Program-made: the position numbers and the translations under genes | Shown: positions 1-64,000 of the stretch, piece after piece | Layout: every line of letters begins with the position of its first letter | How positions within the stretch are numbered: the first letter of the stretch is position 1 | The notes under the pieces: model-generated | Database searches by the model: none | What the model saw: only the letters and a program-made list of their open reading frames with translations | Told to the model about the DNA's origin: nothing | DNA from: a virus | DNA length: 64,000 nt | Strand: one strand, 5' to 3' | IMG/VR virus record: IMGVR_UViG_3300050821_004765 | Coordinates: 1-64,000 of that record

Positions 1-655
1 ACAGATAATTAAACCATGGCTCTGGTAAAACTTGAACCATGGAAAGTGTGGGATATTCCATTGGCTCGAATTCGGCATCGCGCCATTCATATCTAGCATC
101 ATTTGCGTCAGGATTTATGCTAGGATAAACTACCATAAATCGGTGACGCTTCTGAATGATGTCGATATTTGAGCTAGCTTTACCGAGAAACCTATAACCG
201 GCTGGCACCAAGTATAGGGCAATATAACTCGTTGTGCCAGAATCCCAGCGTGACGAACTACGGACAGTTGGGGGCAGCTTGCCTAAATTATTCTCAATAT
301 CTTGCAGCTGCTTATAGCCATCTTTGTCTTTATAGTTGTCGACATCGATACCAATTAGTTCCCAGCCGGTGACAATTTGCCCACCATATACAGCTGGCAA
401 TTCCACATTATCTGGGACTTCAACTTTACTGAGACGTAGGCCGATATTGCCCTTGTCTACAAACTTGTCATGATGTGAATCACACCACTCTTTGATATCG
501 GCTATGCTGGGCGGTTTGCCACGGGCTCCTGTGAAGCCTTTTGGCGGTGGGCCCTTTAGCCCAGCCGGGAGCGGTATTGTACCGGTGAAGCCCGACTGAT
601 AATAATATTTGACTGCGTAAAGAAAAGGTTCGTCAGTTGTAGGTCCATTAGGCAT
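1..655 (-). CDS. bifunctional primase-polymerase (Prim-Pol), N-terminal part
   Basis: The gene starts at an ATG and runs off the left edge, so only about 218 residues are seen. Reading the minus strand gives an AEP-type primase-polymerase N-terminal domain: an early LPAGLKGPPPKGFTG stretch, then NIGLRLS, then the GIDVDNY segment holding the paired catalytic aspartates, followed by LPPTVRSSSR and LYLVPAG. These are the usual landmarks of phage Prim-Pol proteins, which make primers or copy DNA at the fork. A helicase domain may follow outside the window. It is the last gene of the leftward replication block here. The family is clear; the full architecture cannot be judged. Confidence 0.82.
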   Translation of the reverse strand, partial: MPNGPTTDEPFLYAVKYYYQSGFTGTIPLPAGLKGPPPKGFTGARGKPPSIADIKEWCDSHHDKFVDKGNIGLRLSKVEVPDNVELPAVYGGQIVTGWELIGIDVDNYKDKDGYKQLQDIENNLGKLPPTVRSSSRWDSGTTSYIALYLVPAGYRFLGKASSNIDIIQKRHRFMVVYPSINPDANDARYEWRDAEFEPMEYPTLSMVQVLPEPWFNYL

Positions 656-748
656 CCTTGCCAGTCTTTCCCGCCAGGGCAGCGCTCAGTCTGCTAAGTT
701 TACCGGTCGTGAGTGCGCGCCGGTCATCGGTCTATGCCTAATGGTTAT
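656..748. other. short intergenic gap with weak hairpin
   Basis: These 93 bases between two leftward genes hold a possible small stem (ACCGG pairing with CCGGT about 13 bases apart) but no U-tract, promoter or ORF that I can support. Confidence 0.3.
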
Positions 749-1189
749 TTAGTTATTGGCTGGTGCTGCAATTACTTCCTTAGCTTCTGCTAGAAGCTCA
801 GGGTTTTCAAAAATAGTGCGTACGCAATCGGCTAGCATAGCAGCCAGCATATTTGCAGTGAGCAACGGCGGGGCCTGAATAAAGTGTGCCACAAGATCGG
901 CATAACCGAAGTGGCTAAATGCTTCATTGTTTTCATCGCCGCGTGCGACGATTGATTCCACGAGCTTATGAATCATGACATCACAAACCGCGTCCATGCT
1001 GTCAAGTGCTTTATCGAGGTACTTGTGTAGATCTTCGTCAACTTCATTGACATCGAGCTGACGAAACTCAACCGGTTTATCGGGAGATAGATCCATTGCC
1101 ACAGGAGTTACATTACAATGAGTCTGGCCATTATCGAGCGTGGTAATTTCGGGGAACAATCCGAAGTGCTCATATGGGTTCTTGCTCAC
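749..1189 (-). CDS. hypothetical acidic protein, 146 aa
   Basis: Not recognised. The protein is soluble-looking and acidic, with a mostly helical C-terminal half (DLHKYLDKALDSMDAV, then LLTANMLAAMLADCVRTI). The start is GTG, overlapping the TGA of the upstream gene as GTGA, so translation is coupled. It lies between a Cys-rich protein and the primase-polymerase. No catalytic motif is visible and I assign no function. Confidence 0.75.
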   Translation of the reverse strand: MSKNPYEHFGLFPEITTLDNGQTHCNVTPVAMDLSPDKPVEFRQLDVNEVDEDLHKYLDKALDSMDAVCDVMIHKLVESIVARGDENNEAFSHFGYADLVAHFIQAPPLLTANMLAAMLADCVRTIFENPELLAEAKEVIAAPANN

Positions 1190-1533
1190 TGGCTTCTCCT
1201 GTTACTAAATAGTTGTTTTGTTGGTTGGTACCACGCATCAACTTGATTAATGATGCGCATAAAACTAAGTTTCTCTGACAGCAGTAATTTCACCAAACCA
1301 AAATGGGCAGGTGTGCCAGCCACAGCTGTGGAGTCCCCAACAGAATTCGCCGCAGACAACTTTGCCGCTTCTTGTGGCGTAATTATTACCGTCTGTTTGC
1401 AATCGTTGCAAACTAGCATCGTGTCGCCCTGTTTCGCGTACAGGAAGCGATGTTGGTGGGGTAGTTCGGGCTGCTGGCGACAAGCGGTGCACAAACCGCT
1501 TGAATCTCGCCAAAAGTGCGGACATGCGCCCAT
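1186..1533 (-). CDS. small Cys-pair (zinc-ribbon-like) protein, 115 aa
   Basis: Two CxxC pairs are visible: CTAC near residue 15 and CNDC near residue 43. They suggest a zinc ribbon in the N-terminal half (residues 4-50). The rest has no recognisable domain. The start is ATG, preceded by an AGGGGG ribosome-binding site. The stop overlaps the next gene as GTGA. Small zinc proteins of this kind are common in actinobacteriophage early regions and mostly have no known function. Confidence 0.7.
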   Translation of the reverse strand: MGACPHFWRDSSGLCTACRQQPELPHQHRFLYAKQGDTMLVCNDCKQTVIITPQEAAKLSAANSVGDSTAVAGTPAHFGLVKLLLSEKLSFMRIINQVDAWYQPTKQLFSNRRSQ

Positions 1534-1542
1534 CCCCCTAGT

Positions 1543-1794
1543 CTAACCCTGCTTGGCGCGCCGCGCCTCTAACTGGTTGGCCTGGAATTCGCTGTAGATA
1601 TTGCCGAAGTTAAGCGAGTCATACTCGCCGAGATACATCGTAAACAGGCTGGTCACAGCCTGTTCGCGCGTGTTATAGCCCGGTTCCGGCGACCGCGCAA
1701 TGTCCTTGGCTTCGCCGGCATCATCTATGCTGCTGATCTTCCAGTGCCATTTGTCAAGCACATCTTGTTCAACAGTGATCTGATTTACTGCCAC
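1543..1794 (-). CDS. hypothetical protein, 83 aa
   Basis: Not recognised. An ATG-started, mildly acidic protein with an aromatic N-terminal half (DKWHWKISSIDD) and a helical C-terminus rich in Glu and Arg. It overlaps the upstream membrane-protein gene by ten bases. No motif supports a function; the compact coupled setting is the main evidence that it is a gene. Confidence 0.65.
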   Translation of the reverse strand: MAVNQITVEQDVLDKWHWKISSIDDAGEAKDIARSPEPGYNTREQAVTSLFTMYLGEYDSLNFGNIYSEFQANQLEARRAKQG

Positions 1795-2183
1795 CGATCC
1801 ATCCCATCATCATAGTCGTGAAAATTCGGCATTGTCTCGGCGGGGTATTGACCTTCATATATGCCATCTTGCGCATACTGTTGATTCTCGTAGTCAGCGC
1901 GATGCCGATACGCTGCCATTTGGCGTTCCCATTCCAATTTAGCGCGACGATTTAATTGGGATAGGCTATATACAAAGCGAGCTATTGCAATAGCGGCCCC
2001 TACAAATGCAAACAATATATAAATGCCCATAGTTGCCTTGGGGTCTGCAATGAAACCCCCGACTGTAGCACAAATAGCAATTACAGTAATAAACGCCAAC
2101 GGGTTGCCAAAGCCGTAGTCGCCACGACCTCGACCTTCATAAGCAGTTACTATCTGTATGTTATTTCGGTTGCTCGCTTTCAT
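1785..2183 (-). CDS. two-helix membrane protein, 132 aa
   Basis: Two hydrophobic segments, around residues 28-46 (LAFITVIAICATVGGF) and 52-71 (MGIYILFAFVGAAIAIARF), are joined by a short loop. A charged C-terminal tail of about 60 residues follows, rich in Tyr, Asp and Gln. This looks like a helical hairpin inner-membrane protein with a cytoplasmic tail. It is not next to lysis genes, so calling it a holin would be a guess. It overlaps the upstream DNA-binding-like gene by 23 bases. Confidence 0.7.
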   Translation of the reverse strand: MKASNRNNIQIVTAYEGRGRGDYGFGNPLAFITVIAICATVGGFIADPKATMGIYILFAFVGAAIAIARFVYSLSQLNRRAKLEWERQMAAYRHRADYENQQYAQDGIYEGQYPAETMPNFHDYDDGMDRWQ

Positions 2184-2442
2184 CGAAAATGTATCCTTCT
2201 GCCATTGCGCCGATAATTATCAGACGGCGTACCGTCTCACTTGTGCTGCGTCCGCCATAACGTCCTGTGTATTCCTCCAAGAATCGCGCTAGCTCTAATT
2301 CCACATAAGAGCCAACTTTAATCGTACGGGCGGATTGTGGCAGCAAAGGAATCGGTAGCATTGGGTGCCCAAGGTAGGGCTGAGCCGATGCGAGTCGATC
2401 GGCCAACTTCTTTTTGAAGTCCTCGGCCGTGAAGCTTGGCAT
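2161..2442 (-). CDS. ribbon-helix-helix-like DNA-binding protein, 93 aa
   Basis: The C-terminal half fits the CopG/Arc ribbon-helix-helix pattern: a strand (TIKVGSYVELE), a helix (ARFLEEYTG), then GGRSTSETVRRLIIIGAMAEG, with the Gly-Arg-Ser/Thr turn and second helix. Such proteins dimerise and bind short operators through the strand. It is the first gene after a strong promoter, with a leader of about 40 bases and a GAGGAAA ribosome-binding site. This placement suits an autoregulator or early regulator acting on the shared promoter motif. The fold is inferred from pattern only; no similarity search was possible. Confidence 0.6.
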   Translation of the reverse strand: MPSFTAEDFKKKLADRLASAQPYLGHPMLPIPLLPQSARTIKVGSYVELELARFLEEYTGRYGGRSTSETVRRLIIIGAMAEGYIFDESEQPK

Positions 2443-2485
2443 TTTATTTCCTCTGTTTTACTTATTAGTTATTGCCACAAACTCT

Positions 2486-2514
2486 ATTATACCGTATCAG
2501 ACCGTCTTAGTCTA
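2486..2514 (-). promoter_or_regulatory. promoter P1 (CGGACTAGACT type)
   Basis: On the minus strand the -35 is TAGACT, the spacer is 17 bases and the -10 is TATAAT, with CGGAC just before the -35 and GG just before the -10. It sits between the resolvase gene and the ribbon-helix-helix gene and would drive the leftmost operon. Confidence 0.8.
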
Positions 2515-2522
2515 GTCCGACT

Positions 2523-3200
2523 TTATACATAAGCTCCGTTACGTCCGAATAGATGTGGCCAAGCCAGTGCCCGAAGTTTTTCGCTTTGTTTGGCTCTACG
2601 CAGAAAGAGGATGGCATGCCGATCAGCATCCCTAGCATGTTCGAGTCCACCATATTTATCGTACATTCCCCACTCTCGCAACCGTTCGTCGGTACAGGTA
2701 CTTTTGGCATCTGCGGGCGATTGTACATGATAGTCTCTCCCTGATATCCATGTTGAATAACCAATAGCTGCTGTTATCCTGACTGGACTGAGGAGGTCTC
2801 GGTCCATACGGAGCTGCCGAAGTGTGAAATCCTCAATGACAACGGCCGCACTGGGCCAACTATGAATAAACTTGGCAATATCGTATATACCAGAAAATTC
2901 TCCATCCGTACTGATACCACTGTGCAATGTGGTTGCGAGATTACCTCGATGTGTGCCGCAGTCCACTTGTCCATGTTGATGAGAGATGATATTATCAAGA
3001 ATGCGAGCATCAGACTCCTGTAAGACCTCGGGGATGACGCTTATCATGCTCCATCCGGTGGTGCCTCCAGGATCTATTGCAATGATGGAGGCTATGTCAT
3101 AATTGAGTTCTTCTTCTTTGATATAGCCACGTCTGCGCCTGGTGAATTTTGACAGATCAATTGTAGCTATACCCCTGCGCGGGAGAGAAGATGTTGACAA
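2523..3200 (-). CDS. RuvC-like Holliday-junction resolvase, 225 aa
   Basis: An RNase H-fold nuclease in the RuvC style. The first catalytic Asp is in IIAIDPGGTTGWSM (about residues 40-53), the central Glu is in VVIEDFTL, and the C-terminal acidic/His motif is RDADRHAILFLRR. All expected acidic residues are present and the length suits phage resolvases. It probably resolves branched DNA during replication and before packaging. The start is TTG, with GGAGG five bases upstream. The stop lies just before promoter P1. A shorter ORF overlaps the 3' end in another frame, but the conserved last motif supports this frame. Confidence 0.8.
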   Translation of the reverse strand: MSTSSLPRRGIATIDLSKFTRRRRGYIKEEELNYDIASIIAIDPGGTTGWSMISVIPEVLQESDARILDNIISHQHGQVDCGTHRGNLATTLHSGISTDGEFSGIYDIAKFIHSWPSAAVVIEDFTLRQLRMDRDLLSPVRITAAIGYSTWISGRDYHVQSPADAKSTCTDERLREWGMYDKYGGLEHARDADRHAILFLRRAKQSEKLRALAWPHLFGRNGAYV

Positions 3201-3244
3201 CCTAGCCTCCTACTCGACGGTGAGAAGGCGCTACCCGCCACAGG

Positions 3245-3454
3245 TTAATTGTCGGTCTTGCTTCCGTTATTTTGTTTTACATTGATGATCTTGCTGACCT
3301 TGATCTCCAGTCCAGAAAGCGCCTTTCTAGCATCAGTAAAGCTCTCGCCGACTAGAACAAACCTCTTTGTCTCAATGTAGTATACTGCCGATGCCTGGCC
3401 AAATCTATTCACGACCTTTTCACCGGCGGGGATGATATTAGGCTGTTCGTTCAT
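3245..3454 (-). CDS. hypothetical protein, 69 aa
   Basis: Not recognised. A small basic protein with alternating beta-prone segments (KVVNRFGQASAVYYIETKRFVLVG) and a Lys/Asn-rich tail. It overlaps the gene upstream by 17 bases and is co-directional with thyX. No function can be assigned. Confidence 0.6.
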   Translation of the reverse strand: MNEQPNIIPAGEKVVNRFGQASAVYYIETKRFVLVGESFTDARKALSGLEIKVSKIINVKQNNGSKTDN

Positions 3455-3632
3455 AGTTCACCATATTCATAATTTCCATTAAGTTTTCAAGAACAGGCAC
3501 CAAACTACCATCTGATAAAGTCAATACAGTACCGTCACCACCGGTGAGATAGGGCTCATATCTGATGATATGGGACACGCCAAAGCCCGTTTTATGGGTA
3601 TTACCTTCTACGGTTAAAGCCACAACTTTCAT
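3438..3632 (-). CDS. hypothetical protein, 64 aa
   Basis: Not recognised. I place the start at the ATG that overlaps the thyX stop as ATGA (first residues MKVVALTVEGN). A ten-residue upstream extension in frame would lie wholly inside thyX. It looks like a small beta-rich protein with GGDGTVLTLSDGS near the middle. The coupling with thyX suggests co-translation but not a shared function. Confidence 0.6.
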   Translation of the reverse strand: MKVVALTVEGNTHKTGFGVSHIIRYEPYLTGGDGTVLTLSDGSLVPVLENLMEIMNMVNYERTA

Positions 3633-4708
3633 TGACGTGCTGCCTTCGGATCTGCAAGCCATTCGACATCATGAATGCTACAAATTTGGATGTCATCACG
3701 TTCAGTGAACGATTCGCCCCATTCACTACTGGGTCGGCCAATTTCGCTATTAGCCTGCACTCGATCTCGAATAGAGCAAAAGCGGTCGCCAGCGCTCATG
3801 AATTCGCACTTGCCGGTTTTGTAACAAATTGGCTTAAACAGGTTGGCAATTTCATCGAACTGCCACTGTGCTGGATGCATTTCTTGCCAGTATGGCATTG
3901 TTTGGTATATCTGATGCTGACCATACTCGCGAATGGCCTTGATAATCTCCACCCAAACTAGCCGCCATTCGAACTGGGCTTGAGTGCACAAACGTAGTCC
4001 TGCGTGGTCAATAAGATGGCGCAATGACGTGGTGTAGTTGAGCTGCGTGAGCACGGAAGTAGGCGCCAGTCCGCGGGCATCTTCAGCAGGCATTCCACTG
4101 TTGACGAGATTGTTATAGGCGTGCCCAATGGTTTTGACTGTTGCATCCCACTCCCGTCGCCATATCTGCTGGGGTTTCGCTTGCTCTTGCGCATACTTAT
4201 CAACTAAACGTACACGTTCATAATTTTCTGATTCATCTTGAAGTGATTGCAAATTCAAATTACCCAATCCACCAGGGAACAGCTCGCCAGCACACTTGGC
4301 AACCCAGTCTTTCCATGGTAATGTCCCTGCCAGGCTTGGCGGCAAGGCAACGGGCATGGTTTCTTTTACTGCGAATCGCATGGACTCTTGAGCATAGCAA
4401 GCTGTACGCTGACGTACCATTTGGTGGGTGAATCCCCGCGTGACTCCCGTAATACGGAAATGGAAGTGCACAAATTCCAAAGGAGCAAGCAATACGTTTT
4501 TGCGAACGTCGGCAAGGAAAAATCGTCGTTCGTCGTCTGTGATTTCAGCCAGGGACGAATGAAACCGTCCCTGATAAGTGTGGGCAGCGGCAGCAATGGT
4601 GCCCAATGGATCAGGTGTGCAGCTAAGAAGTTGGACTTTGGGGCCTTCATTGGTCTGCTCCTCAGCTGCAAACATGGCGGGGTCTACCCACTTTTGCACT
4701 TCATTCAT
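3629..4708 (-). CDS. thyX: flavin-dependent thymidylate synthase ThyX, 359 aa
   Basis: Makes dTMP from dUMP using methylene-tetrahydrofolate, FAD and NADPH, which would free the phage from host thymidylate supply. The signature is RQRTACYAQESMR, matching the ThyX pattern R-x-R-x7-S-x-R; it is preceded by HFHFRITGVTRGFTHQMV. At 359 residues it is longer than typical bacterial ThyX (about 220-250), with extra sequence at both ends, including several C-terminal Cys and Trp residues. The start is the ATG overlapping the upstream stop by eight bases (MNEVQKWVDP); an upstream ATG would give a 19-residue extension inside the neighbour. A flavoprotein and a possible nucleotide-modification gene lie 6 kb upstream. 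Confidence 0.88.
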   Translation of the reverse strand: MNEVQKWVDPAMFAAEEQTNEGPKVQLLSCTPDPLGTIAAAAHTYQGRFHSSLAEITDDERRFFLADVRKNVLLAPLEFVHFHFRITGVTRGFTHQMVRQRTACYAQESMRFAVKETMPVALPPSLAGTLPWKDWVAKCAGELFPGGLGNLNLQSLQDESENYERVRLVDKYAQEQAKPQQIWRREWDATVKTIGHAYNNLVNSGMPAEDARGLAPTSVLTQLNYTTSLRHLIDHAGLRLCTQAQFEWRLVWVEIIKAIREYGQHQIYQTMPYWQEMHPAQWQFDEIANLFKPICYKTGKCEFMSAGDRFCSIRDRVQANSEIGRPSSEWGESFTERDDIQICSIHDVEWLADPKAARQ

Positions 4709-5024
4709 CGCTGGCCTCCTGGGGCTCTGGATCAATATCGACTGGGCCTGTGTACATTGCCTCAATGTTGAGACCTGTCAGGTACTGGTATTCTTTGCCA
4801 ATAAGTTCATTGACAGGAATGATGAAGTATGGACTACCTTCATCTGGCGTTACTAACTGTGGTACAATACCAATTTTTTCAAGAGACTTGATAATTGGCT
4901 CATGCGCTGGCTTGGCATTCAGCTTGTCCAAGAACTTGCCAATGCCAGATACTGCACCATTCAAGTCTGGTGTTGGGCCAGACGCTTTCGATCCCACGTC
5001 CAGTCGTCTCTTTGCCTCGCCCAT
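4701..5024 (-). CDS. hypothetical protein, 107 aa
   Basis: Not recognised. It begins MGEAKRR, a start seen on many small phage proteins. The centre alternates helix and strand (IIKSLEKIGIVPQLVTPDEGSPYFIIPV) and the tail is acidic. The start overlaps the upstream stop as TAATG, and the end overlaps thyX by eight bases, so it is translationally linked to thyX. Confidence 0.65.
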   Translation of the reverse strand: MGEAKRRLDVGSKASGPTPDLNGAVSGIGKFLDKLNAKPAHEPIIKSLEKIGIVPQLVTPDEGSPYFIIPVNELIGKEYQYLTGLNIEAMYTGPVDIDPEPQEASDE

Positions 5025-5371
5025 TAGCTGCCTTCCCAGTTTCTGTCATATTTCACGTGGCAACTCCTGCATCTTGGTTCATAGCTATCCATTTCCCACT
5101 CGTCACTTTCATGGATTTGCGACCAATCATGTGCTTGATCTCCACAGTCAACACAGTCGTGCTCTTTAGCTTTGCCCTTTTGACGTTCAATTCTACTGTG
5201 AATTGATCGTTTTGATATAGATTTGCCAGCCCAGTTGTGACTTTCCTCTCCTTGTTTAGGAGCAGTATGCCTTTTGCATGTACAACCGTCTAAGCAAATA
5301 TCAAGACGCCCAATAGCATGACGACCACAGGTACAATCAGGTTCGCATTTTCTTCCGATATAATTTGCCAT
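5024..5371 (-). CDS. HNH-like zinc-binding protein, 115 aa
   Basis: Cys/His-rich along its length. The N-terminus has CEPDCTCGRH and CLDGCTCKRH. The C-terminus has CVDCGDQAHDW, a His-containing middle and PRCRSCHVKYDR. The C-terminal pattern (CxxC, then W and H, then CxxCHxxYD) is the zinc-bound core of a common actinophage HNH-like family, and the same pattern recurs in the gene at 38,169. Nuclease activity is an inference; the canonical HNH His-His-Asn triad is not obvious. Its stop overlaps the next gene as TAATG, and its own start overlaps the polymerase stop the same way. Confidence 0.6.
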   Translation of the reverse strand: MANYIGRKCEPDCTCGRHAIGRLDICLDGCTCKRHTAPKQGEESHNWAGKSISKRSIHSRIERQKGKAKEHDCVDCGDQAHDWSQIHESDEWEMDSYEPRCRSCHVKYDRNWEGS

Positions 5372-7707
5372 TAGTCAATTACCACTACATGCATAGATTT
5401 AACTTGAATACTTGTACCAAATCCTTCACGCTTTTTGCCTGCTGCAACAATTGCGTCTTTACCTATTTCAAGGTCTTCAATGGCCTGTTGAAACTTAGGA
5501 AAAGACCATCGATTAAATCTTAGGTACACTTCTTCATCAAATTCGTCACGGCATTTAATAGTTGCAGATTTAAGAAGGTGAGGGTCTTTCATTTCAGAAA
5601 GAATCTCTTCAACGCTCTTGCCACTTCTGGCGCGCTCATCTTCCACATAGTCCTTATACTCAACGGTATAGGGAATACCGGCCCAGACGACCGCGTGCTC
5701 GCCCTCCCGAGGGAGTGTATCAGACCTGTGGGTCGGCGTCGGTAGGTAGTCGGGGTTATCCTTCTTACAGGCCTTCCGCAATTCCTTCATTTTCGCCGAC
5801 ATGATATTTAGGCCAAATGGATCTGATCCTTCAGCAAAATCTCGGATCTTTTCCATGGTCTTTGGCCCAATACGCGACACATTGATTAGGTCGTCCCAGT
5901 CGGGTTCGCGATCCCAATAGCTGTTATCAAGGTAGTCCAGTATGTTATCTGCGGTTTTGTCGCCAATGCCCGGAACTTGCAAGAATCCTGCAATGATGCC
6001 GTTATCGGCAGCTTCCCAATTCTTCCCAGATAGCGTTATGCTCGGCGGGGCAATCTTAAGCCCATGCCGCATCGCATCCTTCAGCGATCTAGTGCGTTTG
6101 TATACTGTCTTGTCATCATTGCCATTGCCGGTTTTCCGTAGTGCTGCGGCATAGAATGCGGTCTGGTGATGTTGTTTTATCCACATCTGCCAAAACGCTA
6201 GCATCGAGTAGGAAATACAGTGGGCAATGTTGAATGAGTACGTTGCGGAGGTCGCCATGAAGCGCCAAATTCTGCGGGCCTGTTCCTTTGTACACCCATG
6301 CTCCTTAATCGCATTATCTTCAAATTGCTGATACATGGACTCGAACTGGGCTTCGCCAAGCTTTTGTGAAATGATCTGTCGGATAGCGTGTACTTTTGTC
6401 ATTGGGAACCCGCCAAGCTCCCGGATAATACTTAGCACTTGCTCCTGGTAAATAATCTGTCCGTAAGTGAACTCAGTATGTTTATCAACAATGGGGTGGT
6501 AATTTTCAATTGTTTTGCGCCCATGTTTAATGTCAACATATTGGGCCGCCATACCAGAGAACAACGGACCTGGCCGCGATAGCGCATTGATATCCGCCAG
6601 ATGTTGAAAGTGATCTGGGACCACGTCCCGACAAACGAGACGAGTGGCACGCCCTTCAAATTGGAAAATTCCAACAACGTCATTCTTGCGGAAGGCTGCC
6701 AAAGTACGCTTATCATCAAGCGGCACACGGTATAAGTCTTCAAGGTCCATTCCTATGATGTCGAGGGCTTGCCCGATCATGCCCATAGTTGACAACCCCA
6801 GAATATCCTGTTTCAGGAAGCCCAGACTAGCGCTATCTTTTTTGTCGTATGCAATAACTTCGGCTTGTCGACCTGCAACTTCCCGGGTGTAAACTGCACA
6901 AAAGTCTGTGATTGGTCGATTAGAAATAACAAGCCCAGCGGCGTGTACGCCCATTCCACGGTAATTGCCTTCGAGCCTAACAGCATTTGTAAGTTGTGGA
7001 TGTTTATCGAGGACCGCCATCGCCTTGGGAAACATAGCAAAGGTATCCTCAAGGCTATCATCGGCTCTTGAGTCGCCGCCAGACCGCTCGATGATGAGAT
7101 TCTTAACAACTTCGCAATCCCACTTTGGAATATGGTAGACTCGTGCCACGTCATCTATCGAGTTCTTTCCCTTGTATTTCGTGAAGTTGCCAATATGGCC
7201 AACGTTTGCCACTCCGTACCTGGAACCAGCATAAGCGAAAACTTCATGCCGCCGATCATCGGAGAAATCCAGGTCAATATCTGGTAATTCATCGCGCGTT
7301 GGATCAATGAAGCGCTCGAATAGCATATGTTCATGCTGAAGTGGGTCGACTTCAGTAATTCGTAATAGGTAACACACCAATGAAGCTGCAGCAGATCCGC
7401 GTGCTGGCCCCACCGGAATTTTATGGTCTTTTGCCCATCTGACGATGTCACTTGTGACCAAGAAGTAGTCCACAAAGCCTTTGCTGATGATAAGATTGAG
7501 TTCATGCTCAACTCTCGCAATGTAATCACCCCGCCTGGTGTGCAGAAATGTGTTGCCGGTCCGTTGTAACCGAAAGGTCCAGCCGAAATTTAGCCACTCC
7601 CGAATAAGGGCAATAGCTTCCGGTGAAGATTTATCATAGCGATCTGCGAGTACACGCCCAGATGCTTCATCGACTTTAATGCCTTGGGCTTGCTCTATGC
7701 TAGTCAT
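5371..7707 (-). CDS. dnaE: DNA polymerase III alpha, catalytic C-terminal half of split DnaE, 778 aa
   Basis: Carries the palm, fingers and C-terminal parts of a C-family replicative polymerase. KIPVGPARGSAAASL is at about residues 97-111 and the catalytic PDIDLDF at about 142-148. A helix-hairpin-helix (LQVPGIGDKTADNIL) lies near 575-590 and an OB-like C-terminal region from about 660. The PHP domain is missing: it is encoded by a separate upstream ORF, with an HNH endonuclease gene in between. The start is the ATG overlapping the HNH stop as ATGA (MTSIEQAQGIKVDEASG); longer in-frame starts would lie in the HNH gene. The two halves would have to associate after translation. Confidence 0.85.
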   Translation of the reverse strand: MTSIEQAQGIKVDEASGRVLADRYDKSSPEAIALIREWLNFGWTFRLQRTGNTFLHTRRGDYIARVEHELNLIISKGFVDYFLVTSDIVRWAKDHKIPVGPARGSAAASLVCYLLRITEVDPLQHEHMLFERFIDPTRDELPDIDLDFSDDRRHEVFAYAGSRYGVANVGHIGNFTKYKGKNSIDDVARVYHIPKWDCEVVKNLIIERSGGDSRADDSLEDTFAMFPKAMAVLDKHPQLTNAVRLEGNYRGMGVHAAGLVISNRPITDFCAVYTREVAGRQAEVIAYDKKDSASLGFLKQDILGLSTMGMIGQALDIIGMDLEDLYRVPLDDKRTLAAFRKNDVVGIFQFEGRATRLVCRDVVPDHFQHLADINALSRPGPLFSGMAAQYVDIKHGRKTIENYHPIVDKHTEFTYGQIIYQEQVLSIIRELGGFPMTKVHAIRQIISQKLGEAQFESMYQQFEDNAIKEHGCTKEQARRIWRFMATSATYSFNIAHCISYSMLAFWQMWIKQHHQTAFYAAALRKTGNGNDDKTVYKRTRSLKDAMRHGLKIAPPSITLSGKNWEAADNGIIAGFLQVPGIGDKTADNILDYLDNSYWDREPDWDDLINVSRIGPKTMEKIRDFAEGSDPFGLNIMSAKMKELRKACKKDNPDYLPTPTHRSDTLPREGEHAVVWAGIPYTVEYKDYVEDERARSGKSVEEILSEMKDPHLLKSATIKCRDEFDEEVYLRFNRWSFPKFQQAIEDLEIGKDAIVAAGKKREGFGTSIQVKSMHVVVID

Positions 7708-8192
7708 ACCCACGCCCAAGATATACCAACAATAGCTGCCCACATAGTGGCGCGGTTTACTCCAAATTCATAGGCAAGATGTGATGCAGACTCTCCATTG
7801 TTATATCTCTCTCTTGCCAATAAGACTATTTCTTTTGTTAATTTTGCATTGGGTCTATCTGATCCAAGAGGAGTTTTGCCATTCCTTTTTGCATCTTCTT
7901 GATTCTCTAATGCTGTTCCCCACATTAGATTGGATGCTGCATTATTATCTCTGTTGTCATCTATGTGACGGACTTGGAGTCCATTAGGTCGTTCACCGTG
8001 AAATGTTCTACAAATTGCAACATGTATTGGTACAGTATCTTTTACACAAGTAGTACCATCTGGTCGCAAACCTACCCACCAATATCTGGTAGCTTTATTC
8101 CATATCGGAACTAATGGCTTACCACGAACTCCAAATATAGTGCCATCTTCCATGGCCATATGGCGATATCCAGGGATCTTAACTATATCCAT
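7704..8192 (-). CDS. HNH homing endonuclease inserted in dnaE, 162 aa
   Basis: A complete NUMOD4-HNH type homing endonuclease. It has an N-terminal IPGYRHMAMEDGTIFGVRGK segment, the His-containing core HVAICRTFHG, HIDDNRDNNAASNLMWGT with the second His and the Asn residues, then ENQEDAKRNGKTPLG. A C-terminal helix-turn-helix (LTKEIVLLARERYNNG, SASHLAYEFGV) probably reads the target. Its ATG overlaps the stop of the upstream DnaE half and its TGA overlaps the ATG of the downstream half, so it fills the break exactly and leaves no room for an intron core outside the ORF. By analogy with T-even-type phages, it may cut uninterrupted dnaE alleles and spread by repair. Confidence 0.88.
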   Translation of the reverse strand: MDIVKIPGYRHMAMEDGTIFGVRGKPLVPIWNKATRYWWVGLRPDGTTCVKDTVPIHVAICRTFHGERPNGLQVRHIDDNRDNNAASNLMWGTALENQEDAKRNGKTPLGSDRPNAKLTKEIVLLARERYNNGESASHLAYEFGVNRATMWAAIVGISWAWV

Positions 8193-9103
8193 GGCACATG
8201 GTCCCTTTCGCCAATAGGATATTTGATTGTCTCAACTTGTTCTAGGTGAGCGTCACATCTGTCGGCAATACGACCAGTATTTAGTAGCGCTTCTTGTGCG
8301 CCATCTTCTGATAAGCCTGTACCAACAAGTTGCTTGTAGACTTCGTCATCGGAAGTGGGAATTGATAAGAGTATGTCATATTCCCAGCTGGCCTCAACCG
8401 CACTAACAGTAGAACCACGATGTGCAGCGTGCAATATTTTTTGCATTTCGTTGTCGGCAGGATTGACATAATGGCAGTCGCTAGTAGCAACGAGCGGAAT
8501 TCCCGTTTCAGATGCAACGATTTCGAATGCCGGGTTAAGTACGCGAGTTCTATCAAGTCCTTCAAATCTTTGGCACTCCAGATAAAATCTATCACCAAAT
8601 ATGTTCTTGTACCATTCAGCGAGGTTAATGGTATTGCGTAATTGCTTGGTGGTATATCCCCCTCGCTTCTCTCCAAGGCTTTTTCCGCCAAGGAGCGTAC
8701 ACGAGATTGCACTATCCGCGCAGCCTGATAATACGATGAGCCCATCGCTAAATTCCTCTAGTCTATGCATATGCACAGTAGGCCAACGATAAAAGTCTTT
8801 CCAGCTTTGGGTTACCAAACGATTGAGATTCCGTAAACCATCTTGATTCATTGCAATAATGGTCTGGTGAAACTTACGCGACTCTTTCGGCGGGGCAACA
8901 TAGGCCTCTACGCCAAATAATGGTTTAATGTTGTGTTTCTTACATGCTTTTTCTAATTGCACGTGGCTAGAAAGATTGCCATGCTCGGTAAGCGCCATGG
9001 CTTTCATGCCATACTCTGCACAAAATTGAACATGCTCTTCCGGTAATTGAAATCCGTCGCCGTACGAGTGGGTGCTGTGGTGGTGAAGGGACACATATTC
9101 CAT
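8183..9103 (-). CDS. dnaE: DNA polymerase III alpha, N-terminal PHP half of split DnaE, 306 aa
   Basis: Holds the PHP domain of a C-family polymerase: SLHHHSTHSYGDG at the N-terminus, MKAMALTEHGNLSSH, PLFGVEAYVAP and VATSDCHYVNP, with the metal-binding His and Asp residues apparently kept. It ends shortly after the segment that precedes the palm in whole DnaE proteins (VETIKYPIGERDHVPWI). The reading frame stops as the HNH gene begins, with a ten-base overlap. It starts one base into the stop of a small upstream gene (TAATG). It should pair with the catalytic half downstream; whether the PHP domain proofreads is unknown. Confidence 0.85.
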   Translation of the reverse strand: MEYVSLHHHSTHSYGDGFQLPEEHVQFCAEYGMKAMALTEHGNLSSHVQLEKACKKHNIKPLFGVEAYVAPPKESRKFHQTIIAMNQDGLRNLNRLVTQSWKDFYRWPTVHMHRLEEFSDGLIVLSGCADSAISCTLLGGKSLGEKRGGYTTKQLRNTINLAEWYKNIFGDRFYLECQRFEGLDRTRVLNPAFEIVASETGIPLVATSDCHYVNPADNEMQKILHAAHRGSTVSAVEASWEYDILLSIPTSDDEVYKQLVGTGLSEDGAQEALLNTGRIADRCDAHLEQVETIKYPIGERDHVPWI

Positions 9104-9267
9104 TATGCTTTTACCTTTGCCCCTTCCGCTCGCAGGAAATCTATGAAAGCCTCAACATTTGGAAAACCAAAGAATCGGTACAATATCTCCAAATCGCGCT
9201 TATACAGGTATCCGCCATAGCCTACTCTATTGCCCTTCTTTGGGCCATATACGACATCCCTCCGCAT
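9103..9267 (-). CDS. small basic protein, 54 aa, probably leaderless
   Basis: A short ORF that fills the space between promoter P2 and the polymerase PHP gene. It starts MRRDVVYGPKKGNRVGYG, continues with an aromatic run containing LEILYRFFGFPNVEAFIDFL, and ends Lys-rich. The ATG lies exactly six bases after the -10 hexamer, so the mRNA should begin at or next to the A of the start codon and carry no ribosome-binding site. Its stop overlaps the dnaE start as TAATG, which suggests it couples translation into dnaE. No family is recognised. Confidence 0.7.
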   Translation of the reverse strand: MRRDVVYGPKKGNRVGYGGYLYKRDLEILYRFFGFPNVEAFIDFLRAEGAKVKA

Positions 9268-9273
9268 AAGTTA

Positions 9274-9302
9274 ATTATACCGGACAGGACCGTAGAAGTC
9301 TA
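9274..9302 (-). promoter_or_regulatory. promoter P2 (CGGACTAGACT type, leaderless start)
   Basis: On the minus strand, TAGACT, 17 bases, TATAAT, with CGGAC before the -35. The TAG of the -35 is also the stop codon of the upstream gene. The downstream ATG is six bases past the -10. Confidence 0.82.
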
Positions 9303-10070
9303 GTCCGACTTTCTGATCGCTAGCAATAGATGCCCGATCAAATCCATCATCACTTCTTTTGGTTGCTCAAATTTAAGTTCTTCGCCATCCCAAAGTGCAC
9401 GCTTAAGTTTCCACACTTTACGCCAGATATCTACAAACTGCCCACGCGGTCCAAGGCTCTTAACTTCATCACTAATGTCCCCGCCATAATCTTTGCACTT
9501 ACTTAGCCAAAGCTGCAATGTCTGCGGCAATACCTTGATAAGCACGTCTTCGGCAACATTATTCGGCACACCTTCAATGCGCATGTAATATGTCTTGGCG
9601 CCGATATCATATTTGTAATGTACATCTACACCATTACCGGTGATAGCAACTTCCAATGGAGGCGCCATCTTTTTACCATAGGTCATTTCTCCTGGCAATG
9701 GCGTGCTTTTGCTCACAATTTCCTCACTTGGCATCATACCCAGTTGGACTCTTCCTGCGTCGTCGCTATATTTTGCAATAGCAACTTTATCCCATCCATT
9801 TCTAAGAAATTGCGATAGAGTGCTCCATGGATCATATACTTGCAAGCTAGCTTCACGATATTCTTCATAGCAAATTTGCCCGGAACATTTATCAGGATGA
9901 TCTAGCTTTGCTTGTACCAGATCTAGTTTTGCTACGGCACGCCAACAATCTTTTTCTGTATATTCATTATCCCAACTTGGAATCACTGCCCAATCTTTTG
10001 TTGCTTTGTGATATGCACCATGACAGCGAATTGCTAGGTAATCTGGATTACCCGTGACATTCTGTTTCAT
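9300..10070 (-). CDS. possible nucleotide-modification-associated (Nmad1-like) protein, 256 aa
   Basis: The C-terminal 90 residues (LWLSKCKDYGGDI, LGPRGQFVDIWRKVWKLK, then a short linker and MMDLIGHLLLAI) resemble the Nmad1/DUF1599 pattern of an N/K-rich DYGG box, a DK/RL-like helix and a final DL-x-Y/H-x-L helix. The N-terminal part is aromatic and unrecognised. The start is the ATG overlapping the flavoprotein stop as ATGA. Its own stop lies in promoter P2. A role with base or nucleotide modification is suggested by family name and by the neighbouring flavoprotein only; confidence is modest. Confidence 0.55.
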   Translation of the reverse strand: MKQNVTGNPDYLAIRCHGAYHKATKDWAVIPSWDNEYTEKDCWRAVAKLDLVQAKLDHPDKCSGQICYEEYREASLQVYDPWSTLSQFLRNGWDKVAIAKYSDDAGRVQLGMMPSEEIVSKSTPLPGEMTYGKKMAPPLEVAITGNGVDVHYKYDIGAKTYYMRIEGVPNNVAEDVLIKVLPQTLQLWLSKCKDYGGDISDEVKSLGPRGQFVDIWRKVWKLKRALWDGEELKFEQPKEVMMDLIGHLLLAIRKSD

Positions 10071-10933
10071 ACCGTTATCCCCAATCTCAGCCTTAGTTCG
10101 GCCTGTACTTCGTGCCAGGCATCGGTCACTACCACACCTTTTTGCCATTTGCCGAACCTTCCTACGTGTAGCCAGCGCGTACCATTAACTGGGTTGATAT
10201 CAAACTCAGCAGGCACATATTTCAATGGCTTAATCAACTTGCTCGCTGGGATGCCTACACTAACATCGCGACCAATACAATGTGCCGGCCACTCCACGGT
10301 CTTGTAGCCAAACACATGACTGAGCCGATTGTAAGCAACGTCAGGGCTACCATCACAAATGATTGTCATGTCTGGCACTTCAAGATTGACGAATTGACCC
10401 CGCTCTGGGGCGTCACCTACTGCCCAGCCTAGACTGTAGATATACTGCTCACCTTCAATTGCCCAGATACGGCGGGGTACTGTGGAAATCACCAAATCAT
10501 AGGAGTCAATATTCAAGTCCTTATTCAGTGTCCAATATGGATGTGCATATCCGTCGCCGGGGATCTTTGGGGCTTCTCTTGAAGGTATTACATAATCCTG
10601 TACCAGGTCGTGATACTTTCGCCAGAGTATATTGTAAGCACGCCGAATATCCCAGGCTGGGTGAGCTGTCTCGAAATCCGCCGGGGCAATAATACCATCC
10701 CAAAATTTGCCATGAGTTTTGCGACGATATTCTTCAGGTGTGCCCTTATTGATATAAGTAACCCACTCTTCTTCGCCATGATCAATTCCAGGAATCGGTT
10801 CGTGTAAGTATTGGCTACCATAAAGGGCGGACTTTATCTTGCGGGAGAATACTTGGGGGTATATACCATGCGTCAGGCATGCGTGGGCGGCAATCATTCC
10901 TGTTGGACCGCAACCCAAAATCGCTACCTTCAT
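10067..10933 (-). CDS. FAD/NAD(P)-binding oxidoreductase-like protein, 288 aa
   Basis: The N-terminus (MKVAILGCGPTGMIAAHACL) is a textbook Rossmann dinucleotide-binding motif, G-x-G-x-x-G. It is followed by PQVFSRKIKSALYGSQYLHEP and, later, LVISTVPRR, as in FAD-dependent oxidoreductases of the phage type. The substrate is unknown. The ATG is chosen because the Rossmann motif begins there; longer in-frame sequence lies in the overlapping upstream gene. It is coupled by ATGA to the Nmad1-like gene downstream. Together with ThyX the pair could act on thymidylate or DNA bases, which is inference. Confidence 0.72.
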   Translation of the reverse strand: MKVAILGCGPTGMIAAHACLTHGIYPQVFSRKIKSALYGSQYLHEPIPGIDHGEEEWVTYINKGTPEEYRRKTHGKFWDGIIAPADFETAHPAWDIRRAYNILWRKYHDLVQDYVIPSREAPKIPGDGYAHPYWTLNKDLNIDSYDLVISTVPRRIWAIEGEQYIYSLGWAVGDAPERGQFVNLEVPDMTIICDGSPDVAYNRLSHVFGYKTVEWPAHCIGRDVSVGIPASKLIKPLKYVPAEFDINPVNGTRWLHVGRFGKWQKGVVVTDAWHEVQAELRLRLGITV

Positions 10934-11201
10934 CTGGGATCCTCTTCTCGCAGCAATTCTCTTCATGGACATACAGTGCACAATCTTCCATATTGTCACT
11001 GCTAAATTCATCAAACTTACGGTACTGATGCGTTTTGATTTGCGTAGACTTTGGCCCAAGTACTGGGTCATACATATCAAATTTTATATCTTCTGTATCT
11101 TCTGGTAAAATCAAGATCGGCGGAATAGCATTGTGTGATTGGTTTAGTGTAAAAGTTTTGCCATGACATGGCCCGAACATACAGAGCGCATTTATGATCA
11201 T
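10815..11201 (-). CDS. hypothetical protein, 128 aa, long overlap with flavoprotein gene
   Basis: Not recognised. The N-terminus (FGPCHGKTFTLNQ, PPILILPED) resembles a small phage protein type that starts with a Gly-rich turn. The ATG has a good TAGGAG ribosome-binding site. The last 39 residues share DNA with the start of the flavoprotein gene in another frame, an overlap of about 119 bases, far longer than is usual here. Either the tail is real, or a frameshift or sequencing change extends it past a lost stop. Confidence 0.6.
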   Translation of the reverse strand: MIINALCMFGPCHGKTFTLNQSHNAIPPILILPEDTEDIKFDMYDPVLGPKSTQIKTHQYRKFDEFSSDNMEDCALYVHEENCCEKRIPDEGSDFGLRSNRNDCRPRMPDAWYIPPSILPQDKVRPLW

Positions 11202-11384
11202 GTTGCTCCTAAGTGTAGGGCGAGTTCCTGGTAATTAATCAGGTTGGGTTATGGGACTCGCGGCTCCACGTTTAGTTGGCTATTTAGGGGCAGATCTCTG
11301 GTGCCCAGGTTGCCACCCTAACTTGGCGTTATATGAAGCCCACACCCAGTCATCAAGGCTCTACTGTACTGCTATTACAGTAGT
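11202..11384. other. intergenic region with two possible hairpins
   Basis: A hairpin lies directly after the SSB-like stop: CTACTGTA pairs with TACAGTAG across seven bases (11,361-11,383). It has no U-tract, so it may protect or process mRNA rather than terminate. A second structure at 11,221-11,260 pairs CGAGTTCC with GGGACTCG (one mismatch) around an inner CCTG/CAGG stem. Only very small ORFs are present, none convincing. Confidence 0.4.
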
Positions 11385-12077
11385 CTAAAATGGGCCGCCT
11401 TCAGCATCGACGTAATCCCCATCTTCGGCATCTTCATAGTCATCGTCATCGGTGTCGGCGTCAGCTTCATCCTCGACATCCTCATCCCCGATGTCGTCGT
11501 CTTCATCTTCATCATAGCCATCCTCGTCCAACTCCTGACGATTCTTGCTATTCTTGCGAGGAATGTACTCCGCCACCTCAGCCTTAAACTGTCCCTTGTA
11601 GCTACTGGGCTTTGCCAGCACCTGAACGAGTAGCTCGCCGCTGGGCGAGTTAATGGCATAATTGCCAATGCTCTCCACGTGCTTCTCGACAGTATTGTCC
11701 TTTTTCTTCACGCGCTTGACTTTCGGGCCAACATCCCAGAATGCCTTCTCGATCTCATGCTTGGCCTGGTCGCTGCCATCGGTGAGACCATGCAAGAAAG
11801 CATTGACAAAAGGTAACGACGACTTGATGATATTCAGGCCATCCCAAATTGGGTGGCCTAAATATTCCTTCTTGCTATCAGGTCCAACAACTTCAAGCAA
11901 CACGCTAATGCGAGGCTTGCCTTTATTCTCCCCAATGGACTTGATCTCACCAACCGTCATACGCTTGATTTTGCACAGATAGCTGCCCTTGGGCAAGTTA
12001 GGGCCATCATAGCCACCCATACCACCGGCGGGGTCGACGCCAGCGCCATTGATGTCCCACTTAATCCTTGTTGCCAT
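11385..12077 (-). CDS. single-stranded DNA-binding-like protein, 230 aa
   Basis: The N-terminal 150 residues are beta-rich with an early Gly-rich segment (GGMGGYDGPNLPKGSYL), as in phage DUF669/SSB-like proteins. The last 50 residues are almost all Asp and Glu and end in GGPF. An acidic tail with a terminal Phe is the known partner-binding feature of bacterial SSB (DDDIPF). It lies next to a Sak4-like ATPase and a Cas4-like nuclease, a usual recombination trio. Function is inferred from tail, length and neighbours; the OB fold itself was not tested. Confidence 0.7.
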   Translation of the reverse strand: MATRIKWDINGAGVDPAGGMGGYDGPNLPKGSYLCKIKRMTVGEIKSIGENKGKPRISVLLEVVGPDSKKEYLGHPIWDGLNIIKSSLPFVNAFLHGLTDGSDQAKHEIEKAFWDVGPKVKRVKKKDNTVEKHVESIGNYAINSPSGELLVQVLAKPSSYKGQFKAEVAEYIPRKNSKNRQELDEDGYDEDEDDDIGDEDVEDEADADTDDDDYEDAEDGDYVDAEGGPF

Positions 12078-12080
12078 TTA

Positions 12081-13040
12081 CTAGACCTCCATCATCATAT
12101 TGCTGAGTTCATCATCGTTGTCAGATTCGTCGGGAATAGCTGCGACGACTTCGGCCTTAGCGTCGGACGTAGGACGACGGCGCAACCGCTCACGGTCCTC
12201 GGCAGGCTTACGTACAGCCTTGTTCTCGTCCGTCTTATTCGGCGGTACGCGTCCAGGTGCGGGCTGTTTTGGCCCCGATTCTAGTAGTTCGCGAATGTCC
12301 TTCAGCCCATTCAGATGGCTCGGGCCGATAATGGTGCGCGGTGCCAAACAGCGAGTACGGTCCTTAGCCATGACGGTCTTGGTACCATGCCACTGAATAA
12401 CCCTTTGCTCTTCGTATTGTGGTTTCCCATCAACTTCACCGACTTTCTTTCGCACAGTTTTCATGTTACCAAAGCTAGTCATCCAGCCACACACCAGCTT
12501 TGAGTACTGGGTACCCTTACCCTGAATCATCGGCAAGACATAGGATTCTTCATCCTCATTCTTGTCTTCTTGTTGCAAGGCAGTGTACAGCATATTTACT
12601 GGCAAGGAATTGAACGCTTTCACCATGCGTTGGAACTTGTTGTAGTATGGCTGCCAATCGCGAATATCAGGAATGTCCTGGTCACCACCTCGTTCCTCAA
12701 CTGCCTTCGCCAAAACCCAACGCATACACATGCTCTGCATTTCAGTTAGCGAATCAAGGACAACCCAATTGAAAGGGATGGTGTCGAGTGTGTATAGCCA
12801 CTCGTAAGCCGCCACGACGTCATCCCAGCCTTCGGCACCCTCACGAACTTTCCACTTTTTAGCGGTCGAGCCGAATCTTTTGGCGGACAAAGTTCCATTG
12901 TCCTCGGGAGCAATAAAAAGGACGTCATCATCAGAGCCTGCCAAGACGGTTTTGCCCACACCAGAGTCGCCGTAGATGAGCAGGTTGTTATATTCATCCT
13001 CATCCGCCAGTTCGATGATGTTACTTGGAAGTTCTACCAC
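12081..13040 (-). CDS. Sak4-like RecA-fold ATPase, 319 aa
   Basis: Walker A is GDSGVGKT near residues 24-31. Walker B is NWVVLDSLTEM near 90-100. A later polar motif is SLPVNMLYTALQQ. This matches the Sak4 group of phage recombinases (AAA/RecA fold), which pair homologous single strands with help from an SSB. The C-terminal 70 residues are charged, Arg-rich then acidic, and probably disordered. It is four bases from the SSB-like gene and two genes from the nuclease. Confidence 0.78.
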   Translation of the reverse strand: MVELPSNIIELADEDEYNNLLIYGDSGVGKTVLAGSDDDVLFIAPEDNGTLSAKRFGSTAKKWKVREGAEGWDDVVAAYEWLYTLDTIPFNWVVLDSLTEMQSMCMRWVLAKAVEERGGDQDIPDIRDWQPYYNKFQRMVKAFNSLPVNMLYTALQQEDKNEDEESYVLPMIQGKGTQYSKLVCGWMTSFGNMKTVRKKVGEVDGKPQYEEQRVIQWHGTKTVMAKDRTRCLAPRTIIGPSHLNGLKDIRELLESGPKQPAPGRVPPNKTDENKAVRKPAEDRERLRRRPTSDAKAEVVAAIPDESDNDDELSNMMMEV

Positions 13041-13227
13041 TTGTTAGCCTTTCGTCATGTATCTCTGCTAATCGTTGCCGACCGGCACATGTAGCTTGAT
13101 ACTGGTTACCAATTCTTATCTCGTGGCCATTATCATCAATCACATATGAAGTTATTGTTTCATTTGTTAACATTTCAAACCAAGCCAAAAGTGAAATATC
13201 ATCCGATGGCTTATTGTGATAACTCAA
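13021..13227 (-). CDS. hypothetical protein, 68 aa
   Basis: Not recognised. A small protein with a TTG start overlapping the nuclease stop as TTGA, ending 20 bases inside the ATPase gene. It starts MSYHNKPSDDISLLAWFEML and is then beta-prone. Full coupling on both sides supports it as a gene; the role is unknown, perhaps an accessory to the recombination pair. Confidence 0.6.
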   Translation of the reverse strand: MSYHNKPSDDISLLAWFEMLTNETITSYVIDDNGHEIRIGNQYQATCAGRQRLAEIHDERLTSGRTSK

Positions 13228-14357
13228 TGCTCCACCTTCTTGGTGCGATGGTCGGCATAAGGGTCGACCTTTTTGTACACCGTTTCGATGAAGTATTCCA
13301 CATCCTCTGGCTCACTACCTTCATCAAGTGAGCAAAGGTTGTAGAAGTTACAGAAATTGCAATCCTTGGCGAAGGACTTTGTAACTGGAATGTCCCCCGC
13401 CGCGGTACGCTCCATGATGGCGGCCTCTTGGCTGATCCGCATGATGGTCTTGTTGCGTTCACGTGGGGTACGTGCAACGAACTCCCGGCGAAACAGTGGG
13501 GTTTCGCTGCGTTCGCCGTGTACTTTTAGTTTGCAGCGCTCAGCTTCGGCGGCCAGTTCGTCCTTCAATAGCTTTTTGAAACTGGCAGGGTCAACCTCAA
13601 TGCCATCTTTGGCATAAGAATTGATTAGCGCATCTATGTAATGCTGCTTCAATGGCTCCTTGAAAATTTTGCCTTTGCGCAAGAAGTTGTACTCCATACC
13701 CTTGACATAATCATCCTTGTTGATTAGCCCTTGGTCTTGGAGCGCTTTCGTCGCAACTGCAATATAAGTCGAAGCTTGCGGATCAAGGTCAAGATGCAAC
13801 GTCGATAGTTGATTGGCGGTTTTGTGGTCCACCATCTTGATGTGTCCGTCGTTAAGATCGCGATAGCAAAGATCAAATACACCAACGAGAGTGCATATAG
13901 GCCGATAACCTTTACGTCCATCTTTCAAAATTGGTGGGTAGCGGATATCTGGGATGGTAACTGCAAAGTTGCGCTCGGCGTCCAGGACGTCCCAGTGCGG
14001 GTCGCCGGCATATTCAATAACATATTCTTCAAGGAGATTACGCCCAAGGGTGTAGAAGTCTTCCCAAGTTGCAATTTCTTCTTCATCAACTTGCTCCTTG
14101 ACTCGCAGGACATTGATCACATCTTGTGCTAATCGCTCCCAAGTTTCCGCTGGGTGCGGTCCGCGTTTTACCCCAGGTTGGTAGTATTCCGCCATGCAGA
14201 GGTGCACAATAGTACCGAATTCTGCAGCTGTCTTCCGTTCGGCTATTGGCCGCAGGCAATCTACATAGCCCCAATACCAAGCCTGGGGGCAACGGTGATA
14301 GGTTGCGCGCTCACTACTTCGCAGTAATGGCAATTCCTTACCAACGACGCCTGCCAT
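13224..14357 (-). CDS. Cas4/RecB-like PD-(D/E)XK nuclease, 377 aa
   Basis: It has the order of motifs seen in RecB/Cas4-family exonucleases: SERATYHRCPQAWYWGY at the N-terminus, GTIVHLCMAEYY with the conserved His, GVFDLCYRD with the metal Asp, MVDHKTAN (about residues 175-182) with the D-x-K pair, and a C-terminal CNFCNFYNLC. One N-terminal and three C-terminal cysteines fit a 4Fe-4S cluster clamp. It probably resects DNA ends for the Sak4-like ATPase and SSB-like protein downstream. It starts one base into the upstream stop (TGATG). Confidence 0.85.
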   Translation of the reverse strand: MAGVVGKELPLLRSSERATYHRCPQAWYWGYVDCLRPIAERKTAAEFGTIVHLCMAEYYQPGVKRGPHPAETWERLAQDVINVLRVKEQVDEEEIATWEDFYTLGRNLLEEYVIEYAGDPHWDVLDAERNFAVTIPDIRYPPILKDGRKGYRPICTLVGVFDLCYRDLNDGHIKMVDHKTANQLSTLHLDLDPQASTYIAVATKALQDQGLINKDDYVKGMEYNFLRKGKIFKEPLKQHYIDALINSYAKDGIEVDPASFKKLLKDELAAEAERCKLKVHGERSETPLFRREFVARTPRERNKTIMRISQEAAIMERTAAGDIPVTKSFAKDCNFCNFYNLCSLDEGSEPEDVEYFIETVYKKVDPYADHRTKKVEH

Positions 14358-15091
14358 CAGAGTGCCTGCACAGCTAGCTGCTCGCCATCAACTACATAAC
14401 CAAGACACTTAAATTCTAATCCGCTGCCATTTATTTCATGAAATGCTGCAAATTCACCTAGTTTAGGGTGGTCCCAACCTGGATAGTTCCAGAATTCATC
14501 AAATACAATGATTGTACCACTTTTAATCCATGGCCTTAGCGTATCTAATACAAATTTAGTGCTACTGTAGAGATCGCAATCTATATGGATAAGTGCAATA
14601 CCTTCACCATCAAGATAGGGCTGTTGAATATCAATCCAAGCCGGCAATGAATCTTCGAAAAGCCCCGATACAATTGCTACACTATCCCATTTTACTATTT
14701 CTTCTAGTCTGTATGTATCTATTGCAAATGACCCCTTGGGGTATTCACCTCGCCAAGCTTCTGGCAATCCTAGGAAACTATCAAATCCATAAGTAAACCT
14801 ATGTTGCCGCAGCCAATTCAATGAGGTGCCATCGCCAACGCCAAACTCTAGGCAATAGCCGTCAGGATTATCTCTCTGCAATACTGCACAATGGTTGAGC
14901 ATCGGGGCACGACCAAGATATTCGTGCGCGTAGAATGGGCCATTTTTATCTGGTGAAGTGCTAATAATATATTCAGCGGTATCAACACATGCTTGTCGAT
15001 ACATTTCTCGCTTGATATTACTTACGCTTGTGCGCTCACGAATGAATGTCCTGAAGTGATCACTGTCAATAGTGACTTCATCGAGACCCAC
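14357..15091 (-). CDS. TylF/MycF-family SAM-dependent O-methyltransferase-like protein, 244 aa
   Basis: The pattern matches the macrocin O-methyltransferase (TylF/MycF) family: YCLEFGVGDGTSLNWL for SAM binding, TYGFDSFLGLPEAWRGE, VSGLFEDSLPAW, then ALIHIDCDLYSST and TIIVFDEFWNYPGW with the metal-ligand Asp residues. Known members methylate sugar hydroxyls on antibiotics or surface glycans. In a phage it might modify a glycan on virion, DNA or host envelope; no sugar transferase is visible nearby. The start is GTG with GGGAG upstream. It sits between recombination genes and a small unknown, so it may be cargo. Confidence 0.75.
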   Translation of the reverse strand: MGLDEVTIDSDHFRTFIRERTSVSNIKREMYRQACVDTAEYIISTSPDKNGPFYAHEYLGRAPMLNHCAVLQRDNPDGYCLEFGVGDGTSLNWLRQHRFTYGFDSFLGLPEAWRGEYPKGSFAIDTYRLEEIVKWDSVAIVSGLFEDSLPAWIDIQQPYLDGEGIALIHIDCDLYSSTKFVLDTLRPWIKSGTIIVFDEFWNYPGWDHPKLGEFAAFHEINGSGLEFKCLGYVVDGEQLAVQAL

Positions 15092-15124
15092 TATATTACT
15101 CCCGCCACAGGTTGTTGTATTTAC

Positions 15125-15274
15125 TTAAGTTATTCTGGAGAATGGCGAACGTCGCTGTAGTACTGACTTGGGATATAAGTCAATCCTTATTCGCCATTCA
15201 CCAGAACGTACAGAGCCAGCCCGCATATGGCAGTCCTGTACTTCTGGCCCACACTCGGTCTGGAGTGCCTCCAT
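15125..15274 (-). CDS. hypothetical protein, 49 aa
   Basis: Not recognised. I choose the inner ATG (MEALQTECGPEVQDCHM); a longer form would overlap the next gene. It has two Cys and a His within 16 residues and then a basic beta-prone tail. An imperfect 15-base inverted repeat lies inside the 3' half, so the stretch may serve as RNA structure as well as, or instead of, a gene. Confidence 0.45.
   Translation of the reverse strand: MEALQTECGPEVQDCHMRAGSVRSGEWRIRIDLYPKSVLQRRSPFSRIT
15135..15204. repeat. inverted repeat, 15-base arms (14 of 15 matching), 40-base loop
   Basis: The left arm at 15,135-15,149 (CTGGAGAATGGCGAA) pairs with the right arm at 15,190-15,204, with one mismatch. No U-tract follows on either strand. 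It may fold in the leftward mRNA upstream of the methyltransferase gene. Confidence 0.6.
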
Positions 15275-15296
15275 TTCGGCAGTGGGCGCCGGTCTA

Positions 15297-15971
15297 TCAG
15301 AAGCTAGACTTGCTAGCCCCAACCTTGTTGAGTCGACCTTCACGGCCCTTGAAACGTCCGCGCGTGGACTCAGCCGGTGCCTCTTCGGTATCGCCTTCTA
15401 CAGCGCCTTCGCCTTCAGCCTTGGCTGTTGCCTTAGCTTCACGGGCAGCTTCACGCTGCTCGCGGGCTGCTTCGCGCTGGTCGCGCTTCTGCTGGGCGGT
15501 CTCTTCCGCTTCCTGGCGCTTCTTGTCACGCTCTTCCAGCTTGCGCTGCCGGTCAGCTTCCTTAGCCAGCCGGTCAGCTTCACGCTGCTCACGCTTGGCG
15601 CTCTGGTTGAATTCGCGCTCGGCACGAAGCCATTCCCGCACGCCCTTCTCAGATTCGCGCTGCTCAGCCTTCTGCTGACGCTCGGCATCACGCTGAGCCT
15701 TGGCTGCAGCCTTCGCCTCGTTGACCTCTCGGTTGGCCTCTTCGCGTTCTGCAGTACGTGCCTTACGCTCGCGGTCAGCTTCAGTCAGCCCCTCTTCGTC
15801 ACGCGCGCTGTTACGCCATGCCTGCCACTCGCTGTGGTTGGTCAGAACTGCCTGCACATGCCCTGCATCAATGGTTACGCCTGCCTTTTCGCCAGCGTAT
15901 CGCGCGAGAGAAACGGCTGCAGGGCCAGGGTTCTCAACGGAATAACGCTTGCGGTCGGTCTCATTGGCCAT
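15297..15971 (-). CDS. long charged coiled-coil protein, 224 aa
   Basis: Residues from about 70 to 190 are a nearly unbroken run of Glu, Arg, Lys, Ala and Gln, predicting one long helix or coiled coil. The tail is Gly/Arg-rich. The N-terminal 60 residues hold a distinct segment, VTIDAGHVQAVLTNHSEWQAWRN, that is echoed in the protein at 32,975. I choose the ATG giving MANETDRKRYS, with AGAGGA upstream; an earlier ATG would add 18 basic residues. The function is unknown; such proteins can be scaffolds or DNA-associated. Confidence 0.65.
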   Translation of the reverse strand: MANETDRKRYSVENPGPAAVSLARYAGEKAGVTIDAGHVQAVLTNHSEWQAWRNSARDEEGLTEADRERKARTAEREEANREVNEAKAAAKAQRDAERQQKAEQRESEKGVREWLRAEREFNQSAKREQREADRLAKEADRQRKLEERDKKRQEAEETAQQKRDQREAAREQREAAREAKATAKAEGEGAVEGDTEEAPAESTRGRFKGREGRLNKVGASKSSF

Positions 15972-16035
15972 GATTGGTAAATCCTCTTTGCTAGTAGTTT
16001 GGGTCTTCCGCGATCTACGCGACATCTACCCTTCA

Positions 16036-16051
16036 AGTATACCTTAGTCTA
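16036..16051 (-). promoter_or_regulatory. degenerate promoter P3
   Basis: On the minus strand CGGACTAGACT is followed after only four bases by TATACT, so the motif cannot be a -35 at normal spacing. A TTTACG lies 18 bases before the -10 and could replace it. Compared with P1, the arrangement looks like the loss of about 13 bases between motif and -10. Confidence 0.5.
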
Positions 16052-16082
16052 GTCCGGCGCGTAAAGGCCTATTTTCGGCCCG

Positions 16083-16409
16083 TTATCCGTCCGCCTCGAC
16101 CGCTGGGCGTAGCGGTCGGCGAACTACTCGCCGTCGAACCCGCATTTTTGACACACGCGCCTCTTTGCCGCTGTCGGGTCGCGGCATAGTGCGACGCTTT
16201 GCATCATGCAACATTTTGCGAGTTAAGTTGTAGCGTTCGTCTGCCTCCTCAGCATTGACTACTCTATGCATATAACGCTGGATATCTGGCCGCGTGATTT
16301 TATCCAACATTGCTTGCCGTCTACCCATATGTGCAGCAAACCATATGCTGGCGGGGTAGAAAATGGCCATGCCGCCACCGGCAAGAATCTCAGTTGTCGT
16401 GAGTACCAT
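16083..16409 (-). CDS. small protein with one hydrophobic segment and basic tail, 108 aa
   Basis: The N-terminal part (MVLTTTEILAGGGMAIFYPASIWFAAHMG) could span or lie on the membrane. The C-terminal 45 residues are strongly basic, with many Arg. The start chosen overlaps the upstream gene by 20 bases; a later ATG (MAIFYPAS) is also possible. No family is recognised. Confidence 0.55.
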   Translation of the reverse strand: MVLTTTEILAGGGMAIFYPASIWFAAHMGRRQAMLDKITRPDIQRYMHRVVNAEEADERYNLTRKMLHDAKRRTMPRPDSGKEARVSKMRVRRRVVRRPLRPAVEADG

Positions 16410-16656
16410 TTGCCCGCATATCAGCAGCAAGATGCATGATGTGTTTCAGCTCTTTCTCTGAATAACGCTCTACATCGTGAGTAAGTTTCAAATTGGGCAC
16501 TTCAATGCCTTCATGAATAGCATGCCCCTGCTCGTGGCGTTCCACCTTGTATTTGCGAATACGTCCTGGTGGGCACATGTGGTGCTCCCAGTTCTTCGCT
16601 GGGGAGACTTCAATGACCCGCGTTGGGATGATCTTTGGCATATTTATGAATGGCAT
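16390..16656 (-). CDS. hypothetical His-rich protein, 88 aa
   Basis: Not recognised. It carries many histidines (WEHHM, VERHEQGHAIHEG, LKHIMHL). The spacing HEQGH is reminiscent of zinc-peptidase HExxH motifs, but it is not one. Starts ATG, overlapping the upstream stop by one base (TGATG). Confidence 0.55.
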   Translation of the reverse strand: MPFINMPKIIPTRVIEVSPAKNWEHHMCPPGRIRKYKVERHEQGHAIHEGIEVPNLKLTHDVERYSEKELKHIMHLAADMRANGTHDN

Positions 16657-16895
16657 CAGACCTCAAATTCATTGTAGTATTTCAATGTATTGGATCGTGC
16701 TTGCTGCAATTCAATTAAAGTAGCTTGCACATCTATGATAACCAATTCAATATCAGTTAGCACTGCAGTTTGTGCCAAGGTTTCTGCAAACTTAGCTTGC
16801 AAATATGGTTTGCAATTTTCAAAGTGTGCCGCTTGTTGTGGTGTATTAGCCCATATTGTTACTTTGGTAGGTTTGGATTCATTTATGAGTGGCAT
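16656..16895 (-). CDS. hypothetical helical protein, 79 aa
   Basis: Not recognised. Mostly helical, with TPQQAAHFENCKPYLQAKFA and IELVIIDVQATLIELQQA, which could form a short coiled coil. The ATG overlaps the upstream gene by 13 bases. Confidence 0.55.
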   Translation of the reverse strand: MPLINESKPTKVTIWANTPQQAAHFENCKPYLQAKFAETLAQTAVLTDIELVIIDVQATLIELQQARSNTLKYYNEFEV

Positions 16896-17173
16896 ATCAC
16901 CTTACCCCCATGGTAGTGCACAATATTCATCGCGTCCGCGATATCCTGTGCACCCTCCATGCTTTCACAGTTGATCCAGGCTACCACTGCACCATGGTCA
17001 CCATATACCCAGAGCGTGTTGTTGAACTCTATGGTAAAGCTATGGGTTACCCCGCTGGCGATTGCATTTCCATCATTGTCAACTGCCCAATCAAGTTCTG
17101 GTCCCCAATCATCGGGCTCTTCCCAGCTTGCCGCTTCTTCACTTTGACCACTGTCTCCGTCGCTGCATGGCAT
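16883..17173 (-). CDS. hypothetical acidic protein, 96 aa
   Basis: Not recognised. The N-terminal 30 residues are acidic and Trp-rich (EEAASWEEPDDWGPELDW). The rest is beta-prone (HSFTIEFNNTLWVYGDHGAVVAWINCE). GGGGAG lies nine bases before the ATG. It shares 127 bases in another frame with the neighbouring ORF, so only one of the two may be expressed at high level. Confidence 0.55.
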   Translation of the reverse strand: MPCSDGDSGQSEEAASWEEPDDWGPELDWAVDNDGNAIASGVTHSFTIEFNNTLWVYGDHGAVVAWINCESMEGAQDIADAMNIVHYHGGKVICHS

Positions 17174-17250
17174 CCGATGTAACTCCCCTTATCCTTGACC
17201 TTACCATTTGTATGTTTGCCATACTTAATGGGTTTTGCTTGCGATGGCAT
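17047..17250 (-). CDS. possible small basic protein, 67 aa, overlapping ORF
   Basis: It starts one base into the helicase stop (TAATG) with AGGAG four bases upstream, a layout used throughout this arm. The protein is basic (KPIKYGKHTNGKVKDKG, VVKVKKRQAGK). Most of it is out of frame with the 96-residue ORF. Translation signals favour both; sequence alone does not decide. Confidence 0.4.
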   Translation of the reverse strand: MPSQAKPIKYGKHTNGKVKDKGSYIGCHAATETVVKVKKRQAGKSPMIGDQNLIGQLTMMEMQSPAG

Positions 17251-19181
17251 TACACTCCTAACAGTTCCTTGGCAAAATTGGCACCTCGACTTCCGTCGAT
17301 TATGTTCTTGATATTAAATTCTGCCTGCATATTGCTCTTAGCAATATTCTCTTCTATTGTACCCCTTGAACGCAGGTTCCAAATTGTGACCTGGTGATCG
17401 CGGCTGATTCGGTGCAGCCGGTCCTCGAGCTGCTCTTGGTCACTTGGGTCATAGGTCTCGTCACAGATGATCAAGTCGTCGGCCGCATCGAGCGTCAAAC
17501 TTACACCACCAGCCTTAGTAGATAGCAGGAGAATGCGGAATTCGCTGGCGGGGTTGTCTTGCCAGTCGTCTTTGATCTGTTCGCGCATTTTGTCGGTTGT
17601 CGCTCCAGTAAACACATGTGCTCGAATGCCTAAGGCCGTCAGCCCACTGGCAATAGCGTTGATTAAGCCCGCAAACTGACTTGCAATCACTACTTTCGGT
17701 GTGTCCTGGTCGATCTTCATGCCTTTTTCGATGCCGCGTTCTTCGAGCCATTCCACGATCCAATCGAATTTGTTACTGGGCAACTTAGCTTTAAAGTTGC
17801 CAGTACCTTCATCCATAATGCCACAGCTGCCAGCGAATTGCTTAAGCCGCGTCATTTCGGCTAGCAATCCGTTAGCCATCAACAAACCGCCCTCGATTTC
17901 GGCAGTTGCTGACTTAACCATATCGTCGTACGCTTGCTTCTGCTGAGGCAACATATCTAGCCAAACAGCGACTGGGCTACCGGGTACGCTCGGGTCGAGC
18001 GGTTCACCGGCATAGAACTTCGGCGGCAAATCTTGGGCAACTTCTGCCTTAGTGCGCCTAATCATGACGTTCTTGGCTTCAGCATAAAGGTTTTCCGCAC
18101 TCTTCATGCCGCCAATCTGCATACCAAACCCGTTATTTGTCACCCAAAAGTGTTGCTCCACCCATTTCCAATATGCGCGGTAGAGGTCAGGCCGCAACCA
18201 ATTGAGTGTTCCCCAAAGATAAACCTCTTTGCCACGAAATGGCGTGCCGGAGAGTGCCATGCGCAACCCATTTGTCCGTACTTCGAGGGCTCCAATCCCA
18301 AGTCGCTGAGCAGATTGTTTCTTTTTATTACCAGAGGGGACAGGGAGAATTTGATGGGATTCATCGACAATGATAGCACTCCATAATACATTTTGGAATT
18401 CCAGCAAACTTTCACCCACAGGTTTAATGATCTTCTTGCCACTGTGATCCTTTACATAGTTGCCATAGTCATCAAGCTCTGCTTTAATTCGCACGTAGTT
18501 AGGGCTGGTAACTACCCACAGTCGTTTCGCCACATTCTCTTGGTTGTCAACAATGAACTGCATTACCTTGGCACGTTCACTCGCCGGCATATGTGCCCCA
18601 ATCTGCACAATGCTCTCGTCATTGCCCAGCCAACGCCGTATTTCTTTTGGCCAAGTTAATTTTGCTGCTTGCTTGGGGGCGACGATGAGAATCGGTCCTG
18701 TTGTTCCTGCCTCAACAATTGCCCCAATTGCCTGCAGTGTTTTGCCAAGTCCCGGCTGATCTGCGATAAGGCAGGCTCTGTTCCTTGCTGCGAACGCCAC
18801 TCCAACAGATTGAAAAGGTCGGCTAGAAAGCGCTCGCCAGATTCCAGGAGCTTGTTCTCTAACTGGCAAGAGATCAACAAGTTCGACAGCCCCAACATCT
18901 GGTATTGATTCTTGGTGAGCGCGTTCTCTAGTTGCCCAGTCGTGCAGTTCATTGCTGATTCGGATTGTGGCTCCATGGCGATCTGCTACCTTTCGTAGAT
19001 TTGTGCAAGCATCCCAGTTCAACGGGAATATCCAACGCTTACTCGGCCCGTGCCAGCGATACGGGCCTGGCATGATTTTCTTTAGCCCGGAATTAACAAC
19101 CGTATCAAATTGATCTAGCTGTACCCAAAGCGTAGAGTTGTTATCTGCTGTCCCCGCCAGCCATGTACGTTTCTTGCTCAT
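17250..19181 (-). CDS. SNF2-type DEAD/H helicase, 643 aa
   Basis: A superfamily 2 ATPase with motifs in order: a Gln-rich entry (RPFQSVGVAFAA), Walker A DQPGLGKT (about residue 142), PILIVAPK, motif II VDESHQ (about 270), MALSGTPFRGKE, and near 590 the QLEDRLHRI of motif VI. SNF2-like phage helicases translocate on double-stranded DNA and probably help remodel forks or recombination intermediates. The start is ATG, overlapping a 17-codon ORF as ATGA. Confidence 0.85.
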   Translation of the reverse strand: MSKKRTWLAGTADNNSTLWVQLDQFDTVVNSGLKKIMPGPYRWHGPSKRWIFPLNWDACTNLRKVADRHGATIRISNELHDWATRERAHQESIPDVGAVELVDLLPVREQAPGIWRALSSRPFQSVGVAFAARNRACLIADQPGLGKTLQAIGAIVEAGTTGPILIVAPKQAAKLTWPKEIRRWLGNDESIVQIGAHMPASERAKVMQFIVDNQENVAKRLWVVTSPNYVRIKAELDDYGNYVKDHSGKKIIKPVGESLLEFQNVLWSAIIVDESHQILPVPSGNKKKQSAQRLGIGALEVRTNGLRMALSGTPFRGKEVYLWGTLNWLRPDLYRAYWKWVEQHFWVTNNGFGMQIGGMKSAENLYAEAKNVMIRRTKAEVAQDLPPKFYAGEPLDPSVPGSPVAVWLDMLPQQKQAYDDMVKSATAEIEGGLLMANGLLAEMTRLKQFAGSCGIMDEGTGNFKAKLPSNKFDWIVEWLEERGIEKGMKIDQDTPKVVIASQFAGLINAIASGLTALGIRAHVFTGATTDKMREQIKDDWQDNPASEFRILLLSTKAGGVSLTLDAADDLIICDETYDPSDQEQLEDRLHRISRDHQVTIWNLRSRGTIEENIAKSNMQAEFNIKNIIDGSRGANFAKELLGV

Positions 19182-19231
19182 GTTGGCGCACCATTCATGG
19201 TAGCGATATGAATATTATATTTAGCTGTCAT
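19178..19231 (-). CDS. possible 17-residue coupled peptide
   Basis: The ORF MTAKYNIHIATMNGAPT begins with ATGA overlap on the upstream stop and ends with ATGA overlap on the helicase start. It fills the only gap between the two genes exactly, so its likely job is to hand ribosomes to the helicase gene. It is too short for family evidence. Confidence 0.45.
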   Translation of the reverse strand: MTAKYNIHIATMNGAPT

Positions 19232-19878
19232 GCGATACTCACAATTGCATCTAGATATACGGCCCGAAAGCCAGTTTCTTTGTTGTCTACAAAATTGACG
19301 ATATCGCGACCATTGCGCGTAATTCCATTTACTTTAGCTACATATGCAGACTCTAGCAGACCGCTCTGTGAGTTCAGCCAGCTAATCGTCGTACCCCGTA
19401 GCGCGCGGACGACCGCCGAATCATCGCCCGCGAGTACCGGCGCAATCGCGCTACGGGCGATGCGGAGCGCTTCGCCGGTCGGGGCTACCGCGCTCGCTAA
19501 ATCGTCGCTTACAAGCGCGCCTACGGTCGTGTTCCGCCGATTAATCCGTCTGGTCTGCTTCTGTACTTGCTTAGCAAGCCGCTCAGTATCAGGAGCCCGC
19601 AACGCGATCGACACGCACGCCGACACATTTTGCAGCTTCTGCTCGTGCCCAGCCAATACGTACCGCGGGGGATTCGCTGCAGTAATTGCGCCATTACCAG
19701 GCTGCCACCAAATCTCGATGACCTCGTCTTCACCCCGCCGAGCGAATACGTGCACCATACCAATCTCATCTTCTTTGACCTTGGCTTCCCAGCCATTGTC
19801 TTGAATTGTCTGGATAAACTTCGCAGCTTTTTCTAGTCCGCTTCGCCCTGCGGAAATGTAACTTGACTTGGTGCGCAT
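19228..19878 (-). CDS. hypothetical protein, 216 aa, with CpG-rich central patch
   Basis: Not recognised. An N-terminal alpha/beta region (KFIQTIQDNGWEAKVKEDEIGMVHVFARRG) precedes a long helical section and a C-terminal beta part. It is the first gene after promoter P4, with AGAAGGG upstream of the ATG. About 180 bases in its middle are far richer in CpG than the flanks, as if that piece had another origin or constraint. Confidence 0.7.
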   Translation of the reverse strand: MRTKSSYISAGRSGLEKAAKFIQTIQDNGWEAKVKEDEIGMVHVFARRGEDEVIEIWWQPGNGAITAANPPRYVLAGHEQKLQNVSACVSIALRAPDTERLAKQVQKQTRRINRRNTTVGALVSDDLASAVAPTGEALRIARSAIAPVLAGDDSAVVRALRGTTISWLNSQSGLLESAYVAKVNGITRNGRDIVNFVDNKETGFRAVYLDAIVSIA

Positions 19879-19927
19879 TGTAGACCCTTCTGGTTGGCGG
19901 AACTTCGATACTTTTGGCTACGCTTCT

Positions 19928-19956
19928 ATTATACCGGACCAGACCGCGCTAGTCTA
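19928..19956 (-). promoter_or_regulatory. promoter P4 (TAGACT type)
   Basis: On the minus strand, TAGACT, 17 bases, TATAAT, with GGGC in place of CGGAC before the -35. The TAG is the stop codon of the SWIM-domain gene upstream. The downstream leader is about 43 bases. Confidence 0.8.
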
Positions 19957-20343
19957 GCCCGGCTTATTGTCTTTATTTGCAACTTCTGTTGGCCATGCCG
20001 ATAAGCGATCAAGATCGACCATGGGTTCGCCGCAGCATGGGCACGGTCTGTCTGTAACATGATAGGACTGTAATGGTGACTCGCGTAATTCAACACCCGA
20101 CATATCAAGTCGAACTTTGCTGCCGCGTACGCCAAAGCAACCCATCATCTTTGCTATTTTGATATGTCTACAATTTTGCAAGCCATATTCACCACTGTAC
20201 TGGTAGGCGGGGCAATTACAGCTCGCCGGCAAATTTTGTCCGTGAAATTGCACAAGATACTTACGGTGCGCCGTTGAGCTTGGCACAAGGAAATTGCTGT
20301 ACCATTGCGGACAGCGGTAGCCGAGTTCGTATGGGGTGATCAT
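19954..20343 (-). CDS. SWIM-type zinc-finger protein, 129 aa
   Basis: SCNCPAYQYSGEYGLQNCRHI fits the SWIM pattern CxC-xn-CxH (split by spacing, about residues 41-61). A second cysteine set, CPCCGEPM, lies near residue 100. SWIM domains bind DNA or proteins and often accompany helicases and recombinases. The start is the ATG that overlaps the upstream stop as ATGA. The gene's stop is inside promoter P4. Confidence 0.65.
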   Translation of the reverse strand: MITPYELGYRCPQWYSNFLVPSSTAHRKYLVQFHGQNLPASCNCPAYQYSGEYGLQNCRHIKIAKMMGCFGVRGSKVRLDMSGVELRESPLQSYHVTDRPCPCCGEPMVDLDRLSAWPTEVANKDNKPG

Positions 20344-20552
20344 GCTTCCTGCCAAGTGAATTTCCTAAGTGTGGGTTGCGCTAGGAATGGCATGTTTTTT
20401 AACTTGATGAAAACATCAATTGTTTCAGCTGCATCATAAGATGTAAATGTGAAAGTTTCACCACCAATAATTGCCTTGGATGGAAAATTCCACAAACTGA
20501 TCGTGCCAAGACTAGTTGCACTAACAGTAATTTCATACTTTACTTCATTCAT
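20340..20552 (-). CDS. hypothetical beta-rich protein, 70 aa
   Basis: Not recognised. Strand-forming throughout (YEITVSATSLGTISLW, IGGETFTFTSYDAAETIDVFIKL). It couples through ATGA to the SWIM gene and overlaps the upstream stop by four bases. Confidence 0.6.
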   Translation of the reverse strand: MNEVKYEITVSATSLGTISLWNFPSKAIIGGETFTFTSYDAAETIDVFIKLKNMPFLAQPTLRKFTWQEA

Positions 20553-20974
20553 CCGATCACCTCAATGGTGTCCCAGTTACGCTTGCCGCAGAAGTCTAGC
20601 AACGTTGGCCAAATCATCCTGCTCTTTCTGGAGTCACTCCGGCTGCCATCCTGGGTGAGATACCAATAAACACCACGCTTAATGGCGGCATAAGTATAGA
20701 CATTATCGGCAATATAATGCGAGGAATTGCTTGCTGTACCTCTCATATATAAACGTGAAAAAGTAGTAGTAAAGCGCACTACGCTGCCATTTGCTTCAGG
20801 TTCTACCGGAGTAGTAAGTGCAAGCAATTCAGCTTCTGCACGTTTAATTGCATCTTCATGGGCAGCCAAACGCTCTTCTGCATTTTTGGCTAATTTGCTG
20901 TACTTATCCAGTTCAGCCTGCCATGCAGCAATCTGCTGCTCTTTGTCAAGTTTTGCTTTGGTCGTGCGTGCCAT
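20549..20974 (-). CDS. hypothetical protein with N-terminal coiled coil, 141 aa
   Basis: Residues 5-55 form a charged helix (KLDKEQQIAAWQAELDKYSK, then AEERLAAHEDAIKRAEAEL). After that comes a beta-prone, aromatic C-terminal half. This is similar in layout to small phage proteins with a leucine-zipper-like stalk. Function unknown. Starts one base into the upstream stop. Confidence 0.6.
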   Translation of the reverse strand: MARTTKAKLDKEQQIAAWQAELDKYSKLAKNAEERLAAHEDAIKRAEAELLALTTPVEPEANGSVVRFTTTFSRLYMRGTASNSSHYIADNVYTYAAIKRGVYWYLTQDGSRSDSRKSRMIWPTLLDFCGKRNWDTIEVIG

Positions 20975-22179
20975 TAGCCCAGCTCCTTTTGGTTATTCTT
21001 ATCTACTTCACCGTCATTGCGGAGGTTGACCTTATTTGCTACATCGACGCCACGTTGCCACGCGGTCGGGTCACCGGCTGTGCTCCGTGTCCGAATTTTC
21101 TTGTAATTGCGCATTGCCTTTTCCTTAGCAGCTTCGGCTTCCGCTTTGCGACGTGCTTCTTCAGCGACCACGTACGCCTGTTCTTCTGGCGACATTGCCA
21201 TGAAGAGCAACAGCTTTTTGGCTTTCTCTGCCGCCTCTTCCTTGGCAATGTTCTCGGGGTCATATTGCGGGAATAACCGATAGAATTCCGCCTCAACTTG
21301 CTCTTTAGTATCCTTCACCGCGAGCGCAAACCGGTCGCGATCAGCGATAACTTCACCATCACGAGCCCGCAAAGCCTCTTCACGAATTTCTCGCATACGC
21401 CGGCAAATTGTGTTGCGATAGCTCTGTGCAAAACTTGCCTTATAGACATTGTGTCGGTTTGTTTGACCGGCGTACTCGATGCCGGCGTGTTGGCAATAGT
21501 TCTTCACGGCGCCACGCAACCCGTACATGCCCTTAGTTTTGGCTGGGTCTGGGCATTCAATCAACTTACCAGTTAGCACATCCATGTAATCCCATTCAGC
21601 GCCAATATTATTCTGCATACGAATTTTATATGCATATGCGCGGTGCCAAATTTCATGCCAGGTGTACCCCGCCTGCATAAAGTTGTAGGCATTTTCGCCA
21701 AGCTGGAAGCTCTGCCCTTGCCACTGCGGGTTTAGGTTGGTAACAAATGCTTTGAAGATATTGAACCAAATGCGTTCGGCATAGGCAATATCTTCGGGGT
21801 ACCCCAGTATAGTGATTTTTCGGGTTTCATAGTCAATAGTGCCATCTTCGCGTACGGCATATTCGAAATTTGGCACCTTTTTCAGATTGCCATGTTCGAC
21901 TACTGCTGTCATGAGGTAGACGATGTGGTAGGCATAACTACTGCTATTATAGCTATCTGCAGCACTAAAATTGACAAACCACTCCGTCTGAATGATCTTG
22001 GACTTCTCTTCTGGCTTGAGGTCCATGCGATCAATCATGTGCTTGGCCATAAGGCGCTCAGCACGCTCAGCAGCCAGCGCTGCCTCTGCCGGCGGGGTAC
22101 TGGGGTTATTGGCAACTTCTAGCAACTTCATGATGCGATTCATGGTGTTGCGAGTAGCAGCAGATTCTGTTGAGGTCAT
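20974..22179 (-). CDS. DUF2786-domain protein, 401 aa
   Basis: The N-terminal 45 residues match DUF2786 (IMKLLEVANNPSTPPAEAAL followed by AERAERLMAKHMID), a helical module found in many actinophage and bacterial proteins. The middle is alpha/beta with Trp and Tyr clusters and a HEIWHRAYAYK segment. The C-terminus is a charged helix rich in Glu, Ala and Lys. Biochemical role unknown. It is the largest gene in this early segment. Confidence 0.7.
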   Translation of the reverse strand: MTSTESAATRNTMNRIMKLLEVANNPSTPPAEAALAAERAERLMAKHMIDRMDLKPEEKSKIIQTEWFVNFSAADSYNSSSYAYHIVYLMTAVVEHGNLKKVPNFEYAVREDGTIDYETRKITILGYPEDIAYAERIWFNIFKAFVTNLNPQWQGQSFQLGENAYNFMQAGYTWHEIWHRAYAYKIRMQNNIGAEWDYMDVLTGKLIECPDPAKTKGMYGLRGAVKNYCQHAGIEYAGQTNRHNVYKASFAQSYRNTICRRMREIREEALRARDGEVIADRDRFALAVKDTKEQVEAEFYRLFPQYDPENIAKEEAAEKAKKLLLFMAMSPEEQAYVVAEEARRKAEAEAAKEKAMRNYKKIRTRSTAGDPTAWQRGVDVANKVNLRNDGEVDKNNQKELG

Positions 22180-22180
22180 G

Positions 22181-22420
22181 CTATTTAACCTTTACTGTAA
22201 CGACACGTAACTTCCAGTTGCTTGGCCACTCAAAGGTGAAATCAGCCCGGGAAAATTCTTTTCCCGTTTCTTGAGCCATAACAATTATTTTTCTTCCGGA
22301 TGGATTTAAGTTAATAACTTCCCATATCATACCAATGTTTATGAAATAATCTCCAGGCTGTAATTCATTTACAGGTATTTGTTCTGTTGTTATGCCCAAT
22401 TCAACATTGACAGCGCCCAT
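22181..22420 (-). CDS. hypothetical beta-rich protein, 79 aa
   Basis: Not recognised. The segment IPVNELQPGDYFINIGMIWEVINL looks like a small beta barrel opening of the kind seen in many phage accessory proteins. It starts one base into the upstream stop (TAATG). Confidence 0.6.
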   Translation of the reverse strand: MGAVNVELGITTEQIPVNELQPGDYFINIGMIWEVINLNPSGRKIIVMAQETGKEFSRADFTFEWPSNWKLRVVTVKVK

Positions 22421-22671
22421 TAGATTAGCTCCACTTCTTTAAAATTAACCCACATGCTATCTAGTGTGTCACCGTCGACTTCAAAGCCCAATTCATTTTG
22501 GTCTGCATCTATGTCGATCACATGACCTTCAACACCAATGAATTGGGTTTGTACAATATTCTTGTCAATGATATCTTTGTGCGCATAGATTTCTTTGTCT
22601 GTCTTGAGCAATTCACCATCTTCAGTCAAGTAGGCAACAACTTTGACGCGATCGCCAATTTCAAATGTCAT
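22420..22671 (-). CDS. hypothetical acidic beta-rich protein, 83 aa
   Basis: Not recognised. Reads like a small SH3/KOW-type barrel (FEIGDRVKVVAYLTEDGELL, then GVEGHVIDIDADQNELGFEV). The ATG chosen overlaps the 28-residue upstream gene; a TTG two codons earlier is also in frame. Confidence 0.6.
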   Translation of the reverse strand: MTFEIGDRVKVVAYLTEDGELLKTDKEIYAHKDIIDKNIVQTQFIGVEGHVIDIDADQNELGFEVDGDTLDSMWVNFKEVELI

Positions 22672-22747
22672 TATCAACTACACTTTCTGGTTCCCCAAAG
22701 ATTTCATAGAGCAACCACTCGGCTGAGCCTTCTTCATAGGGGTTCAT
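22661..22747 (-). CDS. acidic micro-protein, 28 aa
   Basis: This short ORF starts MNPYEEGSAEWLLYEIFGE and is acidic. Its ATG overlaps the upstream stop as ATGA and its end overlaps the next gene by 11 bases, filling the only gap here. Translation coupling is the main support; no function is known. Confidence 0.55.
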   Translation of the reverse strand: MNPYEEGSAEWLLYEIFGEPESVVDNDI

Positions 22748-23442
22748 TTGTTGTTACCGTTGTACTTGTGGATAACGTCTGCGGCACGGCGCATTTCATC
22801 GAATTTCTCGCCGAAGTTGCGGCTGCCGCAAATTGGGCCGATACCGAGCGCGATACTAATTTCGTCAGTAAGCGTTCGACCGCAAATAACGCAAACCCCG
22901 TACAACTTACCAAACTTGGCTGCTTCTGCCATTGACATCTTGTGCTCTGGCCGAATATTACGGATTGCGCTGGGTGCGTTGCGGAAGCTTGCCTTGGCCC
23001 GGTAGCGATCAGGCACCAACTTCTTGGCATATTGGTAGCCGCTACCATTCACCGCATGCTGAACTTTGTAAATGGTACCGTCAACCACATACAGACCGTC
23101 TTCGATGGGCCGACGCGGCGACCGTGCAACTTGCTCCGGCGCAGACTTGGCTGGCATACGCAATAGCTGGTCAATGAACTTGCTGACATCTACTTGCGCA
23201 TAGCTCTGCAGATTAAAGATTTGCTCATCAGTATGAGTGCCCATCATGTTGACCAACCCAAGGAACAAACCCCGCCAGTCTGGCGGCATGCTAGCGACCA
23301 TGTTGCCATAGTCGCGCTGCCGAGTAAGGTCGCGCATGTACTTGATACTGCGTACGCTCGCCGGATTTGGCTTAGTGGGTGCAACCAGTGTGGCGGCGTC
23401 GTCAAAGTTTGGTTCGTACATGCTTGAGTCGCTAAGTGTCAT
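22744..23442 (-). CDS. DUF6011-like zinc-motif protein, 232 aa
   Basis: The C-terminal CVICGRTLTDEISIALGIGP with the following ICGS fits the DUF6011 zinc pattern (CxxCGRxLTD-S-GxGPxC). That motif is often found at the end of actinophage and plasmid proteins that act on DNA. The N-terminal 150 residues are basic and unrecognised. It follows the small paralogue gene at 23,439 with a four-base overlap. Confidence 0.65.
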   Translation of the reverse strand: MTLSDSSMYEPNFDDAATLVAPTKPNPASVRSIKYMRDLTRQRDYGNMVASMPPDWRGLFLGLVNMMGTHTDEQIFNLQSYAQVDVSKFIDQLLRMPAKSAPEQVARSPRRPIEDGLYVVDGTIYKVQHAVNGSGYQYAKKLVPDRYRAKASFRNAPSAIRNIRPEHKMSMAEAAKFGKLYGVCVICGRTLTDEISIALGIGPICGSRNFGEKFDEMRRAADVIHKYNGNNK

Positions 23443-23678
23443 GATTCGGTCTCAAGTTCCTCTGTGGGGAATATAAGTGGTGCAAGATCACCGAGAAATT
23501 CTGATAGCACTGGGTCTGGCATATCCTTGAACGCATAGAACCATTCTAGCCATTTTGCCCGTACCGGCTCTAATGCTTTGCGGGCAGCGGTAACAGCATA
23601 AGCATATTGAGATGATTTGCTGCCGCCAACCAAAAGGTTGCACGCTGTATTTGCCGCTTCTTCTGCTGGATCTACCAT
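23439..23678 (-). CDS. hypothetical helical protein, 79 aa (paralogue of 25,585 gene)
   Basis: Helical, starting MVDPAEEAANTAC and ending LGDLAPLIFPTEEL. The same frame of DPA-x-EA, AAR-x-A-x-P-x-R and LAPLI is seen in the 77-residue protein 2 kb to the right, so the two are probably paralogues. It is the first gene after promoter P5. Function unknown; such small helical proteins are frequent in mycobacteriophages. Confidence 0.65.
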   Translation of the reverse strand: MVDPAEEAANTACNLLVGGSKSSQYAYAVTAARKALEPVRAKWLEWFYAFKDMPDPVLSEFLGDLAPLIFPTEELETES

Positions 23679-23729
23679 TATGCTAACCTATCTGCTCTGG
23701 TGGCCCCGGCTCTATTGGCCGTTACCTTA

Positions 23730-23758
23730 ATTATACCTTGGCAGTCCGGTCTAGTCTA
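23730..23758 (-). promoter_or_regulatory. promoter P5 (TAGACT type)
   Basis: On the minus strand, TAGACT, 17 bases, TATAAT, with AGTC before the -35 so that GTCTAGAC forms a palindrome there. The upstream gene stops with TAG inside the same GTCTAGAC. Confidence 0.8.
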
Positions 23759-23989
23759 GACTACAATAGGATAAAGTTCTATACCATTTTCTTGAGACGC
23801 GATAGCGATTGCTCGTTTACGAATTTCCTCTGCTGTCATGAACGAGTCCTCACCCACATCCAACTTGACCCAATGTGCGGGCATGTAAACGCCCATGAAT
23901 CTCATGCCTGTTGTACGCATAATTACAAATGGTTCTTTGCCATCTGCGACTAACAGCATGCGGTAAGCTTTATCATGTTTGTTAAACAT
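23756..23989 (-). CDS. hypothetical protein, 77 aa
   Basis: Not recognised. Beta-prone N-terminal half (YRMLLVADGKEPFVIMRTTG) and a helical C-terminal half (FMTAEEIRKRAIAIASQ). The stop codon sits within promoter P5. Confidence 0.6.
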   Translation of the reverse strand: MFNKHDKAYRMLLVADGKEPFVIMRTTGMRFMGVYMPAHWVKLDVGEDSFMTAEEIRKRAIAIASQENGIELYPIVV

Positions 23990-23990
23990 G

Positions 23991-24215
23991 TCAACCTAGA
24001 TGGCCATAGAAGTAGCCGCACCAAAAGTGCGCAAAACACTTTTGTTCATCTGTGAGCTTTTCTGACTCAAAGATAATTTGCTGCGCTTTACTAGTGGCAT
24101 TAGCATTGCCACTTGGGTACCGAACTACTTCTTCTTCGGTGTAGCGGTGGTAAATGACAATATCACCCCCAATATTTTGTACCAACCAGTCGCCGTCAGG
24201 CGGAAGTTGTGCCAT
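23991..24215 (-). CDS. hypothetical protein, 74 aa
   Basis: Not recognised. I choose the ATG with AAGGAG upstream (MAQLPPDGDWLVQNIGGDIV); a longer form would begin inside the neighbour. Contains aromatic and Cys residues near the end (CFAHFWCGYFYGHLG). Confidence 0.55.
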   Translation of the reverse strand: MAQLPPDGDWLVQNIGGDIVIYHRYTEEEVVRYPSGNANATSKAQQIIFESEKLTDEQKCFAHFWCGYFYGHLG

Positions 24216-24516
24216 TAGTCTGCTCCTTGCTGAATGGGTTGGTGAATAAGATGTCATCTATGTGGACAAACTGGCGCCACTGTAGGTGGTGTCTTGGCGG
24301 TGCTGCCCAGAGCAGCACTTGCATTTGGTCGCCGGCATCCCGGTGGAGATCTATTGCAGGAGCAATGTAATCTTCACCCGGTGCAATGCTGGCGGGGTAA
24401 TGCTCTGCTGAAAATACCACCCAACAATCTGGTTCTGGTTCAGGGAGACTGCCCGCCAAGGTCATCATATTGCCAATAGTTGGCATTGCTGGCTTACTAG
24501 TTGTCAATCCGGCCAC
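24196..24516 (-). CDS. hypothetical protein, 106 aa
   Basis: Not recognised. GTG start with AAAGGAG upstream, overlapping the upstream gene by 13 bases. Pro-rich with acidic patches (LPEPEPDCWVVFSAEHYPA). No motif found. Confidence 0.55.
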   Translation of the reverse strand: MAGLTTSKPAMPTIGNMMTLAGSLPEPEPDCWVVFSAEHYPASIAPGEDYIAPAIDLHRDAGDQMQVLLWAAPPRHHLQWRQFVHIDDILFTNPFSKEQTNGTTSA

Positions 24517-24845
24517 ACTCCTTTCTGGAAGTGTTGTTCGTCAAATTCGTCAGTTAGCACCCAAACCATTTTTGGGGTAAGGTGTGTTGCACCAGTAGCC
24601 TGTACCCATTCTGGTCGAACATTACGCTGTACTGTTTTGCCGTCACAGATGTATTCAAATGCCGGAGCTAACAATCGACCAAGGATCCAAATGTGCGGAG
24701 AAAACCAGCATACTTTCCATGGGTATCCTTCTGGTATACCGGCAGTGAGGTCACAATAATTACAGGTAGACACCTCATAGTTTGGGTCGATAGTTGCGCG
24801 AATCGACTCAATTATCTTTGCAGTTTCTTCCTTAGTTCGCGGCAT
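24504..24845 (-). CDS. hypothetical protein, 113 aa, probably leaderless
   Basis: I place the start at the ATG giving MPRTKEETAKIIESI, because it lies six bases after the -10 of promoter P6; an upstream ATG lies on the far side of that promoter and would not be in the transcript. A CNYC pair near residue 33 and aromatic residues after it suggest a small metal-binding or beta fold. Function unknown. Confidence 0.6.
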   Translation of the reverse strand: MPRTKEETAKIIESIRATIDPNYEVSTCNYCDLTAGIPEGYPWKVCWFSPHIWILGRLLAPAFEYICDGKTVQRNVRPEWVQATGATHLTPKMVWVLTDEFDEQHFQKGVWPD

Positions 24846-24851
24846 ACGCTT

Positions 24852-24880
24852 AGTATACTCCACCATTCTAGTTTAGACTA
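24852..24880 (-). promoter_or_regulatory. promoter P6 (leaderless start)
   Basis: On the minus strand, TAGTCT, 17 bases, TATACT. The downstream ATG is six bases after the -10, as at P2 and at the start of the structural operon. Confidence 0.65.
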
Positions 24881-24911
24881 TAGGTCGAAATATGGGTTTG
24901 CAAACCAGTCT

Positions 24912-25391
24912 TCATCCACCGACTTTGAGGAGGTCGAACAGGTAGTTTCCTGTGAATCTGGTGAAACGTCGGATACGCTGCTTGAGGATGCCTCTGATGC
25001 TTGGGGTTGCATCCCAAAAAGTGATTCCAGTGATTGTTTCACGCCCATGTGGTATTGCTCCTATATTGTTGAGATTGCCCCAGTCTGCTAGCGGATCTGG
25101 CTCTTGTTGCGGTTGAATAGCCCAATTTGGTGGCTTTGGCACTTCTTCTATTGGGTCTTGGTAGCTTTCTGCTACTGAATCTGACATGCTGAAATTCCTT
25201 GCTTTCATAGTTGCTGCTTGATATTGTGGCATACCTTTATGTAATTTTGCATATATTGAATTTGCCGGTACAGTAAAATTCATTTTATCTGGGTACTGGT
25301 CGAGGGTGTGTGGCTCTTGTCGCGTTAAATGTGTTCGCATATGGTCGCGTAATGGGCTATCATCTGTGTTATATTTGGGATATTTAGCCAT
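24912..25391 (-). CDS. hypothetical basic protein, 159 aa
   Basis: Not recognised. Pro/Gln-rich middle (PKPPNWAIQPQQEPDPLADW) and a basic, aromatic C-terminus (LKQRIRRFTRFTGNYLFDL). Starts ATG one base into the upstream stop. It looks partly disordered. Confidence 0.6.
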   Translation of the reverse strand: MAKYPKYNTDDSPLRDHMRTHLTRQEPHTLDQYPDKMNFTVPANSIYAKLHKGMPQYQAATMKARNFSMSDSVAESYQDPIEEVPKPPNWAIQPQQEPDPLADWGNLNNIGAIPHGRETITGITFWDATPSIRGILKQRIRRFTRFTGNYLFDLLKVGG

Positions 25392-25588
25392 TAGACCGCA
25401 CCACCGGCAAGGGATTCGAGGCTCGCGCTGATCCGATCCAGCCGTTTCACATCACAGTCGGGGCACCAATACGGACCCCACAATGTGCCAGCGGGTTCTC
25501 CGCAATCCAAACAGTTGTGCCCGGAGGATTTCTGACAGACGTGACCCTCTGTACCCCAGCAATTCGGGTGGCTTCTCGACTCGCTCAT
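25391..25588 (-). CDS. zinc-ribbon micro-protein, 65 aa
   Basis: Cys pairs CLDC and CPDC spaced by 14 residues, with an earlier Cys/His set (HPNCWGTEGHVC), predict one or two zinc sites. C-terminal helix (VKRLDRISASLESLAGG). Overlaps the paralogue gene upstream by four bases. This is one of a run of tiny zinc proteins. Confidence 0.65.
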   Translation of the reverse strand: MSESRSHPNCWGTEGHVCQKSSGHNCLDCGEPAGTLWGPYWCPDCDVKRLDRISASLESLAGGAV

Positions 25589-25818
25589 TGGTTGCCATTC
25601 AGGTCGTCGTCGGAGTAGATCAACGGGGCAAGTTGGGCGAGCAGCAGCGGATTAACGCCGCCCTGTCCCGCAACCCACTTCTGTGTCTCTCGCTCGTACC
25701 ACTCCCGGATCGGCTTGGCCATTTCACGGGCGGCAGGTAATGCAACGTCATATTCCTTGCCATCATTCGGGCATTGCGCCCATGCACGTTTCACCGCTTC
25801 GACGGCAGGATCACTCAT
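25585..25818 (-). CDS. hypothetical helical protein, 77 aa (paralogue of 23,439 gene)
   Basis: It starts MSDPAVEAVKRAWAQC and contains AAREMAKPIREWYER and LAQLAPLIYSDDDL, aligning with the 79-residue protein at 23,439. The type is common in mycobacteriophage early regions. It couples as ATGA to the gene upstream. Function unknown. Confidence 0.68.
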   Translation of the reverse strand: MSDPAVEAVKRAWAQCPNDGKEYDVALPAAREMAKPIREWYERETQKWVAGQGGVNPLLLAQLAPLIYSDDDLNGNQ

Positions 25819-25976
25819 TGCATACCCTTCCGATAGCTGTTGGCTTTACAGCAGCAAACCTGGTTACCGTCATTGTCTTCGAGTGGCCACTCGCCCGCCT
25901 CGTAATCACCCATGCAGCTAAAGCAGCAATGCCCTTCATGCTGCGGCGCTTCGACGGCAGGATCACGCCCGGTCAT
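25815..25976 (-). CDS. Cys-rich zinc micro-protein, 53 aa
   Basis: Two cysteine sets, HCCFSC and CCC, flank an acidic segment (EWPLEDNDGNQV), suggesting a zinc knuckle. It starts ATG overlapping the upstream stop and ends overlapping the next start, both as ATGA, so it fits exactly between two genes. Confidence 0.65.
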   Translation of the reverse strand: MTGRDPAVEAPQHEGHCCFSCMGDYEAGEWPLEDNDGNQVCCCKANSYRKGMQ

Positions 25977-26140
25977 TGTTCAACCCTAATGTTGGGCACC
26001 AGTACATCCAATGGCTTGCCCTTGCGCGAAGCGCAATCAGGATCATCATGGCCCCCATAACACACCTCATGACACAGGCAATGGCAAAAGATTCCTGTGC
26101 AAGTTGGTGTGCCTGATCTATTGCCGCGTCGTTTGGTCAT
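25973..26140 (-). CDS. Cys/His-rich zinc micro-protein, 55 aa
   Basis: The sequence TCTGIFCHCLCHEVCYGGHD has five cysteines and two histidines in 20 residues, more than one zinc site needs. Basic N-terminus (MTKRRGNRSG). Exact ATGA coupling on both sides supports it. Role unknown; compact Cys/His clusters in phages often inhibit or recruit host proteins, but that is a general remark. Confidence 0.65.
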   Translation of the reverse strand: MTKRRGNRSGTPTCTGIFCHCLCHEVCYGGHDDPDCASRKGKPLDVLVPNIRVEQ

Positions 26141-26526
26141 TCTTCTTCCTTTGGCTCTTCAAAGACAAAATTACCGGCGTGAATGTGTGGTGCGTCCGGG
26201 TGACCTGGCACTTCACAGGTAGCACTATCTGTTTCATCAATTAAGATGGGATAATGCTCAAGTAGATACTTAGCTAAAATATTCATGGTTTTGGATGGCG
26301 CTACAACTGAATTGCAATGGTATGCTGCATTATGCAACTCCATTGCTAGTTCTTTAAAACGCTTGTATTGCCTATCTTTTGCAGCTTCCTCTTTTTCAAG
26401 AGTTTCTGCAGCGTTACTTAGTTGGGCTATCACCCAACGCCGCGCATTAGCCCAATCACCTGTTGTTGTAAACTCCTTTACTATTTCGGCTGCTTTGCGC
26501 AAGTCTTGCGGGGTGTATTCAGGCAT
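26137..26526 (-). CDS. hypothetical helical protein, 129 aa
   Basis: Not recognised. Helical for about 90 residues (LRKAAEIVKEFTTTGDW, AAETLEKEEAAKDRQYKRF), then a His-containing acidic tail (CEVPGHPDAPHIH). The start chosen (MPEYTPQDL) has AGAGGA upstream; an ATG eight codons earlier is in frame. Confidence 0.6.
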   Translation of the reverse strand: MPEYTPQDLRKAAEIVKEFTTTGDWANARRWVIAQLSNAAETLEKEEAAKDRQYKRFKELAMELHNAAYHCNSVVAPSKTMNILAKYLLEHYPILIDETDSATCEVPGHPDAPHIHAGNFVFEEPKEEE

Positions 26527-26707
26527 TGCTTGGTCCTCTGTAGATTTCATGGTGTGTAGCTATGCACCAATCTTGGTGTGGGTCATTATCGCAGATTGGG
26601 CCAGAATCATTGATGTGAATATGCGGGACTCTTACTTCACAACGTTTACAATCTGTTGCGGCCTCTACTTTTGGGCCATTAACAAATTCATATTGAAATT
26701 TAGGCAT
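26519..26707 (-). CDS. Cys/His-rich small protein, 62 aa
   Basis: A CKRC pair, HIHIND, CDNDPHQDWC and HHE suggest metal binding. Starts MPKFQYEFVNG, overlapping the upstream stop by eight bases. The phrase PHIH recurs in the tail of the next protein, which hints that the two bind the same kind of ligand or metal. Confidence 0.58.
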   Translation of the reverse strand: MPKFQYEFVNGPKVEAATDCKRCEVRVPHIHINDSGPICDNDPHQDWCIATHHEIYRGPSNA

Positions 26708-27458
26708 CGTGCTCCACATTGAATTTCTCAGTGGCTATCATGTAGCCTGTGATATAGTTGACAGGCTGGCGGCTGCTGACAGACTCACAAACCACGAACC
26801 CCGCGGAGGGGTCAATGACTTGCCAAAGGCACTTGTCTGTATTGTAGGTTAGCAAGAGCGCCTCAGTGCCTTGGATAATGTCATCCAGTTCGCCTTTGCC
26901 TAGCATAGGGCATTTGTAGCTTTCATGTGGCGGCCCACCGTCAACCAACTCCTGGGCGGGGTAATAAATTGTCACGAGGCCTGCTTTCTGGTCTTGTTGT
27001 AGCTCATAAAGAACTGTATGAAGGCGGTATGCTAAGCGCTTTAGTTTGTCCTTGCGGGTTTGCTCTTGGCGGTAGGTGTTAGTTGCTGGTGGCGTGTAGC
27101 TATTTGCTAGCTTTTGCTGGTGCACTTTATTGTGATGTTCGTGACGATCCTTGAGAAATTGCCGCCGAATTGGGCTGATAGCGTCGCTGCCTTCTACTAC
27201 AAAACGTTGACCTAACCCTTCACCCAACCTACAGCGATAATTAGAGAAATGCACCAAGCACAGGTTGGCCCAAACTTGGGTACCAGAGGTAGCAGTGGGT
27301 GGCGCTACCGGTGGAGGGATCTTGGCAAATGCATATGCCAAGACGTGCTTGCCAGTAAACAAACAGTAGTCACAGTTAGGTAGCGCAGGAACTTGTAGCT
27401 CGCTGTGGTCTTTTTTGCTGTAGCTACTTGGGTCTGTGCTTTTGCGTTCTAGTGACAT
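26700..27458 (-). CDS. zinc-motif phage protein, 252 aa
   Basis: The N-terminal part has PALPNCDYCLFTGKHVLAYA and then WANLCLVHF with GLGQRFVVEG. This resembles a family of actinophage proteins with a CxxC-xn-C-x-x-HF zinc ribbon followed by LGxGLGQR. The C-terminal 150 residues are alpha/beta and unrecognised. The ATG chosen follows a 34-residue membrane-peptide gene and overlaps it by ten bases. Confidence 0.6.
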   Translation of the reverse strand: MSLERKSTDPSSYSKKDHSELQVPALPNCDYCLFTGKHVLAYAFAKIPPPVAPPTATSGTQVWANLCLVHFSNYRCRLGEGLGQRFVVEGSDAISPIRRQFLKDRHEHHNKVHQQKLANSYTPPATNTYRQEQTRKDKLKRLAYRLHTVLYELQQDQKAGLVTIYYPAQELVDGGPPHESYKCPMLGKGELDDIIQGTEALLLTYNTDKCLWQVIDPSAGFVVCESVSSRQPVNYITGYMIATEKFNVEHDA

Positions 27459-27553
27459 TGGTGACCGTACACAGACATGATGGATACTGCTGCGACTATG
27501 CTTAGTCCGAATACCATAACCATTATCATGTACCACTTTAAAAACGGACTCAC
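27449..27553 (-). CDS. single-span membrane micro-protein, 34 aa
   Basis: GTG start with AGGAGG five bases upstream, the strongest ribosome-binding site in this arm. The protein is one hydrophobic span (WYMIMVMVFGLSIVAAVSIM) ending in a short His/Cys tail. Its start overlaps the preceding micro-gene as GTGA and its end overlaps the zinc-motif gene. Confidence 0.65.
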   Translation of the reverse strand: MSPFLKWYMIMVMVFGLSIVAAVSIMSVYGHQCH

Positions 27554-27633
27554 ATGTACCTCCTGTAGAAGTAGCCCACACAAAGTGATGCTACGGTGAA
27601 TACCATTAGTGCTCTAGTGGCGATGGCGTCCAT
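27550..27633 (-). CDS. membrane micro-protein, 27 aa
   Basis: It starts MDAIATRALMVFTVASLCVG and ends with a basic, aromatic tail, a short possible membrane span. It begins inside the end of the hydrolase gene and ends overlapping the next micro-gene, and its last codons supply the AGGAGG for that gene. Confidence 0.5.
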   Translation of the reverse strand: MDAIATRALMVFTVASLCVGYFYRRYM

Positions 27634-28543
27634 TGGTGTGCCCCACAGTCTTTGCTTTTTGGGTGAGTTGTTTAGTTGCTATCTTGCTGGTTGTTTTGTT
27701 AGCGGCCAGCGGTACTGCTGTTGTGATAGGGGCCACCTTCTTGCTGTAGGCGCTATCAATGACCGGCTTAAGCAGCTTGTTGAGACCGTTAGTAATCTGT
27801 GCCGGCAGGAACTTTTGCAATGCGCTAACCAACGGCAATGTTGGGGTGGGCACCATGTAGGTTGTGGTAACCCCGCCAAGTTTGTTGGTACTGGTTGTGA
27901 TATCTGCCTTTGGAATTTGGCTGATGTCTTGTGTGATGACGGTCGTGTGCACAGTAGCCGCACCAATAAGCGCGTTGGCAACCGCAAGTAGATAGCCAGG
28001 GCTCAGCGGGTTATTTGGGAAGTCTGCTAAGCCGTCATACTGCTTGACATAGAGGCTAAGGTTGTAGGGGGTCACCGGTGTAGCGAGCGGTGTGTAGTTG
28101 AGCACTGGGATAAACTTACCAATGAATGGCGTGAGCATACCAGTACCGCGCTCTTCATCTTCGATTTCGACAAACTGAACTTGGCTTTTGGGAATGCCAG
28201 CCTTCATGTCATTGACCATAATCTGGTCTGTAACCAATGTGCCCTCGCTGATGCTGAGAATAGTTAGGGTTTTGTATGTAGCGTTCGGGTTCCCGACGTT
28301 AGCGCTAAGCCACGCCGATTGTAGCGCTGTCACGTCGGCTACGCCGGTCTGTACGCTCGGCCCTAGGGTAGTCGTCCCCTCGAACGGCGCCAAGCTCGCG
28401 TCGTACGCCGCACGCTCGGTAATACCGGGTTGGTAGGCGTAATTGAAGAAGTCACCAGTTGCTACGCCGTAAGTAGTTGGCTGCGCACTAGCGCCCAGCA
28501 CGAGAATTGTACTGACCAGTGTTTGGGTAATTGGATCTGCCAT
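27614..28543 (-). CDS. PE-PPE-domain-like serine hydrolase, 309 aa
   Basis: The order of segments matches the mycobacterial PE-PPE domain (an alpha/beta hydrolase of the cutinase-like group): LTILSISEGTLVTDQ as the nucleophile elbow (S-x-S-x-G), VQFVEIEDEERGTGML, FIPVLNYTPL, then VKQYDGLADFPNNPLSPGYL and LIGAATVHTT. In the host these enzymes are surface esterases. The N-terminal region has a weak hydrophobic stretch but no clear signal peptide. The C-terminal 60 residues are basic. It sits beside membrane micro-proteins and a secreted protein, so an envelope role (entry, lysis or exclusion) is plausible but unproven. One stretch of 150 bases inside is CpG-rich. Confidence 0.72.
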   Translation of the reverse strand: MADPITQTLVSTILVLGASAQPTTYGVATGDFFNYAYQPGITERAAYDASLAPFEGTTTLGPSVQTGVADVTALQSAWLSANVGNPNATYKTLTILSISEGTLVTDQIMVNDMKAGIPKSQVQFVEIEDEERGTGMLTPFIGKFIPVLNYTPLATPVTPYNLSLYVKQYDGLADFPNNPLSPGYLLAVANALIGAATVHTTVITQDISQIPKADITTSTNKLGGVTTTYMVPTPTLPLVSALQKFLPAQITNGLNKLLKPVIDSAYSKKVAPITTAVPLAANKTTSKIATKQLTQKAKTVGHTNGRHRH

Positions 28544-28556
28544 TATTGGACCTTTG

Positions 28557-28661
28557 TTAGTAGTTTGCGACGTTGATGTAAGATATTGCTGACATTAGCA
28601 AGAACAAAAGAACTGATGTAACTGCAAATGCGATAAGAAATACTTTCCAGAATTCATTCAT
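28557..28661 (-). CDS. single-span membrane micro-protein, 34 aa
   Basis: It starts MNEFWKVFLIAFAVTSVLLF and continues hydrophobic to residue 27, a single span with a short polar end. The ATG overlaps the upstream stop as ATGA. It ends 13 bases before the hydrolase start and shares its mRNA. Confidence 0.65.
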   Translation of the reverse strand: MNEFWKVFLIAFAVTSVLLFLLMSAISYINVANY

Positions 28662-28909
28662 CTGCCCGCCAATCTTGCTCGTTCAGTAGTACATGGCCAC
28701 ACGGTACCGCACTCTAAACACAATGGAAAGAAAAAGCCATGGTCTATTTGGTGGATTGCCCGCATATTTGCTAACTGCCGGTACATTGATTCGACTTCAT
28801 CTGCATGTACAATAATAACTTTGTGATCTTTTTCATCTAAAAGTTCCATACCCATAAATGTAATTTTATCGCCACAAGGCTGAAGTTTTGTACCGCTAAG
28901 GTCTGTCAT
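28658..28909 (-). CDS. hypothetical zinc-motif protein, 83 aa
   Basis: Not recognised. One Cys set near the end (PLCLECGTVWPC) suggests a zinc ribbon. The first half is alpha/beta (HKVIIVHADEVESMYRQLA). Coupled with the micro-gene downstream by ATGA. Confidence 0.6.
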   Translation of the reverse strand: MTDLSGTKLQPCGDKITFMGMELLDEKDHKVIIVHADEVESMYRQLANMRAIHQIDHGFFFPLCLECGTVWPCTTERARLAGR

Positions 28910-28912
28910 GAT

Positions 28913-29950
28913 TTAGCCAAACACAATCGTGTCGAAGAGGCCGAGTTGGACAATAGTGTCACAGACGCTGGAGTCGCTATCGCCGTCGGTACCATTGGTG
29001 AGGTCTTGAATGAGAAATTGGCGGTAGTACGCACTAAGGTGCATACCGAACCCATTCATGATAGGTGCAGTTCGAGTTTGCTTAGCTGCTTTAGCCTGCT
29101 CAGCTGCATCTGCGTGCAGTTGCTTGCTTTGGTCAAAGCTTTCTGGCAATACCCCGCCAAGCTCGTCTGGGTTGCAATCCTGGCTATGTGGCGGGTTACC
29201 CAAGCTATCACGCCCACCAAAGCACCATTCCCAGAACCGCATGATGCCTAGCTCAATGGTATCGATGGTAATTGCTAGTTGTAGCTGCTGTTTGCCATCC
29301 TGCATCTTGGCTTCGCCGCTGAGCAATGGGTGGTCTGCTGACAACCCAAAGTTGCTGAAGGTGTTGCGTGGGTACATTTGTGTTGTTGGGTTGGGGTCGT
29401 CGATGTCGCTGAGGTCTGGGTCTGGGTCTTCAGCGTCAACGACGATTGCCTTGAATGCGGCTAGCTCTGCCGTTTGGTCTGCAGGGTCGTCGTCATTGTA
29501 GCTGTAACCGGAGTTGTAGCCAGTTTTGTAGTCTAGCAGCTTGGCCCAGTAGTTGATACCACCTTCACAGGCAGTGGTGAACACATACTGCAGGAACTCT
29601 ACTCGTGCTGGAGTTCGGGGCATTACCACATTATCTAGCATAGTTGGGCGTTTTACCTTTCTGCGGAGTTGCCTGGTATAGTAATTGTTGGGGCCGAACG
29701 ACGGCTCTGGGATAGTAATTTCATGCAAGGGCAGTATGTTGTTGTGCGCAAGGAGGTTGGCAGGCAAGTCGTGGTGAATGTTAACAGAAAATTTGCATGT
29801 AGTACAAACGTAGTCGTTATGGGCTTGTCTAGGGTCTGCGGTCCAGGAAATATTGTTGGTGGCTCGGCCAGCATCTGCGCCGCGGTACCATATTGTACCA
29901 TTGGTATCCCTCCTGGCTGGGTAGAGCGTGGCGATGTCTAGTGGTGGCAT
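28913..29950 (-). CDS. conserved phage protein of unknown function, 345 aa
   Basis: Contains YVCTTC near residue 50, a FLQYVFTTACEGGINYWAKL segment, acidic Asp/Pro repeats (AEDPDPDLSDIDDPNP) and an end with IVQLGLFDTIVFG. The EGGINYWA phrase and the last helix occur in a family of phage proteins of unknown role as I remember them. I start it at the ATG two bases after the upstream stop (MPPLDIATLYPARR); a longer form would overlap that gene by 140 bases. Confidence 0.62.
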   Translation of the reverse strand: MPPLDIATLYPARRDTNGTIWYRGADAGRATNNISWTADPRQAHNDYVCTTCKFSVNIHHDLPANLLAHNNILPLHEITIPEPSFGPNNYYTRQLRRKVKRPTMLDNVVMPRTPARVEFLQYVFTTACEGGINYWAKLLDYKTGYNSGYSYNDDDPADQTAELAAFKAIVVDAEDPDPDLSDIDDPNPTTQMYPRNTFSNFGLSADHPLLSGEAKMQDGKQQLQLAITIDTIELGIMRFWEWCFGGRDSLGNPPHSQDCNPDELGGVLPESFDQSKQLHADAAEQAKAAKQTRTAPIMNGFGMHLSAYYRQFLIQDLTNGTDGDSDSSVCDTIVQLGLFDTIVFG

Positions 29951-29951
29951 G

Positions 29952-30215
29952 TTAAAGGTCTTGCCCAGCCGATATGCTGAGCACCAAGTGCCCAACAAAT
30001 CTACAGTTTGGCCAGCAACCATTTGGGCCCTCTGCGCAAGTGTGCATACCGTAGCTGACAATCTGCTTGCTGACACCGCAATCGCTGTCATAGCCGATCA
30101 CTATTGGTGTGTCAAATGGGTACTCTGCGTGAACCTCTGTTGGGTTTGTGCATAATGCACTAAGTAAGTCACCTAATGTGCTAGGTGTTTTATCTGGTTC
30201 TTGCTTTTCTGCCAT
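29952..30215 (-). CDS. hypothetical zinc-motif protein, 87 aa
   Basis: Not recognised. An alpha/beta N-terminal part (LGDLLSALCTNPTEVHAEYP) and a C-terminal Cys/His set (YGMHTCAEGPNGCWPNC). Starts one base into the upstream stop (TAATG). Confidence 0.6.
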   Translation of the reverse strand: MAEKQEPDKTPSTLGDLLSALCTNPTEVHAEYPFDTPIVIGYDSDCGVSKQIVSYGMHTCAEGPNGCWPNCRFVGHLVLSISAGQDL

Positions 30216-30595
30216 TAGTAGCGCACCACCTTATTCATATCATCGTCTGCTTTGTCGATCACCTTTGCACTTTCTGGGCAAAGGTATGTGGTTGCGTAAT
30301 ACCCCGCCTCAGCGGCTTCGTGTGGGCTATTGTATTTGCTAAGCAGCAACGTTGCTACCATATTCGCGCCAGCGTCGGTAGGGTTGTTTTGCAGAATGGC
30401 GCAAACCTGCGTGCCGATAATGTAGTCTTTGCTGCTTTGCTCCGCGGTATATGGGTTAGTTGGCGGTTCTGCAGTAAGTGGTGTCTGGGTATCTGTGCTG
30501 GTTGGGTCTGGGTGTGCAGTGGCGGGGTACATAGCCGCTGCTACAGCCGTGGCTGCCAGCGCTAGCAAGGTTTTGGCTGCAGTTTTGGTGGGCAT
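30215..30595 (-). CDS. secreted DUF732-like protein, 126 aa
   Basis: A clear signal peptide (KTAAKTLLALAATAVAAAMY, likely cut before PDPTST) is followed by a Thr/Pro linker. The globular part, with IGTQVCAILQNNPTDAGAN and TTYLCPESAKVID, is like the small secreted mycobacterial family DUF732, including the paired Cys residues. It would be exported by the infected cell. The start follows the TAATG coupling; an ATG two codons earlier is possible. Host-like secreted proteins are unusual in phage early regions and hint at an envelope function. Confidence 0.65.
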   Translation of the reverse strand: MPTKTAAKTLLALAATAVAAAMYPATAHPDPTSTDTQTPLTAEPPTNPYTAEQSSKDYIIGTQVCAILQNNPTDAGANMVATLLLSKYNSPHEAAEAGYYATTYLCPESAKVIDKADDDMNKVVRY

Positions 30596-31407
30596 TACCA
30601 TTTTTGTGTGCCTCCATGGAGTATGTTTTTGAGTTGTTCGTTGGTAAGTGCATTCGCTTTGGAGCGAATGCGCGCCACTTCTTCGAGTGTACGAAATGCC
30701 GGTGCTTTATCCTTTCGGTTCTTGGCATTTGGCAATACGTGCTTAACGGGCGCTTGTTTAGCATCTGGGTTGTCTGGGTTATTCAAGTTGATTTGGTCTT
30801 CTGGGCGCTTTGCTTCATATTCAGCAATAGCTTTTTCTACTTCTGGTATGGGATTAAACGCTAGGTTTGCAGCTGGGTGTAGCTGCTGTTCTGATTTCTT
30901 TTGCTGCTCACGTGCGAGCTGTTTTGCGCGCAATCTGAGGATTCTTTTTGCTTCTGGGCTTACTATTTGGTCTAGCCCAACGCTAGCATCCATGAGTGCT
31001 GCATGCCCTAAGCGCGCGGTCGAGCGTGCGTATGCGACTGCTTCTTTATGGCTGAGTCCAGTTGCCCGCATCTTGCGGTAGTACACAACGTGCTGTTTGA
31101 GTTTTGGATCTAACCCCGCCTGGAGTATGCGGTTGTACTCGTGACCTCTGGGGCGCAGGTGCGGTGGAAGCTTGGTGGGGGTGGCCTCTGTGATTGGCTG
31201 GGAGACTTTTTTGTCGCGCATATTTTGCGCGCGTTTGGCTTGGGCTCGCTGTAATTGTCGCTTACGGTGCGCTGCGGATGATGCTTTTGAACGGCGGTAA
31301 TGTGCCAAAGCGTCTTTGGAAAGTGGGTCTAACCCCAGCTCTCGCATACCTAAAAACTCGTCGCGCGTCTGGCCTGGCAGCCTTGGCGGTAGCTTTTCGT
31401 AGCCCAT
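30595..31407 (-). CDS. basic helical protein, 270 aa
   Basis: Not recognised. Rich in Lys, Arg, Ala and Gln, with two similar segments (MRELGLDPLSKDALAHYRRS and ILQAGLDPKLKQHVVYYRKM) that look like a repeated module of about 20 residues, 80 residues apart. A possible DNA- or RNA-binding protein. First gene after promoter P7, with AGGGGG upstream of the ATG. Confidence 0.65.
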   Translation of the reverse strand: MGYEKLPPRLPGQTRDEFLGMRELGLDPLSKDALAHYRRSKASSAAHRKRQLQRAQAKRAQNMRDKKVSQPITEATPTKLPPHLRPRGHEYNRILQAGLDPKLKQHVVYYRKMRATGLSHKEAVAYARSTARLGHAALMDASVGLDQIVSPEAKRILRLRAKQLAREQQKKSEQQLHPAANLAFNPIPEVEKAIAEYEAKRPEDQINLNNPDNPDAKQAPVKHVLPNAKNRKDKAPAFRTLEEVARIRSKANALTNEQLKNILHGGTQKW

Positions 31408-31474
31408 TTTACTGCCCCCTAACGGTTTGAAGAGTTGGAGTCGGGTGGCCTCGCGGTTTTTCGCTGAGGTCTTA

Positions 31475-31503
31475 AGTATACCTTGGCATAACCGAAAAGT
31501 AAA
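31475..31503 (-). promoter_or_regulatory. promoter P7
   Basis: On the minus strand, TTTACT, 17 bases, TATACT. The spacing equals that of the TAGACT family but the CGGAC motif is missing. The leader to the first gene is about 60 bases. Confidence 0.65.
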
Positions 31504-32073
31504 TATCTAAGGGTTTGCAGAGGTGAATAGGAGTGATACTAGAGACTGCACTAGGTTATTCGGCGAAAAGGTAACCATGGTTACCGACGAGCGAACCCAT
31601 GGTAACCGCTGGTCGGAGGGGGTATAGAGCTAGAGGTAACCAGTTAACTAGCGCACGACTAGTCTCCCTATAGGTATATATACGGGAGCCCTATATAACC
31701 CCTATTTTCTCGCTGATGCGTATTCGTTTTTATTTGGTAAAAGCTAACTTTAAGATATAAAATATAGGTTGATCAGGGAAAATAGAGGTTACCAAAGGGG
31801 TAACCAGTTAGGGGGTGATGGTTATCTTATTGATGTATAATATTAACGCTTGCGTTAATTATGAGTTGCAGCTCTGAATTTGTATTTTTAACAGTTTACC
31901 ACTTTCAAACGCTGCAACGCGCGTATAAGTCAGCTTATATTGTTAGGTGGCCTAGCAAAATTTCCGGCCTCCAGCACCATAACTCACAGGTGGCCTTAGC
32001 GCTAATATTTGGGTAAGTTACGAGTTGCAAGTTATCAAAAAGTTACGTTACTCTTTTCATGTTTCCGTAACGC
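31504..32073. other. gene-free control or origin-like region
   Basis: About 570 bases without a supported gene, A+T-rich in parts. Six GGTAACC (or its reverse complement GGTTACC) elements lie at 31,570, 31,579, 31,601, 31,635, 31,787 and 31,799; the first two form the 16-base palindrome GGTAACCATGGTTACC. The 12-mer GGTAACCAGTTA occurs twice. A rightward -10 with a palindrome and two copies of the word GGTGGCCTAG (or near) follow. The layout suits a replication origin or an operator cluster. Confidence 0.6.
31836..31859 (+). promoter_or_regulatory. rightward -10 followed by palindrome
   Basis: TATAAT is followed directly by ATTAACGC-TT-GCGTTAAT, an 8-base inverted repeat that would cover the start of transcription. 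No clear -35 lies 17 bases upstream. It might drive a non-coding RNA, since no gene lies to its right before the opposing terminator. Confidence 0.45.
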
Positions 32074-32114
32074 AAAAAACCGGGTCGCCCCACAAGTCAG
32101 TGAAGCGCCCGGTT
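32074..32114 (-). terminator. Rho-independent terminator for the leftward 32-33 kb operon
   Basis: On the minus strand AACCGGG (with GCGC next to it) pairs with CCCGGTT across about 23 bases, and six Ts run through the end of the stem. It lies 12 bases after the last micro-gene. Confidence 0.75.
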
Positions 32115-32125
32115 CAGCAGGTGGC

Positions 32126-32191
32126 CTAGAAGTAGTAAGCAAACAGGAACGTCAACGCCCCACCCACCATTCCCATACCAATAGTAAACAT
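32126..32191 (-). CDS. membrane micro-protein, 21 aa
   Basis: It is almost wholly hydrophobic, starting MFTIGMGMVGGALTFLF with two Tyr near the end. The ATG overlaps the upstream stop by one base (TGATG). It is the last gene before the terminator. Confidence 0.5.
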   Translation of the reverse strand: MFTIGMGMVGGALTFLFAYYF

Positions 32192-32475
32192 CAGCGGTCC
32201 ATTCGCTTTCCTTCATTCAAGTTAAACTCCACTAGCGCTTCGGCCATACACCAAGCGCACACCAGAGAGTTATCATCATCGGGCGTCAGCAACACCGCGG
32301 GGGATTCTCCGGGAATACCACAACGCTCACAAACACCAGTTTCGGTAAACGGTACCGTACTAGCAATAAGTAGTTCTTCTACCATTCCGCGGTCTTCAGC
32401 CACGGTAGCATCGCGTAACGTCGTCACCAACGTTACCGCAAAATCTAGGTAGCTACTATCCCAAGGTTCAGTCAC
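32191..32475 (-). CDS. small zinc-motif protein, 94 aa
   Basis: Two Cys pairs, CERCGIPG and CAWC, spaced by about 20 residues form a likely zinc ribbon. N-terminal half helical (DFAVTLVTTLRDATVAED). GTG start overlapping the upstream micro-gene by eight bases. Function unknown. Confidence 0.65.
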   Translation of the reverse strand: MTEPWDSSYLDFAVTLVTTLRDATVAEDRGMVEELLIASTVPFTETGVCERCGIPGESPAVLLTPDDDNSLVCAWCMAEALVEFNLNEGKRMDR

Positions 32476-32560
32476 GATATTCCCTCATTTCAGTTTCGTA
32501 GGCAAATTTAAATGCAGGAATAAGGGCGACCAAGGTCGCCCCTATCACCAGATATATCAA
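32468..32560 (-). CDS. membrane micro-protein, 30 aa
   Basis: TTG start overlapping the upstream stop as TTGA. It begins MIYLVIGATLVALIPAFKF, one short span, then a charged tail. An 8-base inverted repeat (GGGCGACC and GGTCGCCC, two bases apart) lies within it and may fold in the mRNA. Confidence 0.5.
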   Translation of the reverse strand: MIYLVIGATLVALIPAFKFAYETEMREYRD

Positions 32561-32661
32561 CGCGCGGCCTTTCGAATAGCCCAAGCTTCAGCTTTCGCAA
32601 ATAACGGCGGTAGTAGCGCTACCAGCAACAACACAGTCGCCGCGCTTACCCAGAACATCAT
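32557..32661 (-). CDS. membrane micro-protein, 34 aa
   Basis: It starts MMFWVSAATVLLLVALLPPL, a single hydrophobic span, with a basic C-terminal helix. It lies five bases after the upstream gene and couples as TTGA to the next micro-gene. Confidence 0.55.
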   Translation of the reverse strand: MMFWVSAATVLLLVALLPPLFAKAEAWAIRKAAR

Positions 32662-32666
32662 TTCGG

Positions 32667-32870
32667 TTACGCCACTTTCGCAACTACAGCGAGCGCGTAC
32701 TCGATTTCAGCAAGTAACGCCGGCATCGTTCGGTAGATACTCACACCACGGCGTACCGCCCGCAAATACGCATCACCTTTCGGGCCGCGTTTCACAGCAG
32801 GCACCTTATACTTATCCGCATACGTTTCCGCGCGGGTAAGCACAGCATTATACATCTCAAGACTCGTCAT
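32667..32870 (-). CDS. hypothetical basic protein, 67 aa
   Basis: Not recognised. Helical and basic (SLEMYNAVLTRAETYADKYK, LRAVRRGVSIYRTMPALLAE). AGGAAAGG before the ATG lies in a possible hairpin (CTTTCCT with AGGAAAG), which could control translation. Its leader ends AGGTCTCTGAAATG, nearly the same as the 114-residue gene upstream. Confidence 0.6.
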   Translation of the reverse strand: MTSLEMYNAVLTRAETYADKYKVPAVKRGPKGDAYLRAVRRGVSIYRTMPALLAEIEYALAVVAKVA

Positions 32871-32923
32871 TTCAGAGACCTTTCCTAGGCACAGGAAAGA
32901 CGTACCGATTAGTACGCCATACC

Positions 32924-32954
32924 CGAACCGGGGAAACTTATTCCACCCGGTTCG
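32924..32954 (-). repeat. perfect 9-base inverted repeat between two genes
   Basis: CGAACCGGG pairs with CCCGGTTCG across 13 bases, directly downstream of the 114-residue gene. No U-tract follows, so it is more likely an attenuating or stabilising hairpin than a terminator. Confidence 0.55.
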
Positions 32955-32974
32955 AGTAAAGCGCGCTAAGCGGT

Positions 32975-33319
32975 TCAGACTTCGACCGGAATACCGAGCG
33001 ACTCCAGCAGGGCAATCGCGTCGGCCTTCTTCTTCTCAGTCCGCTCCGCGTTCTTCTCGGTCCGCTTCGAGGCAGTAACGGCGTTAACCGCGGCCTTCAG
33101 TTCCGGCGAACCGTTCTTCCAGGACTGGAACTCGGAGTGGTACTTAACGACGGCGGCGATCTGATCGGCATCGAGTCCCAGTTCCGGGAAACGCTTCTGG
33201 AAGTAAAGCGTTTCCAGAGCGACCGTACCAGTCACCTTCGCTTCGCTCGCTTCGCCGACAACGCTTTCCAGCTCGGCGATCACATCGGCGTTAGCGGAAA
33301 CGATTTCAATAGCAGACAT
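32975..33319 (-). CDS. hypothetical protein, 114 aa, sharing a motif with 15,297 gene
   Basis: The central LDADQIAAVVKYHSEFQSWKN resembles IDAGHVQAVLTNHSEWQAWRN in the coiled-coil protein at 15,297. Both are followed by a charged helix. The motif may be a small interaction domain. It is the first gene after promoter P8, with GAGAGG upstream. DNA here is much richer in CpG than most of the left arm. Confidence 0.65.
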   Translation of the reverse strand: MSAIEIVSANADVIAELESVVGEASEAKVTGTVALETLYFQKRFPELGLDADQIAAVVKYHSEFQSWKNGSPELKAAVNAVTASKRTEKNAERTEKKKADAIALLESLGIPVEV

Positions 33320-33375
33320 TTCAAAGACCTCTCAGTTCGTCCGTTCGCTCGGATCGGCGAATCGGTACGTCTACG

Positions 33376-33404
33376 ACGCTACTGGCCCGGCGAGAGAAAG
33401 TCTA
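33376..33404 (-). promoter_or_regulatory. promoter P8 (CGGACTAGACT type)
   Basis: On the minus strand CGGACTAGACT, 17 bases, then TAGCGT, a weak -10 of the TAnnnT form. The leader is about 50 bases. Confidence 0.65.
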
Positions 33405-33717
33405 GTCCGGAGCGAGATCGTTACCTAATCGTTACCGAAGTCGATACAGGCCTCTCATTCGCCCGTACACGAACGCAAGCCCGTCTCCGGTCCCGTCTAT
33501 CGCGACGCGCGGTATCGTCCGCGACACGAGCGTACAGCGGCCCGCACGAACGGGCCTACCGACCGCGCGACGGGTCGCCGGAGCGGGCGTTCGAACGTAC
33601 GTACGAAAAGTAAGGTAACCCTAACCCCTAGGGAGGGCGGTGCAGCTGTTCCGTGCTCGCGAAATTTTTGCATGCACGTATAAAAACAACTTAGCCTAGC
33701 TAACTGTTGTAAGCGCG
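33405..33717. other. CpG-rich divergent intergenic region
   Basis: About 310 bases between leftward and rightward transcription, without a convincing gene. Bases 33,455-33,610 are dense in CpG and contain a small hairpin (GGCCCG and CGGGCC, six bases apart). A further GGTAACC lies at 33,614, followed by CTAACCCCTAGGG. CCTAGCTA at 33,695 sits 15 bases before the rightward -10. Confidence 0.5.
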
Positions 33718-33723
33718 TATACT
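33718..33723 (+). promoter_or_regulatory. -10 of the structural operon (P10), leaderless start
   Basis: TATACT is followed by six bases and then the ATG of the first structural-arm gene. No good -35 is seen at 17 bases; CCTAGCTA lies in its place, the same word that forms the twin palindromes near 35.65 kb, so an activator or repressor may bind here. Confidence 0.55.
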
Positions 33724-33729
33724 ACTCAC

Positions 33730-34311
33730 ATGACGCTCCCCTGGGATCACCAAGACGAGTACCCAAGTCCACTTGGGTCTGGCCCCACGGCTATCAACTA
33801 TGGGTACCCATTCCAAGTGGTCGGCCCAACTACACCAGAGCGTGCAGCCGAAGCACGCGCCACAGGCATTCCCAATCCATCACCACCCGTCGAGTACCAA
33901 CCGCCTCGGTCGCCAACCTACGACCCAACCTATGGCGGACTCCCACCCGACAAAAATACCAATTTCAACCCCAAGATGCCCAGGGACCCATTCAACACTC
34001 TACACGCCAGAGAGTCAGAAACAGAGTTCTCTTGGGGTGAGGGCATGTACCCAGACCCCATCCTGGACTACAGTGGCAGAGGTTCACGCTCCAGATTCCC
34101 GGTCGCGGACCCAGATGTCAGAGACCAGCTCCGCAACCTTGCTGCGCTACGGCGTACTGACCTCAGCAGTCCCTTCGCAGTCGCAGACCCGTACGTTGCT
34201 GGTAACCCAGACCGCTATGGTGCGCAGCCGCCGTTGGTGCGTAAGCGCGGGCGTTACAAGCGTGGCCACATTGATATCCCCAAGCCCCCACGTATGCACA
34301 GAGAGTGGTGA
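33730..34311 (+). CDS. proline-rich protein, 193 aa, first gene of the structural arm
   Basis: Not recognised. Pro, Asp and Tyr are abundant (GGLPPDKNTNFNPKMPRDP, YRPR-like basic end), and little secondary structure is expected until the basic C-terminal 30 residues (LVRKRGRYKRGHIDIPKPP). The transcript seems to begin at its ATG. It may be a virion or packaging accessory protein. Confidence 0.6.
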   Translation: MTLPWDHQDEYPSPLGSGPTAINYGYPFQVVGPTTPERAAEARATGIPNPSPPVEYQPPRSPTYDPTYGGLPPDKNTNFNPKMPRDPFNTLHARESETEFSWGEGMYPDPILDYSGRGSRSRFPVADPDVRDQLRNLAALRRTDLSSPFAVADPYVAGNPDRYGAQPPLVRKRGRYKRGHIDIPKPPRMHREW

Positions 34312-34320
34312 CGCACGCAA

Positions 34321-35583
34321 ATGGCACCGCAAAACCAACAGGTCACCCCGGCATTTGTCAGCACAGAGGCACGCGAAGCGCACACCAAAGCCGTTGTACA
34401 GGCGGGGTTGATGTCACGCAATGACCAGCTACGCTTAGGCTTTCTTAAACCGGAGGACCTGGACGACGAAGAGATTGCGCATGGCACTGCCCGTGAGCCA
34501 GATGAAGACCCTGACATCCCGCTCAGCAAGCACATTGCGCGCCGGCAACGGCGCACGGGCAAGAACCGCAAGCGCACTGCATTGGGCACGCACAGCTACT
34601 ACATGGCGCCCGACCAAGCTATGCCGCTCGACGTGTTTACTGCCATGCAACAGGAGCACCAGAGGAGACTGGACAACTACCTGCGCAGCAATATCAACGA
34701 GGCATTGACTACAATTGTTGAGGTTATGCAGGACCAGACTGCAGAGCCGCGCGACCGCATGGATGCAGCGAAGTACATATTTGAGCGCGTGGCGGGGAAG
34801 ACACCTGACAAGGTCGAGGTTAAAGTTGATAAGGCACCCTGGGAAGAGGTGCTTACTGGTATTGCTAACGTTAGCCGTAGCATATCCCAGAAACTCAACA
34901 ACGCCACCAACCAAGACCCCAATGACCCAGACAATATCATGGATGTGGAATCCATACCAGAAGAAGATTTACCACAGCCGCGCATGTATGGGTACATCCA
35001 GACTACTACAGACTTTGACCCCACAAACCCCTACCAGCCACAGCCACAAACAGAAGACAACCAAACTGCTAACTTTGATATTAACCAGCCGCAAGAGGCT
35101 GGAGCTATGCCGATTTACCAGCCGGCAGGACAAGAGCTAGCTGTCCCTGACCACGACGAACAAGCTACGGTGCCGAGTAGCCAGTTTGCGCCACCACACC
35201 CCAGGGCCAATAGCTTTGCTGCGCCAGACTTTAGCAACCCGCGGAATACCTCCAGCACGATGCCAAACACCTACGACCACCCGTTATACCAGGCACAAGA
35301 GGTGTACGCTGCGCCGAGCGAACCCTTGAGTGGCTACCTGCGCGAGCAGCAGGCACGAGCTGAAGAACTAGCAGTAGAGCGGAAAGCACAGAAAGCCAAA
35401 CAAAAGGACACACAGGATAACCGGAAAGCTGCAAGTAAAGCACGCTTGCAAGCTAAGCAACGCCGGATCGTGCGGCGCACCATGGGCATGGATGCCATGG
35501 ATAACAGCGAAATCCAGATGACAGAAACGCCATTAGGTGATACAGACAGTGAAGAATACCAGATTAAGTTCAGCGCGGACTAG
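34321..35583 (+). CDS. possible small-terminase-like DNA-packaging protein, 420 aa
   Basis: Residues 95-165 (LDNYLRSNINEALTTIVEVM, DRMDAAKYIFERVAGKTPDK, VEVKVDKAPWEEVL) follow the pattern of small-terminase-related proteins: a helical oligomer core, then the AAKYIFERVAGKTP phrase. The N-terminal 90 residues are basic and the C-terminal 250 are rich in Gln, Pro and Asn, probably disordered, ending in Arg-rich helices. It is much longer than usual for a small terminase. It lies 4.4 kb before the large subunit. The call is tentative. Confidence 0.5.
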   Translation: MAPQNQQVTPAFVSTEAREAHTKAVVQAGLMSRNDQLRLGFLKPEDLDDEEIAHGTAREPDEDPDIPLSKHIARRQRRTGKNRKRTALGTHSYYMAPDQAMPLDVFTAMQQEHQRRLDNYLRSNINEALTTIVEVMQDQTAEPRDRMDAAKYIFERVAGKTPDKVEVKVDKAPWEEVLTGIANVSRSISQKLNNATNQDPNDPDNIMDVESIPEEDLPQPRMYGYIQTTTDFDPTNPYQPQPQTEDNQTANFDINQPQEAGAMPIYQPAGQELAVPDHDEQATVPSSQFAPPHPRANSFAAPDFSNPRNTSSTMPNTYDHPLYQAQEVYAAPSEPLSGYLREQQARAEELAVERKAQKAKQKDTQDNRKAASKARLQAKQRRIVRRTMGMDAMDNSEIQMTETPLGDTDSEEYQIKFSAD

Positions 35584-35609
35584 AACCCCCAAAAAGTATC
35601 AGGTATACT
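35576..35609 (+). promoter_or_regulatory. promoter P9 (CGGACTAGA type, rightward)
   Basis: CGGAC then TAGAAC, 17 bases, TATACT. The TAG is the stop codon of the preceding gene, the same arrangement as at P2, P4 and P5 on the other strand. Confidence 0.7.
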
Positions 35610-35644
35610 AACTAGTGTGCGCACCCGCCACAGCGCCCACCCGC

Positions 35645-35685
35645 TGCCCTAGCTAGGTTGGACTCGTCACCGCCTAGCTAGGGCA
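35645..35685. promoter_or_regulatory. twin CCTAGCTAGG palindromes forming a 13-base inverted repeat
   Basis: TGCCCTAGCTAGG and its exact complement lie 15 bases apart, downstream of promoter P9. Each arm contains the self-palindrome CCTAGCTAGG. No U-tract follows; a ribosome-binding site does. It may be a pair of operators or an RNA hairpin before the next gene. Confidence 0.6.
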
Positions 35686-35711
35686 ACGGCCCAAATACAG
35701 CAGGAGCTATG

Positions 35712-35906
35712 ATGGCAAGTAGTTGGCAACAAGTTGGCTGCCGTGCTTTGCAGCCGATCCCGCGTGTCGTGGATAACACCGCGGAATTGGCGATCCGGCA
35801 GTGGGCAATTACGTCGAGCCATGTGCCTGTGCGCACCAGTGATATGCCTGGTGGACCTGGTACCTTCAGCCCGTACGGCAACATCAACTTCCTGGGTGGT
35901 ACGTAA
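35712..35906 (+). CDS. hypothetical protein, 64 aa
   Basis: Not recognised. It starts MASSWQQVGCRALQPIPRVV; the second of two adjacent ATGs is chosen, being five bases after AGGAG. The end is Gly/Pro-rich (SDMPGGPGTFSPYGNINFLGG), like a small virion protein. Confidence 0.6.
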   Translation: MASSWQQVGCRALQPIPRVVDNTAELAIRQWAITSSHVPVRTSDMPGGPGTFSPYGNINFLGGT

Positions 35907-35912
35907 ACCATC

Positions 35913-36746
35913 ATGCGAGAGCAAGCTGAGGGCTATGGGGCGGCATTTGACCCGCGTGACCCATACACATCTCACGTTGCCCCGGCAACAGCAGAGCGCC
36001 CCATGCCTGTGCACGGTGAGATTTACGGCTTGCCGCACTGGAGCTTGCTCGAAGGTGCCACTTCCAAATGGGTAAAGTGGCTGTTTCATGAGATAGAAGA
36101 GGCCACCCTGGCGGGGTTGCCAATTGCAGATACTTATGCTCACCATGAGTATAGGGCCGTTGTGGCGGCATTGATCAAACTCAGTCAACGAATGGAGCAA
36201 ATTATGACATTGGTACAGATCGACCAGGTGGTACTTGACACCTTCGCGCAGGAATTCGCAGCGGCTGTGACCGCTGTTGCGCAGGAGATCAACACCTTGC
36301 TGCAGAACGTGCAGCCCGCGCTTGGTAACGCTGACACCACTGCGTTGCAGGCTGCGCTCAATAACTTGGTGGAGCTGGAGACGCCCTCCAGTGGGCCAGC
36401 CCCGACGCCCACGCCGGACCCTACCCCAACGCCGACCCCGGACCCCACTCCTACGCCCGACCCGACGCCTGCACCTGTAGCTACCGGACCAGTGGTGAGC
36501 GGTGTGAGCCCCAATACCGGCTCTGTAGCGGGTGGTGAGAGCATTACCATTTCTGGTAGTGGTTTTACCGCAGCGACGGACGTAACATTCGGCACGGAGC
36601 CCGCGACGGCTTTTGTGATCGTCTCGGACACCGAAATTACTGCGACTGCCCCGGCAGCATCTGCTGCGGGTACGGTCGACGTGACAGTGACTGACGCCAG
36701 TGGGTCGAGTGCTACTGGCTCTGCCGACCAGTACACCACCTCTTAA
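35913..36746 (+). CDS. IPT/TIG-domain surface-type protein, 277 aa
   Basis: Three parts: an N-terminal region of about 95 residues; a helical, coiled-coil-like stretch (VLDTFAQEFAAAVTAVAQEI and on) up to 150; a Pro/Thr/Asp repeat linker; then from about 190 an IPT/TIG immunoglobulin-like fold (GVSPNTGSVAGGESITISGS, GFTAATDVTFG). The linker and IPT domain suggest an exposed virion fibre or decoration. A second ATG (MTLVQIDQVV) with GGAG upstream could start a shorter product of 179 residues without the first part. Confidence 0.7.
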   Translation: MREQAEGYGAAFDPRDPYTSHVAPATAERPMPVHGEIYGLPHWSLLEGATSKWVKWLFHEIEEATLAGLPIADTYAHHEYRAVVAALIKLSQRMEQIMTLVQIDQVVLDTFAQEFAAAVTAVAQEINTLLQNVQPALGNADTTALQAALNNLVELETPSSGPAPTPTPDPTPTPTPDPTPTPDPTPAPVATGPVVSGVSPNTGSVAGGESITISGSGFTAATDVTFGTEPATAFVIVSDTEITATAPAASAAGTVDVTVTDASGSSATGSADQYTTS

Positions 36747-36799
36747 TAACCAAGACGAACGTCCCATAGGTAACGCGATAAGCTCACAAGGAGACAAAT

Positions 36800-36991
36800 A
36801 TGTTGCAATATATCGTCCTGTTTGAGGGCGTTGCCTATGGGCCGTTCCTCACCAACGATGAAACGGTGAATGCGGCCAACACTGACGCTGAGTACTGGGC
36901 TAGCCATAACTGCTTTGGTGCCAGTATCATGGAGTTGAAGCCGCCTGCCTCGTTCTTGCCGCCGTTCCCTGCCAGCGAGGCCAAGGGTTAA
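36800..36991 (+). CDS. hypothetical small protein, 63 aa
   Basis: Not recognised. Strong ribosome-binding site (AAGGAG) before ATG. Beta-prone first part (MLQYIVLFEGVAYGPFL), Pro-rich end (PPASFLPPFPA). Probably a minor virion or assembly factor from its position. Confidence 0.6.
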   Translation: MLQYIVLFEGVAYGPFLTNDETVNAANTDAEYWASHNCFGASIMELKPPASFLPPFPASEAKG

Positions 36992-37018
36992 CCAACAACC
37001 ACAACGCTAGGAGCAGCA

Positions 37019-37378
37019 ATGGCAAAAGGTCGAGGACAAACTGGTAAAGTCAACCTAAGTGCCGCAGCTGGCGCTGACCGCCGTAGTGGAGGCAAGAGCA
37101 GTGAGTTCGCCAGAGCCCGCAACGTCAACTCTTTCTCCGGTAAAGGCTCTACGACAGCGGGCGGCCCAGCTGCTAGTGTCCGTGGAAGCAGCCGTAAGCA
37201 ACCAGCCTTCAATGGCTCCAATATGTATGGCATTACCGCCAAGGCTAGCAGCAGCCGAAACACTGGTAGCGCACCTAACGCAGCCCAAGGCAACAGCCGA
37301 TTTGGCTCAGGCGGGGTAAAGGGCACGCCCAGCACTGTCAGCAAGGGCAAGACTCGGGGTGGTGGCCGTGGCCGGTAA
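37019..37378 (+). CDS. Gly/Ser-rich basic protein, 119 aa
   Basis: Low-complexity: Gly, Ser, Ala, Arg and Lys make up most residues (KGRGQTGKVNLSAAAGADRR at the start, KGKTRGGGRGR at the end). It should be disordered and could bind DNA or RNA. It is the first of a run of related-looking proteins before the terminase. No homologous family is recognised. Confidence 0.6.
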   Translation: MAKGRGQTGKVNLSAAAGADRRSGGKSSEFARARNVNSFSGKGSTTAGGPAASVRGSSRKQPAFNGSNMYGITAKASSSRNTGSAPNAAQGNSRFGSGGVKGTPSTVSKGKTRGGGRGR

Positions 37379-37763
37379 GGGCAAGAAAATGGTGAAGCCC
37401 GGCAAGGGCAAATCCACCTTTGCTAGCAACTCGAGCACTAGTAATTCTGCACCCCGTGCACCTGGACCTGCTGGTAAAGGTGGCAATTGGCGCGCAGGTA
37501 TTGCACAGCACGGTGAAGCAAGTAGCACGCTTGGCATGGCAAGCCGCCCGTCAAGTAAGAGTCACATTGGTACGCCTGCTGTCCAAGGTTCCAGTACTGC
37601 CAATATGGGTGATAATTGCTCTACAAGTGGGCATAATGCGCCGCGTGGATTCTACGCGAAGAACGCTGCCAAAAAGGGTATACTTGCTGGAGGCAGTACC
37701 CCGCTAGCCAAGACTGGGACTCGCAACCCGGCAGCTCAGGTAACTGGCCCGTACGGGTTCTGA
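37359..37763 (+). CDS. Gly/Ser-rich basic protein, 134 aa
   Basis: Composition as in the preceding gene, with Asn and Pro added (KGKSTFASNSSTSNSAPRAP, then GKGGNWRAG). The start is uncertain: a GTG overlapping the upstream end, or an ATG ten codons in (MVKPGKGKST) with GGG upstream. The end has a short ordered-looking tail (AAQVTGPYGF). Confidence 0.55.
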   Translation: MVAVAGKGKKMVKPGKGKSTFASNSSTSNSAPRAPGPAGKGGNWRAGIAQHGEASSTLGMASRPSSKSHIGTPAVQGSSTANMGDNCSTSGHNAPRGFYAKNAAKKGILAGGSTPLAKTGTRNPAAQVTGPYGF

Positions 37764-37779
37764 TGGAAGGTGGCGACAC

Positions 37780-38169
37780 ATGGCAAGAGGTAAGCGGAGC
37801 GGACGCCGCGCAGGCGGTCAGTCCATTGTGAGCGGTATGCTTGCTGGCTCGAATGGTGACCTTGTCAGTCAAAGTGGTGGCCGAGCAACGTCGTTCCAAT
37901 CCACAAATGGATCCAAAAAGAACAAGTATGGCCCTGGAAGCACTGGAGGCAAGAGTACGGGGACAGGTGGCTGGATTCCTGGCCGGACGTACGCGATTTA
38001 CGGATCGCAGGGTGACTCCGCAGAAATGCGAAGCGGTCGCACTAAGACCCCGCAAGCAACCATAAAGACCACAGGCAATACCGGCGCCACTAACGCGAGC
38101 ATTGTGATGCCGAAGGCGCTTGGGCCTAAGGGCTTTGGTGGTCAGTATCGGCTATCAAAAGGCTACTGA
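37780..38169 (+). CDS. Gly/Ser-rich basic protein, 129 aa
   Basis: Third of the set: MARGKRSGRRAGGQSIV at the start, a Gly/Ser/Thr middle, and a C-terminal IVMPKALGPKGFGGQYRLSK. Its stop overlaps the HNH-like gene start as TGATG. Function unknown. Confidence 0.58.
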   Translation: MARGKRSGRRAGGQSIVSGMLAGSNGDLVSQSGGRATSFQSTNGSKKNKYGPGSTGGKSTGTGGWIPGRTYAIYGSQGDSAEMRSGRTKTPQATIKTTGNTGATNASIVMPKALGPKGFGGQYRLSKGY

Positions 38170-38633
38170 TGATAATTGGTATTTGTGAAGGCGTTTCTGG
38201 CGTATTAAATTACACGCCATCATATTGGGATTCGCCTGAATACCAAAGAGTACACGCCTTGGTGCGCAAACTCTATGGCCCAGCCATTGAATATATTTGC
38301 ATACAATGTAGTTGTAGTGCCCAAGTTTGGGCCTGGCAACACGGTGAAGATCCAAGTTTGCCCAGTAGTTATCAGCCAATGTGTGTATGGTGCCATAGGT
38401 ATTATGACAATACTCAACAATGGCGTGAAAATATTAGTTTGGGGCAAATAGGAAATAATAAAGGCCAAGGGATCAATAATGGTAGTGCTAAACTATCTGA
38501 AAAAGATGTGCTAGAAATTAGATCACTATATAGCACTGGCAATTTTAGTCAAACTAATCTTGCCAATATTTATGATGTGAATCAAAGTAGGATAAGTAGT
38601 ATCGTGACTCGAAGAACTTGGAGACACATCTGA
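38169..38633 (+). CDS. HNH-like protein with C-terminal helix-turn-helix, 154 aa
   Basis: The N-terminal half has CIQCSCSAQVWAWQH followed by PMCVWCHRYYDN, the same zinc layout as the 115-residue protein at 5,024. The C-terminal 50 residues (GSAKLSEKDVLEIRSLYSTG, LANIYDVNQSRISSIV) resemble the target-reading end of the homing endonuclease in dnaE. So it looks like a mosaic of the two other genes' modules. The DNA is A+T-rich compared with both neighbours, a sign of separate origin. It fits between structural genes with one-base overlaps on both sides. Confidence 0.68.
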   Translation: MIIGICEGVSGVLNYTPSYWDSPEYQRVHALVRKLYGPAIEYICIQCSCSAQVWAWQHGEDPSLPSSYQPMCVWCHRYYDNTQQWRENISLGQIGNNKGQGINNGSAKLSEKDVLEIRSLYSTGNFSQTNLANIYDVNQSRISSIVTRRTWRHI

Positions 38634-38974
38634 TGCCAGTCCACACTCCTGGAGCAATTAATAGCTCCGGCAATGATGACCAGGGTGCGCAGCAGACTAA
38701 CCTTGCGAAACAGTACCCGAACACTGTCGATACCTTGGCTGGTATGCAGTACCCCGATATGGGCGGTGGACCAGACAGTAACGCACTACGGTTGCCATAC
38801 CAGACCGCACACCCGGCCAGTACTCCAGCGGTAAATGACCCGGGCTTTGGTGCATACTACTTGAACCAGAGCGACCCGATTGTCGGCACTAAGAAAAACC
38901 CAGTGCCGGATTTCCCACAGTATGGGACAAGTCTCAACGAGGGCACCACTTACGCCGCACACTCTGAGGAGTAA
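38633..38974 (+). CDS. hypothetical protein, 113 aa
   Basis: Not recognised. Pro/Asn/Gly-rich, with few charges (MPVHTPGAINSSGNDDQG, PVNDPGFGAYYL-like middle). The ATG overlaps the HNH-like stop as TGATG. Likely a minor structural protein given its position. Confidence 0.55.
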   Translation: MPVHTPGAINSSGNDDQGAQQTNLAKQYPNTVDTLAGMQYPDMGGGPDSNALRLPYQTAHPASTPAVNDPGFGAYYLNQSDPIVGTKKNPVPDFPQYGTSLNEGTTYAAHSEE

Positions 38975-38976
38975 CC

Positions 38977-39501
38977 ATGGCTAAGCGCAATGGCGCTGCA
39001 GGTAAGGGCGTTGGCCCTATGCAGTTTGGTAAAAGCACGATTGGCTGGGGCGCGAGTGCTAGTCCTGCGGCTTACGCAATGGGTCGGGCGTACGGGAGTA
39101 TCCCGACAAGTCGTACTGCGGGAACCCAGCGGTCGGCACGGGGCGGTGGCTACCGGCGTATCCTGAACCCGTGGGGCAATAATGTCCCGAAGGCTAGCGC
39201 GGTTGGCGCGAATGGTATTGGCCAGAGCAAGTTCCAGCTAAACTTCAAGGCAGTTGGCGGCCGACGGATGCCAATTCAGGCACCCGACCAGATTCGCATC
39301 GACTACCCCGCCAATGACCCGCGTCGTTGGCCTATTGCCGGCGGCAAGACGTTGATCTTCAACCAGGCTGGGAAGGCGAACCGCCACAACGCCTTGGTGA
39401 ACCACGCTTATGTGCGTGCTGGATATGGCCAGTACAATAGCCCGACGTACTCTGGTACTGACGCGCAGTACGCTGAAGTGCCATACGCACCGAGCGTCTA
39501 A
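38977..39501 (+). CDS. Gly/Ala-rich basic protein, 174 aa
   Basis: Fourth of the basic set, better ordered in its C-terminal half (APDQIRIDYPANDPRRWPIA, GGKTLIFNQAGKANRHNALV). The start MAKRNGAAGKGVG follows a normal ribosome-binding site. Function unknown. Confidence 0.58.
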   Translation: MAKRNGAAGKGVGPMQFGKSTIGWGASASPAAYAMGRAYGSIPTSRTAGTQRSARGGGYRRILNPWGNNVPKASAVGANGIGQSKFQLNFKAVGGRRMPIQAPDQIRIDYPANDPRRWPIAGGKTLIFNQAGKANRHNALVNHAYVRAGYGQYNSPTYSGTDAQYAEVPYAPSV

Positions 39502-39947
39502 TGGCAGTATTCTTCAATGGTACATTCCTACGGGAATTGCGGCGTGAAACTGAACGGCACTTTCGCCGTGAAACTGCCGATAGGGGCGTAAGGTCAATTG
39601 CCCATGCCATCACTGGATCGTTATCTCCTAGGAATAGTTTCGCTGGCCTTGGTACTCGGCGTGTTCTCTCTGGCCGCGGTCGAACTCAGGCTCTACGCAG
39701 CCCACTTTCTCAGCAAACTGGAACAAGTAAGACCCAGTACAGCAGTCCAGGCAACCAGTCAAAATCTAGTGTTGGGCGGGGTCGGAATGCACAAAAAGGA
39801 CCAACCACAGGCACGAGTGGCACTGCTGGCACACGAGCGGCAACAAGCGGCACAACTGGGACAAGAGGAACCTCACCAACTAACTTTCAGCGAGTTTCTG
39901 CTCGCAAGGCCGCACGAAACCACGGCAAGAAGTATACTCAATCATGA
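39501..39947 (+). CDS. Arg/Ser/Thr-rich basic protein, 148 aa
   Basis: Fifth of the set: an N-terminal helix (FLRELRRETERHFRRET), then Gly/Thr/Ser/Arg repeats (GPTTGTSGTAGTRAATSGTT). Its last codons overlap the terminase start by four bases (ATGA). It could be an ejected or packaging-linked DNA-binding protein; this is inference. Confidence 0.58.
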   Translation: MAVFFNGTFLRELRRETERHFRRETADRGVRSIAHAITGSLSPRNSFAGLGTRRVLSGRGRTQALRSPLSQQTGTSKTQYSSPGNQSKSSVGRGRNAQKGPTTGTSGTAGTRAATSGTTGTRGTSPTNFQRVSARKAARNHGKKYTQS

Positions 39948-41560
39948 GCTTGCTGGACCCGTGGGCGATCTGGGGACACCAACGTGTTAACTGGCGTCCC
40001 CACCAAGATCAAATCAATATTCTCGAGTCTCGAGCAAGACACCGAGTTTGGTGTGCTGGTCGACGCACCGGCAAGTCAGACTTGGGCGGTAACTCCCTCT
40101 TGCCAGAAGCTTTTTACACAAAGTCTGTCGCAAACGACTGGCTCAAGCTCGGTAAGCGCCGTGAATTTTGGATAGTTGGGCCAGAGTATTCTGACTCTGA
40201 AAAAGAGTTCCGTGTTATTTACAATAGACTTAAGTCTCTGCAAGTACCCTTCGACCGCCCCGGGACATATTACGACCCCATCGGGCACAACATGCATATT
40301 TCGCTGTGGGAAGGGGCCTTCCAGGTCCACGCTCACTCTGCCAAATATCCTGACCACCTCGTCGGTGAAGCGCTCTGTGGCGTACTGATGGTAGAAGCCG
40401 CAAAGGCTAAGCCGTCAATTTGGCATAAGTACATTCGACCAATGCTCAATGACTATAAGGGCTGGTCAATGCATACGAGTACCCCAGAAGGAAAGAACCA
40501 CTTCTTTGAGAAGTATGAAATGGGACAAGACCCATTTAACTCTGAGTGGGAGTCTTGGCGCGTGCCTTCTTGGCACAATCCTTATGTGCATACCATCAGG
40601 ACTGTCGATGAGCACGTTAAGTTTATGCTTGATATCATGGTTGACCACCCCAGCATGTCTGCCGCTAAGATTTGTCGTCAGCACAACCTACAGATAGATA
40701 AAGAAATTATCGACTTGGCAGATGATCTGTCCGTCGAAATGTTTAAACAGGAGATTGCAGCAGACTTTACCGAATTCGTCGGCCAAGTCTTTAAGGATTA
40801 CGACGAGGAATATCATGTCGGTAACTTGGAGTTTGAGCCTGAATGGCAAACGTTTGCTGGCGTTGACTACGGATATACTAACCCCAACGTTTGGCTACTC
40901 ATACAAGTTGGCCCTTGGGGAGAGATTAATATTCTCGATGAAGTGTACGAGCCAGGACTTACGGCTGACCAATTTGCTGAGGAAATTAAGAGACGAGGCC
41001 TCAACCCTCCGCAGCTCCGCATCTTTTACCCAGACCCCGCTGACCCAATGTCCTCAAGGACACTGGAAGACAAGCTTAGGATAAAGGCATCAGGCGGCAC
41101 CGGCGGGGAGCTGCCAATTCGCATCAACCTAATTCGCGAGAAATTGCGAAAAGGCCGTATTGATATGAGCCAGAGTGCCTTAAGTGAGCAGAACGCAGAT
41201 AAATGGCGGCCGCAGTTGATGATTGACCGGAAATGTGCGCGATTGCGGTCTGATATGATGGCATATCGGTACCCTGAACGCAAGGATGACAAAGAAGATT
41301 CCTTGCCACGCTTTGAATTGCCAATGAAAAAGGATGACCACGGACCAGAAGCGCTTGGTCGGTTCATGATCGGGTTCTTCGGGGCCGGTGAACTCCATGG
41401 TCACGGCGGTACTCGGGTCCGCAAGGGTAATGTGTCACGTCGGCACACCCAAAAAACCACACAACGTCAAGATTACCGTTCGGTGTCACCGCCGATGAAG
41501 CCATTGAGTAGTATGATTACTACTAAATCAGGCTTTCCCAACTGGAAGGAATGGCGTTAA
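39944..41560 (+). CDS. terminase large subunit, 538 aa
   Basis: The motor that cuts and pumps phage DNA into the prohead. ATPase: Walker A AGRRTGKS (residues 38-45), Walker B and following residues CGVLMVEAAK, and a coupling motif near STPEGKNHF. Nuclease: RNase H-like DYGYTNP near residue 308, RIFYPDPADPMS, and RLRSDMMAYRYP near the end. Length and order are normal for siphophages. Coupled to the portal gene by TAATG. Confidence 0.92.
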   Translation: MSLLDPWAIWGHQRVNWRPHQDQINILESRARHRVWCAGRRTGKSDLGGNSLLPEAFYTKSVANDWLKLGKRREFWIVGPEYSDSEKEFRVIYNRLKSLQVPFDRPGTYYDPIGHNMHISLWEGAFQVHAHSAKYPDHLVGEALCGVLMVEAAKAKPSIWHKYIRPMLNDYKGWSMHTSTPEGKNHFFEKYEMGQDPFNSEWESWRVPSWHNPYVHTIRTVDEHVKFMLDIMVDHPSMSAAKICRQHNLQIDKEIIDLADDLSVEMFKQEIAADFTEFVGQVFKDYDEEYHVGNLEFEPEWQTFAGVDYGYTNPNVWLLIQVGPWGEINILDEVYEPGLTADQFAEEIKRRGLNPPQLRIFYPDPADPMSSRTLEDKLRIKASGGTGGELPIRINLIREKLRKGRIDMSQSALSEQNADKWRPQLMIDRKCARLRSDMMAYRYPERKDDKEDSLPRFELPMKKDDHGPEALGRFMIGFFGAGELHGHGGTRVRKGNVSRRHTQKTTQRQDYRSVSPPMKPLSSMITTKSGFPNWKEWR

Positions 41561-43275
41561 TGCCAATTGATCCGCGGCAATACGATTCCGCGATTGATTA
41601 CATTGACTCTGACGCTGAATTCAGTAAGTCTATTGGCAATATGGCCAATATGGACGATAAATTACGTATCAAGTGCTATGAACTGTACGAAGATATGTAC
41701 AATAACCGTCCAGAACATATGCGAGTGGTCCTCCGTGGAGAGGATGAAGACGCTGTTGAGATCTATATGCCTAGTGCCAAGAAGGTAATTGAGGCAATTA
41801 CTCGGTTTTTGTGCGTTGGCTGGGACTATTTCATCGATGCAAACGTTGGTAGCACCGATGACCAGAGAGATATCGATAATGCACTAGCAAATCTCTTCAA
41901 AAAGCAGCATTTTTACCGTAAATTCAACCAAATGAAGCGGTATATGCTTATGAAAGGGGATGCTTGCTTCCATGTTTTGGGGAAGGATTGGGAGCGTGCA
42001 GGCCATCGAATTGCGATTGAAGAGCTAAAGCCAGAACACTACTTTCCAATTGAAGACCTTGTAACCGGCGAGCTGATGGGATGCCACATTGTTGACATTA
42101 TCAGGAACCCCAGAACAACGCCGAATACTAAGCGATACGCCCCAGAATACGTTGCTAGACGTCAAACCTATCGCAAAGAGGTCGATGACAACTTGGTGCC
42201 GACGGGTCGAATTACGACTGAACTCACACTATGGGAGATAGGTCGTTGGGACGACCGCATTCCTTGGCTAGAGCTAGCTTGGGTCGACACCATCACAATG
42301 GAAGAGTACCTGCCAGAGGCAATTAACGAATTGCCAGTGTACCACTTTGCAAATAACCCGCCACCAACGAGCACATTTGGTATGTCAGAGCTGGCGGGGG
42401 TCGAAAGCCTCATTAATGCAATAAATCAGGCCATGTCCGACGAAGATCTGACTTTGATTACCCAAGGTTTGGGGGTGTATTGGACCGATGCAAGTGCACC
42501 TAAAGGCGCTGATGGTCAGATTGCTGAGTGGGAAATTGGCCCCGGTTCAGTCGTTGAGATTGGTGCCGGTGGCAAATTTGGTCGTGTTACTGGCGTTAGC
42601 TCTGTCACTCCTTATCTTGAGCATATATTGGCCTTGGATGAGTCCCTTCAACAGGCGCTCGGCGTGCCTGATATTGCTATCGGTATGGTGGATGTCGCTA
42701 CTGCTGAGTCTGGGATCGCGCTAAACTTCAAACTTGGGCCGATGTTGGCTAAGAATGCTGAAAAAGAGCTATTCATCATTGAAGTGGCTGACAAGCTACT
42801 AGAAGACCTGGTCAACGCCTGGTTGCCGGCATATGAAAATATTGCAGTTGACGGGATTTCTGTAACGTCAACTGTAGAAGACCCCATTCCCAAGAATGAT
42901 TCACAGCTACTGCAGGACTTGTTGGGTGTTTGGGGCGAGTGCAGCGAATATCTGCCGGTTGGCTTCCTATTCCAGCAGTTGAATACCATTATGAATTGGG
43001 ATCTTACGCATGAGGACTTCATGCAAGCTCTCAAAGATCAAACTCTCATTGCTCAAATGCAAGCTGCTGCTAATCCGCAACCTGCACCAGGCGCTGCTGG
43101 ACCCAATGGTAAACCAGGGGCTGCACCGCCAAAGCCGAGTGCTGGCGCTAATGCAAGTCAAATTGATAACTTGACGAAGTACACGCAGTCTGAACGGCTA
43201 AGTAAGCAAACTGGAATCCGTGGTGGATACAACTCTGCTGGAGTTTCCGCTGCGCTCTCAAGTGGGGAAATTTAA
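41560..43275 (+). CDS. portal protein, 571 aa
   Basis: Forms the twelve-fold ring at the capsid vertex used for DNA entry and exit. An acidic, Tyr-rich N-terminus leads to KVIEAITRFLCVGWDYFIDA, then a long alpha/beta body with the Gln/Asn-rich helix SLINAINQAMSDED and a C-terminal Pro/Ala/Gly region. The length fits. I start it at the ATG overlapping the terminase stop; an ATG three codons earlier is weaker. Confidence 0.85.
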   Translation: MPIDPRQYDSAIDYIDSDAEFSKSIGNMANMDDKLRIKCYELYEDMYNNRPEHMRVVLRGEDEDAVEIYMPSAKKVIEAITRFLCVGWDYFIDANVGSTDDQRDIDNALANLFKKQHFYRKFNQMKRYMLMKGDACFHVLGKDWERAGHRIAIEELKPEHYFPIEDLVTGELMGCHIVDIIRNPRTTPNTKRYAPEYVARRQTYRKEVDDNLVPTGRITTELTLWEIGRWDDRIPWLELAWVDTITMEEYLPEAINELPVYHFANNPPPTSTFGMSELAGVESLINAINQAMSDEDLTLITQGLGVYWTDASAPKGADGQIAEWEIGPGSVVEIGAGGKFGRVTGVSSVTPYLEHILALDESLQQALGVPDIAIGMVDVATAESGIALNFKLGPMLAKNAEKELFIIEVADKLLEDLVNAWLPAYENIAVDGISVTSTVEDPIPKNDSQLLQDLLGVWGECSEYLPVGFLFQQLNTIMNWDLTHEDFMQALKDQTLIAQMQAAANPQPAPGAAGPNGKPGAAPPKPSAGANASQIDNLTKYTQSERLSKQTGIRGGYNSAGVSAALSSGEI

Positions 43276-44054
43276 TGACCATTGTTCTGACTAAACTTAT
43301 CGAACGACCTGACAATCCATTCCGGCTAGGGCGTCATCAGGAGCATGATGAACGAGCATGGCACTTTCCAACTCCCTGGAGTAAGCCACAAAACATTAGT
43401 AAGTTCTGGACAACCGCCGCTCCCATCTTGGACCAGGGTAATGTCGGTAGTTGTACAGGAAACACTGTGGTTGACGTTGTCAACACTGACTTGTTTACGC
43501 CGATCAGGACAGCAAAAAATCATGGCAATTACCTGGTTGAAGCCGATGCTCTCAATATCTACTCAAAAGGCACCTATCTCAGTGCTATCGGCGGTGGTCA
43601 GACCTATCCACCCGACGACCCAGGTTGTACCGGACCGGCTGTAGCTAAGGCTGCAGAGGATTTGGGGCTATTTGACAAGTACCTACACTGCTTTAACTGG
43701 GATCAATTTTGCGCAACTATTGAGCAAACACCGGTAATGCTTGGGACACCGTGGACCCAGCAGATGTTCGACCCTGACCAGGACGGATTCTGTAGAGTTG
43801 GCGACATTAATGATAGCACTCTTGCTGGCGGACATGAGTATATGGGTCGCGCGATTGACTATGAAAACACTCGCGTACTTTGCCGCAACCACTGGAACGC
43901 ACAGTGGAATCCAGAACAGATTGATCAAAAAGATCCTGGCGAGTTCTGGCTATCCTTTACTGATCTGCAGTCATTGCTTCAAAATGGTGGCGATGTCACC
44001 GTCCCATTCGCAGCAGGTTGCACCCCTCAACAAGGAGTAAATGAAAATGGCTAA
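43275..44054 (+). CDS. papain-like (C1-type) cysteine protease, 259 aa
   Basis: DQGNVGSCTGNTVVDVVN (nucleophile Cys60, oxyanion Gln54), LAGGHEYMGRAID (His187) and CRNHWNAQWN (Asn205) give the complete papain triad in order. The spacing is shorter than in papain. It lies between portal and scaffold, where head-maturation proteases usually sit, so it may process head proteins. No signal peptide is seen, which argues against a secreted role. Confidence 0.75.
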   Translation: MTIVLTKLIERPDNPFRLGRHQEHDERAWHFPTPWSKPQNISKFWTTAAPILDQGNVGSCTGNTVVDVVNTDLFTPIRTAKNHGNYLVEADALNIYSKGTYLSAIGGGQTYPPDDPGCTGPAVAKAAEDLGLFDKYLHCFNWDQFCATIEQTPVMLGTPWTQQMFDPDQDGFCRVGDINDSTLAGGHEYMGRAIDYENTRVLCRNHWNAQWNPEQIDQKDPGEFWLSFTDLQSLLQNGGDVTVPFAAGCTPQQGVNENG

Positions 44055-44220
44055 GCCGAATGCAAAAGCAAAGCTCGGGTCTGGCGGACGTTTTGCCGCT
44101 GTCGCCAAGTCAGCTGGCGGGGGCAAGAAGGGTGCAGCTATTGCTGCAGCCGTAGGTCGTAAGAAATATGGTGCTAAGAAAATGGGTGCCATGGCCGCAA
44201 AGGGCCGCAAGAAGAAGTGA
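44047..44220 (+). CDS. Lys/Ala-rich basic micro-protein, 57 aa
   Basis: Starts MAKPNAKAKLGSGGRFAAVA and ends in a Lys/Arg run; GRKKYGAKKMG is a phrase I know from small actinophage head-region proteins. GGAG lies nine bases upstream of the chosen ATG; another ATG two codons before is possible. A DNA- or RNA-binding role is likely from charge alone. It couples as GTGA to the next gene. Confidence 0.65.
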   Translation: MAKPNAKAKLGSGGRFAAVAKSAGGGKKGAAIAAAVGRKKYGAKKMGAMAAKGRKKK

Positions 44221-44981
44221 CTTACGTTTGGTACGTTGGTAATGCTAACGTCCGAACAATCACAGTTGTTGATTGGTCGTCAATTGGCATCACTGTTACC
44301 GGGGATACTACTTGGGACCAAGATAATGGTTGGTCAGTGCCAACATCATCACTTTCTGGTCCACAACTCACCTATTTAGAGTCAGAAACTTCATTCGTCA
44401 CCGGGCAAACGGATGCAGAACGTCCAACACCGGCAGTAAATAATGATGGTGGCGGTTCATCTGGGCTACCTGCATCGCAAAATACCGGCACGAAATTTCT
44501 TTGTGACTCTATTTCATGGCAACCAGTAATTGGTGCTAATGTTGAGACTACAGTAACTTTCACTGTTAGTGGTTCTACATACACTGAAACAGAATCTGTT
44601 GATGCAGCAATATCATATGCTTATAATCTTGCATTCTATGCCGTTAATCTTGCACAGTCTGGTGTAGCATATAGCATACAAAATGTGCTAACTGGTGCAT
44701 CCGCTACTGAAATGTCTGGCGCTTACTGTGGACTTGGGGTTTCAAATATTGTCGACCCTCAAGGCCAAGTCTGTACACTATCCATAGGATTACAAGTCAA
44801 TAGCGGTATTCTAGCCGGCATGATTTCTCGGTGGCTGGTTGTCAGCGCCGGTACAGTAGAATTTACTATGGAGTCTGGTGTTACAATTAAAAGTGTTACT
44901 GGAGCAGCAACGATGACCCAAATGGGCGTAGCAACTTTCTATTGCCTAGGCAATGACGAATGGCTCTTGGATATTACATGA
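44217..44981 (+). CDS. hypothetical beta-rich protein, 254 aa
   Basis: Not recognised. GTG start. Nearly all beta-prone (VTFTVSGSTYTETESVDAAI, VEFTMESGVTIKSVTGAATM), with few charges. It looks like a virion surface or fibre-type protein within the head gene cluster. Confidence 0.6.
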   Translation: MTYVWYVGNANVRTITVVDWSSIGITVTGDTTWDQDNGWSVPTSSLSGPQLTYLESETSFVTGQTDAERPTPAVNNDGGGSSGLPASQNTGTKFLCDSISWQPVIGANVETTVTFTVSGSTYTETESVDAAISYAYNLAFYAVNLAQSGVAYSIQNVLTGASATEMSGAYCGLGVSNIVDPQGQVCTLSIGLQVNSGILAGMISRWLVVSAGTVEFTMESGVTIKSVTGAATMTQMGVATFYCLGNDEWLLDIT

Positions 44982-45247
44982 CTATGGTAAAGCGCGCTAT
45001 GAAGGCTGCCGGGCACTACCCACCAGGTACAATACCGGGTCAGCCAGCTGCTGGGCATCATCCATTCAAATCTCAAGCCCAATGGAGGTTATTCTTTGCT
45101 AACCCCAAGCTTCGTCGTTGGGCCATTGGTAAGGCGCACGCAACTGGTGGGCATCACGAAATCACCCAGAGGCTCAAATATAGTCCGGCATATCGGAGTC
45201 TCCCTGATCGTAAGCTTTCGACAATTCAGCGAGTACCAATTCGATGA
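44978..45247 (+). CDS. small basic protein, 89 aa
   Basis: The segment HHPFKSQAQWRLFFANPKLR with KAHATGGHHE is a phrase found in many phage proteins of the head region. Role unknown. Starts ATG overlapping the upstream stop as ATGA and overlaps the JAMM gene the same way. Confidence 0.65.
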   Translation: MTMVKRAMKAAGHYPPGTIPGQPAAGHHPFKSQAQWRLFFANPKLRRWAIGKAHATGGHHEITQRLKYSPAYRSLPDRKLSTIQRVPIR

Positions 45248-45627
45248 ACTTCACTTACCACCGGGTTGAGCCGCGCACCATTTCTAAATACCAAGCTAGA
45301 ATTCTCAAGAGAATTGCGCACTCTGAATTGCCAATCGAAGCCTGTGGAGTAATATTACGCGATGGCACCATCGTGGAATACCCGAATACTTGTCCAAATC
45401 CAGAGCATGGCTTCGATTTTGCAGCGCAATTGAACCATAATATCAAAGCTATTTGGCACTCACATCCAAATGGACTTACCACACCTAGTGACGATGACTT
45501 ACCAATGATCGAAACGCTCGCCAGGCGGGGTTTCAATTGTCATCACCTTATTGTAACTGCAGAAAATGTCTATGAATACGCGGCAGATTTTAGTCAAGTA
45601 GCTTCCGCGTCTCAGTGTCAAACGTAG
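45244..45627 (+). CDS. JAMM/MPN metalloprotease-like protein, 127 aa
   Basis: HSHPNGLTTPSDDD matches the JAMM zinc motif HxHx7SxxD exactly, and LPIEACGVILRDG supplies the upstream Glu. Length suits a minimal prokaryotic JAB domain. In phages, JAMM domains are best known in tail-tip assembly proteins; here the gene lies in the head cluster, three genes after the papain-like protease. It might trim head or connector proteins. Activity is inferred from the intact motif. Confidence 0.8.
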   Translation: MNFTYHRVEPRTISKYQARILKRIAHSELPIEACGVILRDGTIVEYPNTCPNPEHGFDFAAQLNHNIKAIWHSHPNGLTTPSDDDLPMIETLARRGFNCHHLIVTAENVYEYAADFSQVASASQCQT

Positions 45628-45668
45628 TAAAGTATCTGTCAACTACCGTTTATTAGGAGTTAGCTAAA

Positions 45669-46457
45669 ATGCGCCAGAGTCCAGACTTTATTGTCGATGA
45701 GACCGAATTTGATGCGTTTCTGTTCCATTTTTGGGGTGGTGATGGTGATCGCGACGACGATGACGTCGATGACGACGATGACAGCTCTGACTCCGACGAT
45801 GAAGATGATTCTGATGAGTCTGATGATGATGACTCTGACAATGATGATGACGATGATGACGACGGCAGTAATGCTGGAAGATCGACTACGAAAAAGCCTG
45901 GGAGTAAAGACACTCAGGATGATGATGACGCCGAAGCTGATGCAGATAAGCTTAAAGCAGAGAATATCAAGCTCAAGCGCGCTCTTGATGCTGAAAAAGA
46001 TAAAAACAAAGTTAGCACTAAGGGCAAGACCAAGCTTGAGCGTGATTACAACGCGATGAAGACTCGTGCCTCCAAGCTCGAAAATTTCATGCAGACCACA
46101 TACATCGACGCAGCCATCGTCAAGGACGTTCGGTATGCTTGGAACAACATCGAAGATGTGCGACTCAACATCAAGGATTCAGCTATTCGCCTGGACATGG
46201 AAACCGGTGAAATCGAAGGCTTGGATCTTGAACTCAAGCGTATTGCAAAAGCCAAGCCATATCTTCTCAAGAAGAAGGCAACGCGTGAAGACTCCGATGA
46301 CGATCAGGGCGATGGAAATGGTCGCCAAGGGAATCCGGGAAATCGTCGTCAAAGTGGTGCCCATCCTTTTGGCGGTCGTACAAAAACTGATGGAAAAGAT
46401 CGTGCACGTATTGCAAGTAAGTACAAAATCCCTGGCGTTCCCGGGATTACAGGATAG
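45669..46457 (+). CDS. capsid scaffolding protein, 262 aa
   Basis: Position just before decoration and capsid genes, an acidic N-terminal third (long Asp/Ser runs), a coiled coil (ENIKLKRALDAEKDKNK) and a basic C-terminal end are typical of scaffolds that bind the capsid and then leave. Residues 17-27 (LFHFWGGDGDR) resemble the start of the major capsid protein (LLFRFWGGDGNR), an unexpected match. Confidence 0.78.
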   Translation: MRQSPDFIVDETEFDAFLFHFWGGDGDRDDDDVDDDDDSSDSDDEDDSDESDDDDSDNDDDDDDDGSNAGRSTTKKPGSKDTQDDDDAEADADKLKAENIKLKRALDAEKDKNKVSTKGKTKLERDYNAMKTRASKLENFMQTTYIDAAIVKDVRYAWNNIEDVRLNIKDSAIRLDMETGEIEGLDLELKRIAKAKPYLLKKKATREDSDDDQGDGNGRQGNPGNRRQSGAHPFGGRTKTDGKDRARIASKYKIPGVPGITG

Positions 46458-46471
46458 GGGAAAGGCAAAAG

Positions 46472-47170
46472 ATGGCTCGCTATGACAAGTATGACCCGAT
46501 CAACGGGGGATTCCGTGCTGCGGTAGCCGTTGACTTTCCCGATGGCGATCTAGGTGCTGCTTGGGGCTATGGCATTAACTCTGCCGGACAGTGTGTCAAG
46601 GGCGCAGGACAGACCGGCGTTATTGGCGTTCTGGTCGTCACCCAGAAGCCGGGTCGTGTTGGTCCGCAGCGGGAAATCACCACTGTTGACATCATGCAGG
46701 TTGGTTGCATTACGGACTTTGGGCCTTCTACCTATGGCAATGTGCCCGGTGTGAACTTTGGTAATGCCGGTACTAACTACTACAGTGACGCAAATGGCTT
46801 TATCTCGGCGAGTCAGACTGACTTGTCCGTTCAGACCGTTACGGTTGGTGCAGCTAGTGCCGGTACTTTCACGCTAACTTACGGTGGTCAGACGACCACT
46901 GCGATTGCCTACAACGCCTCTGCAGCTACTGTACAGGCTGCACTGGTTGCTTTGAGTTCGATCGGTGCTGGCAATGCGGTTGTTACGAGCCCGTCCGCTG
47001 GGATTTGGGTAATTTCCCTCTCCAACGCCTTGGAAGAGTCTGTCGCTTTGGGGGCATTTACCGGCGCAGGCTCGGGTTTGACTGGCGGAGCGTTTGCCGT
47101 TAGTAGCTCAAAGGGTGTGCTTGTTGGCTTTACGGTCGAAACTGACCGCTTGCAAGTTACGATGTCTTAA
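46472..47170 (+). CDS. capsid decoration protein with inserted repeat domain, 232 aa
   Basis: The first 110 residues (MARYDKYDPINGGFRAAVA, CVKGAGQTGVIGVLVV, TNYYSDANGFI) and the last 20 (GVLVGFTVETDRLQV) make up a decoration protein of the type encoded before the capsid in many actinophages. Between them residues 121-213 form an extra domain with GTFTLTYGGQTT and AIAYNASAATVQAALVALSS, which recurs in the tail tube. It may project from the capsid surface. Confidence 0.75.
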   Translation: MARYDKYDPINGGFRAAVAVDFPDGDLGAAWGYGINSAGQCVKGAGQTGVIGVLVVTQKPGRVGPQREITTVDIMQVGCITDFGPSTYGNVPGVNFGNAGTNYYSDANGFISASQTDLSVQTVTVGAASAGTFTLTYGGQTTTAIAYNASAATVQAALVALSSIGAGNAVVTSPSAGIWVISLSNALEESVALGAFTGAGSGLTGGAFAVSSSKGVLVGFTVETDRLQVTMS

Positions 47171-47191
47171 TAAGAAGCTGAAAGGACAACA

Positions 47192-48367
47192 ATGCTGAAG
47201 GAAAGTTTGCTTTTCCGCTTCTGGGGCGGCGACGGTAACCGTTCTGGTTACATGACTGAGGGTGATATCCTCACCCATACAGTCGATGGCGTCGACCTAA
47301 ACCAGCTCTGGGCTGAGTTTATTGATGCCAATACCATCTATAACGAGCACAAGCAGGGTATGGTCGGTTTGCTGACCTACCCGGTGCTCTCGGACATTGA
47401 ACTTGTCCCCCAGATCGGTGACTTCAACTTTGAAGAGGCAACCGAGTTCGGTATCCCTCGTGGTCAGAACACCAACATCAGCTACTACCAGCTGGCGTAT
47501 GACTACAAGGACTATGACCTCAAGTTGGGCTACACCTGGAAGTTCTTGCGTGATGCCCCCGCCCAGCAGGTTGAGGCTATTCACACTAAGGCAATCCAGG
47601 CCGACCAGGCCCTGGTGTTCCGCAAGACGATGGAAGCTATTTTCTACAACGTCTCGCGAACTACCATCATCAACTCCATGCAGTACAAGGTGTCGCCGTT
47701 GGCGAACGCCGATGGTTGGGTACCGCCTAGCTACAAGGGCGTGGTGTTCGATGGTACGCACGACCACTACATCACTACTGGTGGTAGCGTTGTCGACTCT
47801 GGCGACGTTGAGGACTGCGTCAACCACCTAACCGAACACGGTTATGGTTGGGATACTGGTACCCAGATCGTTGCATTCTGCAACCGGTCGGAAATCAACC
47901 AGATCCGCACCTTCCGTTTTGGTCAGACTAACAACAACTCGGTTGTTGCGAACTTCGACTTCGTGCCGGCACTTGGCCAGCCCGCGTTGATTGTTCCTAA
48001 CGCTGAAGGTCTGTTGGGTGGTCAGGCGCCTGCGGTCTGGAATGGCCTGCGTGTATCTGGTTCTTACATGGACGTTCTGTTTGTGGAAGAGCCGCTAATG
48101 CCTCCCGGTTACATGATGTTCCTATCCACCGGTGGCGTCAACACCGACGAGAACATCGTGGGTGTGCGCGAGCACGTTTCACCGGAATGGCGGGGTTTGC
48201 GGTTGCTGCCGGGTAACCAGCAGCGCTACCCACTGGTGGATGGCTACTACATCCACGGCTTTGGTACTGGTATTCGTCGGCGTACTGGCGCTCTGGTTTG
48301 CCAGGTGTCTACCAACGGTAGCTACACGCCGCCTGCGCAGTACACCAACAACGGGGCGACTCGATGA
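47192..48367 (+). CDS. major capsid protein, 391 aa
   Basis: Placed after scaffold and decoration genes and of normal HK97-fold length. Aromatic and acidic throughout with a long N-terminal helix region (QVEAIHTKAIQADQALVFRK) and conserved-looking C-terminal PEWRGLRLLPGNQQRYPLVD. The N-terminus shares FWGGDG with the scaffold. Codon use is more G+C-rich and regular than in neighbours, as expected for the most abundant protein. Confidence 0.85.
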   Translation: MLKESLLFRFWGGDGNRSGYMTEGDILTHTVDGVDLNQLWAEFIDANTIYNEHKQGMVGLLTYPVLSDIELVPQIGDFNFEEATEFGIPRGQNTNISYYQLAYDYKDYDLKLGYTWKFLRDAPAQQVEAIHTKAIQADQALVFRKTMEAIFYNVSRTTIINSMQYKVSPLANADGWVPPSYKGVVFDGTHDHYITTGGSVVDSGDVEDCVNHLTEHGYGWDTGTQIVAFCNRSEINQIRTFRFGQTNNNSVVANFDFVPALGQPALIVPNAEGLLGGQAPAVWNGLRVSGSYMDVLFVEEPLMPPGYMMFLSTGGVNTDENIVGVREHVSPEWRGLRLLPGNQQRYPLVDGYYIHGFGTGIRRRTGALVCQVSTNGSYTPPAQYTNNGATR

Positions 48368-48765
48368 GCAGGGCTTCTCTGCAGGATATCCAGAACCTCG
48401 GTCGTCGTTTGACGACTGAGGAGGAGCGATACTTGCAAGCCCGTAGTCGCGGTTGGGAAATTGAGGTCAACCATCGTCAGCATCCCAAAAAGGATGACGC
48501 GCTTATTCCAAGCGATGATGAAGAATTTGTACTGACGGTTGGCGATGACGATGATGAAGCCGAAGATGCCCAGCTTGCTGCTGGCGATGACGTAGCTGAT
48601 GATGCGACCGCCAAGTACGAGCAGGCACTTGTTGCTCAAGTCAAGGGCTTGAGTGTCAAGGACTTGAAAGCTGAGTTGCAAGAACGTACCATCATCTACT
48701 CGCGTAGCGATTTGAAGAAGGACTTGCAGCTCAAATTGCTTGAGGCTGTTAGCAACGAAGCATAG
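48364..48765 (+). CDS. hypothetical acidic protein with SAP/LEM-like C-terminus, 133 aa
   Basis: Acidic middle (DDDDEAEDAQLAAGDDVADD). The C-terminal VKGLSVKDLKAELQERTIIY followed by two short helices looks like a SAP or HeH/LEM-type helix-extension-helix, a module common in head-tail joining and DNA-binding phage proteins. ATGA overlap with the capsid gene. Confidence 0.6.
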   Translation: MSRASLQDIQNLGRRLTTEEERYLQARSRGWEIEVNHRQHPKKDDALIPSDDEEFVLTVGDDDDEAEDAQLAAGDDVADDATAKYEQALVAQVKGLSVKDLKAELQERTIIYSRSDLKKDLQLKLLEAVSNEA

Positions 48766-48773
48766 GGGTTACC

Positions 48774-49163
48774 TTGGCGACCCAACAGGCGATTGCATCT
48801 GTACAGCAGTATCTGCCGTCTTGGGCCAGCACATTACCTGCAAACCCTTGGACGACTGAAACTATCAGCAATACACTTGACACCAATTGTGGTGATGTGT
48901 ACAAGACAGTTCGAGCATTCTGGGTACAGCGGGTTAGCGATCTGCAACCCTTGACAGATGTTCGCGAAGCTGACAGTGGGCGTCCATTGTCCCAGAACTT
49001 TGATCATGCATTTAAGATGCTAACTTACTGGGATGCTTATCTTGAGACATCTCACGAGACCAAGTTCACCAAGATAAAGCGGCGGTACCGCAAGCCACGC
49101 CCAGGCATTCTTATTGGGGTCGACCCATTTGGCTTTGGAAGTCCGTATGCCAGGACTGATTAG
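48774..49163 (+). CDS. head-tail connector protein, 129 aa
   Basis: By position, the first of the connector set between capsid and tail genes. Mostly helical (AIASVQQYLPSWASTLPANP at the N-terminus). TTG start with AGGGG upstream. Sequence alone gives no firm family match, so the call depends on synteny. Confidence 0.6.
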   Translation: MATQQAIASVQQYLPSWASTLPANPWTTETISNTLDTNCGDVYKTVRAFWVQRVSDLQPLTDVREADSGRPLSQNFDHAFKMLTYWDAYLETSHETKFTKIKRRYRKPRPGILIGVDPFGFGSPYARTD

Positions 49164-49563
49164 TATCCAGAATGCCGAACTTGCATTTGTCACGCAAGAG
49201 TATATCAACGAGCTACCAACCACGATAACCCTCACTCCGTCACGTGGCACGCCTGTCCTCAAGGCTAGCGGCGGTCACGACTATACACCGGCTACGCCGC
49301 GCGCTCCGCAGGTCTTTCGGGTCGTTCCTCGGCCCTCCCCAGCCGGGACCGAAGAGACTCAGGACGGCCCAAATTTCGTCAAAAAGTACGGCTATACCCT
49401 AGTTGGCATGCCAAATTCCATTGTAGCATTTGGAGACGTCTGGGATGAGACTACAGAAGATGGTACAAACCTTCATTACCACGTTGATGAAGTAATGCCC
49501 GCTACTGGCTGGGACTTTCGTGCCAATGTTACATGCTATGCTACGGAGCCGCAGCATGGCTAA
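49147..49563 (+). CDS. head-tail stopper-like protein, 138 aa
   Basis: Position and length fit a head-closure (stopper) protein. Beta-rich with TPVLKASGGHDYTPATPRAP and VVPRPSPAGTEETQDGP. The chosen ATG (MPGLISIQNA) overlaps the preceding gene by 17 bases. A CpG-rich patch covers residues 30-80. Confidence 0.58.
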   Translation: MPGLISIQNAELAFVTQEYINELPTTITLTPSRGTPVLKASGGHDYTPATPRAPQVFRVVPRPSPAGTEETQDGPNFVKKYGYTLVGMPNSIVAFGDVWDETTEDGTNLHYHVDEVMPATGWDFRANVTCYATEPQHG

Positions 49564-50101
49564 TGTCGAGTTCAGTTGGGATACCGCAAGCTCAACGGCT
49601 TTGCAAACGAGATTCCAGAATCTGCCAGAAGAAATTGACGTAAAAATGGTCACTTTCTTGGAGCAACTCGCACCAAAAGCCGAGACAGAAATGAAAGTCC
49701 GTGCTCCTTGGCGTAACTGGACTTGGGATGCTCGAAACGGACTGTTTGTTGAGCCGGTAGTGCTCGGTTTGCCAGGCGGGGTTCGTGAATATAGCTTGAT
49801 ATTTGGCCATACTGTTGATTATGGTATATATTTGGAAACTATCGTCAATGGTAAGTATCAGATCATTATGCCAATGGTTAAAGCGACCGGCGAAACGATT
49901 ATGCAAGCCCTTGGCGGTCTTCTTGGGCCTTATGGGGCTATGGAAATTGGCGAGATTAAGCCCGAACTGTATTCTGGCGGCACCTCAGAGACTGTTGGAC
50001 GCGAAATCATGCATCTATTGCGTAATTATAAGCGCAATGTAAAGCAACACTTTGGCAACAACGCCTACTACCCGCGTGCAGCACCTAGGTGGTCGCGATG
50101 A
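49556..50101 (+). CDS. tail-completion protein (HK97 gp10-like), 181 aa
   Basis: The opening helix region (FQNLPEEIDVKMVTFLEQLA) followed by APKAETEMKVRAPWRNWTWD is the usual pattern of HK97 gp10-type proteins at the head-tail junction. The start (MANVEFSWDTA) overlaps the upstream gene by eight bases. Confidence 0.68.
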   Translation: MANVEFSWDTASSTALQTRFQNLPEEIDVKMVTFLEQLAPKAETEMKVRAPWRNWTWDARNGLFVEPVVLGLPGGVREYSLIFGHTVDYGIYLETIVNGKYQIIMPMVKATGETIMQALGGLLGPYGAMEIGEIKPELYSGGTSETVGREIMHLLRNYKRNVKQHFGNNAYYPRAAPRWSR

Positions 50102-50544
50102 GTAGAGCTGTTGTATTTAGTGTACTATCAAATTCCACTAAATTACAAAACCTTGGATTCACCAGTGGATATATTCTCCCCAACTATGATGGTGACCAAC
50201 GTCCCAATATTAGCATCAACCAAAACAACCCATTCTTTATGGTCTTACGCTGGGGCGCGCAACGCTTTGATCCGCGCTTCTATCGTGGACCGCGCACTCT
50301 TGACATTTGGGTGCATATGGCTCGCGAAATTAGTACAGATTATAGTCGAATTGACGCTGTGATTGAGATAATTGATCCGCTGTTAACAGGTATAATTGAT
50401 ACGCCTGGAGCCGACGGACAATCTGTTACTTCAATTGAGATGATGGGGCGAAGTGTCGATTTAGAAGACCCAGTATATCAGACACTTTGTCGTAATGCTT
50501 CTTATAAGATCATATCGAGGAACACAACTACAGGAGCTGAGTAA
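50098..50544 (+). CDS. tail terminator-like protein, 148 aa
   Basis: Position just before the tail tube region, length and alternating strands and helices (RGPRTLDIWVHMAREI, RIDAVIEIIDPLLTG) fit a lambda gpU-type tail terminator, which caps the tail. ATG overlaps the upstream stop as ATGA. Confidence 0.65.
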   Translation: MSRAVVFSVLSNSTKLQNLGFTSGYILPNYDGDQRPNISINQNNPFFMVLRWGAQRFDPRFYRGPRTLDIWVHMAREISTDYSRIDAVIEIIDPLLTGIIDTPGADGQSVTSIEMMGRSVDLEDPVYQTLCRNASYKIISRNTTTGAE

Positions 50545-50895
50545 ATGTCTCAACTTGTTATCCCGAAGCCAGATGTGCATTTGAATGCCAATGTAGCAGT
50601 CAACCGTCGCGCTGCCGACCCTGAGAAGGCCAAGGGCCCATTTGTCAAGTATGTGGGTATTGCATCCAAGCGTCTGATTCGCTCGGATCACTGGCGGAGT
50701 AAGGGCATCGATCTCAAAGATTCGAGTGCTTCCCACACATGGGACATTAAGAACAAGCACATGATTCCAACCTCAGAGTTTTCCAACGAGCAGCTGGATT
50801 ACTTGCTGGTCGATGATTTGCAAGCGAAGGGCGGCCATAGCTTCCTTGAAGTTGATTACAATGATGAAGGACAACTTGTTCAGGTAAAGCACTAA
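50545..50895 (+). CDS. hypothetical tail-region protein, 116 aa
   Basis: Not recognised. Starts right after the preceding stop. Contains KYVGIASKRLIRSDHWRSKG and acidic EVDYNDEGQLVQV. Possibly a minor component of the tail or head-tail interface. Confidence 0.6.
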   Translation: MSQLVIPKPDVHLNANVAVNRRAADPEKAKGPFVKYVGIASKRLIRSDHWRSKGIDLKDSSASHTWDIKNKHMIPTSEFSNEQLDYLLVDDLQAKGGHSFLEVDYNDEGQLVQVKH

Positions 50896-50898
50896 CCA

Positions 50899-51102
50899 AT
50901 GGACGAACCGCTTGAGATGCGGTGCAATACACTGCACGGTATTGTCAAGAACGGTTTAATCGAAATAAAGTGTCACTATATTAAATGCACCAAAGGCAAA
51001 GCGGTCAACGTATTTCACTACTTTGATCCTAAGACCGGTGATTTGGTAGATACCAAAGTCTATCAAGATCCAGTACCAAAGATGAAAGGACGCAAGCGAT
51101 GA
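50899..51102 (+). CDS. hypothetical small protein, 67 aa
   Basis: Not recognised. Two Cys residues and a basic end (PVPKMKGRKR). Overlaps the tail tube gene by four bases. Confidence 0.55.
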   Translation: MDEPLEMRCNTLHGIVKNGLIEIKCHYIKCTKGKAVNVFHYFDPKTGDLVDTKVYQDPVPKMKGRKR

Positions 51103-52259
51103 CCGCTCCTGTGCCTGATCCGTTGCCGTACGGTATTCGGCAGATTATGCTCACACCGTACCTGGATGTTCAGGGCACAATGTTGAGCACGCAGAGTTAC
51201 CCCCTGCCTGTCGCTATGACTCTAGGTTTCTCTGAAACTGAACAGTTCGATGAACTTCGTGGTGATGACAAGCTTGTAGCAGTGCACGGCCGTGGCCCAC
51301 AGGTCGACTGGTCGTTGGAGTCCGGCGGTATGAATATGGTGGCCTGGTCCATTATCACCGGTGGCTCCGTTGTAGAGTCCGGTGTCGCACCGAACCGCCA
51401 GGTTGCTCTACAGAAGTCTTGGGATGACGAGCGGCCATACTTCCGCATCGATGGTCGGATCATTTCTGACTCGGGTGGTAACGTCGTGGCCCGCATCTAC
51501 CGCGCTAAGGCCAATGGTAAGATCCAGGCCAACCACAAGAACGGCGCATTCCAGACCAGCCAGATTGATGGTATCGGCCTGCCGTTGGTTAATGACGACG
51601 CTTCTTGGCTGTATGAAATTGTACAGAACGAGACCGATTCGCCCCTGTCGGGTACGCCGACCCCCAACCCGGTCCCCATTCCCACTAACGTCTATGTTGG
51701 TGTTATCACCAATACAACCGTGGCGCTGTCCTGGACTGACATCATTGAGGCGTCGCAATACCTCGTTCAGCAGTCCATCGACGGCGGAGTAACTTGGACT
51801 GCCGTGCCTGCGGGTACAAATGCGGTGCAGACGGTAACGCTTGCCAACGCGACTGGTGGTACCTTCACCCTGACGTTTGGTGGACAGACCACTGTACCGA
51901 TCGCTTATAACGCAAGCGCTGCTACTGTGCAGTCCGCTTTGATGGCGCTGTCTTCGATTGGCGCCAATAACGTTGTCGTATCGCTGACTGGTTCTGTGTA
52001 CACCGTCACTTTCGATGACGCACTTGGTGACGCAGCTCAGACCTTGATGACGGATTCGGCGACTGGCTTGACGGGTAGTTCGCCTACTATCACCATTGCT
52101 ACCGCAACTGCCGGTACTTCTGGCGGCGGTCAGCCAACCGAGCCGTTTACTACCATCACCGGATTGACTGCTAATACACATTACCAGTTCCAGGTGGCCG
52201 CGGTCGTTAACAGCGTAACTGGCGAATACTGCACCCCGGTACTTGCTTTGACTACTTAA
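51099..52259 (+). CDS. major tail (tube) protein with nested FN3 and repeat domains, 386 aa
   Basis: Residues 1-185 form the tube domain. From 195, a fibronectin type III fold begins (NTTVALSWTDIIEASQYLVQ) and is completed by ITGLTANTHYQFQVAAVVNS at 353-372. Inserted in its middle, residues 243-343, is a copy of the domain found in the capsid decoration protein (GTFTLTFGGQTT, PIAYNASAATVQSALMALSS). The extra domains probably decorate the tail surface. Position before the chaperone genes confirms the call. Confidence 0.82.
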   Translation: MTAPVPDPLPYGIRQIMLTPYLDVQGTMLSTQSYPLPVAMTLGFSETEQFDELRGDDKLVAVHGRGPQVDWSLESGGMNMVAWSIITGGSVVESGVAPNRQVALQKSWDDERPYFRIDGRIISDSGGNVVARIYRAKANGKIQANHKNGAFQTSQIDGIGLPLVNDDASWLYEIVQNETDSPLSGTPTPNPVPIPTNVYVGVITNTTVALSWTDIIEASQYLVQQSIDGGVTWTAVPAGTNAVQTVTLANATGGTFTLTFGGQTTVPIAYNASAATVQSALMALSSIGANNVVVSLTGSVYTVTFDDALGDAAQTLMTDSATGLTGSSPTITIATATAGTSGGGQPTEPFTTITGLTANTHYQFQVAAVVNSVTGEYCTPVLALTT

Positions 52260-52289
52260 TAGCAATTTCAACGAGTCCAAGGAGACCAA

Positions 52290-52955
52290 ATGAGTAGTCC
52301 GATTGCCCCGCCTGGTGGCGTAATGATTGACGCCGCCACTGCTGCTACGGTAGAGCGTTTACGTGCAGCCGGTCTATTGCAGGATAGCGGTGTACAAGTT
52401 ACGCCACCGCCTATCCCCCAAGAGCCAATTAAGCCGGTGAATCCTTACGCGCCGACAGGTTGGCGCAAGAAGCAGTCCCTCGAGTTTGACTTGACATTGC
52501 CTAGCGGCCAGACAGTGCGGTTACGCCGACTCGACCGGGCTGACCTGTTCAAGCTTAGGATCATCGATCACCTTGACACGCTATTGCCTATGCTGATTGA
52601 CATGGCTGACGATACTTCATCCGATGATATCCGTGAGCAAATCAAGGACAAGTCTGGTGTGATCGGCGATATGGTCAATGCTGCCGATGTTGCTATATTG
52701 GCGTGCTGTATTCGACCGGCTGTTACCAACGACCCGAAGGCAACTTACTACGGTACAGAAGCGGAACAGGCTGATCCAAACTTCTGGCCAATTTTCCACA
52801 TTGATGATATTGACCTTGACGACAAGCTGGCGATTTTTACGGCTGTGTTCAAAGGTGAATCTGATGCGTTGAAAAGTGTTTCAAGAGCGCCGGTTAGCGT
52901 GGAACCTGTATCAACAAACCCAGTCGTATCATTGCCCACCGAGCCAGTTGATTGA
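52290..52955 (+). CDS. tail assembly chaperone, short form (G-like), 221 aa
   Basis: Binds the tape measure during tail building, by analogy with lambda gpG. Acidic and helical, with LRRLDRADLFKLRIIDHLD in the core. The 3' end overlaps the downstream chaperone frame for about 80 bases, so a programmed shift probably extends it. Confidence 0.78.
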   Translation: MSSPIAPPGGVMIDAATAATVERLRAAGLLQDSGVQVTPPPIPQEPIKPVNPYAPTGWRKKQSLEFDLTLPSGQTVRLRRLDRADLFKLRIIDHLDTLLPMLIDMADDTSSDDIREQIKDKSGVIGDMVNAADVAILACCIRPAVTNDPKATYYGTEAEQADPNFWPIFHIDDIDLDDKLAIFTAVFKGESDALKSVSRAPVSVEPVSTNPVVSLPTEPVD

Positions 52956-53205
52956 CATTGAAGGTGCAGCTGGTTACATTCTTGATCGAGCAATATGGAT
53001 CTTTGGTACTAATGTAGAGGCAAAGATGGCAGAGGCTGAATCGTCCGCAAGCGGTGACGCATTCCGTCGATCTGCCAGAATGCGGGCTTTCGCTCGCTGT
53101 ATGGGCGACAACATGGAGACCTCCACAGCGGGGTTCGCAAGCCCATTTGTTTCATCAGCCAAAGACTCCACAGATGATAGTGAAATTCTGATGGAGAACT
53201 TTTAA
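52873..53205 (+). CDS. tail assembly chaperone, frameshifted extension (T-like)
   Basis: This frame is open from just after a TGA and carries PSQLIDIEGAAGYILDRAIW, the typical start of actinophage T-parts, to a stop that overlaps the tape measure ATG. It lies in the +1 (or -2) frame relative to the G-like gene. A candidate slip site is CCC-A at 52,935-52,938 (TTG CCC ACC), from which the shifted product would read PSQLIDIEG. It is not expected to be translated on its own. Confidence 0.7.
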   Translation, partial: KVFQERRLAWNLYQQTQSYHCPPSQLIDIEGAAGYILDRAIWIFGTNVEAKMAEAESSASGDAFRRSARMRAFARCMGDNMETSTAGFASPFVSSAKDSTDDSEILMENF

Positions 53206-56200
53206 TGGCTGATGAAGATCTAGGCACAGCGCATGGCCAAGTCAAGATCACCGCAGATGTCAGCGGTGCTCTTGAAGCTTCTGCTGCTATGGCGGGTCTT
53301 AATACCGAAGGCAAAACGCTCCAGGGCACACTCGGTAAAACTACCGACGAAATGTCCAGACAAGAGAAGCAGTCACAGGTTAGTGCTGCTTCACTAAGTA
53401 ATTTACAGAGTAAGCACGAAGGTTTGCGGCAACGTATGCAGGAAACTGCAGATGCTGCTGGTAAAGTCCGGCAAGCACAAGCCGATCTTGATGCAGTAAT
53501 GCTCAACGTCTCTTCAACTACAGAAGAGCAAAGGGATGCGCTTAAGAATTTAACACAAGTTAAGCGAGATGCAACAGAAGCGGAAAAAGCACAGACGCTT
53601 GCTGCAGATGCTTTCAGACGTGCCATGGATAATCACAACAATACTGTTGGCAAAAGCAGTATTGTTCAAAGAGCCTTCTCTGCAGACGCGCGTGAATCAG
53701 CACGCACTATGCGTACGTTTGGTCAATCACTTGATGAAGCTGGCGAAAAACTCCAGGAATTTGACAAGCGTAAGGATCACACTCGCGAAAATATCCGTGG
53801 CTTCCGCAGGGACTGGGAAGACATGGTTGATTCAATTGGCAAATTTGTCAAGATCAATTCGACCAAAGAAACGCTACAGGGTATTGCCGATACCATTAGC
53901 AATGTTCGTAATGCTACTTTAGGCGTTCTTGCAGGTGGCGGACTAGCCGGTGGACTAGGTTTGCTGCTTGGTGGCGGTACTGAAGGCCTAGTTGGCATGG
54001 TTGCGTCTATGACGGAGCTAGTCGGACTAGTAGGACTTCTGCCAGGTCTCCTAGCAGGAGCCGGGGCCGGTGTAGCGACCCTCGCAGTCGGGTTCCATGG
54101 AGTCGCTGAGTCTATCGGCGCCATGGGCGATCCCATGAAATTCGTAGAATCGCTACGCGAACTTGGACCTGTTACTCGGCAGGCCATGGTTGAAATCCAT
54201 AGTTTCTATGCAAGCTTCCGTGGTGCCATGGAAGAAGTGCAAGATAGTATCTTCACACCGATTTTGAATGATATCCAACCGCTAGTTATGACTTATTTGC
54301 CTATGCTTATGCATGCAGGGCAAGAAATTGGCGCCGTCTTCGGTCAAGCTGGGCATCTATTTGCAGCTTGGTTGGAAACTCCAGAGACTGTACAAACTAT
54401 TCAGCAGTTCTTGCACAATGTAGCCGGTGGTTTGCAAGCCGCACTTCCTGCAGTCCAGGCATTCTCCAATGCGTTCCTGACTATCAGTGCCGTTGGCGGG
54501 GGATTCTTTCAGCAAATTGGTGAATCAGTTGCAGCAGTCGCCAAAGAATTTAACGCTTTCATAAGTAGCGCTGCACAAAGCGGTAAACTACAAGAATTCA
54601 TTCAGTATGGTATTGATTCCTTTAAAGTCTTGATGACTAACATCAAAGATGTTAGTGAAGCACTATTCAATATATTCTCAATTGGCAATCAATATGGCGG
54701 TGGCTTCTTAGAGCTTTTCCGCAATATCGGGCAAGAGTTCCTTAATTGGACTAAGTCTATTGGCGGCCAACGAACAATCGCTGACTTCTTTCAAACAATT
54801 ACGGAAGCCGGTAAAGCACTTCACCCAATTCTTCGTGAAGTTGGCAGTGGACTGGCCACTGTTGTATCTAGCATAGTTCACCTTGGTACAGATATTGCAC
54901 CGAGTATTAATGTATTCTTCAAGGATCTAAATGATGCACTGAAGATTCTTGGTCCGGCATTGATACAATCTGCTCCGGCATTTAGCGAATTTGTTGAAGC
55001 TATGGGGCGTTTGGTATTAGGTGTAGTACAAGCACTTGGGCCGAACTTACCAACATTCCTTAAGAACTTTGCTGACGCCGCTATTAAATTAGTTGGTCCG
55101 GCCACTGAATTGGCTGGAGCGCTCGGCGAACTACTCGGCAAATTAACGCCCAAAGAAATTGAATTTATTATTGGTGCTGTAGGTGCATTTAATGCACTGG
55201 GTACAGTTATTCCAATCGTTACAGGCGCTGTTGCATTACTAGCCAATCCCGTTGGCCTAGTAGTTGCAGGTATTGCTGCCCTTACTGCTGGTCTTGTTTA
55301 CTTCTATGAAAACAATGATGGCTTTAAAGAGTGGGTGGATGATGTTAATGCTGGCATCGATGAATTACCAGATGCGCTTAGTAAAGTGCCTAGTTTCTTT
55401 GAGAGTATGTGGGATACTGTTACGAAATTGATTAAGGGTTGGTGGGGCGATGTAAGTAATTGGGGTGAAAAGCTTGCCGATGATTTTGCAGCTGGCATTC
55501 GCAGTGGTTTAACTACGGTAGAAGATGCCGTCAAGGACATGTTCGGCATACCAGTATCCCATGGCAAACCGGGCTCGCCTACTGAAGAGGGACCACTTTC
55601 AGATACTTGGTCTGATACATGGGGCGCACAATTTAGTCATGACTATGCATCCGGTATTGCATCGGGGCAAGGTGAAGTAGCGGCTGCAGCAAGTGGCGTA
55701 GCAGGTGCAGCTAAAGATCAATTTAGTACATCAGGAAATACAGTCGCTGTTGGTGGAGAGTATCATGCTGGCAGCTCTGGTTTTGACCAATGGATTAAAC
55801 GATTAACTTCAGATATGAAGGCAGTATCTAATATTGCCCATGAAGTTATCAGCACCGGTCTTGGTGCAGCAAGCGATGTGCTTAAAGGCGTAAAACTCTT
55901 TGCCGAATTGTGGAAGGGTGGCGTCAACCCATTGACTGCACCTGGCGGTTTTGACCAAGGTGATAAACCGCTAATTCCACAAGCAGCATACCAAGGTCAA
56001 TTCGATGTACCAAATGTACCAAAGGCGAGTCCATATGGACAACTAAGCGCTACGGATACCACAGTGCCTGCGACAGGCAGCGGACCGACCACGGGCACTT
56101 ATGTACCGCCCAGCGCTAAAGGACCGGCAAGCGATACGCCGCCAACAACACCAGTCGCGCCTACAGGTGGAGCAGTCGCGCCCGCTGGTGGACAAGTTGG

Positions 56201-58310
56201 ACCTACTGGATTAACTCAAGACCAATTTGCCGCAGAAGTTATCAACCAGGCAAAAGCCATGGGATTTAATGAAGAGCAAACTTTATCGGCTCTTGGTACT
56301 GGTTTACAAGAAACTGGACTGGGTACTAACCCAAGAACGAATGTACTTCAGAATCAAAATGGTACGCCAGATATTGGTGGCGCTTACCAACAAGATAGTA
56401 GTTACGACAAGTACGGAAACAAGCTAGACCCAAAGGTTGCAATTCATGGATTCCTTGACCAATTTAGAAGTCGTGGCCAAGGCTTAAATAATCCCAACCC
56501 TTGGAACCAAGCGCTTCGCGTGCAAGTCCCCGCTACTGTAGCTGGTGGCGGATATAATGATGCGCCGTCCGGCGAAATTGGCCCGGGCGATTACTTGCGA
56601 AATAGACAACGGCAAAATGCTCTAGGCATTTACAATCGATTGACAGCAGGTGGCGCTGCGCCTACGTCAGCCAATAATATACCAACTCGCAACGCATCCG
56701 ACTACGGCGGGGTAGCCCTCAATGACACAGAACACCCATTAGATCCTGGCGGTGGTGTTGCCGATAACCCCGCCAGCCAGGCAACGCGGGCGCAGCCGTT
56801 CCTTGGGGGCAGCACGGTAAGTGCTTATGACCGAGCCCGTAGTGCTGGTGCGTTTACTAGCCCACCGCTCTATGCGCCGGGGACAGACACCGGTGGCTAC
56901 GGGCACCCGGGCAAATTGCCTGCATGGATGACAGACTTGGGTAATAGGTTTGGGGTTATCCCAAGCACTTATCCTGAAGGTGGCACACTACACCAAGAGG
57001 GGTTCGCGACAGACTGGGTTGCGAAGCCCGGGGACAAAGACCCGGCTGGCACAATGGATAAGTTTGCTGACTTCATTATGAATAGCTTGATGAGTCAGAC
57101 TATGGAGCTTATCCACGCTAACTCAAAGCAAGGCAAAACTTGGGGAATATTTGCTGGCGAACCGGTTGGGCCTGGTACTAAGTACCCAGATTACAACAAA
57201 GGTGACTGGGCTGGCCACGATGACTATGGGCCAGAGCCGCACGTACACTGGGCTACGGATGTGGCGCCGCTGCTGAATGGTATGCCGCCGCAGGGCGGTT
57301 CGCCGCCTGCTGGCGGACCGGGAACTGGGCAGATGACACCATCTGGTGGCGCGTGGCTTACACCGGGCGGCAACGTAGTAACTACCAATCAGCAGACTAA
57401 TATGCCGGGTACTGGCCTGTTACCTGGTGGCGGAACGCCAGGTAATGGCTTACAGTCGGGTGGCGGTTCTTGGTTGGGTGGACAGAATAGCCAGCAACCC
57501 GGGCAAAGTGGTGGGACTTGGCTTGGTGGAATGGGCCAACAGAGCGTGCCTGGTGTCCCGCAGGCACCTACCCAAGCACCAATGTCTGGTATGCAAATTG
57601 CTACCCAGGCTATCCAGGGTGCCGGTAATATTGCGGATAGCATCTTTTCTAGTATCAACAGCGTAATTGATTCCATTGGTGCTGGTGCCGACTTAATTAA
57701 GAAAGCAGCTTTGCTACCCAAGGATACTCAGACTGTTATCAGTATGGTAAAGGATGTCCAACAATTTATTACAACTGGCGCACAGATTGCACAAACGACA
57801 TCGTCTGTCTTGGGAACGGTCAGTAGCTTTGTTGGTGCCGGTGCAAGTGCCGATCCCTCCGGCGGGGCAGCTGGAGCTGCGGCCGCTTTAGGTGCAGCCA
57901 GTAGCATTGCTGGACTTGTCGGTGACGCATTGTCAACTGTGAATATGGGTATTACTGCAGGTATTGATATTTACCAGCAAGTTACTAAATACATGGGTGA
58001 TATCGCTGGCTTTACGTTGGGTGGTAAAGCGACCGGTTGGCTTGGCGGCAATGTGAATATGTTGCTCAATACTAATAATGGATCGCTGTATACTTATAGC
58101 CAGAACGATCCACTCAATAAGAACGTATTGAACCCCGGTTTCCAGCAAGCTTATGATCACACCAATGCTCCACAGCAACTAACGCCGACGGTGGGTTCTG
58201 TAAATGTGTATGCTGGCCCGGGACAAACGACACAGCAAATGATGTCAGACACAATGTGGATGGTGGGTACTGGTGCACCTTCAGTGGTATCGGCAGCAGG
58301 TAAGACATGA
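53205..58310 (+). CDS. tape measure protein with two cell-wall-hydrolase-like domains, 1701 aa
   Basis: Sets tail length and probably enters the host with the DNA. N-terminal 200 residues are coiled coil. Residues 240-310 and others are hydrophobic, Gly/Ala-rich helices. Around 1000-1140, MGFNEEQTLSALGTGLQETG with GGAYQQDSSY resembles a lysozyme/transglycosylase-like fold. Around 1205-1355, TLHQEGFATDWVAKPGD and a later EPHVHWATDV fit a peptidase of the M15/ARB type often found in mycobacteriophage tape measures. The C-terminus is Gly/Ala-rich. Largest gene in the window. Confidence 0.88.
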   Translation: MADEDLGTAHGQVKITADVSGALEASAAMAGLNTEGKTLQGTLGKTTDEMSRQEKQSQVSAASLSNLQSKHEGLRQRMQETADAAGKVRQAQADLDAVMLNVSSTTEEQRDALKNLTQVKRDATEAEKAQTLAADAFRRAMDNHNNTVGKSSIVQRAFSADARESARTMRTFGQSLDEAGEKLQEFDKRKDHTRENIRGFRRDWEDMVDSIGKFVKINSTKETLQGIADTISNVRNATLGVLAGGGLAGGLGLLLGGGTEGLVGMVASMTELVGLVGLLPGLLAGAGAGVATLAVGFHGVAESIGAMGDPMKFVESLRELGPVTRQAMVEIHSFYASFRGAMEEVQDSIFTPILNDIQPLVMTYLPMLMHAGQEIGAVFGQAGHLFAAWLETPETVQTIQQFLHNVAGGLQAALPAVQAFSNAFLTISAVGGGFFQQIGESVAAVAKEFNAFISSAAQSGKLQEFIQYGIDSFKVLMTNIKDVSEALFNIFSIGNQYGGGFLELFRNIGQEFLNWTKSIGGQRTIADFFQTITEAGKALHPILREVGSGLATVVSSIVHLGTDIAPSINVFFKDLNDALKILGPALIQSAPAFSEFVEAMGRLVLGVVQALGPNLPTFLKNFADAAIKLVGPATELAGALGELLGKLTPKEIEFIIGAVGAFNALGTVIPIVTGAVALLANPVGLVVAGIAALTAGLVYFYENNDGFKEWVDDVNAGIDELPDALSKVPSFFESMWDTVTKLIKGWWGDVSNWGEKLADDFAAGIRSGLTTVEDAVKDMFGIPVSHGKPGSPTEEGPLSDTWSDTWGAQFSHDYASGIASGQGEVAAAASGVAGAAKDQFSTSGNTVAVGGEYHAGSSGFDQWIKRLTSDMKAVSNIAHEVISTGLGAASDVLKGVKLFAELWKGGVNPLTAPGGFDQGDKPLIPQAAYQGQFDVPNVPKASPYGQLSATDTTVPATGSGPTTGTYVPPSAKGPASDTPPTTPVAPTGGAVAPAGGQVGPTGLTQDQFAAEVINQAKAMGFNEEQTLSALGTGLQETGLGTNPRTNVLQNQNGTPDIGGAYQQDSSYDKYGNKLDPKVAIHGFLDQFRSRGQGLNNPNPWNQALRVQVPATVAGGGYNDAPSGEIGPGDYLRNRQRQNALGIYNRLTAGGAAPTSANNIPTRNASDYGGVALNDTEHPLDPGGGVADNPASQATRAQPFLGGSTVSAYDRARSAGAFTSPPLYAPGTDTGGYGHPGKLPAWMTDLGNRFGVIPSTYPEGGTLHQEGFATDWVAKPGDKDPAGTMDKFADFIMNSLMSQTMELIHANSKQGKTWGIFAGEPVGPGTKYPDYNKGDWAGHDDYGPEPHVHWATDVAPLLNGMPPQGGSPPAGGPGTGQMTPSGGAWLTPGGNVVTTNQQTNMPGTGLLPGGGTPGNGLQSGGGSWLGGQNSQQPGQSGGTWLGGMGQQSVPGVPQAPTQAPMSGMQIATQAIQGAGNIADSIFSSINSVIDSIGAGADLIKKAALLPKDTQTVISMVKDVQQFITTGAQIAQTTSSVLGTVSSFVGAGASADPSGGAAGAAAALGAASSIAGLVGDALSTVNMGITAGIDIYQQVTKYMGDIAGFTLGGKATGWLGGNVNMLLNTNNGSLYTYSQNDPLNKNVLNPGFQQAYDHTNAPQQLTPTVGSVNVYAGPGQTTQQMMSDTMWMVGTGAPSVVSAAGKT

Positions 58311-59293
58311 CCGGGCCAACTAACCCAGACACTGGACAGGCGAACCCTAACACAAGCGGGAACCCGCCTGGGCCCGGACCTTACCAGCCTATTGAGCAAC
58401 AAACAACGGTAGCTTCTGCACTAAACTTGCGGCCATTCCAATATCAGATTGGCGGCTTAGTATTTGGTAGACATACCAATATGGTAGTTAGCAAAGTTGA
58501 TATTCAAACTTATAACGTCAATGCTGAAGACTTCCAGATCATTAGGACAAATGAAAGATCATTCGGTGTTGATACTCTGTCACCTGGCAGTTTGGTATTC
58601 ACGCTCGGCGCTTTGGATAATCGACCTATTAACTTTGCTGCCGCAATAGACTATGACTTACTCCCATTGATGCTTGGTTACAAATCCCAAGCTATGCTAT
58701 CCGATTTCCTTATGGAGTGGAAGGCCAATGATGTATTCCCTAACTGGGGTGAAACTAAACCAATTTACTTTGCTGACCGAGATGGCGTCACCAAGCGTAT
58801 TTATGGACGTCCAGGTAAAGTCACATACTCGCGGTCTACCACCAAGAACGCTTTTTGGAATGTGCAGGCCGAGTATAGACGTGCAGATACATACGTCTAC
58901 AGCGATGTAGAATATTTCGTTGGCCCAATCTATCCAGGGCAAGCTCCGGTATTTGCATCTAGGCAGGATGGCGATGGCCCCGCATGGATGCGTATTCTTT
59001 TCACGGGGCCATTCAACCACCCTGTGATGACATATGGAGAAAACGTTCTCGAGGTTGGTGTACAAGAAGCGGATGGATCTGTTCTTGAAGTTAACAGCTA
59101 TCCCTGGGAGCGTCGTGTCATTGATAGTAATGGCATCAACTGGCGATCACAGTTGCTAGGGGAGACAGTATATTTGGATCAATTACAATTCCCGGTCGGC
59201 ACGACTTGGCCGATCAGCTGGGTACAGGAAGGCACAGCTAACTCTGATACCGCAGCATACTTCTGTTGGCGCGAATCATACAATATGATGTGA
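58307..59293 (+). CDS. distal tail (Dit-like) protein, 328 aa
   Basis: First gene after the tape measure, with ATGA overlap. Beta-rich from residue 45 (FQYQIGGLVFGRHTNMVVSK), a usual Dit-type layout. A Pro/Gly/Asn-rich leader of 40 residues precedes it. It should form the ring at the tail tip to which the other minor tail proteins attach. Confidence 0.72.
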   Translation: MTGPTNPDTGQANPNTSGNPPGPGPYQPIEQQTTVASALNLRPFQYQIGGLVFGRHTNMVVSKVDIQTYNVNAEDFQIIRTNERSFGVDTLSPGSLVFTLGALDNRPINFAAAIDYDLLPLMLGYKSQAMLSDFLMEWKANDVFPNWGETKPIYFADRDGVTKRIYGRPGKVTYSRSTTKNAFWNVQAEYRRADTYVYSDVEYFVGPIYPGQAPVFASRQDGDGPAWMRILFTGPFNHPVMTYGENVLEVGVQEADGSVLEVNSYPWERRVIDSNGINWRSQLLGETVYLDQLQFPVGTTWPISWVQEGTANSDTAAYFCWRESYNMM

Positions 59294-59294
59294 T

Positions 59295-61223
59295 ATGACT
59301 ATTCAAATTGTGCAAGAGAAAGTTATTGGGCAATCCAATAATACTGGAGCGATTAGCTTTAGTTTTGCTAGTGCGGTTACCCTTGGCAATACTGTAGTAG
59401 TTGTAGTTGCTTGTTCCAATAGCGACGCATACCCAATGGCAGCAAGCAACTGCTTCCTCGGCTACGAGCTAGTACCCGGTACATTTGCCGTTTGGGATCC
59501 GGGTAATAGTGCCGGTATCAATGAAGCTGTTGATGAAGGCATCTTTGCTACTTGCTGGGTGCTACCAAATTGCCCCGCCGGTAATGGTATCACATTGAGC
59601 ATTGCCAATATGGAATATATCAACGAGATAGTTGCCTATGAAATTAGTGGACTAGGCAACTCACCAATCGTTGACCAGTTTATTTTCAATTCTGGTGCTA
59701 CTGGCAATATTAACTCTGGTGAAACCCAAGGATCTACATTTGCACCGGAGATTGCCATTGGCGTTGGTATGGCGCTCAACGGCGGCGCACAAGCGCCGAG
59801 TGGCGACACAACTTGGACTGCAGTTGAGGCGTCTGGAGAGACGTACGCGCGAATTGGCTACACCGTAGCTACATCTACTGCGACTAAGTTCTCTTGGGTT
59901 GAGACCATTAGCAGCGGCCCTTGGGTTTCCGGTATCGTTAGCCTGTACGCTGCACCCCTAACTGGTACCGTACAGCCTGCGAGTATTCCTACTGGCGATG
60001 AAGGTAAGTTTCGTTTCATTGTGGAGGAAGCAGTAACTGGTAAGATTCTTACGCGGGATCTCAATGTCACCAAGCCTAAGCTGCTACGCGCATTAAGCGG
60101 CCCGTGTAAAATTGAGTTCGATGTTGACTACCGCGATCTATCTGCCATTGGTATTGGGTTCAATCCGTGGGGGCACTGGATTCATGTGGAAAAAGAAATC
60201 TATGGCGAACGTAAGATTTGGTGCAGTGGTATTGTACAGCCCGGTAAGGTAGACAAGAAGACCGGTGTCTTGCACCTACAAGCTCAGGGGTTCGCTGGAT
60301 ATCCAAAAGGTATTCCGTGGCTAGAGAATTGGAACCCCCTTACCGTCGACCCGTTCCAAGTTGTTCAAAAGATTTGGCATCATCTACAGAGTTATAGCAA
60401 TGGCAATCTTGGGGTAACAGTTTACCCGTCTATTGCCGGACTCGAAATGCTACCGGGTTATGCGTTCGATGGCAATATCATGAACCTGGACTTCTTTGCT
60501 GAGTATATTCGTGCAGAAGACAAGAACGACTGTGGCGATTACATCAATACTCTTGCACAAAATATTCCTTTTGACTATGTCGAATATAGTAATTGGAATG
60601 ATGACTACTCGGCAATCCAGAAGTCAATATTCCTTGGCTATCCTAAGGCTGGTGTACAGCAAGACTACTTATCATTTGTCATCAATGAAAATGTTATGGA
60701 GGCACTACCATATGTGGAAGCTCAAATTGACTGGGCTAGTGATGTTATTATTGACGGTTGGTTCCCCGGCAGTGAGTACAGCGCAACCTTCACTAATCCC
60801 CTCCCCAACAGATATCGTCGCGTGCTTACCGAAGATGAAGCTAGAATCAACAGCAACGAAATCGCAGCAGCTTGGGCTCAGCGTAAGTTGTCAAAGCGAC
60901 AAACCCCTGCCTACTGGTCCGATATTGTTACCATCTTGGGGCACCCAAATGCCCCATTTGGATCCTACGACGTAGGCGATGATATTTGGGTCACTGGCTA
61001 TATGCCATGGGTCGGTGACGTCAACCAGCTTCATAAGATCCTCGCAATTCAAGTAAATGAAGACCAAGGCACCTGTGAGTTAACGCTCATGGCTGAAGGC
61101 GCATTCAACTATGCGCCGGTATACTATCAGGGTAGCATTAGTGGTTCTACAACTATGGTTGAAAGCGCCACACCAAATGTAACTGTCGCCACTTATGCCG
61201 CACAGATTGGACCGGGCAGTTGA
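59295..61223 (+). CDS. tail-associated (Tal/minor tail) protein, 642 aa
   Basis: An N-terminal region of about 230 residues is beta-rich and may carry a carbohydrate-binding or jelly-roll domain (ISFSFASAVTLGNTVVVVVA). From about 235 to 600 it follows the Tal/gp27-like minor tail pattern (GKILTRDLNVTKPKLLRALS, LYGERKIWCSGIV-like, YNYAPVYYQGS-like end). Such proteins form the central tip. Confidence 0.72.
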   Translation: MTIQIVQEKVIGQSNNTGAISFSFASAVTLGNTVVVVVACSNSDAYPMAASNCFLGYELVPGTFAVWDPGNSAGINEAVDEGIFATCWVLPNCPAGNGITLSIANMEYINEIVAYEISGLGNSPIVDQFIFNSGATGNINSGETQGSTFAPEIAIGVGMALNGGAQAPSGDTTWTAVEASGETYARIGYTVATSTATKFSWVETISSGPWVSGIVSLYAAPLTGTVQPASIPTGDEGKFRFIVEEAVTGKILTRDLNVTKPKLLRALSGPCKIEFDVDYRDLSAIGIGFNPWGHWIHVEKEIYGERKIWCSGIVQPGKVDKKTGVLHLQAQGFAGYPKGIPWLENWNPLTVDPFQVVQKIWHHLQSYSNGNLGVTVYPSIAGLEMLPGYAFDGNIMNLDFFAEYIRAEDKNDCGDYINTLAQNIPFDYVEYSNWNDDYSAIQKSIFLGYPKAGVQQDYLSFVINENVMEALPYVEAQIDWASDVIIDGWFPGSEYSATFTNPLPNRYRRVLTEDEARINSNEIAAAWAQRKLSKRQTPAYWSDIVTILGHPNAPFGSYDVGDDIWVTGYMPWVGDVNQLHKILAIQVNEDQGTCELTLMAEGAFNYAPVYYQGSISGSTTMVESATPNVTVATYAAQIGPGS

Positions 61224-61717
61224 CCACAGGAGGCACAGGCCCAGTTATTGGGCCGAGTAACCCAATCAACAGGCCGCTTGACCTGTATGGCAAATTCTTT
61301 CAGAGCCTATTCGCTGGAGCGGTCGACTTTGTTGATGACCCAGTCTACTGCATGCTATGTACGAGTAGCTATACCCCCAACCAGGATTCACACCAATATA
61401 AATCAGATGTAACAAATGAGGTTGTTGGCAGCGGCTACTTTGAAGGTGGCCAAGCCCTCACGGGTGTTGAGGCGTTATATCAAGTCTCAGGTTCACTAAA
61501 GCAGCTTGTGGTTACGGCGGGGAACTTGGTTTGGCCCAGCGTTACCTTTTCTGCTGCTTATGCCATTTTGTACATGAACTCTGCCGTGCCGGAAACCCAA
61601 CAGCCACTGATCGGCTACATGAACTTCCAAGGTACACAGTCACCGGCTGACGAAGCCTTCTATATTAACTGGGCAAGTGCCGGGGTGTTTACACTTACCA
61701 TCCCGGTGGCGACATGA
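61220..61717 (+). CDS. hypothetical minor tail protein, 165 aa
   Basis: Not recognised beyond position. TTG start overlapping the upstream stop as TTGA. The N-terminal SNPINRPLDLYGKFFQSLFA and beta-rich body (ITFSAAYAILYMNSAVPETQ-like) suit a small adsorption-apparatus component. Confidence 0.6.
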   Translation: MTTGGTGPVIGPSNPINRPLDLYGKFFQSLFAGAVDFVDDPVYCMLCTSSYTPNQDSHQYKSDVTNEVVGSGYFEGGQALTGVEALYQVSGSLKQLVVTAGNLVWPSVTFSAAYAILYMNSAVPETQQPLIGYMNFQGTQSPADEAFYINWASAGVFTLTIPVAT

Positions 61718-63615
61718 CTGGACCGCTTTATCCTGGTGCCACAAGTTCTTCGCAGCAGACATATGCACTTAGTCAGATCGACTCAACGAAGTACCCAGAT
61801 ACCAATAAAGACTTTGAAGCGAATATGGGTCGCCTTAACACTTGGGTCGACTACATTGCTTCTTATCTGCAGACGATGCAGAAAGGTATTGACCAAGCCA
61901 ACCAGGATGCGCTCCAAAAAGTACAGAGTTTAGTATCTGGTATCGAGGAAATGTTCGCTGGTGGACAAGGCCTCTTTGGCATTGACCTTGGCAATCTACA
62001 ATATTATCTCCCCGCCATCGGTGCGCTCCTTGGATTTAATACCACAGATCCATTCCCGATCAACCTATTTGATGCAGCAGAGAACTTCTTTCTTGGTTAC
62101 ATTGTACCTTTGAGTAGTTTCGCTTCAACAATCAATGGGTTCATCACCCCCATCCTTGAAGACTTTGGTATTAATGCCAATTTCATTCAAGCAGCGCAAA
62201 ACCTTATCAACGCATTCCAGAATGTAACGAATGATGTTGAATCATTCCTGTCTAATATGTGGAATGTACTCACCGTCTTCGGCGTCACATCTGGTGGACT
62301 TAGTCCGTTCTCTGATTTGTGGCACGCGATAACAACATTGCTTGGTGGCTTCAGTCTTACCAACCTTGGTGCAATTACCAACCCGATCTTCTTGGCGCTC
62401 GCGCCTTGGGTACAAGACTTGGCCGACTTGGTCAACACTATCGGCGATGCCATTACTGCTATCGAGAACATCACCAACCCATTTGGGCAACTGCTACAGA
62501 ACTTCCTATCATTCACTAACATATTCGGTTGGCTCAATATTCCGGGTGCTAACTTTAGCAACTTTAGCGAGTGGTTCCAGATACCAGGCCTAACTGCAAT
62601 TAGCAATCTAATTGTCAATGTATCCACTGCGCTTGCCAACTTAGTAGACTTGTTATTCAATAAAATCACAGGCTCCAATGCGAGCGGTGTGTCATATGGT
62701 CTGCTTGGCGATGCCGTTAAAGGTCTGGCCGATCTTATCCAGAATGCCATGAATGGTATCGACACGATCCTGAATGTTGTAGGCAAACTATTCGGTATGG
62801 TGCAACAACTCGTTGATGACATTCTCAATATACCAATCTTCAAAGGCATAGAAGATCTACTCAACAATATTGAGGGCGCCATATCTGGTTGGTGGAACAA
62901 TATTGTTCAAAGTCTTACCGGCCAGAACCCGGGTACTGCTGCCAACACTACCCAGATCAATGCACTCTGGACCCAAGCCCTTAATGCTGGCGGGGTTAGT
63001 ATCTCCCAGAACTTTTCCTATGGTACAGCATTATCTTCAAGTTGGGGCGTCGTTGAAACGTACGCGCTCCCAACCGTTAGTGGTGCGGGCACTCAAGACT
63101 TTGTCTATGACGTCAATGGCAATATGCACTATGCAATATACAAGACGCCCTTGGCAACCCAGAATAACTATGTGTCATGTATTGTTAAGTATTTTGGCTC
63201 TAACGTTTATGGCCCGGTCCACCTAATACTTTGTGCACAATATAACACAACAACAACTACGCTTGGCGAATATGTAGTCCTTGAATTTGACCATCAGTGG
63301 TACGGTAACTTCTTGCGAATTGTGTCATACACTGGTCCTGGTACTGGTCGTGTTGTTCAAGCAACGGGTAGCCCGAGCGTTAATGTAGGTGATGTACTTG
63401 GTATTGCATATGATGAAGCAGAGAATACATTTGCAATGTTCCGCAATGAACAACAGGTAGGCCAAACCTGGACGGATACGGGTAATATTATCAACCATAG
63501 TACCGGCTACCTTTATACAGGACTTGTGACGAACGCATCTGGTTTATATTACAACGGTGCCAGCCCAGACTGGGGAACTGGTATCGGGCAGTTTGTGGCG
63601 TACGATGCCGTATAG
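61714..63615 (+). CDS. minor tail protein, 633 aa
   Basis: The first 400 residues are long amphipathic and hydrophobic helices with repeated turns (FSLTNLGAITNPIFLALAPW, WLNIPGANFSNFSEWFQIPG). The last 200 are beta-rich with a jelly-roll look (GAGTQDFVYDVNGNMHYAIY). This helix-plus-beta form is common for mycobacteriophage minor tail proteins. ATGA overlap with the gene before. Confidence 0.7.
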   Translation: MTGPLYPGATSSSQQTYALSQIDSTKYPDTNKDFEANMGRLNTWVDYIASYLQTMQKGIDQANQDALQKVQSLVSGIEEMFAGGQGLFGIDLGNLQYYLPAIGALLGFNTTDPFPINLFDAAENFFLGYIVPLSSFASTINGFITPILEDFGINANFIQAAQNLINAFQNVTNDVESFLSNMWNVLTVFGVTSGGLSPFSDLWHAITTLLGGFSLTNLGAITNPIFLALAPWVQDLADLVNTIGDAITAIENITNPFGQLLQNFLSFTNIFGWLNIPGANFSNFSEWFQIPGLTAISNLIVNVSTALANLVDLLFNKITGSNASGVSYGLLGDAVKGLADLIQNAMNGIDTILNVVGKLFGMVQQLVDDILNIPIFKGIEDLLNNIEGAISGWWNNIVQSLTGQNPGTAANTTQINALWTQALNAGGVSISQNFSYGTALSSSWGVVETYALPTVSGAGTQDFVYDVNGNMHYAIYKTPLATQNNYVSCIVKYFGSNVYGPVHLILCAQYNTTTTTLGEYVVLEFDHQWYGNFLRIVSYTGPGTGRVVQATGSPSVNVGDVLGIAYDEAENTFAMFRNEQQVGQTWTDTGNIINHSTGYLYTGLVTNASGLYYNGASPDWGTGIGQFVAYDAV

Positions 63616-64000
63616 CTTCGGTATCAATGTCTCAGATGCTTGGGTGCAAACTCAGCCACAACTTTACACGCAGAACAATGCCTTTGAAAAGCTCGAGCAG
63701 CTAAACCTAGGCATGTGGCGGATGGTGATTCCATATGGACTCGTTTGCACAAACTTACAGCCAGGACCTTATGAAGGCACCTCCAGTTCTGGCGACGTTA
63801 TCACAGCCACCATCACCGGTAGCGGATATGTTGGAACGTCAACTAGTCCACCAAATACAAATGGATCACTTAATGTCCAGGCGGTTGCTTACGGCTCTGG
63901 GGTAGTCACGAGCTTTGCTCCGGGTATGCGTGGACGGGACTGGAGTCTTGTCGACGCTGCCGTTAATAACATTCGCTTGAATGTAGGCTGTGACATTCTT
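63605..64000 (+). CDS. minor tail or glycosidase-like protein, partial at window end
   Basis: Starts ATG overlapping the preceding gene and stays open to the window edge. NVSDAWVQ, LGMWRMVIPYGLV and DWSLVDAAVNNIRLNVGCD resemble the start of a TIM-barrel glycoside hydrolase, as sometimes found on phage tails to digest host polysaccharide. The fragment is too short to name the family. Confidence 0.5.
   Translation, partial: MPYSFGINVSDAWVQTQPQLYTQNNAFEKLEQLNLGMWRMVIPYGLVCTNLQPGPYEGTSSSGDVITATITGSGYVGTSTSPPNTNGSLNVQAVAYGSGVVTSFAPGMRGRDWSLVDAAVNNIRLNVGCDIL

Follow-up and report, generated by a model that had tools for sequence, protein, structure and literature searches.

KOPS-type polarity sequences of bacteria are G-rich octamers with strand polarity. 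Short template words are also read by archaeo-eukaryotic primases of phages and plasmids. The template sequences recognized by NrS-1 PrimPol are 5'-TTTGGTTA-3' and 5'-GTGA/GTGG-3'; synthesis begins at the base immediately upstream, and binding of the recognition site is attributed to the helix-bundle domain of the enzyme (PMC8718748). Only two copies of the 8-nt site are present in the NrS-1 genome (PMC7102993). Other primase sites include GTG for plasmid pRN1 and CCAAC for GP55 of phage 1706 (PMC8718748, PMC7102993, PMC12205980).

Here we describe a short word that is repeated throughout an actinobacteriophage genome and takes other forms in its relatives. In the open-access literature, a scope outside which most subscription journals lie, we found no paper on these motifs.

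Results

The window analyzed here is the whole 64,000-nt stretch (positions 1 to 64,000) of a 74,238-base phage record. Among named phages, Mycobacterium phage Onyinye is its closest relative. An initial annotation had reported 28 copies of GGCGGGGT in the window and called the word over-represented. The exact count is 29, with 19 copies on the plus strand and 10 on the minus strand, and the enrichment is stronger than claimed. Across the whole record GGCGGGGT occurs 34 times (22 plus, 12 minus) against 2.55 expected under an order-3 Markov model (z 19.7), about 13 times the expectation, while its reversed control word occurs 4 times. It ranks first among 8-mers by both frequency and enrichment. 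The 8-mers directly below it are its own overlapping shifts, and no unrelated word is equally enriched. The core 7-mer GGCGGGG, estimated earlier at about 47 copies, occurs 48 times in the window and 59 times in the whole record, where the order-3 model expects 8.2.

Plus-strand copies of GGCGGGGT lie at 1839-1846, 4676-4683 (absent from the initial list), 10471-10478, 12027-12034, 16350-16357, 17547-17554, 22091-22098, 24391-24398, 26955-26962, 30521-30528, 34401-34408, 36110-36117, 37310-37317, 39775-39782, 45524-45531, 48189-48196, 49775-49782, 56706-56713 and 62989-62996. Minus-strand copies lie at 7528-7535, 19732-19739, 21666-21673, 23269-23276, 27870-27877, 29151-29158, 30301-30308, 31113-31120, 39305-39312 and 56767-56774. 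Most of these positions had been listed correctly, and two were slightly off (39776 for 39775 and 45534 for 45524). The GGCGGGG core without the following T is found on the plus strand at 867-873, 3425-3431, 6044-6050, 8889-8895, 20206-20212, 34791-34797, 41102-41108, 42393-42399, 44116-44122, 54495-54501, 57861-57867 and 61516-61522, and on the minus strand at 9479-9485, 13395-13401, 19152-19158, 47557-47563, 52306-52312, 59573-59579 and 62010-62016.

Codon usage does not reproduce these counts. In 200 codon-preserving shuffles, GGCGGGGT appeared on average 8.3 times (sd 1.5, maximum 13) against the 34 observed, and GGCGGGG 14.3 times (maximum 22). These nulls are conservative because only called genes were shuffled, which leaves 19% of the record unchanged; in high-GC phages such shuffles are noisy, since many unrelated words rise too. 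As the initial annotation had stated, copies fall in all reading frames (sense 7/4/5, antisense 1/10/1, non-coding 6), and 28 of the 34 lie inside called genes. In a copy-by-copy comparison of orthologous positions, with few copies in alignable stretches, the copy at 48189 in the major capsid gene is the only one kept in relatives, and it is probably constrained by the protein.

Conservation in relatives had been suggested as a check. The exact word is not kept: two relatives, G001 and G005, have 3 and 5 copies. In fifteen relatives a distinct version of the word is instead a top motif (TGGCGGGT, CTGGCGGA, GGCGGGGnA or GCGCGGGC). The low counts in G001 and G005 seemed to argue against function until these variants emerged. 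A second group of phages carries GGTGTGGA (the GGTGTGG group), and GGTGTGG is the most enriched 7-mer in FF47 and SweatNTears, which have unrelated capsids, other hosts and primases 33-36% alike. The held-out genome P3.1, which encodes a homologue of a 216-aa protein of the window phage, proved to have TGGCGGAG (30 vs 3.6). All eight contigs chosen solely for a Shrew-like primase carry GGTGTGGA in 16-46 copies, compared with 2-10 for the reversed control. Paired GGCGGGGT was unspecific as a search signal across viral contigs.

Four different variants occur among phages isolated on a single host, M. smegmatis, and one variant is common to Gordonia, Nocardia and Mycobacterium phages. In Patience, a laboratory phage of M. 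smegmatis mc2 155, the motif is TGGCGGG. The motif is absent in the unrelated M. smegmatis phages D29 and Giles and also in TM4, and Hager and Wollypog have no such motif. No clear motif was found in the Zierdtviridae (P69, GuyFagieri, NadineRae and Tracker), where AGCGGG-type words are accounted for by codons. In PeteyPab only GCGGGT is enriched, and it is not evenly spaced. Because relatives have their own versions and unrelated phages of the same host have none, the reader of the motif is most likely encoded by the phage, with a drifting specificity.

Taken strand by strand, the copies in many genomes recur at regular intervals of about 1.5-6 kb; the spacing in the window phage is about 2.0 kb on the plus strand and 3.2-3.4 kb on the minus strand. 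When compared with near-miss sites as the null, strand-wise even spacing was significant (p<0.05) in 28 of 50 tests (Fisher 5e-41), and it was not significant in G005, G011, Onyinye, Suzy, LittleFella and SweatNTears. Copies favor the late-gene or packaging direction in 25 of 25 genomes, including where genes run opposite. The earlier count of nine of 11 right-arm copies on the sense strand is correct. The polarity is incomplete, with ratios mostly of 1.1 to 3 to 1; both strands are covered along the genome, with no polarity switch at an origin. In three pairs of relatives, conservation of the motif copies is 2-4 times that of words with the same GC content. Pooled over 17 genomes, C is enriched at the three positions immediately 5' of the motif, -1 to -3 (0.43-0.46 vs 0.29-0.30 at near-miss sites). 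The variants in relatives, the strand-wise spacing and the polarity in the oppositely transcribed arm were beyond the reach of the initial annotation.

The window phage encodes an archaeo-eukaryotic-type primase, our preferred candidate reader. The N-terminal part of this primase-polymerase/D5-helicase, with the Prim-Pol domain PF09250 (E 2e-12), lies at 2-655 on the minus strand, and the remainder of the gene (D5_N and DUF5906) lies beyond the window at 72028-74202 of the record, also on the minus strand. A recombination module on the same strand encodes a Sak4-like ATPase (12081-13040; PF13479, phrog_124), a PD-(D/E)XK (Cas4-like) exonuclease (13224-14357; PF12705) and an SNF2-family helicase (17250-19181; PF00176). 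The exonuclease and the helicase are candidates for a Chi-like reading of the motif. Adjoining the helicase gene is that of the 216-aa protein (19228-19878, minus strand; phrog_5307, function not assigned), an alternative candidate reader. Sequence searches gave no credible PDB match for the primase or the 216-aa protein, and an alignment-based search for the 216-aa family was unproductive, the family being too poorly conserved.

Primase type was determined in all motif-positive genomes but the fragment G011, where the region is missing. Genomes with GGCGG-type motifs carry Prim-Pol PF09250/D5, and the primase of the nine GGTGTGG-group genomes is of the RepB archaeo-eukaryotic type (by Pfam in Shrew and by homology in the others). 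Two relatives, Hager and Wollypog, encode a TOPRIM primase instead and retain the SNF2, exonuclease, Sak4, DnaE and capsid genes. The match between motif type and primase type is partial: it holds in the motif-positive genomes and in Hager and Wollypog. The Zierdtviridae are an exception, with Prim-Pol/D5 and no clear motif, so the presence of Prim-Pol is not sufficient. Almost every motif-positive genome has the recombination genes together with the primase. Motif distance correlates with distance for the 216-aa protein (Mantel r 0.52) and for the primase (0.45-0.48).

Discussion

We propose that GGCGGGGT, with its core GGCGGGG, is the template recognition or start site of the phage's own archaeo-eukaryotic-type primase, a reading whose chances we judge to be about even. 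Prim-Pol and its D5/SF3 helicase would start new strands at the motif, which the primase would bind in the single-stranded template, and synthesis would begin at the pyrimidine-rich bases immediately 5' of it. A discontinuously copied strand would then offer a start site about once per Okazaki-fragment length, giving the grid on each strand. Selection would retain a copy where the gap would otherwise become too long, and surplus copies would decay. Drift in primase specificity would rewrite the entire set of sites, which may be why relatives carry GGCGGGTT, TGGCGGGT, CTGGCGGA and other versions.

Several observations favor this proposal: the match of primase type in motif-positive genomes, the TOPRIM primase of the motif-free Hager and Wollypog, the GGTGTGGA of contigs with a Shrew-like primase, and the GGTGTGG of FF47 and SweatNTears. 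The C enrichment 5' of the motif, the even spacing and the excess conservation also speak for it, and NrS-1 PrimPol offers a precedent; GGTGTGG contains GTGG. The case is not decisive. Against it stand the Zierdtviridae and PeteyPab, the fact that NrS-1 has only two copies of its 8-nt site, and the coverage of both strands along the genome without a change at an origin, a pattern not expected from simple bidirectional replication. Motif distance also correlates slightly better with the 216-aa protein, recombination genes travel with the primase, and several genomes show no significant even spacing.

The initial annotation had suggested a Chi-like recombination site, which stays the main rival, although the distribution of genes is better matched by a primase start site. 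A phage-specific Chi-like site would act, depending on its orientation, on DNA that is being resected from a double-strand end: read by the SNF2 helicase, the Cas4-like exonuclease, Sak4 and possibly the 216-aa protein, it would stop degradation and start recombination-dependent replication. The motif is a G-rich asymmetric octamer, as known Chi sites are, its polarity in 25 of 25 genomes holds even where genes run opposite, the Chi sites of phage P1 have a similar strand ratio (31:19), and the recombination genes are nearly always there. However, homologues of SNF2, exonuclease and Sak4 are present in Hager and Wollypog with no motif, the Zierdtviridae have the same genes and likewise no motif, and P1 Chi sites are clustered (CV 1.25/1.35), not evenly spaced. 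We consider a Chi-like role possible but rather unlikely.

Alternatively, the 216-aa protein might bind the motif in double- or single-stranded DNA, for example for helicase loading or genome organization together with the neighboring SNF2 helicase, but this seems improbable to us. The protein is found in all complete genomes with GGCGG-type motifs, including P3.1, is absent in Hager and Wollypog, has only its C-terminal part in some Zierdtviridae, and gives the highest Mantel r. However, it fails as a universal marker: no homologue was detected in Shrew, whose motif is equally strong and evenly spaced, and no known DNA-binding domain was found in it.

Of the other roles suggested initially, a site for a phage protein is well supported: related phages on one host differ in the motif, its presence goes with that of the replication/recombination module, and unrelated phages of that host lack it. 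The same variation and absence disfavor a site for a host protein. Although a G-rich octamer on both strands, in phages whose named hosts are all actinobacteria, could be a host Chi-like site, a polarity signal or a means of defense evasion, we regard any host-determined site as very unlikely given the four variants on M. smegmatis (an isolation host; natural hosts may differ), the lack of the motif in D29, Giles and TM4 and the variant shared across Gordonia, Nocardia and Mycobacterium phages. The word is asymmetric, strand-polar and evenly spaced, which does not point to a modification or restriction site; two genes of the phage match PHROGs labelled methyltransferase. Codons would account for 8.3 of the 34 copies, but chance, codon usage or composition as the explanation is a negligible prospect given shuffles that never exceed 13, the variants, the even spacing and the excess conservation.

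A short word that is spaced regularly on each strand and drifts between relatives marks whole-genome selection in an unusual way. If the sites are primase start sites, the sequence that a primase recognizes could be learned from a genome alone, the positions of strand starts would become legible, and an enzyme and tens of its sites could be observed changing together. More generally, and more tentatively, primer start sites may be encoded in the sequence of some phage genomes as a grid, with tens of identical sites of 7-8 bases, selected at regular intervals on each strand, that set Okazaki-fragment starts and are rewritten genome-wide as primase specificity changes. If the sites are Chi-like instead, these phages would possess Chi systems of their own. 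On either reading, the test of enrichment plus even spacing yields candidate sites in phages without experimental work.

Among known systems, KOPS share the G-rich octamer and the strand polarity, but the polarity here is partial and does not switch at an origin. The same method recovered top words in D29 and TM4 that we take to be the cluster A stoperators and the cluster K start-associated sequences. Those are also repeated, short and phage-specific, but they are longer and regulatory and would lie between genes or at gene starts, whereas the copies here occur on both strands and in every frame, mostly within genes. Chi of E. coli (GCTGGTGG, as in P1) is likewise an over-represented, strand-biased, G-rich asymmetric octamer. 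Unlike Chi, the motif is even rather than clustered, follows phage lineage rather than host, and is absent where recombination genes stay but the primase differs; a site read by a host enzyme would have the same sequence in phages of one host, and M. smegmatis phages differ in the motif or lack it. Compared with NrS-1 and its two 8-nt sites, the phages here have a motif that varies from relative to relative and recurs tens of times in a regular, strand-polar grid, and their primases are related to known PrimPols at the domain level only. What they would share with the PrimPol sites is a short asymmetric template word for a phage or plasmid archaeo-eukaryotic primase, a possible length of 8 nt and, in NrS-1, a start just 5' of the site.

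Enrichment of the 8-mer in the phage genome

An exact count gives 29 copies of GGCGGGGT in the window, 19 on the plus strand and 10 on the minus strand, in agreement with the initial annotation, which had described the word as strongly over-represented on both strands. When all 8-mers of the 74,238-base record were ranked, GGCGGGGT came first in enrichment (34 copies, 2.55 expected, z = 19.7), and the reversed word, used as a control, occurred 4 times. The 7-mer GGCGGGG was found 59 times in the record against 8.2 expected. None of its single-base variants is enriched, and the core is therefore sharp. Using simple gene calls made within this analysis, 200 codon-preserving shuffles yielded 8.3 ± 1.5 copies with a maximum of 13, and thus did not reproduce the real count. 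Copies occupy every sense and antisense phase, as had been claimed, and 6 lie beyond the called genes.

Relatives carry their own variants

Conservation of the exact word, which had been proposed as a check, was not found: it is scarce in metagenome relatives, with 3 copies in contig G001 and 5 in G005 (both genomes >71 kb). When k-mers were ranked in each genome, observed against expected, a GGCGG-type variant was at or near the top. TGGCGGGT is enriched in Predator (27 vs 1.9), Oaker (26 vs 2.3), Patience (22 vs 2.3) and G001 (23 vs 3.9); CTGGCGGG in DrLupo (26 vs 2.1) and Onyinye (26 vs 4.8); CTGGCGGA in Butterscotch (39 vs 5.7), DumpTruck (39 vs 5.4), Suzy and LittleFella; and GGCGGGTT in contigs G005 and G011. 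In Indlulamithi the word is GGCGGGG followed by nA (40 vs 4.6), and in Send513 it is GCGCGGGC (19 vs 1.6). The control genomes D29 and TM4 support the method: the same ranking yielded no GGCGG-type word there, and its top words, resembling GGTGGCTGTCAAG and GGGATAGGAGC, correspond to the known stoperators and start-associated sequences. Because four phages isolated on M. smegmatis (Butterscotch, Predator, Indlulamithi and Send513) differ in their variant, a host protein is an unlikely reader.

Other words also stood out. G001 (L026-L029) is enriched for CGAATCTG (24 vs 3.2), and Giles (L182-L184) for GCTCGAG (22 vs 1.6). Predator and Oaker (L193-L196, L202-L205) carry 16-20 copies of CGAAGAGG, 8 of 13 conserved between the two and possibly linked to gene starts. 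PeteyPab (L247-L250) has an AT-rich repeat word, TATTTAAT (40 vs 1.2), and 95 copies of GCGGGT (37-45 expected) that are not evenly spaced.

Genome layout

Mycobacterium phage Onyinye has a capsid protein 78% identical to the one encoded here, and the DnaE-type polymerase of the window phage shares 61% identity with its counterparts in Butterscotch-type (cluster D) phages. This polymerase (5371-9103) is encoded by two genes (8183-9103 and 5371-7743), split likewise in Onyinye and single in Butterscotch; a 6.9 kb contig from a different sample (L045, G024) matches it with 99% identity and contains 3 GGCGGGGT copies. A PE-PPE domain protein (27614-28543; PF08237, E = 2.9e-35) suggests a Mycobacteriales-like host. 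Replication genes are found on the minus strand within the first 31 kb, with structural genes rightward on the plus strand. In Onyinye, G001 and G005 both modules share one direction, indicating that the replication arm is inverted in the window phage; gene strand and GC skew switch in this arm too (1-32000). Both record ends fall within one Prim-Pol/D5 primase gene (window 2-655, record 72028-74202), so the genome is probably circularly permuted, although the two ends of the record are not joined; a direct join is out of frame.

Copies are retained, evenly spaced and polar

Where pairs of relatives could be aligned, exact motif copies were retained 2-4 times more often than same-GC words: 0.50-0.59 vs about 0.2 in Predator/Oaker, 0.33-0.44 vs 0.12-0.17 in Suzy/LittleFella and 0.38-0.50 vs 0.10 in G001/G005. 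Onyinye/Leopard (too alike) and Patience/DrLupo (too little alignment) were uninformative.

We tested gap variation (CV) against two nulls, random placement and placement at near-miss sites on the same strand. Plus-strand GGCGGGT gaps in Predator span 3.0-6.7 kb (CV 0.23, null about 0.92), and the plus-strand CV for GGCGGGG in Indlulamithi is 0.28. The two strands gave 0.45 and 0.54 in Patience, 0.45 and 0.50 in DrLupo, and 0.50 (plus, 37 sites, P = 0.0005) and 0.68 (minus, 22 sites, P = 0.045) in the window phage. Across 25 genomes, 28 of 50 strand tests reached P < 0.05; the combined Fisher value of 5e-41 overstates independence, because the genomes share ancestry and the choice of a few core words followed earlier results. 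Spacing was not significantly even in G005, G011, Onyinye, Suzy, LittleFella and SweatNTears. Evenness was already visible with words picked by enrichment, and in the window phage, Indlulamithi, Predator, Patience, DrLupo and Shrew the motif came out on top when enriched words were ranked on evenness alone.

The strand in the late-gene direction is richer in copies in all 25 genomes (413:232 in 16 genomes, 180:135 in six contigs, plus G011, FF47 and SweatNTears). It leads even among the oppositely directed replication genes of the window phage (15:11), FF47 (6:1) and SweatNTears (9:4), 30:16 when pooled. Polarity thus appears to track the genome rather than transcription, on small counts from three genomes.

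The motif goes with the replication/recombination module

Hager and Wollypog, relatives without the motif, lack the following protein families common to motif-positive phages: the Prim-Pol/D5 primase, a 216-aa protein (19228-19878) adjoining the SNF2 helicase, and tail proteins. Hager and Wollypog retain DnaE, SNF2 helicase, Cas4-like exonuclease, Sak4 and capsid, and their primase is of the TOPRIM type. The held-out Nocardia P3.1 encodes both candidates and carries TGGCGGAG (30 vs 3.6). Zierdtviridae encode Prim-Pol/D5, retain no more than the C-terminal portion of the 216-aa family, and show no clear motif.

In Curtobacterium phage Shrew, neither Prim-Pol nor the 216-aa protein was detected; it has a RepB-type archaeo-eukaryotic primase and its own strong motif, GGTGTGGA (48 vs 2.4). 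With this primase as the sole selection criterion, 8 of 8 contigs carried GGTGTGGA (16-46 copies; reversed control 2-10). GGTGTGG is the top-enriched 7-mer in FF47 (Mycobacterium; 39 vs 8.8) and SweatNTears (Gordonia; 43 vs 9.6), whose capsids are unrelated and whose primases are 33-36% identical. The motif thus follows the replication/recombination module and tracks neither capsid nor host. In this module, the best single candidate reader is the primase, but SNF2, exonuclease and Sak4 accompany it in the Shrew group, and distance correlations did not tell candidate readers apart.

Candidate mechanisms and known systems

The motif is very probably a real, selected, phage-specific and strand-wise regular signal read by the phage replication/recombination machinery. 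That its copies are primase start sites is, in our judgment, evenly balanced. New strands would begin with G just 5' of the motif, where C enrichment is expected, and C is enriched at three positions 5' of the motif relative to near-miss sites. A Chi-like site is doubtful: it explains the polarity at least as well as primase reading, and the strand ratio of phage P1 Chi (31:19) is similar, but P1 Chi is clustered (CV 1.25 and 1.35) and the motif is evenly spaced. Reading by the 216-aa protein, which is shared by motif-positive phages including P3.1 and missing from Hager and Wollypog, is improbable given the strong motif of Shrew.

Primase start sites have precedents, as PrimPol sites are short template sequences: GTG in pRN1, read via a helix-bundle domain, and TTTGGTTA and GTGA/GTGG in NrS-1, where the start is the first base upstream (PMC8718748). 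The site of phage 1706 GP55 is CCAAC (PMC12205980). The NrS-1 genome has only two site copies (PMC7102993), a large difference from the motif phages here. GGTGTGG of the Shrew group includes GTGG, an NrS-1 site, and the per-strand spacing of about 1.5-6 kb is close to the scale of Okazaki fragments.
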